64,000 bases of DNA, taken from positions 3,000,975-3,064,974 of the forward strand of contig NC_036457.1 of NCBI RefSeq assembly GCF_002775205.1. The letters are read 5' to 3'. The position numbers and the translations under genes are program-made. This document shows positions 1-64,000 of the stretch, in pieces (the stretch's first letter is position 1; every line of letters starts with the position of its first letter). Source of the DNA: Xiphophorus maculatus. Its lineage: Eukaryota; Chordata; Actinopteri; Cyprinodontiformes; Poeciliidae. Below the pieces are notes generated by a model. The model worked only from the letters and a program-made list of their open reading frames with translations. It had not been told where the DNA came from and did no database searches.

Positions 1-185
1 ACTCAGGTGCTTGTTGCCCTGCAGCTGCTGTTCAGAGAACAAGACAGAAAAAAAGATCAAACTGAACATTCAAAACATTGATTAATGAAAAATATGTTGC
101 ATAAATATTAATACAGATTTGTAATGTTATTGTTAAAGGTTTACTTACCTGCAACTGTAATCATCAGAAACAGCTCTAAATACAT
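1..185 (-). CDS. Ig-superfamily receptor gene A, 5' exons only (partial)
   Basis: Two exons of a receptor that continues beyond the left edge. The signal exon (185 to 149) starts with ATG, encodes a hydrophobic leader (MYLELFLMITVA) and ends in phase 1 at a CAG|GTAAGT donor. The next exon begins at 27 after an AACAG acceptor and reads AAAGQQAPE, which matches the start of the V domains of genes H, I and J (A-x-A-G-Q-Q/R). No domain core is inside the window, so ligand and signalling type are unknown. It is the leftmost member of the minus-strand array. A TTCCT (ETS-type) box lies about 118 bp upstream of the ATG, as in its paralogues. The exon calls rest on splice consensus and homology to neighbours; the identity is well supported and the function is not. 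Confidence 0.7.
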
Positions 186-302
186 TTTGATCTCCGTATT
201 AAATCATTGTTCCTCTCTGTCTCGTCTTGTGAACAAATGATTCACAGACTATCAGTGGTTTCCTCTTAAAGCTGAAAACGTTGCAGGCGGTTTGCAAGGT
301 GT

Positions 303-310
303 CACTTCCT
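303..310 (-). promoter_or_regulatory. ETS/PU.1-like site upstream of gene A
   Basis: AGGAAGTG on the minus strand, 118 bp upstream of the gene A ATG. The same motif occurs at 84-118 bp in every paralogue of the array. Confidence 0.45.
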
Positions 311-1991
311 ATTCAGTTCAACGTTTGTCTCACATCAGGGGCTTGTCATTTAGAACATTTTTAACTCAGTTTCTTATTTTAATAACCGAGGACATCAGTA
401 TTATTACTGTTTTCTAGTTTTAATGTGTTAAACTTACACTTTTATATCCTGAAGAATAAGAAACAGAAATGCGGTCATGTTTGAGGTTAGAGTTGTATTA
501 GTTTCATATGTCAGCTGGACTGAACAGAATGTAGCAGCTGTTTTTTTTCTTCTTGATCTGATAAAGAGAAAAACTTTTCCACTCATTTGAAGCATGCTCC
601 TTCTATCACGGCCTGAGAGTCTCAGGGTTTTGCTCAGTGTGTTAGCTGTTTGTTAGCTGCTTTTAGGACTGCACTCTTCTCTTTCTGGAATCTCATCCAG
701 TCTGAGAGTCTGCTGCATCCACTTTTCCAGTTTCAGGATTACAGCTTACTGCTCAGAAGATGAGTTGTACCAAGGCCTTGGCTCTACACAGCTTCTGCAA
801 TTCCTGCTTTAGCTTTTCGTTTTCCTTCTTGATTTTGCCGCCACTAGACTGATCAAACTTATTTCCAGTTTAGAACCTGACCAGTTAAAATGGAGCAGCC
901 TTTAAATTCCTGCTTTTGATTTGTCAGAGCTTCTCCCTGAGGTTGAATGTACTGTAATATTAACAGAACTTAATATTAACAGGATATTTACGCCATCTAG
1001 TGGTTACATTTCATCTTAGAATAATTATATTTTCGTCAGAATCAGCAGAGCTGTTGCAGGCTGAAGCTGCTGAGGAACAGTTCCAATATAAACAGCATCA
1101 TAGTTGTAATAAACACAGTAAAGGAGGATTTAAGGGTTTAAAGTAATTGTAATAAAGGTTCAGGGTCTCAAAATCAAGCTGTTGGAATGTTTTCTTTGGA
1201 TTTAAACAGCTTTGCATTGATGATACTTCAGGAATACAAAACGTTGTCCTGCTTTAATATGAACTTCCACCCTAATCTGCAGACTGTAGCCACAACTGCA
1301 ACTGATTAGTCAGGAGATGTAAGCAAACTGGAGTCAGAATGAGCCAATCAGCATCCAGACCCAAGTCCAATTGAGAATCTGTGGAATTACTCTGAATCCA
1401 GTCTGATTGTTTTAGTTAAGACATTGCATGTCAGGACAGTCATTCACTTTTGGATGCTGTGCAGTTGAAAGGATTTTTGCATCAACATTATCACTTTCAG
1501 AAAGTTACTATGGTGGGCAAGGGCTTCCAAACCAAACCAACACTTAAAATAAGCAAAACAGGAATTTTAAAAAGATGAGTTTTATGATACATGAACTCTC
1601 CTTTAGTTTTCAGTCCAGCACACAACTTATCAAGGAGCCACTAATCTTATAACATCAGAAATCTGAGATTGCTGCAGACATATGTTTAACGATGTTCATG
1701 CTTTAAAAATCAAAACCAGAATCTAATGCAACTGAAAAATCAAATGGAGTCACATGAGAGAACTAGAGAACAGGACCAACAGTTTAATTTATCCTGCAGC
1801 ATCTGTAGGTTGGAAAAACGTAAATAAGAAGCAAACATGATAAAAAATTAACTACAAAGTTCCCACATTGCACTACAATAAAAAAAACAAAACTGCTCAC
1901 AAACTAAAAGAGGACACAGAAATGGATTATTTGAATAAATAAGAAAATAAATGTATCTGTATAAAATCTTTCTAAATTGTTTAGAATCAGC
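311..1991. other. Upstream flank of gene A; no gene seen
   Basis: AT-rich noncoding DNA between gene A and gene B. On the minus strand, roughly 870 to 610, short stretches read like a broken coiled-coil protein (for example KENEKLKQELQKL and LEKWMQQTLRL) in shifting frames with stops. This could be a decayed retrocopy, but I cannot name the source. Nothing else was recognised. Confidence 0.4.
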
Positions 1992-2205
1992 ACACCCCTG
2001 CGCAACTGGCTGCTAGACTTCCTGACCGACAGACCTCAGTCAGTCCGGATCAGACAACACACCTCCGAGGTCATCACCCTCAGCACAGGCTCCCCTCAGG
2101 GCTGCGTCCTGAGCCCTCTGCTGTTCACTCTGATGACACACAACTGCGTATAAACCCTGTGCATGCAAAATGACAATAAAGTCAGTCTAAGTCTAAGTCC
2201 TTAGC
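1992..2205 (+). mobile_element. Fragment of a non-LTR retrotransposon (LINE)
   Basis: From about 1999 the plus strand translates to a reverse-transcriptase piece containing the conserved [14 protein letters not shown] segment. The piece breaks off after LMTHNC, before the catalytic (F/Y)xDD. It is followed by a tail with a polyadenylation-like AATAAAG and short TCTAAG repeats, typical of LINE 3' ends. It is internally deleted and certainly inactive. The clade is probably L2/Rex1-like rather than the Rex3 type found at 31.5 and 42.7 kb, but this is a guess from sequence style. Confidence 0.7.
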
Positions 2206-2372
2206 AGAAGCAGAAATAACATCATAAACATGATGTTACTGCTAATAATTCACACTTTGAAATGAATAAATGTTCAGTTTTGAATAACTCTGTATTTTCA
2301 GTAAATATAAAAAGACAGTTGTGGCCACATAGATGAGACTTTAAGCATTTTCTGGGGAGTTGAAGTTGTTCA

Positions 2373-5300
2373 TTAGTTCAGCAGAACAGAAGAACAAAAA
2401 TCTCCAATTTCCTCATAGATCACCATTTCTTCATCTTCATCACCGTCACTCTGTAAAAACAACAAAACACTCAATGTTTGGAAAACTGAGGCTCTACTTT
2501 GGAAAACCGCTAATAGTTAAATGTCTTTTAGCAGCTTTTGTTGTTTTAAATACTTTATTGTTCCAGATTTACCTCCACAATCCCAGGAATCTTTGTTTTG
2601 TTTTCTGAAAAGAGTAAAAAAAACCTCAACTTTAGTTCAGCTTCAACCCAAAAACTTAAAACACGTCATGAAATCTTCTCACCTTCAGTTTTTGTCCAGA
2701 TTTCCAGTCTAACAACAGAAATGATGAGAGCTGCCAAACTGATAGATACAACGATCCATCTCATTAAATATGCAAAGTCTAAAAACAATAACAAAATATT
2801 CTTAGAAACTGACATTTTCACTCTGAACATTCAGATTAAACTTTAAACACTACAAAATTAAAACATTACAGCAAAATGACAATGAGAATCCTTAAAAAAG
2901 CGCTATCTACATAACTAAAATTTGTGTATATTTGTATTGTAACTAATTTAGATAAAAGCTGCAAATGCATCTAAACATCAGGCTGAAATTTAGCTGTGAA
3001 AAATGTATTTCTGTAAAAACTGATGTGAAACTTAATGCAGATTCTCACCTGATTTTTCTCCAGAGAACTGAGGCCTGAACACAAACAGCCGAACTTCGTC
3101 TGTGTACGGATTCCTCACTTCACACTTCAGTGACTTGTAAACGTCTGACTTCTGTTCAGGGTTGGTTGTAGTAAAAGTCACATTGGAGGAGCAGGAACTT
3201 GCTGATATCTCCACCTCTGATGTCATTTCCTGTTCCCCCTCGAACATCCACCTTACTGAGTGAATACAGTGTCCAAATTCCAACATGGAGCAGAACAGAG
3301 TGAGTCGGCCATCTTCCTTCTGTTCACTTACTGGTGCAGGGGGAGATACAATGAAAGAACATTCAGCAAAGGAGCTACATGGCAGACTGATTACAATTCA
3401 AAAGTAATTGTAGACCACTTATTAATAAGCTCAAATCAAAGTAAAAATAATAAGTAATACTCACAGTTTATGATAAAAACATAAATTTGGAAGTCTGGTC
3501 TTTGGAGTTTATCTAGGACGTAAGTTCTGCTGGTGTAAGAACCGACATCATGAACAGAGACGTTCTTAATGACCAGGGAACAGTCGGCAGCCATAAACAG
3601 TCTGTTCAGTTTAGTTTCTGAAATGTCCATTAACTGTCCACTGTCCACTAGCGCCACTGATTCCTTGATTTCAGGATCAGTGAAGATCCAGGTGGAACCG
3701 TCACAGTTTTTCTGGTTGAACCCGGTTCCAGTGGGCAAAGTTACGTCGTCTCCAGTTTGGACAATGAAGAAGGACAGAAGTGATCTCATGGTGGCTGTCG
3801 ACAGAAATGAATGAAAATAACATCCACATGATGTTATTTATACTTAGTATTGGGATTATTTAAAGTCCAAAACATTATTGAGAACGTTAATCCGGAAGGT
3901 CTAACAATATATTATGTATTAGCCGGTACTTTCAATGTAATAAGCCAAATAATTTGACATATAAACTGTATATTTTACAATGATGAGAATGAGTTGGTGG
4001 CTACCTGTGATTGGATTGTTTGTGAAGATCTCAGGTGTTTGTCCTGCAGGTTTTGTTGTTGGTGTTTCAGTTTTCGGTTTAGATGACACTCTGTGGTTTG
4101 TTGGCGTTGTCACATTTTTGGAAGTAGTAGCAGAACTTGAATCTGAGAATCAGACTAGTTTGCATAAAAAGGCAGTTTGAGCTGAAATGAAAGAATTTAA
4201 ATACTCACCATCACGAACAGATAGGATCACCTCAGAATCAGGTTTTTGTTGTCGTCCTGCTGCAAACTGTCTGCAGACGTAACGACCAGCATCTTTATCT
4301 GTGACTCTCCTTATCAGCAGAGAACAGTTTGTAGCCATCCTCAGTCTGTCTGATTTGGGTTTGGCTGCTTTGTAAATCTGTCCATGTTCAAACAGCATCA
4401 CTGTTTTGTTGGTTCTTGGGTTGCGGAAAAACCAGTTAGTGTATTTACACTTCTCAAGATTATCTGTCAAACTTCCACAGGGAAGACTGACATCATTTCC
4501 CTCTCCGATGGTGAAAGTGACTGGATTGTGCAAGAATGCTCCTGTTAGTGAACGACAGGTGGAAAAGGAAGAACAATCAGGATTATGTATTTTCTCTATT
4601 TTCTGATATGGTATTATTAAGTGACTATGTTACCTTCAGTTATGTTTCCATATCAGTAAAAACTTAAACTGGCAGTATGGTATTATGTGATTTCCAGACA
4701 CATACCATAATCAAGTAACTATGTAATCTTCAGTTCTTATAAAAAGGCCATATCAAATATGACTTAAAAGAAACTTTACTTTTAATTTAGCACCTAGAAA
4801 TTGGGCCTCTGTCTCCAAATCTACCTTCAGGAAGTCGTTTTATATAACACCGCCTCTTTAAGTATCTTGTTATCATGTTTACAAGTTATGGTAGTATGGA
4901 GCTGGTGAGGGACAGACAGTCTGGGGCTAGTTTCATGATGTCAAGAAACTTTACATTTCCATAAATACTCCTTAGTTGTGTTTTTGTTCTCTGCTAGGTT
5001 TTCCCTCAATCATCAAGATTTCTTTTCTTTTCAACTAACAGACTCATAAAAACTCCTGTGTGCATCTGACTTTATCTAGCTTGACTTTGTAGGGTTGTGT
5101 TTTGTCAAAGCTGATCAATATTGTTAGAACTACAATATGAGTAAATTGTATCTTTGCAATAAGATTAGCATCATGGTGCATAAAGGAAACATACAAAATT
5201 ACTTATTGGCTTAGTAATTTCTGAAGGAACGCCCTGAGCTGTAAATGCACTAAACCAGCGTTTCCCAATTCCGGTCCTCAGGCCTCCCTGCCCTGCATGT

Positions 5301-5559
5301 TTTAGGTGTTTCCCTTCTGCTACACACCTGAATTGAATATATGGGTGATCAACAGGTGTCTGCAGCACTTGATGGTCATGCAATCATTTGAATCAGCTGC
5401 TCTGGAATAGAGGCACATCTAAAACATGCAGGGCAGGGAGGCCTGAGGACCGGAATTGGGAAACGCTGCACTAAACCATTAGTTTTGTTTTATGTTAGAT
5501 CTGGTCCTACCTGTCAGCTGAAGCAGTAAAAACATTTTAATCCATCTGTATGGAAGCAT
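2373..5559 (-). CDS. Ig receptor gene B: V, stalk, second V-like, C2, TM, ITIM-like tail
   Basis: Eight minus-strand exons join in frame to 445 aa: signal 5559-5511, V1 4541-4209, Ser/Thr-rich stalk 4142-4005, V2 3794-3465, C2-like 3330-3049, TM 2778-2683, linker 2604-2573, tail 2450-2373 (stop TAA). All internal junctions up to the TM exon are phase 1. V1 (residues 17-127) has the Ig cysteines (LPCGS, YVCRQ). V2 (174-283) is Ig-like but has Thr195 and Ser262 where those cysteines belong. C2 has LFCS and LKCE plus an extra Cys pair. TM is about residues 384-402. The tail is acidic and ends with VIYEEI around Tyr432, which fits the ITIM consensus (V-x-Y-x-x-I). It is the only three-Ig-domain member. 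V2 could instead be the remnant of a fused neighbouring gene. Inferred to be an inhibitory-type immune receptor; the ligand is unknown. A hAT MITE sits in intron 1. Confidence 0.75.
5256..5468. mobile_element. hAT-type MITE with perfect 8-bp target duplication
   Basis: A 213-bp element whose ends are inverted repeats of roughly 45 bp, starting CAGCGTTTCCCAA and ending with the reverse complement. It is flanked on both sides by CACTAAAC (5248-5255 and 5469-5476), the 8-bp duplication expected of hAT transposition. There is no coding capacity. It lies in the first intron of gene B. Confidence 0.9.
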
Positions 5560-6739
5560 TCTGCTTCTGTCTGTCTTCTCCTGTAGTCCTGATCGTAAAT
5601 GGCTCAGGCTCAAACGTTTTGAAATATAAACTCTGATGCACTTTGTGTGGTTTGTGAGAGCTCACTACCTCACTCTGATTTCCTTTTATATTTTCTCACC
5701 TCTGGTACCGAAAGGATTCATTAAAAACATTTTGGTATTTCAGTTTCAATAAAAGCTACGTCATTCTGGCCTCAGACCCACCAGATCCGTTTCAGAGAAT
5801 TAGTGCATGTAGATTCAAAGCACTGCAGAAAAACATGGCTGACCATGTGGCTGCTATGGTATGATGTCACATGAAACATCATAGCTGTCTGGTTGTGGGT
5901 GTTGAAGTGTCAGTTTCTGTTGGTTGCATTACTCATGGGAAAGCAGGACATGTTGAAATTTGACTGAGTTCTGCAGCAACATAAAAACATAAACCAGGTG
6001 TTAGTTTCTGAGAGCTGTGTAGTTTGTGCTAATGCAGCAGAGGTCACGTGGTTTTCTCAGAAATAACTTCCTCTTTGAAACAAAACTCGACCTTCATGTC
6101 CCAACGTAAGAATTAACTTCACTCCCAAGATGATGAAACAGCAAATTCTTTATTGTTAAATCAGCCTATGACATAAAGCACAACCACAACTGACTGTCAA
6201 CACATCAGCAAAATTACTTTGAGTATAAATCATTTTAAGAACTGAAAAGATATGACAGTAAAATATGGTTGAATGGATCTTACTGTTACTGGACAATGGT
6301 GTCACAAAAACTTTGTTGTGGAAATACATGGCTATGGTCTAATACAGTTAAAGGATGGTTTATTAGAGTGACAAGCTGTCACAGTTTCAGTCTACCAGCA
6401 GATGTCACTAGTGAGCAGTGAATGAAGCTTTGAATGAAGATGAGCTGGTTTCACCTGTCATGGCCGCTGGGTTGAGACACATTTTGCTATTTTTGCTTCA
6501 TGATTTCTCAAGACCAGCAGGGAAAAACACATTTTCATTGAGGATAAAATTGAGGAACTTGACTGTGAAGATTTCCCAGCTGTATTTCTCAATTATATTA
6601 GTTATTAACAGATGTGGCCAGTACAGTGAAGACTTATTATTACCTCAGATTGCAATGCTACATACTGATAAACTGCTGTTACAAAACACAGATAGTGTTT
6701 GACTGATCTGAGATCTGTTGGTTTCCTTTCTTTTTTTCT
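5560..6739. other. Upstream flank of gene B; no gene seen
   Basis: Noncoding. A weak ETS-type box (TTTCCT at 5676-5685) lies about 117 bp upstream of the gene B ATG. No coding exon matching the receptor family was recognised. Confidence 0.5.
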
Positions 6740-6918
6740 TCCTCCCCTCCAGGGGGTCTTTTTGTGGACTCTAGTGTCCCTTAAATGAAAGTAGGCTGAC
6801 AGGAAAGGGGGAAGAAGACATGCAGCAAACGTCGCCGGGTCTGGGAATCGAACGCGTGACGACTCAAGGCCTCCAAACGTGGGTCGCGCTATCCCCTATG
6901 CCACCACAGCACGCCCTG
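6740..6918 (-). mobile_element. tRNA-derived SINE
   Basis: On the minus strand the right part resembles a tRNA: a GGCATAGGGGATAGCGCGACC-type start, a GTTCGATTCC B box (around 6843-6860), then an unrelated body running to about 6740. This is the layout of fish tRNA-derived SINEs. It is not a functional tRNA gene because no cloverleaf with a clean acceptor stem is evident. Confidence 0.65.
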
Positions 6919-7693
6919 TTGGTTCCCTTTTTTAACTCTGCAAGTTTCCTTAGACAGCAGAAATAAGAGTCAGATGACACGTGAGCAACACGCTGAATGA
7001 GTCTCTATGGCATCATGCAGGATGAGCTACAAACTGGACACTTCACTTTCCAGAACTGAACCGTCTGATGACTGATTCATGTTATGACTCCAGCTGCTTT
7101 AGCCTCTTCACGCCATCTCCATTGCGTTTCACTGGTATATGGCAAGCAGTAACATACTTAATCTAACTTTATTCTATCTGGGTGGTCAGATTTTCTCACA
7201 TTACCCAGGATAGGAAAGCATTGACGACCACAACCTTCAATATTTTCTTTTAGAGAGCCACGAATCTCCTCTGCAGAGCAAACCAACATATTATTTAGTT
7301 TAAATCTGTGACAAAGAACATGAAATCCTGGTGTGATAGAGAAAGTTTATACTTGTTTCACCTCTAGGGGCAGTATTTACAGGATATCTTTAGTTACACA
7401 CTTGGGTGTAAAAAGATATTAAAGTTTTATTCTGACCGTCTATAATCTGTAGCAAAAGCAAAAAATAAAATAAAATAAAATAAAAGCAAAACAAAACAAA
7501 ACAAACAGAAATCAAGTCAAAATATTTGTTTTTGACTTTGTCCTTCTCTGTTTTGAACCATTGCTTTGCTGGACAGAGAGGAGAGAAGAATATACAGCAG
7601 ATTCTTGGGCCGGGAGTTGAGACCCGCTGCACTGCAGACTCAGCCTTGGTACATTGTGTCTTTGCTCAAGCTGTAAAGCTTTTAATGCTTTTT
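6919..7693. other. Intergenic downstream of gene C; 3' UTR likely
   Basis: AT-rich. It probably holds the 3' UTR of gene C, whose stop is at 7694-7696. It includes an AAAAT repeat run at about 7460-7505. No other gene was seen. Confidence 0.4.
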
Positions 7694-8479
7694 CTATTTC
7701 TTGTTGACTGTAGAATAAAGACAGTCTGTGTCAGAGGAGACTCCAGCAGAAGAGGAAGAAGTTCCCACAGTGCTGTAGATCACAGTTTCCTGGACCTGGA
7801 AGGAAAAATCACATTCATTATGATGTACAGGGTGTATCAAAGTCTTAACAATCCAATTTCACATCAAATTTAAACAAGTTTGTGACAATTTTCCTCCAGA
7901 AAGGTAGTCTGTGTTAAATGATTTTGCTAAAAGAACTCAAATTAAATTATTCAAATACATATCTGCTGGTTCTTTAATGCACTGAAATACTCACTTTGCC
8001 TGTTTCCTTTTTGGATTTCTTGAAGTTGATGGTGGCATAAGACAGATCGTCCTCTGGTTCAGTCTGGACAGAGAAAAAACAACTTATTAAAATTTGACCT
8101 AATTAAAGCAGACAGGATTTAAAAATAAAGTTCAATTATTTCAAGTCATTGAAATAATTATATGTGGTTTCTGTTCAAACTAAACACAACAGTGTGCATT
8201 GATCTGTATTTACTGTTGTACAGGTCTTTGTACTTGTTTAGACTATTTATTTAGAATATTTTCTATTATGTTCAATAATCTTTTGACAACCAATCGACCT
8301 CATGAGGATCAAAGCCTGGTTGTAGAGCGGCAGATCCTCATTTTTAGCTTTACTTGTAGTAGGGTTAGAATTGAACAGGTAATGCTTATAGTTAGCATTA
8401 AACGCAATGACTTAAATGAATGCAAGCCACTACAAGGTCCTGATATGGGAAGAAATGCAAACGTGTGTGTGTGTGTGTG

Positions 8480-8575
<96 letters not shown>

Positions 8576-8851
8576 GTGTGTGTGTGTGTGTGTCCTTCAA
8601 ATAGAGGACCACTTTCACCATTTTGACCAACAAAGGGAGATCCTTTGTGGAAATTGATGACCTTTTTCTGCCCCTCACGTTAGATACTACTTCACTCTGG
8701 GTATAGAGATATGGTGTGAGTTAAGTTACAGTAAAGGTTATTGTTAGAAATAGACTAGTAATGGCAAGGGGTAGAAAACTTTTTTGGGTTAGGCATAAAT
8801 ACAATGACTAAAATGAATGGAAATCAATATAAAGTCCACAAAGATGTGTGG

Positions 8852-8918
<67 letters not shown>

Positions 8919-11117
8919 CCTACTGTATTTTGACTGGTTTCTGGAACAGCTAGGCCCACTGAAGACTCTGGGTTCAGGTCCTGGTTTGTTGCCACTTTAT
9001 GTTGGGGAACCTTAGATCAACAAATTCACACAGTAACTGTTGTCTGTTTGTTTTCTGGTGACTGTGACTCCTTTGTGTTCAATTCCCTTTTTGTGACTAA
9101 ATGAATTCCTTGATCTTGTTTCAATATTTAATGAACCAAATTGCAGCACTACTTCTTATCCCTGTTAGACTCTTTCCAGTGTAGAAGAAAATACAGATCT
9201 AAAATCAAACCTATACTTAATGTGTCAATGTTGAAACTCACCATGCTGCCTTCAATTTGTGTTTTATTCCCTGAAACAACACAGAAATGGACTTATATGT
9301 TCACAATGGTTTGTATTTTCTAAACATATATATCAAGATGAAAACAGCTTCAATAATGAATGTATTTTTTGAATTGATTTAAACACATTTAACATTATCA
9401 GATCATTTTTCTACCAAGTCACACCTACTGTTGCTAACGCTAACGCTCTACTACTTGTAGCTAAAGACATGAAACATAAAAATTGAAATGTAAATGTAAC
9501 TTCTAGGTCTTTCAGGTAATAGTTTGGAAATGAAAGATTCATCTCTGAATTATCTCACCTTTAGTTTTGTTCCATATGATGATCACCAGGACAGTTATTA
9601 AAACCATCGCTAAGCATAATGGAGTAAAAATATACCACCATGGAAAACCTAAGAAGATAATTCATTACATTAAAAACAATGTAATTCCATAAAAACAATG
9701 TTGTTACTCAAAATGTGAACACAGTTAATTGGTCTTAATGTACAAGATCACCGTTACTGATGAGAGAGAAGGATTAGTCATTGCATAAATTGGTTTAAAT
9801 GTTTTATTTCCAATAATGTCAATTACTTGATGTAAGATCTGCCGAGTTGGTTGTTTTTTCTACTCCTTTAGTTGTTTTTCTTTGATTTTCTCCTTCAGAA
9901 ATAAAAAAACATAAAAAAGATTTAAAAATTAGGATAAACCTAGCTTAATGATGTCGTATTCACTTCAATTACGGTAAGTTTTTTTTATACGGCACCAATT
10001 CACAGCAAATCACGTCTTAAGGCGTTTACATATAATAATTTAAATTCAACATAATTAAATTCCCTGACTTGAAAAATGAAAACTCTACCTTGTTGTTTAA
10101 CTTCCTTGTTGCTCCCTGCAGATGTCCAGTGATGTGTTGCTGTTGGTGTTGACTGGGTCACCTCTAGTTCAAAGAAAGCAACAGTAAAAATCTGCTTCCT
10201 GTTAACTTTACAGCAGTGGAAACTCACTTCCTTACCTGAGGACTGAAGACTGAAGGGGATCAGCTGAACTGCTTTAGTGACTGAGTTTGTGACTTTACAT
10301 GTTAGTGACGGATAAATGTCTAATTTCTGATGAGATGTTGGAAATGTCACAGTGGCAGAGCAGGAATGTTGGTATATTTTCATATCTGAGGGTTTTTCCT
10401 CTTTCCCCTCATAAAGCCACTTCACCTCATGTAGACAGTGATCATATTGGATCACAGAGCAGAACAAGGCGACTTTATCTGGTTTCTCCTGCTCAACAAC
10501 TGATGGAAAAAGAGAAATTAAAGAGAAAAATACTATAGAATTTAAATTACATGATTACTGTATTATAAATGCAACTTTACAAGTTTAGTTTTTACATGAT
10601 GTAAATACTCACTAGTAATTACAGATAGATACACAGCAAAGTCATGTAGTTGTCCTGATATTGTCCAACGGCATGTGTACCGACCAGCATCATCCTCTGT
10701 GACTTCATGTAGAAGCAGAGAACCGTTTGCTGTAACACTCAGTCTGTCTGATATAGTTTTCATTTCTCTGTGAGAATTTCCAAGTTTGATCAGTGTTCTT
10801 ATTTCAGATAAATGTTTATCATTGATGAACCAAATAGTTTCATCAGATTTATCATGTGTGTCTCTTCTGTTTCCACAAGGCAAAGTGACTTCATTTCCAT
10901 CTCTGACAGTAAGGAAGGTTTGCTGCGTCTCAGTTTGTGCTGTTAAAATGCAAAATAAAATTTCAACAAAATGTGAAAACACTAAGATGTAATGACTACC
11001 AGCTAAAATGATAAAACATAGCTGTTTCAGTGAAAATCTGTCATTTTGATCCTTACCTTTAAACTGAAGCATGAGGATCAGAAGTAAAACCATTTGAATC
11101 CATCTGAAAGCAGCCAT
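7694..11117 (-). CDS. Ig receptor gene C: V, C2, stalk, TM, tail with two ITIMs
   Basis: Eight exons in frame give 338 aa: signal 11117-11057, V 10939-10613, C2 10499-10236, stalk 10163-10089, TM 9648-9559, linker 9270-9242, tail-1 8063-7995, tail-2 7795-7694. V has LPCGN and YTCRW with a DDAGRY motif. C2 has four Cys and the WLYEG motif. TM (about 247-267) has no charged residue. The tail holds LSYATI (Tyr291) and VIYSTV (Tyr312), both canonical ITIMs, plus LYSTV (Tyr332). This predicts SHP-1/SHP-2-type phosphatase recruitment at the plasma membrane, which is inferred from consensus. The ectodomain and promoter are nearly identical to gene D, but TM and tail are of the gene H type. The intron between linker and tail-1 contains two (TG)n arrays. 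Confidence 0.85.
8380..8593. repeat. (TG)n microsatellite with a dispersed repeat at its left edge
   Basis: About 130 bp of nearly pure TG (8463-8593), preceded by a segment (…AATGACTTAAATGAATG…) that recurs before the second TG array at 8.8 kb. The two are probably copies of one dispersed element. Long Cys-Val or Thr-His reading frames across it are artefacts. Confidence 0.9.
8760..8917. repeat. Second copy of the (TG)n-associated repeat
   Basis: A segment with AATGACTAAAATGAATG followed by (TG)n at 8845-8917. Same order and similar sequence as the copy at 8.4-8.6 kb. It lies in the same intron of gene C. Confidence 0.8.
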
Positions 11118-11206
11118 GGTGCCTTACTGCTCTGTTATTTTCACTAATGATTCAGTCTCTAACGTTGGTTCTGCTTAAAAATACATTCATGCCGTTTTCA
11201 GTTGCA

Positions 11207-11216
11207 TCACTTCCTC
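11207..11216 (-). promoter_or_regulatory. ETS/PU.1-like site upstream of gene C
   Basis: GAGGAAGTGA on the minus strand, 90 bp upstream of the gene C ATG. It is a strong match to the ETS/PU.1 core and is conserved in gene D. Confidence 0.5.
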
Positions 11217-11478
11217 TCAGTGACTGTGCCCTGTGAGTTTAACCGTTTATACTTGATAATTTAGCTGCAGATGTCGATGTTTACAAACTCAGGATTCGGT
11301 GATGACACTAAGGGAGAAATGGAGAAACGACTTTAATGTCTGAGGTATTTTAATCATTATTTTTACTCTAACACTAAATCCAGGAAGCAAAACTTTGATC
11401 AGCAAAAGAACTGAAGAAAATGATGGTGTAAATATTCCTTGTTGTATTTAGAAGTAATGAAGAGTGAAGAGTAAACTC

Positions 11479-11620
11479 ACCAGAATTATTCTCCTGTTCG
11501 CTCTGCAATGTTCTGAAGAAGTAAAATTACCGAACACAACTGAGATGTTTCTCCTCTCATGTTTGTTGCTTCCTTGTTTTAACTCAAGTATTTTTTTCTG
11601 AGAACTGAAGGGGAAGTGTT
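11479..11620 (-). promoter_or_regulatory. Candidate noncoding first exon of gene C
   Basis: A conserved block ending in AATTCTG|GTGAGT on the minus strand (donor at 11480/11479). The ATG exon has a matching acceptor at 11132 (AACAG). The same donor recurs upstream of genes D and E. The 5' limit is not defined. Confidence 0.4.
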
Positions 11621-11800
11621 ATTCTGAGAATGTGACAGTAGCAGCAGAGGAGATATATTTATCCACCAATGATCAGCAGCATTTGTGGCTAACACATTGA
11701 TGAGTCATTTAAGTTTCCAGGACAACTCACCGGAGAGATGTTGACTTGCTTTTATCTGAGTTATCAGTTTAAGTTACAAAATACACGTCAAAATTGCTCC

Positions 11801-12879
11801 ACAAAATGTGATTAAGAAGAACATTTCTTAAAATAATGTCTCTATTTTTTAGTATTTATTTAAACAGTAAAAATGTAAAAAAAATAAAGATAAAAAAATC
11901 AACATTTACATTAAGAAATTCACTTTAATTCAATAAAATAAAAAAGAAATATATTGACACTCATATTATCAAGTTACAGATTTAAAATACATATAGAAAA
12001 ACATTTAAAAACAATATAAAGGAACTTTAAGTAAGAAACGGGACTTTTATGAATCAATGGAACTCAACTGTGCTGCCACCTAGTGGAACCTAGGTGTAAT
12101 TCCAATAGTTTATATATTTATTTTATTTCTTATTTGTTTATTGTGATCTTTCCTCTGTGATGTTTGATTTTTTTTCTCTAGTTCCAAAAGATTAACATAG
12201 TTAAATAATGAAGGTATTAAATATTTGTTATAAATGTTATGAAGGATTTTCACTCAGAACAAAGAAGTAAACAATAAACATAAAAATACCTTCAGGATAT
12301 TGATATTTGTAACAACTTGACTGTATTAATTTCTGCTGGATTTTTTTTCCAATAAACAACAATGAAATCATTTTTAATTGATAAACAATTGCAATATGAA
12401 CTTTCTCTGATTTTTTTTTACCACAATAACCTCATTAACTGCTACATCTCCCCCTGGTGGTCAAAGAGAGTCATTTATAGCAAAGACTTGATTTGTGGTC
12501 AAATTGAGGAGTTTGGACTGCATTATTACATTACAATGAGTTGCACATTTTTTCAGTTTAAAAATATATTTAAAAAGTTTCATGTTGATTCTTGTTTATA
12601 ATTTCATTCATTGTTAAGATTTTAACTCCCCAAATATTAAACAAATGATGCAGTAAGGAATGTTGTGGGGTCAGAAGCAAAACAAAAAGTTTTCATAAAT
12701 GAAGTTTCAGGCTAAAGCTGATAAGAAGAGATGTAACTTTTTAAGATAATCCGTTTTTCTATGATCATCTGCTGGTGTTAAATATAATGAGATACTCATC
12801 ATAAGCAGTGCTCTCATTCCTGCTGGAAGCTGATGCTGAAGTTGTTGATCAGTTCTTCCTGACAGCAGCACAAATCTCT
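11801..12879. other. Intergenic between genes C and D; no gene seen
   Basis: Very AT-rich, with poly-A/T runs. It includes the likely 3' UTR of gene D next to its stop at 12880. Short phrases (…CACCTAGTGG…, …CCCTGGTGGTCA…) recur in the flanks of gene E, which indicates older duplication of intergenic DNA. Confidence 0.5.
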
Positions 12880-15358
12880 TCAGTTTTCATAAATATCTAC
12901 ACCTTCATCTTCATCTTCATGGTTACACTCCTGCAGAAAAAAAGCATATTCTGGGTTAAAACTGGGCATATAGTTGGTTCTATGTGACACACTGATATTG
13001 CTCACTTATTCACTCTCATCATCATGACCAACTATCAGACCCTCCTGCTAAATAAATGGACAGCTCTAAGCTCCCACCATCTGTTGGTATTCAGCCAGGT
13101 ACCAGGTGTGCTGAAGAGGAAACATCTACAGGTTGCAGGACAGCAGCCCTCAAAGTTTGAGACCACTGTTTCATTCAAACTGCAGAAAATGGGTGTTATC
13201 ATACATTTGTGAATCAGAGTAGCTCATCCAGCACATCTCACACATTCTCAGTCATCAGCAGAAACCATCCACTTCAGTGGATTAAGATTATTCTCACACC
13301 TGATCGTCTGATAGACTCAGTTGGATTTGGGAACAAAATTGCAACATTTGTTACATTTTCAGGTACTGAGGTTCAATTTCATGAGACTCTGTGTCAAACA
13401 AACCAAACAGTTTGAAAAACCCGTCCCCCTCCTCCCTTGTTGTGGCACCAAGAACCACTGAGGGAAACAAAACGCAAACCTCTTAAAAAGCCACTGAAGG
13501 CAACTTCCTTCTTCATAAAATGTAAATGAACTGGAGTGGCATCCGACGCTAATCTTTGGTAAAAGACCATGAGCCATTTCTCCCGCTAGAGCCAGAAACA
13601 CTCATTTCATTTGGTTATATTTACCCAGAATGCCCTGCACCATAGTCGGCTTAGCGTTTACATATGCATTTGAACGCACCAGATTTTATTTCAACTGAAC
13701 CAAAACTTAGGGATGGACCAGAGTTTGATTATGTTAACAAATTTAGATCTTTACAATTATTCATTCTTCCTGCATCCAGAAATCGTCTCTAACAAAATAA
13801 TGGCTGAATCCCAGTAAGAATCAGACCATCATAATCAAGATTTGTGCTTCAATAGTCAATTATCCTCATGTGATGGTTGATTGTTTTATGTTCTTTTCTA
13901 AATCTGCTGTTGAAATTTCAACCCAACTTAAGAGAAACAATGTTCTTGTCAGAATAAAAACTTTAAAACATCGACTTCTTACTAAACTAAACAGCAACAT
14001 ATTTAAATATGTAGTTATTATACTTACCAGGTTTTGCTCATTTTGTTTTTTATTTCCTGCAGAAAACAACAGATTTTATTTGAATTTCAAAAGAAAAAGT
14101 TAATATTTTCCAGTAGGTTTAATGTATTAAGCTTCATCTGTGAACTTTCTCACCTTTAGTTTTCAACCAGAGGTTGAGAATAACGACCGATATTACCAGA
14201 GCTGCTAAACCCACAGATATAATGATCCATCTCAACAAATAGAAAATATCTGAAAGCAGGAAAATAACATTTCCTCGTTATTCTAAATTAAGACATAATT
14301 AAATTCCCTGACTTGAACAATGAAAACTCTACCTTGTTGTTTAACTTCCTTGTTGCTCCCTGCAGATGTCCAGTGATGTGTTGCTGTTGGTGTTGACTGG
14401 GTCACCTCTAGTTCAAAGAAAGCAACAGTAAAAATCTGCTTCCTGTTAACTTTACAGCAGTGGAAACTCACTTCCTTACCTGAGGACTGAAGACTGAAGG
14501 GGATCAGCTGAACTGCTTTAGTGACTGAGTTTGTAACTTTACATGTTAGTGACGGATAAATGTCTAATTTCTGATGAGACGTTGGAAATGTCACAGTGGC
14601 AGAGCAGGAATGTTGGTATATTTCCATATCTGAGGGTTTTTCCTCTTTCCCCTCATAAAGCCACTTCACCTGATGTCGACAGTGATCATAATGGACCACA
14701 GAGCAGAACAAGGCGACTTTATCTGGATTCTTCAGTTCAACAACTGGTGAAAATAGAAAAGTAACAGAGATGATACTGTATTAACTTAATCACTATTACT
14801 GTATTATAAATGTAACTTTACATGTTTAGTTCTTACATGATGTAAATACTCACTAGTAATTACAGATAGATACACTTCAAAGTCATGTAGTTGTCCTGAT
14901 ATTGTCCAACGGCAGATGTACCGACCAACATCATCCTCTGTGACTTTATGTAGAAGCAGAGAACCGTTTGCTGTAACACTCAGTCTGTCTGATATAGTTT
15001 TCATTTCTCTGTGAGAATTTCCAAGTTTGATCAGTGTTCTTATTTCAGATAAATGTTTATCATTGATGAACCAACTAGTTTCATCAGATTTATCATGTGT
15101 GTCTCTTCTGTTTCCACAAGGCAAAGTGACTTCATTTCCATCTCTGACAGTAAGGAAGGTTTGCTGCGTCTCAGTTTGTGCTGTTAAAATGCAAAATAAA
15201 ATTTCAACAAAATGTGAAAACACTAAGATGTAATGACTACCAGCTAAAATGATAAAACATAGCTGTTTCAGTGAAAATCTGTCATTTTGATCCTTACCTT
15301 TAAACTGAAGCATGAGGATCAGAAGTAAAACCATTTGAATCCATCTGAAAGCAGCCAT
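12880..15358 (-). CDS. Ig receptor gene D: V, C2, stalk, TM, short acidic tail ending YEN
   Basis: Seven exons in frame give 300 aa: signal 15358-15298, V 15180-14854, C2 14743-14480, stalk 14407-14333, TM 14249-14154, linker 14056-14028, tail 12930-12880. The ectodomain nearly equals gene C (five residue differences in V). TM (about 250-270; RWIIISVGLAALVISVVIL) and tail are of the other cassette: an Asp/Glu-rich stretch then VDIYEN at the C-terminus. Tyr298 is followed only by Glu-Asn, so it cannot be an ITIM, but Y-E-N fits the YxN GRB2 SH2-binding consensus (family knowledge, not shown here). A plausible reading is a paired partner of gene C with different signalling output. The 1.1-kb last intron could hide another exon, though I see none. 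Confidence 0.85.
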
Positions 15359-15447
15359 GGTGCCTTACTGCTCTGTTATTTTCACTAATGATTCAGTCTC
15401 TAACGTTGGTTCTGCTTAAAAATACATTCATGCCGTTTTCAGTTGCA

Positions 15448-15457
15448 TCACTTCCTC
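15448..15457 (-). promoter_or_regulatory. ETS/PU.1-like site upstream of gene D
   Basis: GAGGAAGTGA on the minus strand, 90 bp upstream of the gene D ATG. It is identical to the gene C site. Confidence 0.5.
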
Positions 15458-15719
15458 TCAGTGACTGTGCCCTGTGAGTTTAACCGTTTATACTTGATAA
15501 TTTAGCTGCAGATGTCGATGTTTACAAACTCAGGATTCGGTGATGACACTAAGGGAGAAATGGAGAAACGACTTTAATGTCTGAGGTATTTTAATCATTA
15601 TTTTTACTCTAACACTAAATCCAGGAAGCAAAACTTTGATCAGCAAAAGAACTGAAGAAAATGATGGTGTAAATATTCTTTGTTGTATTTAGAAGTAATG
15701 AAGAGTGAAGAGTAAACTC

Positions 15720-15860
15720 ACCAGAATTATTCTCCTGTTCGCTCTGCAATGTTCTGAAGAAGTAAAATTACCGAACACAACTGAGATGTTTCTCCTCTCA
15801 TGTTTGTTGCTTCCTTGTTTTAACTCAAGTCTCTTTCCTGAACACTGAAGGGGAAGTATT
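15720..15860 (-). promoter_or_regulatory. Candidate noncoding first exon of gene D
   Basis: Same conserved block and GTGAGT donor (exon end 15722) as in gene C. Probably a 5' UTR exon. Confidence 0.4.
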
Positions 15861-16010
15861 ATTCTGAGAATGTGACAGCAGCAGCAGAGGAGATATATTT
15901 GTCCACCAATGATCAGCAGCATTTGTGGCTAACATATTGATGAATGTCATTTAAGTTTCCATGACAACTGATGTTTACTTCCTTTTATGTGAGTGGTCAG
16001 TTTAAGTCAC

Positions 16011-16672
16011 AAAAGATGCATAAAAAACATCTCTGTTCTCTGTTCCAACTACAAATAAAAATATAAAGACAATATGAACGAACTGAAGCTGTAAATAACG
16101 TGATTGTTATTTTAATCCTGACCTTTACAGAGAACAATGTGCTTTGAATCAGTGAGAAATCAGTGTGCTTCCCCCTAGTGGAGCTTTGGCGTAATGACAA
16201 TGGATTCACATAAACAATGAAGATGTTAAAGTTTTGTTGTAATGGCATATAAAAAATAATTAAATCAAACTGATATTCTGTTTGAATAATAATAAAAAGA
16301 AAACACAAAAATGCCAATAGGATATTGATATTTTGAATAAAATGTCTGTGCTGGTTTCTGCTGGGTAATTCTTTCCCAAAAGCAACCAGAAAGCCACTTT
16401 CCAATTGACACAATCAAAAAGAATATGTAATAAACTTCCTCTGATGTTTAGACTAAAATATTCTACTCATTTATAGCAAAGAATTGATTTGTGGACAGAT
16501 TGAGGAGTTTGGACTTTATTATTAGATTACAATAAGTTGAACAGCTTTTCAGTTTTAAAATATGCTTAAAAGATTTTATGTTGTTTATATATTCATTGCT
16601 TGTTAAAATATAAGGGTGCACTGAGGAATGTTGTGGGATAGATGTTCAGACTTCCTCTTCGTCTTCATGGCT
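16011..16672. other. Intergenic downstream of gene E; no gene seen
   Basis: AT-rich, with sequence related to the 12.0-12.9 kb interval. It should contain the 3' UTR of gene E. Confidence 0.4.
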
Positions 16673-18797
16673 TCACTCCTGCAGGAACAGAAACATATTC
16701 TGGGTTAAACTGGGTTTGTCGTTGGTTCTGTTGTTTGACATCTTTTCTATCACCGTTATGACCAATGATGGGAGAGAAGCACATTCTCACCCTGATGTTT
16801 AAACTACAATAACATTATTAACTGGTAGATCGCCACCTGGTGGTCAGAGGGACCCTCCTACAAAATAAATGGACAGCCATAATCTCCCAAGATCTAAAAC
16901 GGATATTTTACAAACAAACAAACAAACTAGAGTTTGATTTAATCGGACTAAACAGGGCCGGTGTGAATGCAACCAACACAAGGTTCCCAGTAGAAAATTG
17001 TTCAAAGAATCAAACTATCGTTTCTTGCTTTTTCCTTTTCTATTGAACCTTTTGACCTGTTTGATTTCAACAATGTCAGCTATAAAAGTTCTTAGTTGGA
17101 CCAGGTTCTGGTTTTTATAGACAACAAAAGTTGTGAGGCAGAAATCTAACAATCTTTTTTAGACCTGTTGACATCTAAATCTTTACAACTGTTCATTTTT
17201 CCTGCATCCAGACATCGTTGCTAACAAAAGATTGACTGCATCCCAATGAAAATCAGACATTATCTCAACAACATAATCAAGATTTTTGCTTCATCAATCA
17301 ATCATCATCATGTTATGGTTGATTATTTAGTGTTCTCATCTAAATCTGCTGAAATTACTCAGCTTCAGAGAAAAAATAAGTTTTTATATACAAACAAACT
17401 TTAAAACATCGACTTCTTACTAAACTAAACAGCAACATACTTATTTAAATATGTAGTTATTATACTTACCAGGTTTTGCTCATTTTGTTTTTTATTTCCT
17501 AAAAAAAAAAAGATTTTATTTGAGCTTCAAAAGAAATAGTCCTTATGTCACACAATGTTTAATGTATTAAGCTTCATCTGTGAACTTTCTCACCTTTAGT
17601 TTTCAACCACAGGTTGAGAATAACGACCGATATTACCAGAGCTGCTAAAGCCGCAGACACAACGATCCATCGCAACAAACTGAAAATATCTGAAAGCAGG
17701 AAAAAAACATTTTCCCTTTATTCTGAATTAGAAGATAATTAAATTCCCTGACTTGAAAAATGAAAACTCTACCTTGTTGTTTAACTTCCTTGTTGCTCCC
17801 TGCAGATGTCCAGTGATGTGTTGCTGTTGGTGTTGACTGGGTCACCTCTAGTTCAAAGAAAGCAACAGTAAAAATCTGCTTCCTGTTAACTTTACAGCAG
17901 TGGAAACTCACTTCCTTACCTGAGGACTGAAGACTGAAGGGGATCAGCTGAACTGCTTTAGTGACTGAGTTTGTGACTTTACATGTTAGTGACGGATAAA
18001 TGTCTAATTTCTGATGAGACGTTGGAAATGTCACAGTGGCAGAGCAGGAATGTTGGTATATTTTCATATCTGAGGGTTTTTCCCGTTTCCTCTCATAAAG
18101 CCACTTCACCTGATGTCGACAGTGATCATATTCCAACACAGAGCAGAACAGAGTGACTGTATCTGGATTCTTCAGCTCAGTCACTGGAGAGAATAGAGAT
18201 ATTAGGAGAGAAAGCTGAGAGAAGATACAGTATTAATTACATGAGTACTGTAATATTTAAATTTCAGTTTTTAATTTACATGGTGTAAATACTCACTATT
18301 AATTATAGACAGATATGCTACAAAGTGTTGCTGTTGTCCTGATGTGGTCCACTGACAGTCATACCGACCGCCATCATCCTCTGTGACGTTATGTAGATGC
18401 AGAGAAGCGTTTCCTGTAACACTCAGTCTGTCTGATATAGTTTTTATTTCTCTGTGAGATTTTGGCAGTTCAACCAGTTTTGTTTCTGTTCTGTCCCTCC
18501 GATTATTGAAGATCCAGCGAGTTGGATCAGATTTATCTTCAGTGTCTGTCCTGTTTCCACAAGGCATCGTGATTTCATTTCCCACTCTGACAGTAAGGAA
18601 GGTCTCAGATTTTGCTGTTAAAATGGAAAATTAAATGTTCAAAAAGTAACAAGTAATGACTCATTTAAATGTATACTGCTAAAGTAAAAGATGGTTGTTT
18701 TTGTTAGAGGAAGAATCTCTGTAATTTGATACTAACCTTTAGACAGAAGTATCAGAATCAGAAGGAAAGAAATGTTAATGCATCTGAAGGCAGCCAT
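16673..18797 (-). CDS. Ig receptor gene E: V, C2, stalk, TM, tail cut by a stop
   Basis: Seven exons in frame give 282 aa: signal 18797-18737, V 18614-18297, C2 18183-17920, stalk 17847-17773, TM 17689-17594, linker 17498-17470, last 16678-16673. V has MPCGN and YDCQW and is clearly diverged from C/D. The C2 exon, the next intron and the stalk are nearly identical to C and D, a mosaic that suggests gene conversion. The last exon aligns to the gene D tail, but its second codon is TGA (TGT in D), so the protein ends ...NEQNLE without the acidic YEN motif. It is therefore a signalling-poor or decoy-like form, unless another 3' exon is used. TM (RWIVVSAALAALVISVVIL) has no internal charge. Confidence 0.8.
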
Positions 18798-19149
18798 TTT
18801 GCTTTTTTTCCTCCTTCTGTCAGTTATTTTCACAGATGTTTCCGTCTCTAATGCGGTTTCCTCTCAAACATTTACTCCTTTATAGTGGCCTAATTTCCTT
18901 TCTTGTATTTTTCGTCTTTTTTAATTTGGTCAAATAGTTGCAGAGGTTTATGCAATACCAATTATGTTGTCACTAGAAGAGAGAGCAAATAAAAATAACT
19001 TTTATGTTAAAGGCATTTTCGGTCAGTATTTTTGCTCTGACTCTAAACCCAGGAAGCATAACCTTGATCAGCAACAGAACCGAGGACAGAGACGATGTAA
19101 ATAGTCTTTGTTATATTTAAAGGTAATTGTAAGAGTGAAGAGTAAACTC

Positions 19150-19300
19150 ACCAGAATTATTCTCCTGATGTTCGCTGAAACGGTAATAATACCGAACACA
19201 ACCAAGACGTTTCTCCTCTGACGTCTGTTGCTTCCTTATTTGAACTCTCAGGTAATTTTTTCCTGAGAACTGAAGAGGAAACGTTATTCTGAGAATGTGA
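19150..19300 (-). promoter_or_regulatory. Candidate noncoding first exon of gene E
   Basis: Homologous to the blocks upstream of C and D, with the AATTCTG|GTGAGT donor preserved (exon end 19152). The ATG exon lies about 355 bp downstream. Confidence 0.4.
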
Positions 19301-21264
19301 CATCAGCAGTAGAGGAGATATAACAGGAGCATTTGTGGTTCACACATTGATTGATGTCATTAAAGTTTCCATGACAACTCACCAGGATGATGTTCACTAC
19401 CTTTTGTCTGAGTGGTCAGTTTAGGTCACAAAATGTACATCAAAACACATATTTGGGTTAAACTGGGTTTGTAGTTGGTTCTGTTGTTTGACATCTTTTC
19501 TCTCTCACATTATGACCAGTGATGACACTTCAAAACATGCATAGGAAGAAAAGAACATTAGGATAATGTTTATTAAATTAACGTCTCTGTTCCTTAGTAA
19601 TTCAATAAATGAATAAAATTAATAAAAATTATTAATTATTCACAAAAATAATAAAATTGAAGTAAAATCATCCATTTTCTAAACGCTCCGGGCGAGAGGT
19701 GGGGTCACCTGGACAGGTGGCCAGTCTGTCACAGGGCAACACAGAGACATAAAGGACAAACAACCATTCACACACACACTAAGGAGAATTTAGAGAGACC
19801 AATTAACCCAACAGTCATGTTTTTGGACTGTGGGAGGAAGCCGGAGTACCCAGAGAGAACCCACGTATGCACAGGGAGAACATGCAGAAAGACCCCGGGT
19901 CGGGAATCGAACCCAAGGCAACAGTGCTACCAACTGCGCCACTGTGCAGCCCACTGAGCTAAAATCAGCAGACTGGAATTAAGAAATGCACTTTAATTCC
20001 AAAGGACCAACATTTTATAAGTTACATGATGTAAGCTGTTTACACATGCAAAATATGAATGCAGAAAATGTTGACAGCTGAAAGAAGTGGAAGTAATTCT
20101 CATCTTCCATTCGCACATCTTCTGAAACCAGTCAGGCCATTTCTCTCTTACATTTTCATCCATGCAACTGCTGCTCACTAGATATTTTATCTTTTTAAAT
20201 CCTACTCTCTAAAACCAAAAGATGGCTGTAGATGAAAATCCAGATTAGCTCTTCAGTTTCTGAAATACTCAGACCAGATCATGTGGCCTCTGCAGCCATG
20301 CTGTGGAAAATCTCACTTCAGTTCTCTTTGTTCCTCTTTCTAATATGCAGTTTTAACTTCATCATGTTAACTTTGCTGATCCTTAAACATATTAAATTGC
20401 TTGTGATTGGTTGATAATAATGTTGCTGCTGATTCCAAACCCATCTCTCACATGCAAAGCATATACAACAACTTTAAACACATTTAACCGAATAAACCAA
20501 TGACTGAATAATACTAACAAACTGTTGACTTTTATTACAAGAACTTAAAAAACAATCTTGTATTTATTACAGGTTCAGTTGTATCCTGCAGTTGGATTTT
20601 CTTAATTTTAGGTTTTAAAATAATCTCAGCTACTAAAAAAAATATTTCCAGCTGTAACAGTCGGTAAGTTTTATGTAATATCATTTTTTAAAATTTATAT
20701 CATATATTCTCATTCCCTCATCAAAAATATACCCAGAGTGTTGCTTTGACTCATTCATTTATTTAATTATTTTTGACACATTCCCCATTTTCTTAACTTA
20801 ATTTAGTTATTTTATTCTAGTAAAAAAAAAACCCCTTTATGCCTGGAAAGTACTTAACACTGTGGTTTAAAAATGCTCGGTTAGTATTGTGTTTTATTCC
20901 CCTCTTTGGAGCACTTCAGCAAGTTTACAAGACAAATAAAGGATATGTGGAAAAAAAGATTTCAACTTCTCTTTGTAAGCATTTAATAAACACAAAAGTA
21001 GTAAAGAACGATACAAAAATCAAAGAGTAGAAAAGCTGTGAATATTCAGCCAGAGCAACAATCCACAAAAAAATTATAACAACAATGTGTCACTCTTTTA
21101 GTCACATTTTTCTTCTGGTTCTGCTGCTTTCTGGAAGTTATTTCCTCCACCTTTATTTTCATAAACTCTGAGTCCAAACGTTATGGTTCCAGCACAGTTT
21201 CAGAAAATATTTCCTCCAGGAAAAGTTTCCAGAGGAGAAATTCATCACCAAGTGCAAAACAACA
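19301..21264. other. Intergenic between genes E and F
   Basis: Noncoding. A tRNA-derived SINE occupies 19676-19960. The rest is AT-rich with no recognisable exon. The interval next to 21265 should be the 3' UTR of gene F. Confidence 0.45.
19676..19960 (-). mobile_element. tRNA-derived SINE
   Basis: On the minus strand it begins with a tRNA-like region (GGTTCGATTCCCGA-type B box near 19905-19920, next to a CCCGGGTCGG-type segment) followed by a body containing GTCCAAAAACATG and ACCTGTCCAGGTGACCCC, a common fish SINE layout. Boundaries are approximate. Confidence 0.7.
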
Positions 21265-23053
21265 TTACTGGAGTCTGTCTGACGCAGAAAGCACTATAAT
21301 ATTTTCGTACATCACTATACTTTCATCTTCTTTGTTGTCGAGTGTCTGTGGAAAACAAAGAACAGAGAATATTAAAACTGAGACCATCACTCAGTGAATT
21401 GCAGTATAAATGGGTCAAGTCACCAAGTCACTGAAATCTTCTGTTTTTTTTCTTTTATTTTTATTAATTTTTTTCCAAGTCTTTTATTTCAGCAACAAAC
21501 TTTCATGTATCATTGTAACAAGATATCCAATGATTTTAATACAGCTTGTGAGTGGTCATAATGTTATGGCTAACTTCTGGTTATTCTGTTTTTAAATTAT
21601 GCTGATGCAATAAAACATTTCATGATGTCACAGCTAAAGTTCAGAACACAGCTCTACTCAAACACCTCAAAGTGAACTGATACTCTATAAAAATTAAAAT
21701 ACAATAAACTATTTCAGTACATCTATCATTTCACTGTCCAGTATTTAAACTTACAGTGTCGTCATTCGTCTCTGATTTGTTTGCTGAAAGAATAAAGAGC
21801 AGACAGGACTTTAGTTTAAAGTATAAAAAACATTGATATTGTTTTTCTGTGAAATGTAAATGTTCTCACCTTTAGTTTTTGTTAATATGTTAACTGTAAC
21901 AACAGATATTATGAGAACTGCCAAACCCACAGACACAACGATTCCTCTCAGCAAGTATGGAAAGTCTAAACATAAATATATCATTAGAGACACAGCTCAG
22001 GTGAATATCCATGAATCAGGCAAAGATGTTTATGTCTACCTTGTTGTTCTGGTGGATTTTTCTTAATTGCATCTGCAGCGATAAAAAAATGCTGGAATTA
22101 GAATATGTTCCAGTGGATTTGGCTTTTTAAAGATTAGTGATCAGCCAGAAAACTGCAGCTCTGCACCGCCAGTTCAGGATAACAGAGAGGAGAAGGAAGG
22201 CAGCAGACTTACCTGTTTTCTTGACAGGAGGTGGACATTTGTAGCGGAAATGTTCCGCTTTTTCAGTGTAAGTGTTGGTGACTTTACAGGTCAGAGACTC
22301 GTATGGCTTCTGCTGACGCCCAGATGTTGAAAGCGTCATGGTGGCTGAGCAGGAAGGTGGTGAAATTTCAATGTCTGACAATATTTCCTTTTCACCGTCA
22401 TACAACCACTCCACCACATATCTGCAGTCTTCATACTGCAGCACAGAACAGTTCAAGACGACCTTGCCATTGACCTTCAGCTCCACCACTGGCAAAGGTT
22501 GAAATGTGAGGAAATAAATTGAGACATTAGCATCAAATGCTGTTCTAATCAGTTATTTTAAACTCAATAAGGTAAATTTGAACACTTACTGTCAATGACA
22601 GAGAGAAAAATATCTGCATCATCTTGTTTTCCTGAAACGTTCTTCCTGCAGGTGTAAAAACCGACGTCGTCCACTGTGACTGTCTTTATGACCAGAGAAC
22701 GGTCTGCTGAGACACTCAGTCTGTCAGATCTTCTGGTCACATTTCTGCTCATCTCTCTCACCAGGATCTCAGTTTCAGGTGATCTGAAGCCACTGAAGAG
22801 CCACTCAGTGGATCCAGCGTCACGCTGAGGATCGGATCTGTTCCCACAATGCAAAGTTATTTCATCTCCAGCAGTGACTGTGAAGAAGGACGGCTCTCTC
22901 CTAGTGGCTGCTGTGAAAACATGACAAATAATGCGTGAAATAAGAAGTGCATTCAGCTAAAGTAAGAATCTTCATAATGTTATGATTGTTACCTGTAAAC
23001 TGAAGCACCAGCATCAGGAATAAAGACATTTGTATCCATCTAACTGCAGCCAT
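21265..23053 (-). CDS. Ig receptor gene F: V, C2, short stalk, TM, ITIM-like tail
   Basis: Seven exons in frame give 298 aa: signal 23053-22993, V 22910-22590, C2 22488-22213, an 11-codon stalk 22072-22040, TM 21965-21870, linker 21783-21755, tail 21345-21265. V has LHCGN and YTCRK. C2 has four Cys and WLYDG plus an additional Cys in YKCPPP just before the membrane, free for an interchain disulfide. TM (RGIVVSVGLAVLIISVVTVNIL) is uncharged. The tail carries IVMYENI (Tyr285), which fits both ITIM (V-x-Y-x-x-I) and YxN. It is a probable inhibitory or adaptor-binding receptor. It is separated from gene E by about 2.5 kb and is the most diverged of the C/D/E/F group. Confidence 0.85.
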
Positions 23054-23151
23054 TCTGCTTCTCTGCTCTTCTCATGGTCACATCTGCAAATGATTCAGTC
23101 TACAATGCCTTCAAAATATTGCATTAATGTGGAAAAAACTGAAGTCTAGTA

Positions 23152-23161
23152 TCACTTCCTC
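23152..23161 (-). promoter_or_regulatory. ETS/PU.1-like site upstream of gene F
   Basis: GAGGAAGTGA on the minus strand, 99 bp upstream of the gene F ATG. Identical core to genes C and D. Confidence 0.5.
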
Positions 23162-25418
23162 ACTGACTTCACTCTGTTTTTTCCCCTCGGAAAGTCTTAG
23201 AGCACTTTGTTGATGGCAACAGGGTAAAACATGCATGTCTGGGTGATTCGTAGCAAATATGAACAGTAGAGAAAAGTGTCAACTGTTCCATAAGTGATTT
23301 TTATAATATGATAAACTGCTAGTACAAAAGCACACATCAGATTATTCACTGTTGTGAGACATGTTAGTTCCTTATTTCCCCCTTCTGCAGTTTTATCTGC
23401 AGAGGATGATATTTTAGAACTAGAATATGTCAGAGGAAAAGCTGTGATTTGCTTGTGGTGTCTAGCATCAAAAACACTTCTGTGTGTCTTAAAGTTTCCA
23501 ATTAAACAAAATCTGCAAATGGTATTCACTCATCTGCTTTCAAACACACAAGAATCAAAAAGGCTTTCCATAAGTTTTTTTTATTTTATTTTTTATTTTT
23601 ATCATTCTTCCAAAGCTGTATTTCCAGAGCTGTGAGGTCGGACACTGATGTTGGATGAGAAGACATACAGTATACTAGAATACAGTTTTTGCTCAAGTTC
23701 AAGGTGTTTTAAAGGGTTCAAGTTGTCCAGGCCAGTCAAGTTCTTCCAAACCAGTCTTGTTCATGTCTTCATGCAACAAGATCTTAGTTTCTGTTATCAG
23801 ATTAAGTTGGGAGTGAATGGGTGATGCAGATGTTTAGTGGGTCATTCTTTTATACATTTTATTGTTCGAACTGAGATAGAGTGAAGGATGTTGTGTTTTT
23901 TTTTTGTACATCTGTCCCTGAACTTTGAGTTTTTATTTTTTGGTTAAGGTCCAATTTATAGTCTTATTCTCTCTCTCTGGCAGTAGGTAACATAAATTTA
24001 CTATGCAAAATATGAATGGGTGAATGACTGAATGTATGGTAAAGGGCTTTGGAGTTCTCTAACGTGATAAAGCGTATAATGTAGGCCACTTACCTTTGTG
24101 TGCCACTCTGTCGGTCCTGTTTCTGTCGGTCTGTTTTAGCATAATATCCCCATGTCGACACATGAAGAACAAAATTATGTCCAGCAAAAGCTACGGACTC
24201 TTTGCATATGGCGTCACACTCTTCAGAAAGCAGACCACTCTGCTCCAAAACAACCTATGTGTGCATCAACTCCTGTAAAGCCTGCCAAAAACAGTCAGCT
24301 GGTAAATTAATATCACTTTTATTTAGTTTATTTCACTGTAAAAATGCTGATGAGGTGTCATTTTATCAAAAACCTTTTTATGAAAAGAGATACTGCGGCG
24401 ATGGACAGCAGCAATTAGTCGTAAGGACAAACAGCCTTTGGTGCATTTTACAATGTAAGAAGAATTCATATACTTAATAAATAAGTTTAGTAAAATGCAA
24501 TTAAATGTTGTATTATGGAGAAAGCATGCATCTAATCTTTAGTAACCATAGAAAAAAATGGCTCACCATGCTAGTAGAAAAAGGCCTAGCATCTAGACCT
24601 TTGACCTTTAAAGTCTGCTCTGTGTAAGGGGAAACATATTTATCACATAGCTGTATGAATCATGTGCTCTGAATTCAGGCAGATTTGAACACATCAGTTT
24701 CTAAGCTTTCTAGTTCCAACTTTTTGTAGATACCGCCATCTATGAACCCCAACTAATTGTGCTACTGACAGACTAATAATCTCAACTTGAACAAGTAGAA
24801 ACTATGGCTAAATAGTCAAAAACACAAATATAGTTCTGGTCCAAGATCGTTCGTTAATCTCCCCATCCATGGGCCGTAGTGTCGTTGTTGTGTTCTGTGC
24901 TTTCTGGGATGTTAGTTTAGTACGTTAATCAGTTTTTATTTATTTATGTGCATAAGTCATTGGGGGTTAAATTGATGTGTGTGACTCATTTTTTTACATA
25001 GTTTATCTGCAGATCTAAACAGCTGACATGCTCTTTTATAAGTTTTCTTCACAGCTAAAAACGAACTGAAACACTGAATCTGCTTGATTTACTTCCTCAT
25101 TAACCTTTAGTTCCTTATAACAGTTTGTTACAAATGAAATCTATCACACTTTGTCAAATCAAATGTTTTCTTACACCAAATCTGTGAGAAAAAGACAAGT
25201 TTTAAGATCTCTTAAACTGAAATGTATATAAATTAAATGCAACACAAACTTTTATGTCCTGAGTAACTTGTCAGAGGAAACATAAAATAGTGAGTCACGT
25301 CTTTTGCGAGAGTCAACTGCAGTCAGGAAGCTACGGACTAGACAAGTCTTAAGTTGGACACAAATACTGAAAGCAGCAACATGAAACTTTCTTTAATGTT
25401 GATTAAATTTAATCTTAC
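23162..25418. other. Intergenic; no gene seen
   Basis: Over 2 kb of AT-rich DNA between the gene F promoter and the orphan signal exon at 25.4 kb. No V, C2 or TM exon belonging to that orphan was found here, so its gene body seems to have been deleted. Confidence 0.5.
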
Positions 25419-25473
25419 CTGCAAACTGAAGCCTCAGAATTAAAGACAACCGTATTCATCCTGTTTCAGCCAT
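25419..25473 (-). pseudogene. Orphan signal-peptide exon of a dead receptor copy
   Basis: Aligns with the signal exons of genes C-F (ATGGCTG..., ...CTTCAGTTTGCAG|GTAAG). It is 55 nt with phase 1 kept, but codon 6 is TGA where paralogues have TGG (Trp). The donor is intact. A TTTCCTCAC box sits about 106 bp upstream as in live genes. No downstream exons remain. Confidence 0.7.
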
Positions 25474-26131
25474 TTTGCTCATCTGCCTTGGCTCTGTTCA
25501 TGTTCGCAAACAAATATGAATATGAACAAATAAAATGGCTTCTTATTGAAAATAAATACCTATGAACTTCAGGAGGGGTGATTTCCTCACAACATCTTCA
25601 CCGTTTCTCACTTGTGATGTTTGTTGTTTAAGTCTCTACATGTTTTTAGAAACCTATCAAAAAGACTGTAAAACACTGATGTATTTCAAAAGCATTTTTT
25701 TAAAACTTGCAAGAATAAAACAATTGCTTTAAGAGATGATACGTTTGGAAACAAGATGGGACTAATTCTGTTGAAATGTGTTAGTTTCTGTTACCAGCTG
25801 TTGCACATGAACACACTAGCAGCATGAAAAGTCTCACTGATCTCATTTTTCAAATTTAGACCAAGCAATGTTCATAGCAACAGCAGATAATCATAATCTA
25901 TTTGAACTTATGAAAGCAAACAGTGAAAAATCAGCAGCTAGAGCGATGTTTCTCAAGCCGGATGCTCAGGGCCGGCTGACCTACATGTTCCCTGCTGCAG
26001 TTCACCTCCCTTACAAAATGAGTGAAAGGTTAAAGGGGAAGAATGATGTGTTTTCCAGTCACAAAGGGTCATTTTAAAGCACAATAAAGTAACTATGTTG
26101 TCTTCAGTCGTTATAAAAATGCTATATATAC

Positions 26132-26166
<35 letters not shown>

Positions 26167-27308
26167 TATGAAATATGATTGAAAAGAAATGTGACTTTGT
26201 AATTTAATGCCTTGAAATTGAGCCTCTGTCTCTTTAAAAACTCCTGCTCTTTCTGAAACTCCGCCTTCAGGAAGTCGTTGCAAAATGGCTCCTCTATTAA
26301 TCTTTCAACATTTTTTACATGCCTGCACTGAGAAGTAGCTTATATGATAAGCTCATCAGATGGACAGTTCCACCAAGCGTTTGCTAACTGCTGCTGCTAG
26401 TCTGAAGGAGCAGAGTAGGAAAGTCAAGGGGAGAGCTGAGAGGTGGAAACTCAGAAGCTTTGATGCTGCTAATCTAAGGAGGAGCTTTAACATGAAGTAA
26501 AGCTCAAAAAGTTGTTTTTACGTAACATTGATCCTGTGACAAACTTCTGCTGCATTTCAAACTTGAACACTGAACCCGTTTTACTTTTTTCCTCTCTTCT
26601 CATTTTCTGGACCTTCAGGTTTGCTTGTTTTTAGTGAGTAAATAAAATACACATTGATCTTTAAAGGTAATGATACCAAAAGCAAGTTGGGGGTTTAACT
26701 GTGGAAAGCAGGTTAGTTTCTGTTTACAATGCAACGTTAAGAAGCCTGGGAGGAGAAATGTTTCTTCTGCCATTTACATTCTGTTTATTTCACACAGAGA
26801 CAATACACAACATTTCATTAACCTTTTAAAACATGAACGGTGCCAGTGTAACATAGTTAATGTTGTATAGAATTCCACTTGTCATTACTTCCAAGTTTGG
26901 GTTCATGTGTAATGGGTGAAACAGCACCCCCTCCTGGTGGTTGGCAGTGTTAAATATACTGAACACAGACATCTCGTTGCCAGTTCATGAGAGATGAGCG
27001 TGAGGTAGGTCCACTGAGTTTAACACTCTGGTCAAATGTTATGTTAGCTTGATGCTAACATGAAATGCTATTCCTCGTAAGGAGCTGTACCCGCTGTGAT
27101 GAACCTGATTCCTGATCAGTCGTTATTCTGTTCCATACAGATAAAAATCATTTCATCTCATCCTGTCTCCTGGCCCTTATTCACACAACGCAGAACTGAG
27201 TTGAACTGAGCTAGAACCCGATCATTATCGAGGTTACACCAGACTAGCAAGAAATTCTAATTTCCACCTGCAGTCTTTGGACTATAGTGTAATGAAGTGC
27301 AGGTGTAG
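25474..27308. other. Intergenic; (AT)n microsatellite inside
   Basis: Noncoding. An (AT)n/(TATA)n run lies at about 26123-26170. No receptor exon or other gene was recognised. Confidence 0.5.
26123..26170. repeat. (AT)n microsatellite
   Basis: Alternating TA dinucleotides with a few interruptions. Confidence 0.9.
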
Positions 27309-27672
27309 TGGTGAGGCAAACGCGGTAGACCCAGGTAGAAGTTAGAGATGATGGTTTAATGATGAAAGTAATCCACAATATAGTCCAACAACCAGGCAGC
27401 ACGGCTGAGCGGAAAGCCAGGGCTGAACGCCGGTAGCAACTGGAGGAAACGAATGGAAGAACAGCTGACGAGACAAATGACACTAGACAGAACTGACACT
27501 ACATACAACTAGGACCCGACGAGGAACAAAGAACACAGGTGGGGTTAAATACACAAAGGGTAATCATGGAAACGAGACACACCTGGGAACAATCAAGGGG
27601 AAGACAGGACAATACGGAGACTCAGAGACACAGAAACTCAAAATAAATACACAGAAAACTCAAATCCTGACA
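27309..27672 (-). mobile_element. Solo LTR (gypsy-like)
   Basis: On the minus strand it runs from TGTCAGGATT to CCTCACCA, so it has TG...CA ends. It contains a TATTTAA box and a CATTAAA polyadenylation-type signal near its 3' part. It is related to the LTRs at 34.4, 38.2 and 39.1 kb. The flanks TGTAG (27304-27308) and TATAG (27673-27677) could be a 5-bp target duplication with one change. No internal region is present. Confidence 0.75.
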
Positions 27673-28185
27673 TATAGAGTGCCATTTCAGCCAAAATTAC
27701 ATAGATTATTAATAAGTAAGTTATTGGCTTCTTTATTTATTTATTTCTGCCCATCCTTTTTCATTTTCCTTATTTGTTTCTGCTTCACTATGATAATGAG
27801 GGGCGGTGCCTTCAGGCTACAACTTCTCCCATTTGGTTGGTTAGCATCACACTGTACTTAGCTTCAAGAAAGATGGCGACCTACCACCAGTTTATCAGGT
27901 AGATGGAGCTTGGCAACTTTATTAGACATTACAACTAAATCAATGGAATGAAAAACACTTTAATTCTACTGAATACATGATTTGCTAGCATAAAAAATAC
28001 ATATATTACAATGAACTTTCTAAATGCATTAAATGTTTGAAGGATTGTGATCCAAGCACTGCAGAGAGGCAGGATGGGAGCAGATTAGGCATCAAACAAG
28101 CAGAAACGATCCAGAACAAAACATTCAAATCCACAACAAATGAAAGGAAAATGTTGCTTTTTCTTCTGTTATGGACAGCAGCCAA
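27673..28185. other. Intergenic; 3' UTR of gene H likely
   Basis: Noncoding DNA between the solo LTR and the gene H stop codon. No gene seen. Confidence 0.4.
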
Positions 28186-30910
28186 TCAGATCACAGCAGA
28201 ATGAGGCTGCAGAGTGCTGTAGATCACAGGGTCAGGGACCTGGAATAACACAATAATAAAAAACAACATAAAAAAATATTACTATAACACATTAGCCATA
28301 AATAGAGGTGTTAATATTTTAACATTGCTTTTCTGTGCATAGAGAAAGCAGATGGTAAATCCATGTTTATCAGCTCATGGATGATGAATATCACATTTAT
28401 TATAAAAATTGCACATGAAGCCAATCCATGAATCTTTTGCAATATTAAAACCTAAAGCTTAAGATCCAGTTAGAGAAAAGGTTTCAACATGGAAGACCCT
28501 AATATTTGTACATTACATCACAGCGTTTACCAAATGAATAAATTTATGTTGCATTTGAATCGCAGCACTCACGTTGCTTTTTGTCCTGGTTTCCATGCCG
28601 AGATTCATGGATGTATAAGAAGCATAAGGCTCAACCTGCTGAAGGAAAACAAAGCAAAGAGAAACAGTGATGTGATTTAAGCAAACTGTTTGCAAAAGAA
28701 TGTTGTTTTGTCATTGAAGGTTCTTCCTGTTGTTAAGAAGAGTTATTATTGTTATTATTCAGTTTGTTTCTGACGCGTCTGCCTGGAACAGACCTAACCC
28801 ACAAAACCATCTGATGTCATTCTGCCCTGTGTGGGTTTTTGATAAGACTGAGTCATCATGGCAGAGTCTGACATCAATTCCTCAGCTGAGTTTCATATCT
28901 GCGTGGCAAAAGTCCAAAGATGTCCATAAACCAGCAGTGGCTGAATGAGGTTTCAAAATGTCTAAATATGTCATATTTCTGTGGTGAAACTCACAGGTTG
29001 GTCTTCCTTCTGGTTTTTACTTCCTAAAAGAGAAAAGAGTTGGACTCAGCTATCATGCATCATAGTTTACTATCTACTGTTACTTTGTTATTTTTTATGC
29101 ACATCAGAAAAACAACAGTTAAAATATTAAGCAGCAGTTTGCATACATGGTAGTTGTTTTTAAATAAATCAGTAATTGTTCTCACCTTTAGTTTTTATCC
29201 ATCCAATGGTTACCATCACAGTTATTAAGAGTCCTGCTAACAACATGGACACAATGACAGCCCACCAAATCCACCCTGGTGGAAAGACGACACGTTATAT
29301 AGAATAACACCACTGGAAGAAAAACACCAACACATAGCATCTGTTTGAAATGAAAGGAATAGGCTGGCTTTGTTAAAGAGACATTCTGTGAGAACAACAA
29401 TAGGTCAGTAGGTCAGATGGACTCCGTCTTATATATCATTACAGCGGCTTAACAACTTTAACACAGATATATTTAGGCCAAGAAAACAATATAAAAACTT
29501 CAGATAGTGTCTTGTGCTGTAGACCTTCCTCTAATCTGTGGATATTTTTACTTTTCTACAAGTTCACTACTTTCTACCACAGCTAATGGAATCATTACTG
29601 CTAATATCTTCACTGCATTTCATTTATCAAAGAAGAACCCAGACTATACCTGTAGGTATTTAAACGTAATAAAATGCATCCCTACCTTGTGATTTTGTTT
29701 GATTATTTTCGGTAAATAAAGTTGCTGTTGGGGTTTCTGATGTTCGCCACCTGCTGCTGGTTGAAGATGCTGATTCAGTTCTGTCTGATTTGGTTAATAT
29801 TGAGTTAGTTGTTGCTGATGTAGTTGCTGTAGCTGCTGTTGGCTGTTCTGTAAATTAGGATTATGTTGTGTTAATTAAGCTTAAGTTGCATCATTATATG
29901 AAAACAATCAGCTGATTAGAGTAGATACATATAAAAAACTGAAATATTTCAAGTTTGAGAGAATGATGAATAATGTTTCATGTTCTCACCTCTTTTCTTC
30001 CCTGATGACTGATGGTTGAAGGTGAACAGCTGGTATTGTTTGGCTTCATATCCATCATGTACTTTGCACTTTAATAATTCATAAAACATTGAGTTCTGAT
30101 GCAGATGAAATGCTGGGATTGTGACAGCTGCAGAGCAGGAGGATGTTACATTCACATCTGGTGATATTTTCTCTTTCCCCTCATACAGCCACCACACTTT
30201 GTGTCTGCAGTATATGTATTGAGACACAGAGCAGGTAAAGGTGACTTTTCCATTGTTTCTTTGTTCAGTCACTGGTGAAGATGGAGATATTTAGAAAAGA
30301 CAACAAAAGAAATTCAGCTTCATTGTTGTATCACTAAGAGGAAGTGTGACTAAATACGAATGTGATGTAAATACTCACTGGTAACAACAGACAGATCAAC
30401 CTTCCTGAGGTGATTTGATCTGCAGTAGTAGTGACCAACATCCTCCATTGTGACGTTCTCTATGACCAGAGAACAGTCTGCTGTGACACTCAGTCTGCCT
30501 GACTTAGCGTTAGCCTTTTCTGTGAAATTTCCTTGTTCAAACAATGATACACTTCTGTTTCCTGGCTGACCTGACGTCCATGTGATTCTGTCACAGTTGT
30601 GTTTCTTCTCTGTCACATTTCCACAGGGTAAAGTGACTCCATCACCAGTTTTAACAGTGAAAAAAGCTCGCTGTTGTCCAGCTGTTGCTGCAGGGAAAAA
30701 TGGAACAAATAACTGCTGACATGTAGATTGAGAGGTAGAAACAACATAATATTTTTGGTCACAAATAAAACCCAATAAGTAATAAATACTTTCAAGTAAC
30801 ATATTTTACTGCACATCTGAGGATGGATATTTGTTAGATGTTTCCTTACCTGTGAGCTGAAGCATCAGAATTGTAAATAAAGTCTTAGAGATCCACTTAG
30901 AGGAAAGCAT
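28186..30910 (-). CDS. Ig receptor gene H: V, C2, mucin-like stalk, TM, ITIM tail
   Basis: Eight exons in frame give 349 aa: signal 30910-30850, V 30687-30379, C2 30271-29990, stalk 29847-29686, TM 29275-29186, linker 29023-28995, tail-1 28635-28573, tail-2 28239-28186. V has LPCGN, YYCRS and an extra Cys pair (HNCDR, ADCSL). C2 has four Cys and WLYEG. The 54-codon stalk is Thr/Ser/Ala-rich and probably O-glycosylated. TM is 90 nt and begins with a WIWW motif like gene C. The tail has ASYTSM (Tyr318) and VIYSTL (Tyr339); the latter is a canonical ITIM. Tail-1 could start one codon earlier (CAG repeat at the acceptor). Predicted inhibitory receptor. The V-intron-C2 block is nearly the same as in gene I, which has a different tail. 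Confidence 0.85.
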
Positions 30911-31507
30911 CGTGCTTCAGTGTCTTTACATCCACGACTGACTGAGTCTGTGAAGCAGCTTCCTTTTAAGCATGAAATCATTGCGTGTGTGTGTGTGTAT
31001 GGAGGTGTGACTTCCTCAGCAGCAGGCTGTTGTTTGTCACGTATTTAACTCCATTACACACTTCACAGGGCAGCAAGTGGCAGGGGCGGGTGAACAATCA
31101 TTACAAATATAGTAACCATAATAGAAACTTATTTTTCTCAATTCCACAATGCATGTTAATACCAATAACAAGATATGATGTTTAACTTAACTGCAAAGTA
31201 AAATGAAATCCTCGACACTCTCTGCGTTCTGTCACCTCTGGAGGAATCTGACTGTAACTCCGCCTTCTAAGTTATTGTTAGCTTTGATACTAATGTTACA
31301 TTATTGCAGCATCATCCTGATTTGTAAGTTGCTCTGGAGAAAAGTGTCTGCCAAATAAATGAACAAGAGCATAAACAAACCAGAAATTCGTGAATCAAAC
31401 ATGACAACACCTGATATATGTGCATAAATGTTAGGTCAGGCTCTCATCCTTATAATTCAGGTGTGTTGGAATATTTTTTTTATTGAAGTTTAAAATGGTC
31501 CCATTCA
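30911..31507. promoter_or_regulatory. Upstream flank of gene H with ETS-like site
   Basis: GAGGAAGTCA (minus strand, 31008-31017) lies 98 bp upstream of the ATG, next to a short (TG)n run. No other gene up to the LINE at 31.5 kb. Confidence 0.45.
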
Positions 31508-34410
31508 CAAATCATCCATCCATCTATCCATCCCTCCATTTTCTTCCACTTTATCCAAGGTCGGGTCGCGGGGGTAGCAGCTTCAGAAGGGAGGCCCAGA
31601 CTTCCCTCTCCCCAGCCACTTCTTCTAGCTCTTCCGGGGGAATCCCGAGGCGTTCCCAGGCCAGCCGAGAGACATAGTCCCTCCAGCGTGTCCTGGGTCT
31701 TCCCCGGGACCTCCCTCCCGGTGGGACGTGCCTGGAACACCTCACCAGGGAGGCGTCCAGGAGGCATCCTGACCAGATGCCCGAGCCACCTCAACTGGCT
31801 CCTCTCGATGTGAAGGAGCAGCGGCTCTACTCTGAGTCCCTCCCGGATGACTGAGCTTCTCACCCTATCTCTAAGGGAGAGCCTAGCCACCCTACGGAGA
31901 AAACCCATTTCGGCCGCTTGTAGCCGCGATCTCGTTCTTTCGGTCATGATCCAAAGCTCATGACCATAGATGAGGGTGGGAACGTAGATCGACCGGTAAA
32001 TCGAGAGCTTTGCTTTTTGGCTCAGCTCTCTCTTCAACCCCACCGGCCTGTACAGCACCCTCTTGACGGCAGACGCTGTGCCAATCCGCTCCCTTCTTCC
32101 CTCATTCAGGAACAAGATCCTGAGATACTTGAACTCCTCCACTTGGGGCAGGACACCCCCCCCTGACCCGGAGAAGGCATTCTACCCTTTTCTGGCTCAA
32201 GACCATGGTCTCGGATTTGGAGGCACTGATCCCCATCCCGGCCGCTTCACACTCGGCTGCGAACCGCTCCAGCGAGAGCTGGAGATCACGATCTGATGAA
32301 GCCAGTAGGACCACATCGTCCGCAAAAAGCAGAGATGCTATCCTAGGGCCACCAAATCGGATCCCCTCAACACCTTGGCTGCACCTAGAAATTCTGCCCA
32401 TGAAAGTAATGAACAGAATAGGTGACAAAGGGCAGCCCTGGCGGAGTCCAACTCTCACCGGAAATGAGCCCGACTTACTGCCAGCAATGCGGACCAGACT
32501 CTGACACCGGTCATACAGGGACCTGACAGCCCATATCAAAGGGCCCGGTACCCCATACTTCCGGAGAACCCCACACAGGGCTCCCCGAGGGACACGGTCG
32601 AACGCCTTCTCCAAGTCCACAAAACACATGTAGACCGGTTGGGCGAGCTCCCAGAACCCTCCAGGACCCTGCCGAGGGTGTAGAGCTGGTCCAGTGTTCC
32701 ACGACCAGGACGAAAACCACACTGCTCTTCCTGAATACAAGGTTCGACTATCTGATGGACCCTCCTCTCCAGACCCCTGAATAGACCTTGCCAGGGAGGC
32801 TTAAGAGTGTTACCCCTGTAATTGGAGCACACCCTCCGGTCCCCCTTTTTGAACAGGGGGACCACCACCCCAGTCTGCCAATCCAGGGAAACTGCCCCCG
32901 ATGTCCATGCAATATTGCAGAGTCGCATCAGCCAACACAACCCTACAACATCCAGAGCCTTAAGGAACTCCGGGCAGATCTCATCCACCCCCGGAGCCTT
33001 GCCACCGAGGAGCTTTTTAACCACCTCAGCGACCTCGTCCCCAGAGATTGGAGAGCCCAACCCAGAGTCCCCAGGCTCAGCTTCCTCAATGGAAGACATG
33101 TTGGTGGGACTGATGAGGTCTTTGACGTAGTCTGCCCACCGGCCCACAACTTCCCAAGTTGAGGTCAGCAGCACACCATCCCCACTATAAATAGTGTTGG
33201 TGCTGTACTGCTTCCCCCTCCTGAGACGCTGGATGGTGGACCAGAATTGCCTCAAAGCTGTATGGAAGTCTTTCTCTATGGCCTCTCCAAACTCCTCCCA
33301 CGCCCGAGTTTTTGCCTCAGCAACCACCCGACCCGCATGCCGCTTCACCCGCCGGTACCCATCAGCTGCTTCCGGAGTCCCACAGGCCAAAAAGGCCCGA
33401 TAGAACTCCGTCTTCAGCCTGACAGCATCCCTCACCAAAGGTGTCCACCAACAGGTTCGAGGGTTGCCGCCATGACAGGCACCGTCAACCTTGCGGCCAC
33501 AGCTCCAATAGGCCGCCTCGACAATAGAGGGATGGAACATGGTCCACTCAGACTCAATGTCTCCTACCTCCCCCGGAACATGTTCAAAGTTCTGCCGGAG
33601 ATGGGAGTTAAAGCTCCGTCTCTTAGGGGATTCTGCCAGACGTTCCCAGCAGACCCTCACAACACGTTTGGGCCTGCCAGGTCTGACCGGCTTCCTCCCC
33701 CACCACCGGAGCCAACTCACCACCAGGTAGTGGTCAGTGGACAGCTCCGCACCTCTCTTCACCCAAGTGTCCAAGACATACAGCTGCAAATCTGATGAAA
33801 CGATGACAAAGTCGATCCTGGTGTCCTGGTGCCAAGTGCACATATGGACACCCTTATGCTTGAACATGGCGTTTGTTATGGACAATCCATGATGAGCACA
33901 GAAGTCCAACAACAGAACACCGCTCGAGTTCAGATCGGGGGGCCGTTCCTCCCAACCACGCCCCTCCAGGTCTCACTGTCATTGCCCACTTGAGCGTTGA
34001 AGTCCCCCAGCAGAACAAGGGAGTCCCAAGGGAGGGGGTACTCTCCAGTACCCCCTCTAAGGACTCCAAAAAGGTTTGTAATCTGAACTGTCATTCAGCC
34101 CTTAAGCACAAACGAAAGTCAGGACCCGTCCCCCCACCTGTAGGCGGAGGGAGGCTACCCTCTCGTTCACCGGGGTAAACCCCAACGTACAGGCGCCGAG
34201 ATGAGGAGCAATAAGTATACCCACTCCTGCCCGACGCCTCTCACCGTGGGCAACTCCAGAGTGGAAGTATGTCCAGCCCCTCTCAAGGAGGCTGGTTCCA
34301 GAACCAGAGCCATGCGTCGAGGTGAGACCGACTATTTCTAGTAATAGAAATAATGCAACATGCCTCTCTGAACTGTCTGGTTGGGTCCTTCTGTCATTAA
34401 ATTGGGTGGT
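31508..34410 (-). mobile_element. Rex3/RTE-like LINE, 5'-truncated and frameshifted
   Basis: Read on the minus strand: part of an endonuclease domain (34.3-33.9 kb, with VGILIAP and VLTFVCA), a linker, a reverse transcriptase (33.0-32.2 kb, RQGCPLSP and catalytic LLFADDVVLL), a C-terminal region (RGRPRTRWRDYV) and a 3' tail of GATG/GGAT-type repeats at 31.51-31.54 kb. That tail and the protein style fit fish Rex3 (RTE clade). The reading frame shifts at about 34.1, 32.7 and 32.1 kb, so it is dead. Its 5' end abuts an LTR. Plus-strand frames across it are shadows. Confidence 0.85.
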
Positions 34411-34414
34411 GAAG

Positions 34415-34748
34415 TGGTGAGGCAAACGCTGAGGACCCAGGTAGAAGTGAGATGAAATGATGTTTTAATGAAGAAAATCCAAAACTCCAGGCAGCACGGC
34501 TGAGCGGAAGCCAGGGCTCAACGCCAGTAGCAACTGGTTGTACGAATGGACTGCAGAATACACACAACTGAACTGAACAGAAACAAACGACAAGGACCCG
34601 ACAGAGACACAGGTGACATTAAATACACAGGAGGTAATCAGGGAATGAGACACACCTGGGAACAATCAAGGGGAAGACAGGACAACACGGAGACTCAAAA
34701 ACACAGAAACTCAAAATAAACACAGAGAAAAAAACACAGATCCTGACA
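34415..34748 (-). mobile_element. Solo LTR (gypsy-like) next to the LINE
   Basis: TG...CA ends on the minus strand (TGTCAGGATC to CCTCACCA), homologous to the LTR at 27.3 kb. It directly abuts the truncated 5' end of the Rex3-like LINE. No clear target duplication was seen. Confidence 0.75.
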
Positions 34749-35101
34749 AAACATCTTTATTCAAAATTTTAAAACAATATTTTTTTCCCATAGGTGACTG
34801 ATTATTGACATACTTGAGTTATTATAGCCTTTAATACTTGTGGTTATTCATAACTCTTTTATCTAAAAGTATATGAACAACTCATAATGTTCTAAGAAAA
34901 CAATTTCTTCTTGTTTGACACAAATAAATGTTTTACAGCTTCCTTGTGTTTCAAACTAAAACAGTTTGTGATACATAAAGTCATATTTCATATTTGCTAA
35001 TGAATTTATTGCTTTATATTGGCTCTTCAATCGATCTGTGGAATCTGACGGAAGCAGAAGACTCTGGGATGTTTTCATATACCACAGTCTCTCCATGCTG
35101 A
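34749..35101. other. Short intergenic; 3' UTR of gene I likely
   Basis: AT-rich. On the minus strand, 35096-35038 encodes TVVYENI followed by an open frame to a stop, but it is out of frame with the canonical gene I splice path. Confidence 0.5.
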
Positions 35102-36774
35102 TCACGGTTTACCTGCACGACAAAACAGATCAGTATTTATTTTCCTTACATAACGGGCAGCATATGGTATATTTTCCAATTTCCATTTGTATATTCAGTA
35201 TAAACTTACTGTGTTTCTTTTCGTCGCATGTTTTGTTATCTGAAAAGAGAAACCAGACGACCTTAGCTGATTTCAGCTTCAACAGTTAAAATTTAGCTTA
35301 ATAATTACTTTTAGGAGCTTTCTTACATTGAATTTTCTCCCATATGGTTACTATGGCAACACACATTATGAGTACTGTAACACCCACAGACACAATGATG
35401 CATCTCAAGAAGGACAAATCACCTGGAAATGATGAAAAAAAATTACTTTAATTAGGCTTAATCTGAGAGAATCTGAAGCCAACCACTTGTAACGTTAATA
35501 TTCAAATATTCAAATATTAAATTATAAAATGAAAATATCTATTGCCTTGTTGTTCTGTTGGATTATGCATTGCTATTGCCTTTGTTGTTGCTTCGTCCCC
35601 TAAAAAGTGAATGAAATGCAAGAAACGATGATTTAATTACAGGATATCAGCACCACTAGTGGTCACTCTGATATTCAGACATTTATATTTTAAAGATGAA
35701 GAAAACTTAATACCTGGTATTGTCTCCCTGTTTCTTGTTGTGGATATAGGTTGAGTTGTTGTTACTGATGACTTTGGAGTTTCTCCTTTAATATAAATTT
35801 AAAGAATTGCAGCAAATCTTTTACCAACAAATAACTGAGCTACATTACCAAAAGCTACATTTAGAATAGCAGGTGTGATGTTACAATTTCAAATCCTTAA
35901 GATGTAAATGTGGAATTTGTTCTCACCTCTTTCCTCACTTGATGATTGATGACTGAAGGTGAACAGCTGATATTGTTTGGCTTCATATCCATCATATACT
36001 TTGCACTTTAATAATTCATAAAACATTGAGTTCTGATGCAGATTAAATGCTGGGATTGTGACAGCTGCAGAGCAGGAGGATGATACATTCACATCTGGTG
36101 ATATTTTCTCTTTCCCCTCATACAGCCACCACACTGTGTGTCTGCAGTATATGTATTGAGACACAGAGCAGGTAAAGGTGACTTTTCCATTGTTTCTTTG
36201 TTCAGTCACTGGTGAAGATGGAGATATTTAGAAAAGACAACAAAAGAAATTCAGCTTCATTGTTGTATCACTAAGAGGAAGTGTGACTAAATACAAATAT
36301 GATGTAAATACTCACTGGTAACAACAGACAGATCAACCTTCCAGAGGTGATTTTGTCTGCAGTAGTATTGACCAACATCCTCCACTGTGACGTTCTTTAT
36401 GACCAGAGAACAGTCTGCTGTGACACTCAGTCTGCCTGACTTAGCATTAGCCTTTTCTGTGAAGTTTCCTCGTTCAAACAATGATACATTTCTGTTTCCT
36501 GGCTGACTGAACGTCCATGTGATTCTGTCACAGTTGTGTTTCTTCTCTGTCACATTTCCACAGGGTAAAGTGACTCCAACACCAGCTTTAACAGTGAAGA
36601 AAGTTCGCTGTTGTCCAGCTGTTGCTGCAGGGAAAAAGTGGGAGACAATGTAGCAAATAACACATCTCAAGGTTGATCGAGATGTAGTTTCAGCAATTAG
36701 AAATGAGATATTTCCTTACCTGTGATCTGAAGTATCATAAATAAAGACATTGAAATCCATAGAAAGGAAGACAT
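35102..36774 (-). CDS. Ig receptor gene I: V, C2, stalks, TM, frameshifted tail
   Basis: Eight exons give 302 aa: signal 36774-36720, V 36624-36316, C2 36208-35927, stalk-1 35785-35714, stalk-2 35599-35546, TM 35422-35327, linker 35239-35210, last 35112-35102. V and C2 are very close to gene H, including the intron between them. Two defects are visible. Stalk-2 ends with a GC donor (AAG|GCAATA) where paralogues have GT. The linker exon is 30 nt instead of 29, so the last exon is read one base out and stops after three codons (SKP). The homologous tail in the other frame contains VVYENI (ITIM/YxN type). The product as modelled is a surface receptor without tail motif; an alternative acceptor (…CATGGAG|AG) would restore the motif. 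TM (RCIIVSVGVTVLIMCVAIVTIW) has no internal charge. Confidence 0.7.
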
Positions 36775-38167
36775 AGTGCTTCTGTCTCTGCACACACCCA
36801 ACTGACTGAGTCTGTAAAGCAACCTCTTTTAAACAGGAAAACATTGCATAGTCTGTGTGACTATAAAGGTGTGAATTCCTCATAGGGACTGTGTTTGAAA
36901 AAACTACTTGGTGCCCAACTGCTGCAGCAGCAAGAGCAAGAATAAGTGGAAAAATCTACTGAGCGTCAAGCAACTCACAGACAGAGTGAGGTTAAGCTAA
37001 AGATAAAATAACACTATAATTAATACACCAGTACACCATTACATCACTACAACAATTATTTACGCAAAACTGAAGTGTTGTTAAATAAATATTAGCTAGA
37101 TGTTTTCTTATCTATGAGATGAAGTGTAAGAAGTGGAAATTAAAATGTTAGTTGAACAAAAGCTGATATTTCTGTATTTCTCTGTAAAATGGTTCTAATT
37201 TTAACATGAAAACCTTGCGCAGGCCGTGTGGGCGTTAGAGGTTTCACTTCCTCATAGCAACTAAAAACATCACGCCTCCTCTCATTAACTTATAGTTATA
37301 GTTCATTTTACAAATTAAGACATTGTTTTTCACATATTTTGATGTCAGGTTTTGGCGGGATGAGCAGCAGATCAAAGGTAATTTGATTCTCAAACTGAGA
37401 CAAACTTCTTGGAAGCAAAGTGATCAGATAAATGCACAACATCCTCACAATCCCTCTATCAAACAGATGCATGTTTTTAAAGGGACTTTATGTGGAGGTT
37501 TTATATTTAACAATGTGAAAAAACTGTTTATGCTCCGTTAGGTGCAACCGAATTTTACACCTAAAATGGTTTCTTTCTCAGTACGTATGATCTCTCCATA
37601 CAAAGTTAAAAAGGATGTGGACTGGGTGTATAAATACTTATAGATCTCACCTAATATGATGTCACTACCAGCATAACGGCAGTACTATGTCACTCTGCTG
37701 CCACAGCATCATTTCCTGTTTTCATATCACATCTTTCAGCAACCATCCTACAGGTTTAAAGTGTTTAGTTGTTTGATGCACCAGTTGACTAATCAGCGAT
37801 GGCTGAACTGTGGGACGTCTTAATGTCCAAACATGCACATTTCAGAGAACAAGATTAAAGTCTGACCGTAAAAGGATTCTGTAGAAGACGATTATTGCTG
37901 GTCATCAGGAAATGAGCAAACCTGGTTTATTTAGACCACAAATGGCATAGCATGTTAGTCTCATTTTTTATATTTAGTCTCAATGATTAACCTGAGGTTA
38001 GGGTTTGCAACACTTTTTGTGGTCCTCATTTTGTTCGTCCCTCTTTACTGTTAACATTTATTCTTTACAAACAAGAGTTTTACCCCAGTGTTCAACCCTT
38101 CTCTCTTTTTTTTCCTCACTCGTTCCAATTAACAATCCTTTTTCCTGTCATGAGGTGTGGTGGATGG
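36775..38167. other. Intergenic with a dead signal exon
   Basis: The flank of gene I has a weak ETS-like box (TGAATTCCTC, 36872-36881) 98 bp from its ATG. A decayed signal exon lies at 37112-37165 with its own TTCACTTCCTCA box at about 37243. The remainder is noncoding. Confidence 0.5.
37112..37165 (-). pseudogene. Decayed signal-peptide exon of a dead receptor copy
   Basis: Resembles the gene H signal exon and its flank (TAGATGTTT, CTTCAxCTCA). The donor has changed from GT to AT (ATAG|ATAAG), and an in-frame TAA is present when read in the family phase. No ATG is visible at the expected place. The cognate GAGGAAGTGA box is retained about 85-130 bp upstream. Confidence 0.55.
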
Positions 38168-39452
38168 TGGTGAGGCAGATGCTGAGGACTCAGGTACGAG
38201 TAAGAAAATGATGATTTTAATGAAGAAATCAGGAATACAAAGTCCAAAATCCCAGACAGCACGGCTGAGCGGAACCCAGGGCTCAACGCCGGTAGCAACT
38301 GGTGAAACGAAGGACAACAGTACAACAGCTCACACATACGACAAGGACCCGACAAAGACACAGAGACACAGGTGACATTAAATACACAGGAGGTAATCAG
38401 GGAACGAGACACACCTGGGAACAATCAAGGGGAAGTTAGGACAACACGGAGACTCGGAAGATACAGAAACTCAAAATAGACACATAGAAAAACACAGATC
38501 ACGACAGTACCCCCCCCCCCCACCCCCCTCAAGGGCGGTTCCAAGACGCCCCCCCAAAAAACATCAGTCCAAAATCAAAAACACAAGGGTGGGCGGAGGG
38601 ACGCTGGACGGGGGGCCAGAGTCCTACAACAAAAAGGGTGGGCGGAGACACAGGAGACAGAACCCACGGTGGACGTCCACGGAGCAGCTCCGACCAAGGA
38701 CAACAGCGGACCCCTCGGTGGAGGTCTGGTGGGCGACGACGGAGGAGGAGCCGGGCCACAGGTGGGGGGTCCGGTGGGCGATGTCGGCGCAGAGGTGACG
38801 GGGGAGCTCTGGGGCCACTGAGAGGCGAGGAGGAAGCACTAGGGGGCGAAGAAGAGGAGGTACAAAGGGGTGGAGACTCAGAAGCACGAGGGGACTCGGG
38901 TGGAGCACTGGGAGGCAGAGACTTGGGTGGAGCATTAGGGGGCAACAAGGGGGCAACAAAGGAGCACTGGGACCACTAGGCAGCGCCGAGGGAGCACTGG
39001 GACCACTAGGCAGCGCCGAGGGAGCACTGGGACCACTAGGGGGCGACGAGGGAGCACTGGGAGACATAAAGGGAGCACTAGGCGACTTGGAAGGGGCACT
39101 AGGAGACTCGGAGGGAGTACTAGGAGACTCATGGTGGTGAGGCAGATGCTGAGGACCCAGGTAGGAGTGAGAAAATGATTTTAATGAAGAAACCAGGAAT
39201 ACAAAGTCCAAAATCCCAGGCAGCATGGCTGAGCAGAAGCCAGGGCTCAATGCTGGTAGCAACTGGTGAAACGAAGGACGACGGTACAATAGCTCACACA
39301 TATCACAAGAGAGACACAGGTGACATTAAATACACTGGAAGTAATCAAGGAACGAGACACGCCTGGGAACAATCAAGGGGAAGACAGGACAACACGGAGA
39401 CTCGGAAAACACAGAAACTCACAATAGACACAGAAAAACACAGATCACGACA
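38168..39452 (-). mobile_element. Decayed gypsy-like LTR retrotransposon with both LTRs
   Basis: Two related LTRs in the same orientation (39452-39135 as 5' LTR, 38506-38168 as 3' LTR) enclose only about 630 bp. Immediately before the 3' LTR, on the minus strand, is a G-rich tract (38529-38507) followed by TAC, a typical polypurine tract position. The internal remnant encodes Ser/Pro/Ala-rich repeats in one frame and contains about 30-bp tandem units at 38.94-39.06 kb. No protease, RT or integrase remains, no primer-binding site is evident after the 5' LTR, and no target duplication is visible. It is non-autonomous and dead. Confidence 0.75.
38945..39065. repeat. About 30-bp tandem repeat inside the LTR element
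   Basis: Units beginning GGAGCACTGGGACCACTAGG recur three times, then decay into shorter related units up to 39130. On the minus strand they encode a Pro/Ser/Ala repeat. Confidence 0.8.
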
Positions 39453-39918
39453 TCCCCACATCCTGACTGACGACTCAGTTGCCCTTCCACTCATCGCCTC
39501 TTTTCATACTTGCCCTTCTTTATGGTTTCTTCTTTATAGCTCATGTGGATTAAACTTTAACCATGTTAAATTTGCTTATTCAACTTGATGGTCCCAGATT
39601 CAAATCCCGGACAAGCCCCCAAGTTTTATGACTGGCTCACAACACAAACAGGAGACAATGCTGCAAGATACATAAAAGGAAGATTTGTTAAGGATAAAGC
39701 ATAAGGTTAACAAAAACTATATGATTCCAACTTTTCTCACTGCATAGGTACTATCTTTTTTGTATAAAAGACTCATGTTTTGTTTTGGAAACAAAACTTT
39801 CAAAAACTAATTTTAGTGCTGAAAAGATGTTGAAGATTACGATATAGGATTATGGCACAAATAAAACGCTCACCAATGTTTTTGTACTTTGCTGTAGCAT
39901 CATCTTCATCAGTGGGCC
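39453..39918. other. Short intergenic; 3' UTR of gene J likely
   Basis: Noncoding flank. A minus-strand frame just below 39923 (DEDDATAKYKNI) resembles a family tail exon but is not in phase with the TM exon. Confidence 0.4.
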
Positions 39919-41214
39919 TCATGCTGAAAACAAACAACACATTTGAATATGAGACTCATGTTCATCCTACAGAATTGTATTATTATCTTCCATGTTATTA
40001 AAAACTAACACATCCTCATAAGAATAGAGAATGTTTTCACCTTCAGCCTTCCTCTGCAGCAGGATTACAACACACAATGATGTCATCTTCAGAGTTGCCA
40101 AACCCAACAGGACAATGATGTACCTTAATGGCTTTAAAAAATCTGGAAAGTAATGAATATCTGATAAGCTAGTACATTTAAACATGACTCAGTATGAAGA
40201 TGTTTCAGTCAAAACTGGTGGAATATTCACATTTTTAAATTTTTAAAATGAACAAATATTTTGAGTTTGAAGTGATTTTAACAGTTCTCACCTGTTTCTA
40301 CACCTGGACGATGTGAGTTGCAGGTGAACAGCTGGTCGTTTTTATTGTAACCATCTTTAACTTTGCACTTTAATTGCTCACAAAACTTTGAGTTGTGTTG
40401 AAGTTGAGATGTTGGGAAAGTCACAGTGGCAGAACAGGACCTGGAAACATTCCTGTGTGAAGATATTTTCTCTTTGCCTTCATAGAGCCACACCACTGTG
40501 TGTCTGCAGTAGACATATTTTGTCACAGAGCAGGTCAGGTTGACCTCATCATCGCTCTTCTGTTCAGTCACTGGTGAAAATAGAAATATTGTTTTAAAAA
40601 GAGAAGAATAAAAATAGCTAAAGCCATTTCTTATTGTTTAAACAGAAATAGGTTGTAGATACTCACTGGTGAGAACAGACAGATCAACCTTGATGAGATT
40701 TTGTCCTGCTGGGTTCTGACTGCAGAAGTATTGACCAAAATCTTTCACAGTGACGTTCTTTATGACCAGAGAGCAGTTTGCTGTAACATTCAGTCTATGT
40801 AACGTAGCCGCAGCTTCTGGTGTAAAATGTCCTTGTTGGAACCATATTTTTCTGGTTCTTAGCTGACTGACCTTCCATGTGGTTCTGTCGCAGTTATTCT
40901 GTGCTTGGATCTCATTTACACAGGGCAAAGTGACTTCATCACCAACTTTAACAGTGAAGAACGCACGACGTTGCCCAGCAGCTGCTACAAACACCGCAGA
41001 GGAAGAGCAAACAAAGTTATTTTAACTGCAAGCAGAAACTAACGGCACCAAGTTACACACAAAGCATGACTGTCTTAGCTAAAGGAACATATGAAATACT
41101 TACCATAGCTGTTTTATTGCAGAGTCAAAATGTTCTGATGGATTTATTCTTACCTGTAAACTGAAGCATCAGTATCTGGAATAAAGACAGCTTCATACAT
41201 CTGATAGTAATCAT
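39919..41214 (-). CDS. Ig receptor gene J: V, C2, TM with central Lys, minimal tail
   Basis: Exons: signal 41214-41154, V 40984-40667, C2 40570-40292, TM 40142-40041, last 39923-39919, giving 254 aa. V has LPCVN, YFCSQ and the extra Cys pair (NNCDR, ANCSL). C2 has four family Cys plus one more in FTCNSH near the membrane. TM is about residues 227-249 with Lys238 at its centre (GLATLKMTSLC). Joining to the next exon in phase gives GCA TGA, so only a few residues follow the membrane. A basic TM residue with no tail is the usual form of activating receptors that pair with ITAM adaptors such as DAP12 or FcR-gamma (family knowledge). No stalk exon was found. Reading through the TM donor stays open for 24 further codons (ENILYSYEDVL...), so a retained-intron tail is possible. 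The 3' end is the least certain part. Confidence 0.75.
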
Positions 41215-42321
41215 TGTGCTTCTGCCAGCTTGTCACATTCACAAATGACTCAAACTCTAATTTAGCTTTAACAAAAACCCTCAGAGCTTCTGCTGATGTC
41301 ATTTCCTTAAATTGCTTAATTTTGCGTTGGAGTCCAGATTCCCAAGTGTAGCAGAGTTTTTAAATGTCAGAGAGCCGTTTAAAGCCCCGCCTCGTCTCTG
41401 GTTTTATCTGGTATTTTTATTCTTCCTGAACTGTATTTCTGGTTGTTTATAATCCATGTAAACTATTTCATTTATTCATCTCTGTGCAAGAAATTTAGTC
41501 CAGCTCTGGATGAAAAACAGCTTGAGGTCTTAGTTGTTAAAGAATATGATTCAAATAAGTTAATAAATAAAGAGAAGTTTAAAATGGTGACATGATTCTC
41601 ATCGTTTTTATTTACAGTTACTGTTAACCTGCTGTTTTGTCTTAAATGCCATTTAAATTAGATGCAGTTTCTAACCAAACCAGGTGGTGGCGCTTCACCT
41701 CCTACTTACCAAGACTCATTTTGACCACAAAAAGCTGATAGATGTGGATTAAACTCAAGGCAACTGGAAACAGCGTCTCCACAATTTAAACTTTACCTGT
41801 AGATTGTATTTAATTGTAAATTACCTACATGAGCTTTTAAATACAGTTCTGATTTTCTACTAATGTGTGGCAAGCTTTTAACTGGATTGAGTAAATGCAG
41901 TCACTGAAAAGTACTGTATGAAATGATTTAACAGTCATCTTGATTAGATTTATAAAATCTGAATTAGTTCAAGAAAAATACAAAAATAGATAAAAAACTG
42001 CAGTGCAGACAGATGTGAGGTCTGACTATGTGGTTCAATCTACTGCTAAGCTCAGAGACATTTTGATGTATATTATTAAAGATGAAAAATCTCTGGCATT
42101 AACTAAAATTTCATTCTGAGAAAATCAACATTCACAACCTTGTATCACTTTAACGTTCAGGTTTGTTTGCAGGTTTGGTTTTATTTGTTATTTTTCCTCA
42201 GTTTGCTTTATGTTGAATGTCTGCAAAATATCCTATGTTAAATCCAAGAAGCAAAAGTTATTTTTATCATCAATGTGGCTTTGTAATGTCTACATTAAAT
42301 ATTTGTGAGTAGATTCCTTAC
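41215..42321. other. Upstream flank of gene J; no gene seen
   Basis: A weak ETS-like box (GTCATTTCCT, 41298-41307) lies 84 bp from the ATG. The rest is AT-rich noncoding DNA. Confidence 0.45.
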
Positions 42322-42382
42322 ATGTAAACTGAAGTATCATAATCTGCAATGAAATCAGTTTAATCCATCAGAATGCCCTCAT
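42322..42382 (-). pseudogene. Orphan signal-peptide exon with in-frame stop
   Basis: Exactly 61 nt, phase 1, donor CAT|GTAAGG, ATG at the expected place. It reads MRAF-stop-WIKLISLQIMILQFT, matching the family leader (MAAFRWIQM...LMLQF) except that codon 5 is TGA instead of an Arg codon. No V or C2 exons follow to the left before gene J, so the rest of the gene is lost. Confidence 0.75.
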
Positions 42383-42711
42383 CTGTGTTACATTCACAAC
42401 GCTGTCAACAGTTTCTCTGACCGAAATGTTAAATCTTTTTGCTATGACTTCTTAAATATTTAAGTTCCTTATCTCTGGATGCTTCAGTGGTTTTCAGACT
42501 TTTAGATGTTTGAATTTATACATTTTACTGAAGTTGAGCCTACTAGCATTCAGTTTGGTGTCACATTAAGGAGGTCATGTTTAATTAGATGGAGTTTTTG
42601 TTGTTTTTGTTTTTTATTTCACTTTATATTTAGAATCTAATGGAGGAGTGCATTCAGGTGTACATTTCTCGATACATCAAAGACTGCAGCTAATTCAGTC
42701 TGGAAGAGGTC

Positions 42712-44008
42712 CATCCATCCATCCATCCATCCATCTTCTTCCGCTTATCCGAGGTCGGGTCGCGGGGGTAGCAGCTTCAGAAGGGAGGCCCAGACTTCCC
42801 TCTCCCCGGCCACTTCTTCCAGCTCTTCCGGGGGAATCCCGAGGCGTTCCCAGACCAGCCGAGAGACATAGTCTCTCCAGCGTGTCCTGGGTCTTCCCCG
42901 GGGCCTCCTCCCGGTGGGACGTGCCCGGAACACCTCACCAGGGAGGCGTCCAGGAGGCATCCTGACCAGATACCCGAGCCTCAACTGGCTCCTCTCGATG
43001 TGAAGGAGCAGCGGCTCTACTCTCAGTCCCTCCCGGATGACTGAGCTTCTCACCCTATCTCTAAGGGAGAGCCCAGCCACCCTACGGAGAAAACCCATTT
43101 CGGCCGCTTGTATCCGCGATCTCGTTCTTTCGGTCATGACCCAAAGCTCATGACCATAGATGAGGGTGTGAACGTAGATCGACCGGTAAATCGAGAGCTT
43201 CGCTTTTTGGCTCAGCTCTCTCTTCACCACGACGGACCGGTACAGCGCCCGCTTGACAGCAGACGCTGCGCCGATCCGCCTGTCGATCTCCCGCTCCCTT
43301 CTTCCCTCATTCGTGAACAAGATCCCGAGATACTTAAACTCCTCCACTTGGGGCAGGACACCCCCCCTGACCCGGAGAAGGCACTCTACCCTTTTCCGGC
43401 TCAAGACCATGGCCTCGGATTTGGAGGCACTGATCCCCATCCCGGCCGCTTCACACTCGGCTGCGAACCGCTCCAGCGAGAGCTGCAGATCACGATCTGA
43501 TGAAGCCAGTAGGACCACATCGTCTGCGAAAAGCAGAGATGAGATCCTAAGGCCACCAAATCGGATCCCCTCAACACCTTGGCTGCGCCTAGAAATTCTG
43601 TCCATGAAAGTGATGAACAGAATCGGTGACAAAGGGCAGCCCTGGCGGAGTCCAACTCTCACCGGAAACGAGCCCGACTTACTGCCGGCAATGCGGACCA
43701 GACTCTGACACCGGTCATACAGGGACCTGACAGCCCGTATCAAAGGGCCCGGTACCCCATACTCCCGGAGAACCCCACACAGGGCTCCCCGAGGGACACG
43801 GTCGAACGCCTTCTCCAAGTCCACAAAACACATGTAGACCGGTTGGGCGAGCTCCCAGAACCCTCCAGGACCCTGCTGAGGGTGTAGAGCTGGTCCAGTG
43901 TTCCACGACCAGGACGAAAACCACACTGCTCCTCCTGAATCCGAGGTTCGACTATCCGACGGACCCTCCTCTCCAGGACCCCTGAATAGACCTTGCCAGG
44001 GAGGCAAG
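42712..44008 (-). mobile_element. Second Rex3/RTE-like LINE, 5'-truncated
   Basis: Minus strand. It starts within the reverse transcriptase at about 44008, contains RQGCPLSP, SLLFADDVVLL and the C-terminal RGRPRTRWRDYV region, and ends in (GGAT)n-type repeats at 42712-42735. Apart from a frameshift near 43.85 kb, the frame is open for most of the RT and C-terminal part, so it is younger than the copy at 31.5 kb. It is closely similar to that copy. It is inactive because of the truncation. Confidence 0.85.
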
Positions 44009-46401
44009 GTGATTTTCTAAATTTTTCTGGTTTACATTCCAACAGTTTTGAAAGTTGTGCTATGTTCAGTTTTGTCATTTAGAATATTCATTTACATGGT
44101 TTATCAAATTTGCAGGTAAAATAAGGCTGAGAGAAACTCTGACATACTTAAAAGGTTAAAATCAACTACTTCTGAAATTTGACCCGCATCGTGATAATTT
44201 TGCTCCATTAACCAAAATATATGAAAATAACATATTTTGGTGAAAATTACCTATAAATCAAAGGAGGCTGGGGTAGAAACTGGGAAGGCCCAGACTGACA
44301 GCTTCCTCCCAGGGATCCAACAGAAGTCTAGTGTCTGTCAGTTAAACAGGTTAAAATTAGACTCTGATGTTGGTAGGGAAACAATGAGTAGCATACATAA
44401 ATATAATAACAGCCAGCACTATTAATTTTCGGTCTGACTGCAGACTGTCTAGAGAAATGCTACATCCCTTTTTGCAGAGATGAACCAGAAGCTGCTTGGG
44501 TGTCGAGCCGCCTCCACAGCCATGACATCCCGTTGTTCCTGGGCCAAAACTTACAAACACAATCTGGGGGTGTTTATTTTAAGACGAGTCCCTATGAAGA
44601 TAATAGAAGACCCAGTGGACAGAAGCTGGATGTGTGTTTATATCACTAACTAGAAATACGGGAGGGACTTGTCTCACTGGAAGATTTAGCATCAGTTTTG
44701 CTCTTTCAGTGAGACAGTTTTCATCCTTCAGTCATGATGCATTCAGAGTTTATGGTTGTGAAAAAACCTCCCTGACGGCATCTGTAGAAAAACAAGATAT
44801 AACTTCTGCAAAATTCACATGTGACAATTTCCTGCACTCCATTTAAAAAAGAGTTGACTGGTTTTTTGTTTGTTGTTGCAATTTTACTCAATATCTCCCT
44901 CACAGTTAAACCTGTCTGAACGCCATCAGTCAAAGTCAAAATCTGTGTCACAGAGAGTTTTGGAGTATAAAACAAATAAGATTTCACAAACAGAAAATTA
45001 AACAAAACTAAATAGTTTGTTAAGTTTTGATTATTCTCTTTGTATACAAAGGGAACTTTTGGTTTGGGGATCATTTGAACATTTATTTTCTCAGAAAGGA
45101 TTCATCTAATTTCACACCAATTTTCAACAGCTTCTCAGTTCCTGCCAGAAAAAAAAAAAAAGATTCCCCCAGCATGATCCCGTCACACCCATGCATCACT
45201 GGGTAAATGGTGATGAACAGTGTTAGTTTTTTGTTGCCACTTCCTCAGTCTTTGTGATCCTTTTTAATTTGTGATATTCCAGTGTAAATAGGTAACTTCT
45301 GTGTTTATGCCACAGTTAAATTTCACAGTCATTGTTCTCAGTTCAACTCAAAAGCCCGTCCATGTGTGAGCCGTCCTGCTGTCAGAGCCAGGAATGTGGA
45401 GCGTAATAATTCTGGGAGCTGCAGAGCATCACTTAACATTCCCTGTGAAAAGTGGTTCAGGAAAAGTAACCTAACAACCAGAGAGGAAACAAACAGCTGA
45501 AGGGCGACGGTGGTTAACGCACAACGAGAAACATGGCTGGAATTCAACATGAATCATATGAGAAACACCTGCAGGATAATATCTGGACTTGGTCATGACA
45601 TTCATTTTATCTAGAACATTTTTTTTGGTGTGCGATTAAATTTTTATTCTGGGAAGTTTATGAAATGGTTAAAAATATAGTAGACACTAAAATAAGGTAT
45701 TTCTCACAAAGTAGAAAAAAATATTTAATAGTTAAATATTTAAATTTGTCAATAAGTTAAATTAAATAAAACCAAACACACAACTTGCAGGGACTGTATT
45801 TTAATGTAATGTTTTCATTTCAAACAATGGATTAAAAATTAGAACTAAAGAAAAAATATTAGATGAAATCAAAGTTATATTGTATGTTAAGCACATTTAT
45901 AGGTTCCTGCGGTTGATAAAGCATTTTACAAAAAATAATCCAGGTTGGTGGAAGTTCTATGAAAAATACAACTGATTGTAAAACATCTACTTTTGGAAAT
46001 CAATCTGAAAGTTTCAAACTTATGATTTCAAGAGATACATATTTAATTTATTTACTTTTTTTTTTACTTTTTATGTCTGAAATCTTTCGTTGCATTTTTG
46101 CAAGGTTTTGTTGCAACATTCGATATTTCTTTTAATTTTGCAATTAAAATTTTTAATGCAAATTTAAAATTTGTCTTTGCAAAAGAATTGAATATAGATT
46201 TGCATGCAGAACTTCAAAACTTTAATTTCAGATTCATATATTGGAATAAAATTGACCGAAATCCTCAAACTGACAGAAATGTACTAAATTTTTATTTACT
46301 TATATTTTGGTCAAATCTAAAAACAGGAATGAATGTCGCTTTGATTTTCTTTTTTGTACATTTTTATATCGCTCTGATCTCATCTGTGGATGAGAGCACG
46401 G
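44009..46401. other. Intergenic between receptor array and crip2
   Basis: About 2.4 kb of AT-rich DNA with no recognised exon or repeat family. It marks the edge of the receptor array; strand usage switches to plus after it. Confidence 0.5.
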
Positions 46402-46424
46402 TGACGTCACAATCGGGGCGGGGC
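46402..46424 (+). promoter_or_regulatory. crip2 promoter: full CRE and GC box
   Basis: A palindromic TGACGTCA (46402-46409) is followed by GGGGCGGGGC (46415-46424), about 200 bp upstream of the crip2 ATG. These match CREB/ATF and Sp1/KLF consensus sites. The local G+C content is high compared with the surroundings. Confidence 0.7.
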
Positions 46425-46615
46425 TACGATAGCGCAGCAGAGCCAGTAGAGGCTGGATGTGAGTCTCCTCATCGTCATTAAAGCAGCAGTAACATCCAGA
46501 GGTGTGTCTGGTGTGTCCGGTCCACCGGAGCTGCAGACAGAAAGCCTCTCCACCCGGAGGACAGACTGAAAACACGCTCCATCCATCCATCCATCCTGTC
46601 CGCTCCGCTCCCATC

Positions 46616-49600
46616 ATGGCGTCAAAGTGTCCAAAATGCGACAAGACGGTGTATTTCGGTGAGTGAATGTTTGCTGTGCAGCCGCTGCAGAGGTACCGGT
46701 ACCGTGGTTCCGACCGGGGGCGTTGACTGGTGGGTGGAGGGCTGGCCTCTGATCACATTTATCAATGTAAATAGTAATAAGCGATAAGCTGCTCAGTCTT
46801 ATCAATAGGAAATGATTCCAGTGATTTGTGGTTATTTAGACTCAACCAGACATCGTGGGATTTTATTTTTTGTTTTATTTTATTTTTTTTGCATATTTTA
46901 TCTCTCATTGTGTCTCAAAAGAAACGCAACTAAAACACATTTATTGGGTTATTTCTGCTGTAGGATTTAAGATTGAGTCACATGAATTCACATTTTCGAA
47001 ATGATTTTAAGCTGAATTCAGATTTTTTTTTTTTATCAAAATGAAATGATAATTTGGGGGGTTGGGAGATTTAATTATGATTTAAAATATAGGACTCTGA
47101 CCTTTAATAAACTTTAAAACGTAACAGTTTCAGTGAATGTTTTCAGCATTTTATATTTAAGTAAATATTATGTTGTTTTTTTAATTTAATGAATCTTTGC
47201 TTATAGAGAAATTTTACACTGATTTAGACTGCGAATCCACGTTGCAGAGTCTGATTCCAGTCTTTTATTTCCTTTACTGTATGACTTTGTCTTTGCTCTG
47301 TGTGTTAAATATTTTTGCTGTTCAGCCAGTCAGACCAGTCACTTCAGCCCCACTCAGACTTTAATCACTCCTCCCACAGAATATCCATTTCAAGGATATT
47401 TATGTGCGTAGTCATGTTGTCTGCTGCACTGCTGTCTGAAAATCCTATTATACATTAATCTTCTTAATGCATTATTTGTTTCGCCTTTTCAGCCTGACTG
47501 TAGCATTAAACGCTGGTATAGTTGGATACTTTTTGTGAAGTTTACAGAAACATCCCAGCTTTTATGAGCCACTCAGTGATTGTGTGACAGTAACGTCAGA
47601 CACACTCACTGCACAGATATCTGATGCGTCCGATGTGAAGTGAAAGTGACAGTTCCTCTCCAAAACTGATCCAAAACGTCTCCGCTGCAGAGTCACAGAC
47701 TCTGACAGATGATTGGTTCTGCCTCGGCTCCAGATCCAGCAGTAATGGCTCCACTGTCTGAGGATAAGATTACAGTGAGCCATTCACTGGCCTGAGTGCT
47801 TAAAGACACCAGAAGCTCATAAACAATCCCTGATGTCTCATTAACTCCCAACAGAAGCTGCTCTGCTGCAGGTCTTTGGTTCCAGTGCTGGACTATCAGT
47901 GTTTTAGTTTACAATAAATTACAATTTGAGCCGAGACTTTGAGCCACACCCGACTGGCACGGTTAATTATTAAGTAATAGCGCGTTGTTTTTTATGGATC
48001 GATCGCCCTTTTGTTCTCTCTCCATGAATTCCCAGGAGGATCTCAGCCAAACTCCTCCCTGCAGCCTGAATGAAAGCAATCTGATGTCAGTTTTTGTCAG
48101 AAAGATGATCTGCCTCATGCAGGCGGCTTCACAGGGAATTATGTTAGCTTAGCATTATTAAAGGGCAACATAAGGTGTCCAACCTCTGTGTTGTCAAGAC
48201 CTTAACATCATTTTTGGTTAATTTTATTTTTTACACTAAGTATTTATTAATAGATCTTATATAATTTATCTTAAGACTCTCAATACTTCCAAAATAACAA
48301 TAAAAATTATTTTTCACAGTTAAAAAGATGAATTGGACAAAAATAAAACCTTTTAATGTAGATTTTATGTAGAGTCTTTGCAGATATATTTTACCTTAAA
48401 ATAATGAAAATTGAATTTCTGAAACTTGTGGGATTCTCGTCATGCTTCACCGTTCGCAGTGCTCTGTGTGCGTCAGTCGTCTCTGTCACATATCACCCTG
48501 ACAGGCGGGCCAGCCTCTGAAACTAAACAGGAAGTGTCATGTTGTATCAGGCTCAGTTTATCTGCTGGGATATTTCAGGAGGAGAAGAAACAGATAAATG
48601 ATTGTTGGGGAACTTCTCACTCCCTCTGTCCGTCCGTCATGCCTCTCTGATCAAACTCTTCCTGACAGGAAGTATTGAGCCTGAACAAAGGTTTTTATTT
48701 GGAGGAATTTGCTCTGTTTATCTAGACAGAGGTCAGAGGTGAAGTTATGTAAGAACTGGAAAACAACAACAGATTTTTGGCTATGATTATTCATTCCTTC
48801 TTTGTTACACTTGTGGGTTTGGGCCAAGAAGATTTCATCTACTAGAAGCTTTAATTTACAACCAACAGGGCCGATATTTTTATGCTCAGCTCTGTGGAAA
48901 TACTTTTCCCAATTCTGTGGTTTTCTTATTGTCATTTAAAGTGATCAATATTTCTGCTTTCTTCCTGAAGAGGTTTTCTTTACTAATTACTACAACAGGA
49001 ACAGATTTACTGGAATATTTTGTTTCCCGAGCTTCTTTTCTCTGATCTATTAAATCTGAATGAATGAAGTCGAGTTTTACAGTCTGCTGGAATAAGGAAT
49101 TTCTTAAAAGTCAAGTCGCTGTTGCTACATCCTAATCCAGGAAAGCTTTTTGTCAGTGAATTGATTCAATCTTAGATGAAAAACTTTTTAATCAATTTGA
49201 ACTTTGCAGGATTGTTTGATAAAATCTATTAATATGCACAATGGAAACCATGTTAGCACTACCACAGAAGCTAATATTTAAAGTACAGCCAATCAGCATC
49301 AAGGAAAATGAATGATGCTCACTGATTGGCTGCTTTACAAACACCAGCCAATAGCATGTCAAATATAACAGTTCACTGGTATTTCAGCTTCCTGAGCTTC
49401 ATTTTCTATCAAATATTTTAGACATGCTCTACAAAAATCTGCAAATGATTTGAAGTTACATTAAACAGAAAACCTTTCTTGGCCAAAAAAACAGTATGGA
49501 GTTATATTTGTGCCACCAATCTGAGCACACAGTGAGACTGATATGAATACATATATCCATATGAACAAATAATAGCTTGTGATGTGTGCATTTAAATGTC

Positions 49601-52600
49601 ACACACACTCACTCAGTGCTTGTTCTTGGACGCACTCAACTCTGAATGCTTGGTTCTATGTCGCTTTTCTCTCTTTCATCCAATCAAAGTTTTTCTTGTA
49701 AATACTTCATTCAGAATCAGAATCGGCATTATTCACCAAGTTTTTGCATTTATGTTAAGGTAGCTCGTAATTTAGGTATGAGAACTTTACTGAAAATTAT
49801 TTTTAAAAATAGCAAATATCCAAAAATGTCCCTCAAGAATCAACTTTAAAAGATTACAATAAAGTCTCGTTGCTTGGATGTAAAATATATAGAAATTATT
49901 GAAGGTTAGATATTTTTGCATTCATGATGCAGTGAAGTGACATTCTTATCTAACTTGTACCTGACTGATGATGCTACAGGTAACAAAAATACCCATCTCT
50001 GTAGATATGGGACTTCATGTGGTCTCTTATGGTTGCCTGGCAACTGATCCAGATCAAGAATTAGGCCGGTACTGTAAGAAAGTACGTTTTTGTTTCCGCC
50101 TCTGTGTAGATTCAGTGAAGGATCATCCTTAGGGAGACATTTTGTCAGCCAACATGTGTTAATTATGAAGTAGCCACTTTGTAGAAACACGAACGCAGGA
50201 TGAAGTTAATTAGGATGAAGGTTCCCTGTGGGAGTCAGGGTTAGGATGATATTTTGCTTCAGTAAAGTTAGATGTAGAAACAGAAATGGACTAAAAAGGT
50301 TATGAAAATGGAAAATCTGTGACTCATGACGTTGACCTTTAGATCTCAGTGGAAAGAATGTGCTTTAGACCGATATAGACTCTTACAGTAAGTGGCCTTT
50401 AAGTGTTTTCTATCACTTAGACAGTCGACACGGTGACACAGCTGCACTGCTCTTATTCACAGCAGACTGATGTTGGGGTTTTTTCTGGTGCTAGATTTTT
50501 CTGTCTCATTAAAACAAAACAGGTAATGTTCTCCAGAGCTAAATAATGACAGAAAGTCTTAATATTAAAGGTTCTGCTGAATGAATTGACTTTTTAAGAG
50601 GAGGAAACGGTCATAAGTAGCAGAAAGAGACGTGTAGGTGGAGGAGAAAAGGTCAGAAATAACAATTTATCCCTCTTCTCATTTCTCTGAGTGCTCTACT
50701 TTATCTTGTCTTTCTTTTATTTGCCTCCAGTGATGAGATTTAAGGACGGAGACCTGTCTGTACTGTCTTTTCCTTCCTCCTTGTGTCCTTCTCATTGTCT
50801 CTCTGTCTTCCAAAGGTATTTTTCTGGACCGAAACGTTTAAATGATTGGAACATTCTCTGTGACAGCTGAAGAGGAATGAGTCTTTGCATAACAGACGGA
50901 GAGGAAATGATTTAGCAGGATGATGAACGGCTCATCTGCCTGATGAGATTCACAGTTTAAGGAATGAATGAAGTGATGTGGGATTGGAAATGCACTGAAA
51001 CAAAAGCAGCAGACCGGATGAATGCCTGAATGAAAGAATGGAAAAAAGAGAAATGATGGAGGCTTTTCAGAGACGAGTGCGGAGGAGTGCCTGCTGTAAA
51101 AACACGTTTTTTTCTCACTAATAACAGGTTTCCTGCGTTTTACTGTGCCAGTAATGAAGCATTAGGACAGGTTCATTTTTCACTCCTTCTGTTTTGTTTT
51201 TGCTTATAAAATAAAACTTTCATTAAAGCTGGATTACATTCCTAAACGATCAAAACTATCATTTCTTGCTCAGTATTAAAAAGTAATTTGGAATCCTAAA
51301 TCTAATTAGCAATGTTTTCTGTCAAACTTTACAGGACTTCAGAGAATCATTTCAGACATTTAAACGTATTTGTTTGTTTTCTGGTTGCACAGCGGAGAAG
51401 GTTTCCTCTTTGGGAAAAGACTGGCATAAATTCTGCCTGAAATGTGAGCGCTGCAACAAGACGCTGAACCCCGGCGGCCATGCTGAGGTAAGAGGAGCTG
51501 CAGCAGGAAATCTGATCGCTTTTCACCAGAAGATCAGGATCATATTGACTCATCAGTCAGACAAATGTTGGTTTATAATGTTTTTAGTTTTAGTATTTTT
51601 ACTCTATTAGTTTGAGGAGCTCATTTTATTTTGTGTCAATGAACTAAACGAAACATAGTTGAATGTCATGAACATTACATTACATGGCAACAGATGAGAA
51701 AACCAAGAGGGAAGATATATAAACCAAATGGGTCCAAAGACCGACTCAAGGGGAACTCCGCATAGGTTTTTATGAAATTGGGACATTTTGTTATTTATAG
51801 AAAGAAACTTTTTTTTGTCATGAAGTAATATTTAAAACAACTGAAGGAAGAGTCAGTGAGACCAAGCAGTAACATACAGACAAATAGGTCTTAAAGGTGG
51901 AGTGCTTTTTGTTTTCAGTTTCACACTTTAATGCTCAGTTCAGGTTAAAATTGGCTTCATGTCAGTTTTTATCTTCTACAGGTTTTTCTTTTCAGTTCAT
52001 CTGAAAAGCAACATATAAAGCAGCAGGGTGTTAACAGCTCAGCAGGAGAGTTATCAGACTGTCTGGCTGTTGCTTCAGCAACTTTCACTGTTTTTATTAG
52101 ACTTCTAACAGGGAAGTAACACAATGAATCACACTGAGCTGGTAACAGCGTCTCAGTAGTGAATGGCTTCATCTTTGTATCATATTAATGTGGCGAGTGA
52201 TAGAAATTATGCAGACTAGGCAATTTAGGATTAATTATGTGCTCATGTAAAGCCTAATGTTGAGTTAGAAACATGGAAAAACTCGACTAAAAAACGTCAT
52301 TTGTGGCTCAGGATTCCTGACTTTCCTTCATCGAGCTGAGGGAGAAATTTCACTGATGTCTGGATGACAAATGAACATTTCTACAGAGCAGACAATGCTG
52401 CTGATTTTATACCTAAACAACTTTTTATATAAAATTCCTGCTAAACACTTGAGGCGAAAATAGACTCATGTGTTTCTTTTGCTGTAAACAATCCATAACT
52501 TGCAACTAGCAGCTTGAAATGTCATATTTCTGGTTCACAGAGCAGAATAACAAACTGTGAACTGATGCGAAGTTTTCTTTTATTCTGCTGTGGTATAAAT

Positions 52601-55600
52601 AGCTTCAAAATGAAAAGCACAAAGAGAAGACTGTCTGTATTTATTCCTTAAACAAGCTCATGTGAAATTGTTATATGGACTTAAAGTTAGATAAATTATG
52701 TAACTCAACCTTTTTGAATAAAAAAATGTTTTTTTGAATTATTCTCTCACATTATGCAGCATGATGGGAAACCGTATTGCCACAAGCCCTGCTACGCTGC
52801 CCTCTTTGGACCAAAAGGTGCTATTTCATCTTATTAATCAGATTTTCTCTTGGACTGGATTTTTCTCATTAAAGTTTGCATGAAGCACCATTTCTGTTTT
52901 GTTTCCCCCTTTGTTCTTTCTACAGGTGTGAACATCGGCGGAGCTGGCTCCTACATGTACGACGCTCCTGTCAACGAGGCCCCGGCAGCCGTTTCCATGG
53001 CAACACTTGGCAAACCGGAGGAGGAGAAAAGAGCCACACGGGGACCAGTGAAGGGTGAGAAATATGTGGAGCAGAAATAGAAAACCTGTCACGTGTCGGA
53101 AAGTTGTGTTAGAAAAAAGTGCTGTTCCTCTATAAGGATTGTTTTTTAAAAAAGCAAAATAAATAAAGTAGTAGCTTATATTTACCTCAAACTAAATTCA
53201 AATTTATTTCAAACAAATGGAAGAAATGACCTAACTGAGTGACATTTTGCAGCTGCGAGCTTTTCGTCTTTCTCCGGCGGACCAAACATCTGCCCCAGAT
53301 GCAACAAGACGGTGTACTTCGGTGAGCGCATCTGTCGTTATTTCCCACGTCTAATATCTAATGTAGTATCATATCAGTGTCAGAGAAGGGTCTTGGTGAC
53401 TCAGTCGACTGGTTGCCATAGTGACTGTCTCCATGGTGGTCTCTCTGTGCAGCTGAGAAGGTGTCGTCTCTGGGAAAGAACTGGCACCGGCCCTGCCTTC
53501 GCTGTGAGAGGTGCAGTAAGACTCTGGCTCCAGGGAGCCATGCAGAGGTGAGGCGCTGCAGGCGGGCAACCAGTGCAGGAAGGCAACCAGTGCAGGAAGG
53601 CAACCAGTGCAGCATGGCAACAACTGCAGGCAGGCAACCACTGCAGGCAGGCAACCAGTGCAGGCAGGCAACAACTGCAGGCAGGCAACCACTGCAGACG
53701 GGCAACCAGTGCAGGCGGGCAACCAGTGCAGACGGGCAACCAGTGCAGGCGGGCAACCAGTGCAGACGGGCAACCAGTGCAGGCGGGCAACCAGTGCAGA
53801 TAGACAACTACACTGCACTGGAAGTCAGGATTTAGCAAAATGACAGCAATTCAGTTTTTTTATGAAAGAATCTGAGGAAAGTGAATCTGGGCTTCACTAT
53901 ATAAAAAAACCCAATAATATCTTGAAGATTTTGTTTTACTTCACATAGAGCTGCACAACATAGTCAATGTTGCAATCGCAGACGATTGCTTGCTTGCATT
54001 ACTTACTTGGCTATTAAATTTCAAGTGACATGGATTAAATATCTGTCATATTTTGTCATTAGGTTGGATTATTGATCCCCAAATACCAGATAGAGATGTT
54101 TTAAACTTTATAATTTTCAAAGTTTAAAATTGATCTAGAATTAACACAAGGCATTATCACGGCACAGAATGATAGAAAAAATTGCTTCCACTTTCCTGCT
54201 GCAGAAGCAGAAAAATGTAATGAGATTCTCTCGGCCAGGCAGTTGTTGTGTCCTGGTTGTCTTCTGTTTCAAATCTAAACCCAAATATGACATAAAAGAG
54301 GCTGGTTTGGTTCAAAATCTTGTTATGTTTGCCTCCAGGTTTTATGTTTTAGTAGATTAACAGGCCATAGTTTCATTATTTAGGATTTTAAGAGCAGCTG
54401 GGGAGCATTTTAGCTAAATAGATCAAAACTTTGCAAAGCATATTTTTGCTCATTGTAAAACATGTCTTTCAAATCAAATATACCAAATTAGATTGATCAA
54501 ACACTCCAGAGTAAGTTTTAGTTAGCCCCATTTTTATGTAGAAAGTTTTAATGTAAAGTGTGAAAAGTAAAAATGAGGATTTATAAAATGTAGCCTATCC
54601 AGGTAAATACTTGCAGGATAGTTTTGTTTTACTGATTATACCATCTGCATACAAAGCTAATGTTGCATTATGTATTTATGGTTTCCAAAAAGTAAATTAG
54701 AAATGTTTTTCTGGTGGTCAGGCATAGATTAGTCAAAGTAAAGAGTCAGAACTTTTAGAGGAATGTGAAAGCAACAACTTTTTATTCTTTTAGTCAAAAT
54801 TTTGTACACAATAAAAAGCAGGCATCTGTATTTTACTGTAATATCACCAGTAGTTCAGTTGTAGTACTACTGCTTGTGCTAGTAGTACTTGAAGCATCAT
54901 AAAAATTATGAAATGTACACAAGTGGAAAAGATGAAAAGAGAAATGATTAAAATAATATTTTCTTCCTGTTGCAGCATGATGGACAGCCTTACTGCCACA
55001 AACCCTGCTACGCTGTGCTGTTTGGACCCAAAGGTATGAAGACGTTGATCCAACCAATCCTGATGGAAAAATGGATTTAAAGCAGAAGCTCAAACCCCTG
55101 AGAGTCTAAAATACAGTTTTCAGGACTTTATTTATAACTTTGAACGTTTATTAGAACCAGGTACATGATAGTGGTGGTTTTATTGAATATTTGTGGGAAG
55201 AGCAAACTGATTACTGGGCCTTGGAGAGAGAATAGAATCAATATGAAATGTTAACAGGAGGAACAAACAGATCAGAAACTAAAACTGCCACTAATGTCAT
55301 CATTGATGCTGACAGACAGACACTTTTACTGTGATTAAAACTAATACAAATCCTGCATGCAGCACGAATAAGGTGGTTGCAATGAGCAATCTTAAAGGGC
55401 AATCAATGGGGGTAACCATGACTACAAAGAAAGCAAGAAAGATAATCACGTTATCATTGGAATTTAAATTTACATTTTAATCAGCGCACTAGACCCATGA
55501 TAGATTCCAAGGAGGAAATGTAGTCCAAATTATGAGTGATTAGGATACTGAATATTTTATGCATCATAAAATATTACGATTATTAATGGAACTACTCCAA

Positions 55601-56660
55601 TATTAATGAATATCAGTAAAGAAGCAGACAACCATTTAGTTTTAGTTAGGTACGAGTTGTGTAAGTGGATTACACAATGATCTCCGCCACAACAATAAAC
55701 CCTTTCAGGAAGTGTGACAGAGACTGGCCTGGTTTAAGGTTTTATGAGCTGACATGGACATGATGTCATGTTGAGTCACTAAAGTCCTGCTGTGTTCTGA
55801 CAACCTGAATGTCTTCACCTTGATAATTCCTCAGTTTACTCATCCTGACTCGTGATGACGACTCGGAAGTGATCAAATGTTTGCAACAGTTTGCAACAGC
55901 TCCGAAACTTTATTTTGCCTCCAAAAAAACCTATTTGCTGTGCAGCTTCGGCACAAATCATGATAAATGATTTGTTCTCTTTGCCAGGCATTAAAACTTT
56001 GTTAATATTGTTAATAATGTCAAAAAAACACAATTTCACAATTGCGGTGTTTCCATTACATAACAAATGCATATAAAAATCACACAGTTTGTTCATGCAA
56101 TAAGTCATTAAATGACATGAGTCATGATCCTCCAACTACTTCCTGTCGTCGTCTTCTTCGTATTTTACACCAGTGGCAACATCCAGTTATTGATCACTTT
56201 ACTTGTGTGATGTGAAAAAGGTTTTTCCATCGCAGTTTTGCAAAATACACTAACTTTGGACACAGCTAACAAACCACCTCATCCTAACGCAAAAACTTTA
56301 CTGGTATATAAAAAATGTTTATTTAATTGCCGTGCTTCCATTAATCAAATTTATTTTAATTTTAATGTCACAGTTCAGTATGTCCTCCACAGGAAGTCAG
56401 CTGACATGTTATGGCAATCACCCTTTTATTATTATTCATTATAATTTTGCGATCACAATACAAACTCTTAAACAATTTACAATTCTCTGAAAAATAGTGT
56501 CCAGAAACATTGATATACGATAAAAACGTGATCACATCTCATGCTGTAGTTTAGTGTAACCAGAAAAGTTGATTTAATGTGGTGTTTCTCCTCAGGTGTG
56601 AACACCGGAGGCGTGGGCAGCTACATCTACGACGAACCTGAAGCCGAAGCTCAGCCTTAA
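46616..56660 (+). CDS. crip2: Cysteine-rich protein 2 (two-LIM-domain protein)
   Basis: Eight coding exons: 46616-46658, 51393-51487, 52760-52817, 52926-53054, 53253-53321, 53453-53547, 54976-55033, 56596-56660. They join to 203 aa (human CRIP2 is about 208). LIM1 uses Cys5, Cys8, His26, Cys29, Cys32, Cys35, Cys53 and Cys57 to bind two zinc ions, and is followed by a glycine-rich [14 protein letters not shown]2 (about 122-174) repeats the pattern and is followed by [11 protein letters not shown]. The exon phases of the two LIM halves mirror each other (95- and 58-nt exons in both), showing internal duplication. The N-terminus [14 protein letters not shown] and the second half fit CRIP2 better than CRIP3. 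LIM-only proteins of this type act as adaptors in nucleus and cytoplasm, in heart, vessel and other tissues. Intron 1 is 4.7 kb and intron 6 contains a minisatellite. Confidence 0.95.
53558..53812. repeat. 17-bp minisatellite in crip2 intron 6
   Basis: Fourteen units of GCAGGCGGGCAACCAGT and variants, plus a degraded fifteenth, starting 10 bp after the exon 6 donor. Because 17 is not a multiple of 3 and the unit lacks stop codons on either strand, long open frames appear in several phases on both strands. They are not genes. Confidence 0.95.
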
Positions 56661-56931
56661 ACTCAGCCGCTGCTTCCGACGGACAAACACCTCCAGGAGC
56701 CTCGTTGTCTCGTTGATTTGCCTTCAATGGTCATTGTGACAAATGATATGTACTACAATTACAGGGATGGATTACCTAGTTATTTATGTTGTATTTGTAT
56801 ATTGTTTATATTATCTATTTTTTGTACTGAAGCAAACCTTTAATATGTCCTCCCAAGTGAGATTGAGATTAACATCTAGGTTTATTTGTTCTCTTTGCCA
56901 AATAGTTGCTATTAACCTATTATTGTAGTAG

Positions 56932-57271
56932 ATTAAAGCTCCTGTGTTTCTCCTTCTTGATTAGTTGGTTTTGAAACATTTGTGCACTAATAATATGTAC
57001 TGTAAAACAACAAAGTACCAGCCCACCTTTTTATTGTCAGTGTTTTTGGACACCTGGTTTTGACAGAAAAAATAGTGTAGTGAGAATTCACACAAACATT
57101 TTATTGAATGTTATGAATGCTGGTCAGCTGCAGGTAATGTTTTATACAATAAAACTGTGGGGTATTAAATTATGTTTCCTGTGTGTGATGTTGTGTTTCT
57201 TCCTCCAGACTGTAGTGAACATAACTGATGTAGCTATACTTTCTAGTTCACAGACGAATGGCATGAATAAA
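56932..57271 (+). terminator. crip2 3' UTR polyadenylation signals
   Basis: ATTAAA at 56932-56937 and AATAAA at 57148-57153 and 57266-57271, all downstream of the crip2 stop. Which is used cannot be told from the sequence. Confidence 0.5.
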
Positions 57272-58226
57272 TAGGTTCTGGAGTGGCCTAGTCAAAGTGG
57301 ATTCACATTTAGTGAATTGCTGGCATAATCTTACGGAGATAATTAATGTTTAAAAAATCTTATATTTGGCTGAATTGATACAATCATGCAAGGATGTATG
57401 ATATAGGTCTAAATCTCTCTTTGTCTGTTATTGTAACTACTAAAATTAGCCAAAATTTGTTTGATGATCTGACACATTTTAGTGTAACAGAAGCAAAAAT
57501 TATAAATGTGTAGACAAGTGCATATAATTTTTCACAGGATTGTAAAAGTCCAATTGAAAAGAATCAACTAAGCTGGTACGCCAAATTTCCTCTATTAGGC
57601 AGTGCCTGTTAAAAAAACACAATATGAACTTAATTTGATTTGTAGTGGTTGTTGAAAATAGAAAATTTGCAAATTGTTGCACAAAAAAGACAGAAAGTAA
57701 CTTACTAGTTTATGCCAATATTTTTTACATATTTGTTACACATCATCATAAGTCTATTTTTATATATACATATAGATATGTTTAATAGTGCTTACTGACT
57801 ACCACGTACTCATTTTAGACTTTGTGATGCAATTTCTGAAATTTTAAATTCATCCACACTGTAGTCACACCCCTCTTTATTTTGAAAGGCTACTACCGGA
57901 AATCATGTGACTGCTATAAACTCAATATACAAGCTACTTCTGGTTTATCAGATCAGTCTAGCAGCGACGCGCCACAGAGAAACAATCTTTTGATCGGTCA
58001 TTTTTCAGTGACCAGAAACGCACATTTTTCAGCACTTGAACTTACAAAAACGCAAACATAAGTTTTTTTTTGTAATTACTGCTTTCTGTTTTGGGGCATC
58101 TCGAAAAGTGTAGTTAGCTACTTGGCAAGTTGTTAGCTCACTGTTAGCCTGTGACGTTGTTAGTTAAAACAACTTCGCCGCAGCTGATTTTCGCCGCCTG
58201 TTTTATGTTTCCACCACTCCAGAAAA
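57272..58226. other. Intergenic and pnrc1 5' region
   Basis: AT-rich up to about 57.85 kb. A more balanced segment with CCGGAA (ETS) and CATGTG (E-box) at about 57895-57910 is probably the pnrc1 promoter/5' UTR. No other gene. Confidence 0.45.
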
Positions 58227-61200
58227 ATGTTGGACGGATCTCCTGCGAGCGGTGACGAAGCCAATATCGGCAACGTTGAAAACAACAACCCGATACCGAG
58301 CTGTAAAACGAAGCAAGCGCTGCTGAAGAAGGGAGGCAGGAAGCCGCTGCTGCATCACCAGAAACCCCCGAGACACTGCCCGAGCATCCGGCTGTCCGAC
58401 CACAACAACACCGCCTCCGCCGCCATCCTGACGGGCTCGTCGGGGCACAGACATTCGGCCCAGTCCGCGGCTCACCTGCCTACCGGGACCCAGACGGTGC
58501 TGACCCTCCATCATGTCAAACAAGGAGCTAAAAAAGAGGTGAGTTTACGGAAGTTTGTACACTTATAGGCCACAGAGGCATCAAATTCAACCAGAAACAA
58601 TATTTTATCAATGTAGTGTTTATAACACAGGTAAAATATAAATGACAGGTCTAAACATGTTCCTGATTTCTCAGAAGCAGAACTGAAACAATAATGTGTC
58701 CCATATTATTACGCTTTTAACCATTTGGTCACATCCAAGCAACTTTATAGTAAATACCGTATTTTTATATTCATTTACGACACACTTATCCAGTTTTGAG
58801 GCAAATTCAGTCATTTTCAAAGTACGTTTCGTGCCTGAGGCTTTTCCAGTGACGCAGTTGCAATCTATTGTTGTGAAGTAATAAGTGAAAAACCAGCTTA
58901 ACTTCCTGTTTTCACTTGCTGATCAGCGCATAAAGACGCAGCCATTACCACAACAGGTTTCTCTGAGACAAAAGGAGGAAGAGCCAAACTTTACCACATC
59001 TAGATAAAAGTGCGCAACAGTTTAAAGCTTCAGCTGCACTTTAGTCAGAAAAAGTTAGTGACATAATTCAGAACGCCATAAACAAAGAGAGCTGGTTAAA
59101 GGAAAATGGGTAAAAAGTTAACATTTTTGCAAGTAGTTTTACTAATAACTATGTTTTAAGCCAGCCAAGTGCCAACTTCATTTAATTTAATCATGTAAAA
59201 CATCATAGCTATTAGACGTTTTTTAATATTATTAAATCTTGGAAAATTGGCTCAAGCCTACTAACAGTTGACATGCTCCTCAAAAGTAGATTGCAAACAT
59301 GAAAATAAAAGCATCAAACTGACTAAACGGTGCAGAAGTGCAGGACTGAAATCTTCCTTTACCCACACACTCCCTCCAGTCCTGTTCTGCAGCTCTGCAC
59401 GGCGGTTCTGGGGAACACACACACACACCAAGGTATTTTCTTTCATGTCCTAACCTGAAAACATACTTTATTTAAAAGCTGCTAAATTCTAAACTGTGTT
59501 TCCTTTGGGTATGCATAAGAGTAATGAATGTAGGACATGCAGGACTGCAGGCAACACAACACAACAGTTTGTCACAATCCTACTAAAAAAAACGAAAACT
59601 ACTTGAGGCTGAAGAAATTGCTGGAATTCATGTGTTTGAACTGAATCCTGTTGCTTGAAGTTTTTTCTCCAGTATGAATTTCCATGCCTGCTCCCAGAGA
59701 AAGGCTTGGATAAAAAAGTAAAAACAGCAACAATAATTTCCAAAGTTACTGCAAGCCTTTGCAATCAGCAGCGTGACTCAGAACCAGGCGTACGTGACGG
59801 ATCGTACTTGAACACAACTGTCTGTGGGTGGAGGCCGTTTGTACTGAACATCAACACTGATAGAGAGTGAAACTGAACCCAGCTGCTGTTGAAGTCATGC
59901 TTCAGTTTGAAACAAAAGGAAATGATGCTTGTTTACCTCTTCACATCTGATGCATGGATGGATTGTTAGAGATTTGAAGTGAATAGAAAATGGATAAATA
60001 CTGTTTTTATGTTCATGGAGCAAAACAAAAGGAATATTTTAGCATCAATCAGGCAGAAAACACATAAATTACATATAAAATACAACCTGAATCCTAGTGA
60101 TTTTTTTTATACTGCAGATTTGTTTCAAGCTGAAACGATGAGTGACTGATCATCAGTTTTAGTTAAACTTTATTTTTTCACAGAGCGCATCTAAAACATC
60201 CAAAAGTAGGGCTGCAACTAACAATTATTTTAGTTTTAGCCCATTAAAAAAATTGGCACATTCTGCATATTTTTCATTTTCTTTAAATAAAATGTTAGAA
60301 ATGCATTCAAAGATGAAAATAAATAATTCAAATAGTTTTCTTTAAAAGAAAGCAAACATTTTGTTTAAATGCAACATCAGCGTTCACTTGATCATTTGTA
60401 GCAAAGAATGGATCTGTAGGGATCATTAGCTTCTGTTAATGATTAATCAATGATTAAATTAGTTGATGATTGACACTGATTGGCTGGTATCTTCTGCAGT
60501 ACTGCTAAAATGGTTTCTACAGTGTGTATTAATACACATTACGGTATATTTGGTGTTGAACTATTAAAATATGCAGTAATAAATGCGTTTAGAGGGACTT
60601 TCAAGTATTTGTGGCTCCTAATTCCAGGAAATACCAGCAGCTCACTGTAATTACTCTCAACTGAAATGAAAGCTAAACTAATTACCTACATCTTTACTTT
60701 TGTTTTGTTTTACTTTATTTTCAAAAATATCCAAACTCTAAATTGCTCTCAGGTTTGTAGAATGCTACTAGGAAGATTATGATTCTTCATTGTCACTTTT
60801 CGTCCTCATTTTAACGACAAACTGTTTTAAAAGTTAATATCTCAAATATGGTTTTGGAAAATAGAAAAAATGTTAGTAATGCATCATTTTAATAATTTCT
60901 TTATCTTTAGGTGCTGAAGCCTAAAGGTGTCCAGACGCCCCGTCACCTCCCACGACACGATCAACTCGCCCACAATGTGAACACCAGGAGCCACAAACCC
61001 AAACAGAGCCAATCGCCCGTCGCTTCCCCCGCCGCTAAAAAGAACGACAACCGCACTCCCAAGAAGCCTTCGTCTTCCGTCGAACCCAAGAAACACCTGA
61101 ACGCCTCGAACAACGTCACCTTCCCAACCGGCTCCTCCGCCGAAGCCGAATACCTCAAAGATTGTGAAAAGATTTACGCCGGGCCAAAGTTCAGCGAGCC

Positions 61201-61327
61201 GCCGTCGCCCAGCGTCTTACCCAAACCGCCCAGCCACTGGGTCGGAGAGGACGGGCCGCAGCAGAACAGCCAGAGCCGTGAGCAGATGAGCGTTCACCTC
61301 AAGTCTCTGCTGAAGGTTCAGGACTGA
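58227..61327 (+). CDS. pnrc1: Proline-rich nuclear receptor coactivator 1-like
   Basis: Two coding exons, 58227-58538 and 60911-61327, joined in phase 0 at KKE|VLKPKG, giving 242 aa. The C-terminus has the PNRC signature: YAGPKFSEPPSPSVLPKPP, which includes a proline-rich SH3-binding-type segment, then HLKSLLKV with an LxxLL nuclear-receptor box (residues 234-238). The middle is rich in Lys, Ser and Pro and low in complexity. The family binds nuclear receptors through these motifs and also acts in decapping (PNRC2 with DCP1A/UPF1). The intron position just before VLKPK matches PNRC1 rather than the single-coding-exon PNRC2, although the protein is shorter than human PNRC1 (about 327 aa) at the N-terminus. 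Start choice: first ATG of an open exon with A at -3. Confidence 0.9.
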
Positions 61328-64000
61328 CGCGCCGTAAACGAGGCGGTTTCTGCTGAAGAGATGAACCCAGTTTGGCCTTTAGCACTGCAGTAAGATGTGG
61401 GGAGTTTTTCTCTGCTCCAGTTTTCCATTGTGACGCTCTGCCTGCGTGTGTGAACACCTCAGCCGCGCTGTGTTGCTGTTTGCTCTTCCTGACATGCTGT
61501 GTATGTCAGATTTGCACATGGAAACGAGAGTTGTGTGTTTTTGTTACTGAATCTGTAAAGAAAGTGTTTTGTTTTTTTTAGCAGCAGCAGCAACACAGCC
61601 ACTGTTTCATGTTTACATTATGCAAAGTGACGGCACTTTGTCCTCCACCTTGAAAAGGCAGCCATGCTTTACTTTTTAAGCGGTTATGTAAAATGTACAT
61701 AATATATTATAAACATATGATTGTGTATATTTCCTGTTTTAACTGAGATTTTAGTTTTATTACTGAGGACTTTCTGAAAACAAACAAAAAAAAAAAAAAA
61801 ACGTGTCCCCTGCGAACTGAAGCACTTTGTTCCAGCTCCTTCAGTGAGAGACGGAAAGACTTTTCTGACGGATTTGCACTGAAAACGATGAAGAGGAAGA
61901 GGAGGAAAGCTAACTTTGACGTCCCAAAGCTCGACCGGACACTCTGACGTATTCACCAGCCCACTTCCACCTCCTGACTGGTTGCTGCGGAAACGAGACT
62001 CGACATAAAGCCATAGCCAAGATTCGAGCCGCTGGCCGACGTTTCTTCTTCTCCTTTCTGTGAACTGGGGTCCAAACGATGAAGAGTCTAATCAGGGACT
62101 GGTGTGACCTCTGACCTGAGGCCATCATGTAAAACAATCTCACTGCAGCTGCAGAACGCTCCAGCCGCACAAAGTGCTTGTTTAACGGGTTTTGCACTGA
62201 ATTCAGGGCGTGTTGACATGAAGCTCGGATAGATGAACTTAATGAAAGGCGTTTTTACGTCGCATCATTTTCTCCTGCTTTAAGAAAAATGAAGCAACAG
62301 ATTGTTACATTTTCAAATTTATTCCACAGAGCTGTAAATCAGTGAAATCATTTTTTACACATTTAACTGTAAATTTAGATTATTAAATGGCATTTTTTTT
62401 TTTTAGATTATTAAGCAAAATGAAACGTTAAAGTGTTGGTCACTATCAGAATGACAAAAGCAACTCTGGCTCATAATGTTTGGAAATATTGATGCACATT
62501 TTTATTTTATCAGTCAGTGTTGAAACGTAGTGGATCTTGAATCCCAGATATTATGACATGCTCTATTCCAGCTCCATGTTTTCACTCTGACTCTGAGGGG
62601 ATTTACTTTCACCTGTACTTCATTTCACTCGCCTCCTCTTGCCTGTTTTTCTCCATTATGACGTGTATTAATGTTTACTGAGGACTTTTTGTTTTACACA
62701 GTCTGTCTTCTCTACCGTGAGTATTTTCTTTTTCTTTGGTTTTTTTCTCTGGTGGTTTTGACGGTGGACGCAGGCGGCTGCTGGTTCTGTTTCTGACCTC
62801 TGTGATGTCATCAGTCTGATGGGAAATTGTATTAATGTAGCAAACCTTACATTTTATTGCAGTGTTTCACAATCATATCATTCCAGTAATATTCTCATTG
62901 GCACAATTAGGGAAAAAAAATGTTTTAAAAAAATTAAAAATAAATTTTTAAATTGAAAATAAGATTAAAAATTGGTTACCCCTATGATGTGTTTGTGATC
63001 ATTACAAGACCCGAGTCTGACGGAAAGTGATTTTAAAATCTCTGAGTTTAAGTTTAAAACACTGCAGGATTTCTCTGACATCATGGAGTGAACACATGAA
63101 CTCTTACTCTAGAAAACTCTTAACTCTTGTCTATGAAAACCCCAGTCCCTAAAATTTATATAGTGCTAGCTGTCAAGCTAAAAACAATCACAGTTATGAA
63201 AAATGTTGAAATGTGCTGTTGTCTTTTTTTATATTATGCTCTGCATCATGACTGAGGCTTTTCAGCATGTATCAGGCTTCTAGAACAAGAAAACCCACGT
63301 CATTGAAAGCTTTATTTTATTTATGATGTTTTACACTTCACCTATCTGATGAGTGATTTCAACACTAATAATAACAATAGCTGGTTAAATATGAGAGAAG
63401 AAATACAGAATTGGACACTACATTGCAACTTCGTACGATTTTACATTAAATTCTTGCACAAATGTTTTTTTCAATCAATTCATGTTCAAACGACTACATT
63501 CAGTGAGAAATATAAATGCAATTTCACAGAACTTTCAGCATTTTAAGACTGGCTAAAAGTCATAAGAAAACAGAAGACCATGCAGTGGTAAAAGTGCATA
63601 AAAAGGAATATTTATTAACAAAAACAACAATGGATTTTGGATATCAGTATCAGTTGTGTAATGCAAATCCTTGGATGTGTTGTATGAGTGCATATGGAAC
63701 AGTTGAAGTGCAAAAACAAAGACAAATTCAAATGTGCAAAAGGAGAGGAGCTGTACACTTGTAGAGCTCCCAAGACCCTCAGAAATTACAATTAATGTCA
63801 TAGTGCAAGTATGACAGGAAAGCATGTGGGCGTGGCTAAGTGTCAAACTATTCACTATTCGCTATGAAACATCAAGACTTAATAACATCCGCATGCAAAG
63901 TTACAGCTGCATCAGACTTCATATGTCTCACTACAGAACAGTCCAGATCACATTTTCATGGTTAGCTGATGACATCACCTTAGCCTCGCCCACTTCCAAC
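61328..64000. other. pnrc1 3' UTR and intergenic; no further gene seen
   Basis: The interval starts with the pnrc1 3' UTR. Candidate polyadenylation signals are ATTAAA at 62382-62387 and AATAAA at 62939-62944. Beyond that is AT-rich DNA without recognisable coding exons, RNA genes or known repeats. Confidence 0.45.

Follow-up and report, generated by a model that had tools for sequence, protein, structure and literature searches.

The window, a 64,000-nt stretch at C15:3000975-3064974 of a 704-Mb assembly, sits inside a cluster of approximately 25 related receptor genes of the immunoglobulin superfamily (IgSF). Profile searches of C15:2962001-3137000 and C15:3325001-3353000 recovered 26 V and 25 second-domain exons of the family. 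Compared with the whole genome, the second-domain exon of gene D gave 22 matches, every one on C15, and the V exon of gene I gave 43, the majority on C15. V-set matches are numerous elsewhere in the genome (C13, C6, C14, C16, C19, C23 and others; 150 of 1632 candidates scored). Genes beyond the window are named by position, n marking those of the minus-strand array, p those of the plus-strand array and q two genes at 3.33-3.34 Mb.

Exons of genes C, D, H and I were placed with splice sites (Table 1). In C, D and H, open frames run across the signal-peptide, V, second Ig, stalk, transmembrane (TM), linker and tail exons. As an initial sequence-only reading had described, 90-nt TM exons with WW are present in C and H, and 96-nt TM exons with R-W/C-I-I in D and I. 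The linkers measure 29 nt (30 nt in I), and the last exons carry VIYST in C and H and YEN in D and I, out of frame in the latter. That reading also took all junctions between cassettes to be phase 1, which applies from the signal peptide through the linker; the junction after the 29-nt linker is phase 0. The tail of gene I appears frame-broken and its YEN tail uncertain: with a linker of 30 nt the last exon falls out of frame, and the simplest splice terminates after SKP without reaching the YEN frame. A weaker acceptor further inside this exon would be in frame and is a candidate. RNA folding around the last intron of gene I gave no signal (z 0.24).

Table 1. Features of the receptor genes, in window coordinates
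Feature	Position	Strand	Remark
Gene A, V to tail	2373..3774	-	ACID class, VIYEEI tail; linker exon uncertain
Gene B	4216..4512	-	V domain match only
Gene C last exon	7694..7795	-	VIYSTV, ITIM fit
Gene C tail exon 1	7995..8063	-	LSYATI, ITIM fit
Gene C linker exon	9242..9270	-	29 nt
Gene C TM exon	9559..9648	-	90 nt, WW, uncharged, ITIM class
Gene C stalk exon	10089..10163	-	splice-site placement
Gene C second Ig exon	10236..10499	-	splice-site placement
Gene C V exon	10613..10939	-	head group 1; V-set E 4e-10 for spliced protein
Gene C signal-peptide exon	11057..11117	-	splice-site placement
Head tract of C	10041..11781	-	95.8% to D 14284-16014, mosaic
Gene D acidic tail exon	12880..12930	-	ends DIYEN, stop
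Gene D linker exon	14028..14056	-	29 nt
Gene D TM exon	14154..14249	-	96 nt, LLRWII, ACID class
Gene D stalk exon	14333..14407	-	splice-site placement
Gene D second Ig exon	14480..14743	-	splice-site placement
Gene D V exon	14854..15180	-	head group 1; splice-site placement
Gene D signal-peptide exon	15298..15358	-	splice-site placement
Gene E, V to TM	17594..18618	-	head group 1, ACID class; tail exon after linker near 16678
Gene F, V to tail	21265..22905	-	ACID class, IVMYENI tail
Gene H last exon	28186..28239	-	VIYSTL, ITIM fit
Gene H tail exon 1	28573..28638	-	YASYTSM
Gene H linker exon	28995..29023	-	29 nt
Gene H TM exon	29186..29275	-	90 nt, WIWW, ITIM class
Gene H stalk exon	29686..29847	-	splice-site placement
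Gene H second Ig exon	29990..30271	-	splice-site placement
Gene H V exon	30379..30687	-	head group 2; splice-site placement
Gene H signal-peptide exon	30850..30910	-	splice-site placement
Head tract of H	29981..30700	-	95.7% to I 35918-36637
Gene I last exon	35014..35112	-	VVYENI frame missed by straightforward splice
Gene I linker exon	35210..35239	-	30 nt, frame-shifting next exon
Gene I TM exon	35327..35422	-	96 nt, FLRCII, ACID class
Gene I stalk exon	35714..35785	-	splice-site placement
Gene I second Ig exon	35927..36208	-	splice-site placement
Gene I V exon	36316..36624	-	head group 2; splice-site placement
Gene I signal-peptide exon	36720..36774	-	splice-site placement
Gene J, V to TM	40041..40979	-	relative of head group 2, ACID-class TM

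The second Ig domain, initially labeled C2, may instead be weakly C1-like according to sub-threshold Pfam and profile matches. The exon of D matched the Pfam C1-set (E 0.0048) and that of I only Ig_3, both sub-cut-off, and a profile of 8 second-domain exons matched constant domains of IgE (E 0.0013) and of light chains (E 0.012). Four cysteines are invariant across these 8 aligned domains. The genes were compared with two named families, NITR by its J motif and I-domain cysteines and SIRP by its domain layout. The 8 aligned second domains lack the six-cysteine I-domain pattern, and a J or J-like motif (FGXGTXLXV) is absent from them and from 9 aligned V domains; the V exons of C, D, H and I end LSVVT or LSVIT. 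SIRPs comprise a V plus two C1 domains, and C, D, H and I each have a single second Ig exon. Two PDB searches yielded no name: for protein H there were 294 matches, nearly all of the 60 best being antibody chains, and for a V profile 624, with CEA, JAML, CEACAM1, contactins and pIgR among the 60 best. Judged by its predicted domains, the cluster is a teleost V plus C-like IgSF family, with no family name assignable from PDB matches.

Other elements of the window include two exons of flanking non-receptor genes that can serve as synteny markers, a LIM-domain (CRIP-like) exon at 51287-51607 and a PNRC-motif exon at 60911-61324; a 17-bp tandem repeat (53522-53845) lies close to the former. LINE-like stretches between H and I (31480-34460) and beyond J (42710-44005) have 1.3 kb in common at 94% identity. 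They contain frames with motifs that we take to be reverse-transcriptase-like, although one 478-aa frame matched no Pfam family at E 0.01. The stretch at 38781-39088, which has long open frames on both strands, holds an imperfect direct repeat spaced mostly at 30 nt.

Two classes of membrane and tail exons

The genes carry one of two types of signaling end. ITIM-class genes have a TM exon of 81-90 nt with a mostly uncharged outer edge and a tail in two tyrosine-motif exons, the motifs including LSYATI, VIYSTV, VYYASV, IHYAKI and VTYSTV. Motif fits were judged against the ITIM consensus. Only a weak motif, LYCNI, was read by eye in n2976, and n2981 and n2985 were placed in this class by similarity to n2976, the TM included. 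The last exon of p3077 was not located by exon scan. ITIM-type tail exons are present in q3334 and q3343; the TM of q3343 is uncharged at its outer edge and that of q3334 was not found. Basic residues occur in 3 of the 12 ITIM-class TM exons of the tree, as Arg in n2976 and n2981 and as Lys at the edge in p3115. The Arg of n2976 and n2981 lies in the outer third, where n2985 has Cys, a possible one-residue switch.

ACID-class genes have an Arg or Lys at the outer TM edge and a single short acidic tail exon. A basic residue near this edge was found in all 11 genes, n2988 and J being classed by TM alone, their tails not having been found. The TM exon is 96 nt in six genes and 84-107 nt in the remaining five, and its LLRxII motif presumably resembles Fc-receptor-gamma-binding TMs. 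Tail motifs are VIYEEI (A), VMYENI (F), LNYENI (p3121 and p3125), DIYEN before a stop (D) and VVYENI out of frame (I). The tail exon of gene E reads E and a stop straight after the linker, and the acidic tail of n3000, QRHMDDNEDTVVEENRE before its stop, is tyrosine-free, so the ACID tail tyrosine looks dispensable in some copies. A TM Lys and the tail SGDDEEDEL, ending in a stop, were read by eye in p3092, which is less certain as a gene because its V and second Ig exons lie 2.2 kb apart. Among ACID tails, those of A, F, p3121 and p3125 also fit the ITIM consensus, as does that of I in its unreached frame; the activating/inhibitory split is therefore less clean than apparent.

Discordant histories of heads and tails

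The sequence-only reading had noticed that C and D share one head and H and I another, with one TM-tail cassette common to C and H and the other to D and I. This is borne out: at the nucleotide level the heads of C and D are 97% identical and those of H and I 95.5%, and in longer alignments C and D are 95.8% identical over 1746 bp and H and I 95.7% over 720 bp, both alignments ending shortly past the last common ectodomain exon. All four head/tail combinations are present, as had been claimed, and the pattern extends further, with five head groups each bearing both tail classes: C with D and E, H with I and J, n2997 with n3000, p3077 and p3085 with p3092, and p3129 with p3121 and p3125. A sixth joint, n2972 versus n2976, lies between two ITIM-class tails. 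Across the opposite-class partners C/D, H/I, n2997/n3000, p3085/p3092 and p3129/p3125, the heads are 95.5-99.5% identical and the TM exons 46-55%. For the three minus-strand head pairs dS is 0-0.06, versus approximately 0.8-2.4 in their TM exons, where values are near saturation and imprecise.

Discordant exon trees, proposed beforehand as a check, were recovered (AU p 0.003-0.016 for the TM exon and 3e-5 for V+C2), the TM trees resting on approximately 90 nt. Among 15 minus-strand genes, the V+C2 tree gave three mixed-class pairs, C/D (joined next by E), H/I (joined next by J) and n2997/n3000, and forcing the ITIM genes together was rejected (p 3.3e-5). The TM-exon tree of the same genes split by class (96/99), and forced groupings of C+D+E (p 0.0033), H+I+J (p 0.0032), H+I (p 0.0158) and n2997+n3000 (p 0.0016) were all rejected. 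On the V+C2 tree of 25 genes, 7 changes of tail class are required, at least 6 of them forced, and a single ITIM clade was rejected (p 1.4e-6). Shuffled labels needed a mean of approximately 8.5 changes, with 117 (or 111) of 500 shuffles as low, which indicates that tails are hardly clustered on heads. A single change suffices on the TM tree of 23 genes, at weak support (76/64). A p3077/p3085/p3092 TM clade was rejected (p 0.018); a p3121/p3125/p3129 TM clade was not (p 0.278), though their tail exons are plainly different.

The shared tracts have defined boundaries. That of C starts 664 bp upstream of the ATG and continues 48 bp beyond the stalk exon. The H/I tract is bounded inside the gene, beginning just ahead of V and stopping 9 bp beyond the second Ig exon, the signal-peptide stretch being just 76.6% identical (tract versus signal-peptide flank p 7e-14). 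C, D and E form a mosaic in which the stalk and preceding intron are identical in all three while V differs from E; the head of C is 94% identical to that of D versus 82% for E. The n2997/n3000 tract is 98% identical over 985 bp, with identical V exons. In four minus-strand tracts the 3' end falls at the last shared head exon or beyond it, but short of the TM exon. The bounded tracts (H/I, n2997/n3000 and the C/D mosaic) look like gene conversion. Those of n2972/n2976/n2981 and p3121/p3125/p3129 extend for kilobases through the neighboring gene's tail into the next head and look like unequal crossover.

No near copy of the C, H or I tails was found. Genome-wide DNA searches returned, for the tail of H, one candidate, itself; for that of I, besides itself, two TM exons at 76-79% (3 of 3 candidates scored); and for that of C (40 of 155 candidates scored), besides itself, matches confined to an intronic repeat. 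More sensitive comparison within the cluster gave just short, roughly exon-sized similarities for the three tails. Near-identical heads on old, divergent tails, for which no recent donor was found in C, H and I, indicate that heads moved or were homogenized. The initial wording, in which heads had been re-fitted with different tails, is not borne out. The broader idea of a modular paired-receptor-type set with exons swapped at the phase-1 ectodomain/TM joint is supported by the discordant trees, while its opposite signaling is predicted from motifs. A shared intron was considered as a sign of common ancestry of the tail classes, D 13308-13546 matching a tail intron of n2997; this stretch belongs to a dispersed repeat (40 of 1830 first-look candidates scored), and the idea was dropped.

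Movement in the other direction, in which an old head gene acquires a tail cassette copied from another gene, predicts the discordant trees equally well. Tail exchange is described in macaque KIR (PMC7516082), and the p3121/p3125/p3129 group does not settle the direction. Against it, no recent tail donor was found for C, H and I, although a donor could have been lost, and the nearest other-gene TM exon is just 52-72% identical for C, H, I, n2997, n3000, p3092 and p3129, compared with 95-99% for heads. We consider tail movement improbable. All combinations would likewise arise if ancestral genes carried both tails as alternative 3' exons and each copy lost one. However, tblastn with four TM peptides, a search of limited sensitivity for 30-residue queries, revealed no other-class TM relic in the C, D, H and I loci, making such dual-tail ancestors very unlikely.

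Tandem arrays such as n2976/n2981 and p3121/p3125 make it natural to think of whole-gene duplication followed by very fast tail divergence, but the abrupt rise in dS at the joint and the grouping of TM exons by class across head groups leave this explanation scarcely credible. We give equally little credence to an assembly artefact. Near-identical tandem genes are prone to misjoining, and their heads might have been collapsed or misjoined; yet the pattern recurs in five head groups on both strands, splice sites are intact in C, D and H, and both the C/D and the H/I tract contain differences.

A probable paired-receptor cluster and its parallels

We conclude that this is probably an inhibitory/activating paired-receptor cluster in which heads have been recurrently copied onto two old TM-tail cassettes. 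As in paired receptors, near-identical ectodomains occur in neighboring genes with differing signaling ends, and by sequence one partner has an ITIM tail and the other a basic TM residue, the exceptions being the basic TM residues of n2976, n2981 and p3115 and the ACID tails that fit the ITIM consensus. Two old cassettes are present in this teleost V plus C-like family. One, with ITIMs and a mostly uncharged outer TM edge, probably recruits SH2 phosphatases; the other, with a TM Arg or Lys and a short acidic tail, probably recruits an ITAM adaptor, such as FcR-gamma or DAP12. From these motifs we infer opposite signaling by the two classes. Heads would be repeatedly copied among neighboring opposite-class genes by gene conversion and sometimes, probably, by unequal crossover, the 3' ends of the copied tracts lying at the last shared ectodomain exon or beyond it, but ahead of the TM exon. 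Each head would consequently tend to persist in both signaling forms; partners may share a common ligand, and matched heads may be under selection.

A more ambitious extension, which we regard as rather doubtful, is that of a head library with two standing signaling sockets, in which useful heads are actively kept in both ITIM and adaptor-coupled forms and the ACID class is itself dual. Its duality would lie in combining a TM Arg with a YENI-type motif to which SH2 partners could bind, a combination that invites comparison with chicken CHIR-AB receptors. Five head groups with both tails in one cluster amount to replicate natural experiments, and bear on whether matched heads are selected or a mere by-product of tandem recombination.

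Several known systems show partial likenesses. In primates, KIR likewise form a cluster of IgSF receptors, some bearing ITIMs and others coupled to adaptors, and in the macaque account their head- and tail-encoding exons are shuffled by recombination (PMC7516082). KIR heads consist of D0/D1/D2 domains, whereas the fish heads are V plus C-like, the likeness being one of description. Matched heads on an inhibitory and an activating gene are also seen in Siglec-11/Siglec-16, whose ectodomain exons are described as kept matched by repeated, fragmented gene conversion, in human over approximately 2 kb including upstream DNA (PMC5701461); that system is one gene pair, compared with five head groups here. 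The Xenopus CEACAM report describes homogenization of the ligand-domain exon between ITIM and ITAM genes (PMC5112662). There, activating forms carry ITAM-type motifs in cis and opposite gene orientation is stressed, whereas the fish cluster has a TM Arg or Lys and a uniform orientation within each head group. Teleost NITRs, described in medaka as mostly ITIM forms with a few TM-Arg forms partnered by Dap12, offer the closest fish layout among the systems compared, with clusters of genes encoding a V plus a second Ig domain (PMC2442602). The same source gives NITRs a J or J-like motif and a six-cysteine I domain, neither present in the cluster genes aligned here. A title-level search of the literature on teleost paired receptors with gene-converted Ig heads returned no title recognizably on this fish family. 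Head-matched paired receptors are known from mammals and frogs, and here they recur within one fish gene cluster.
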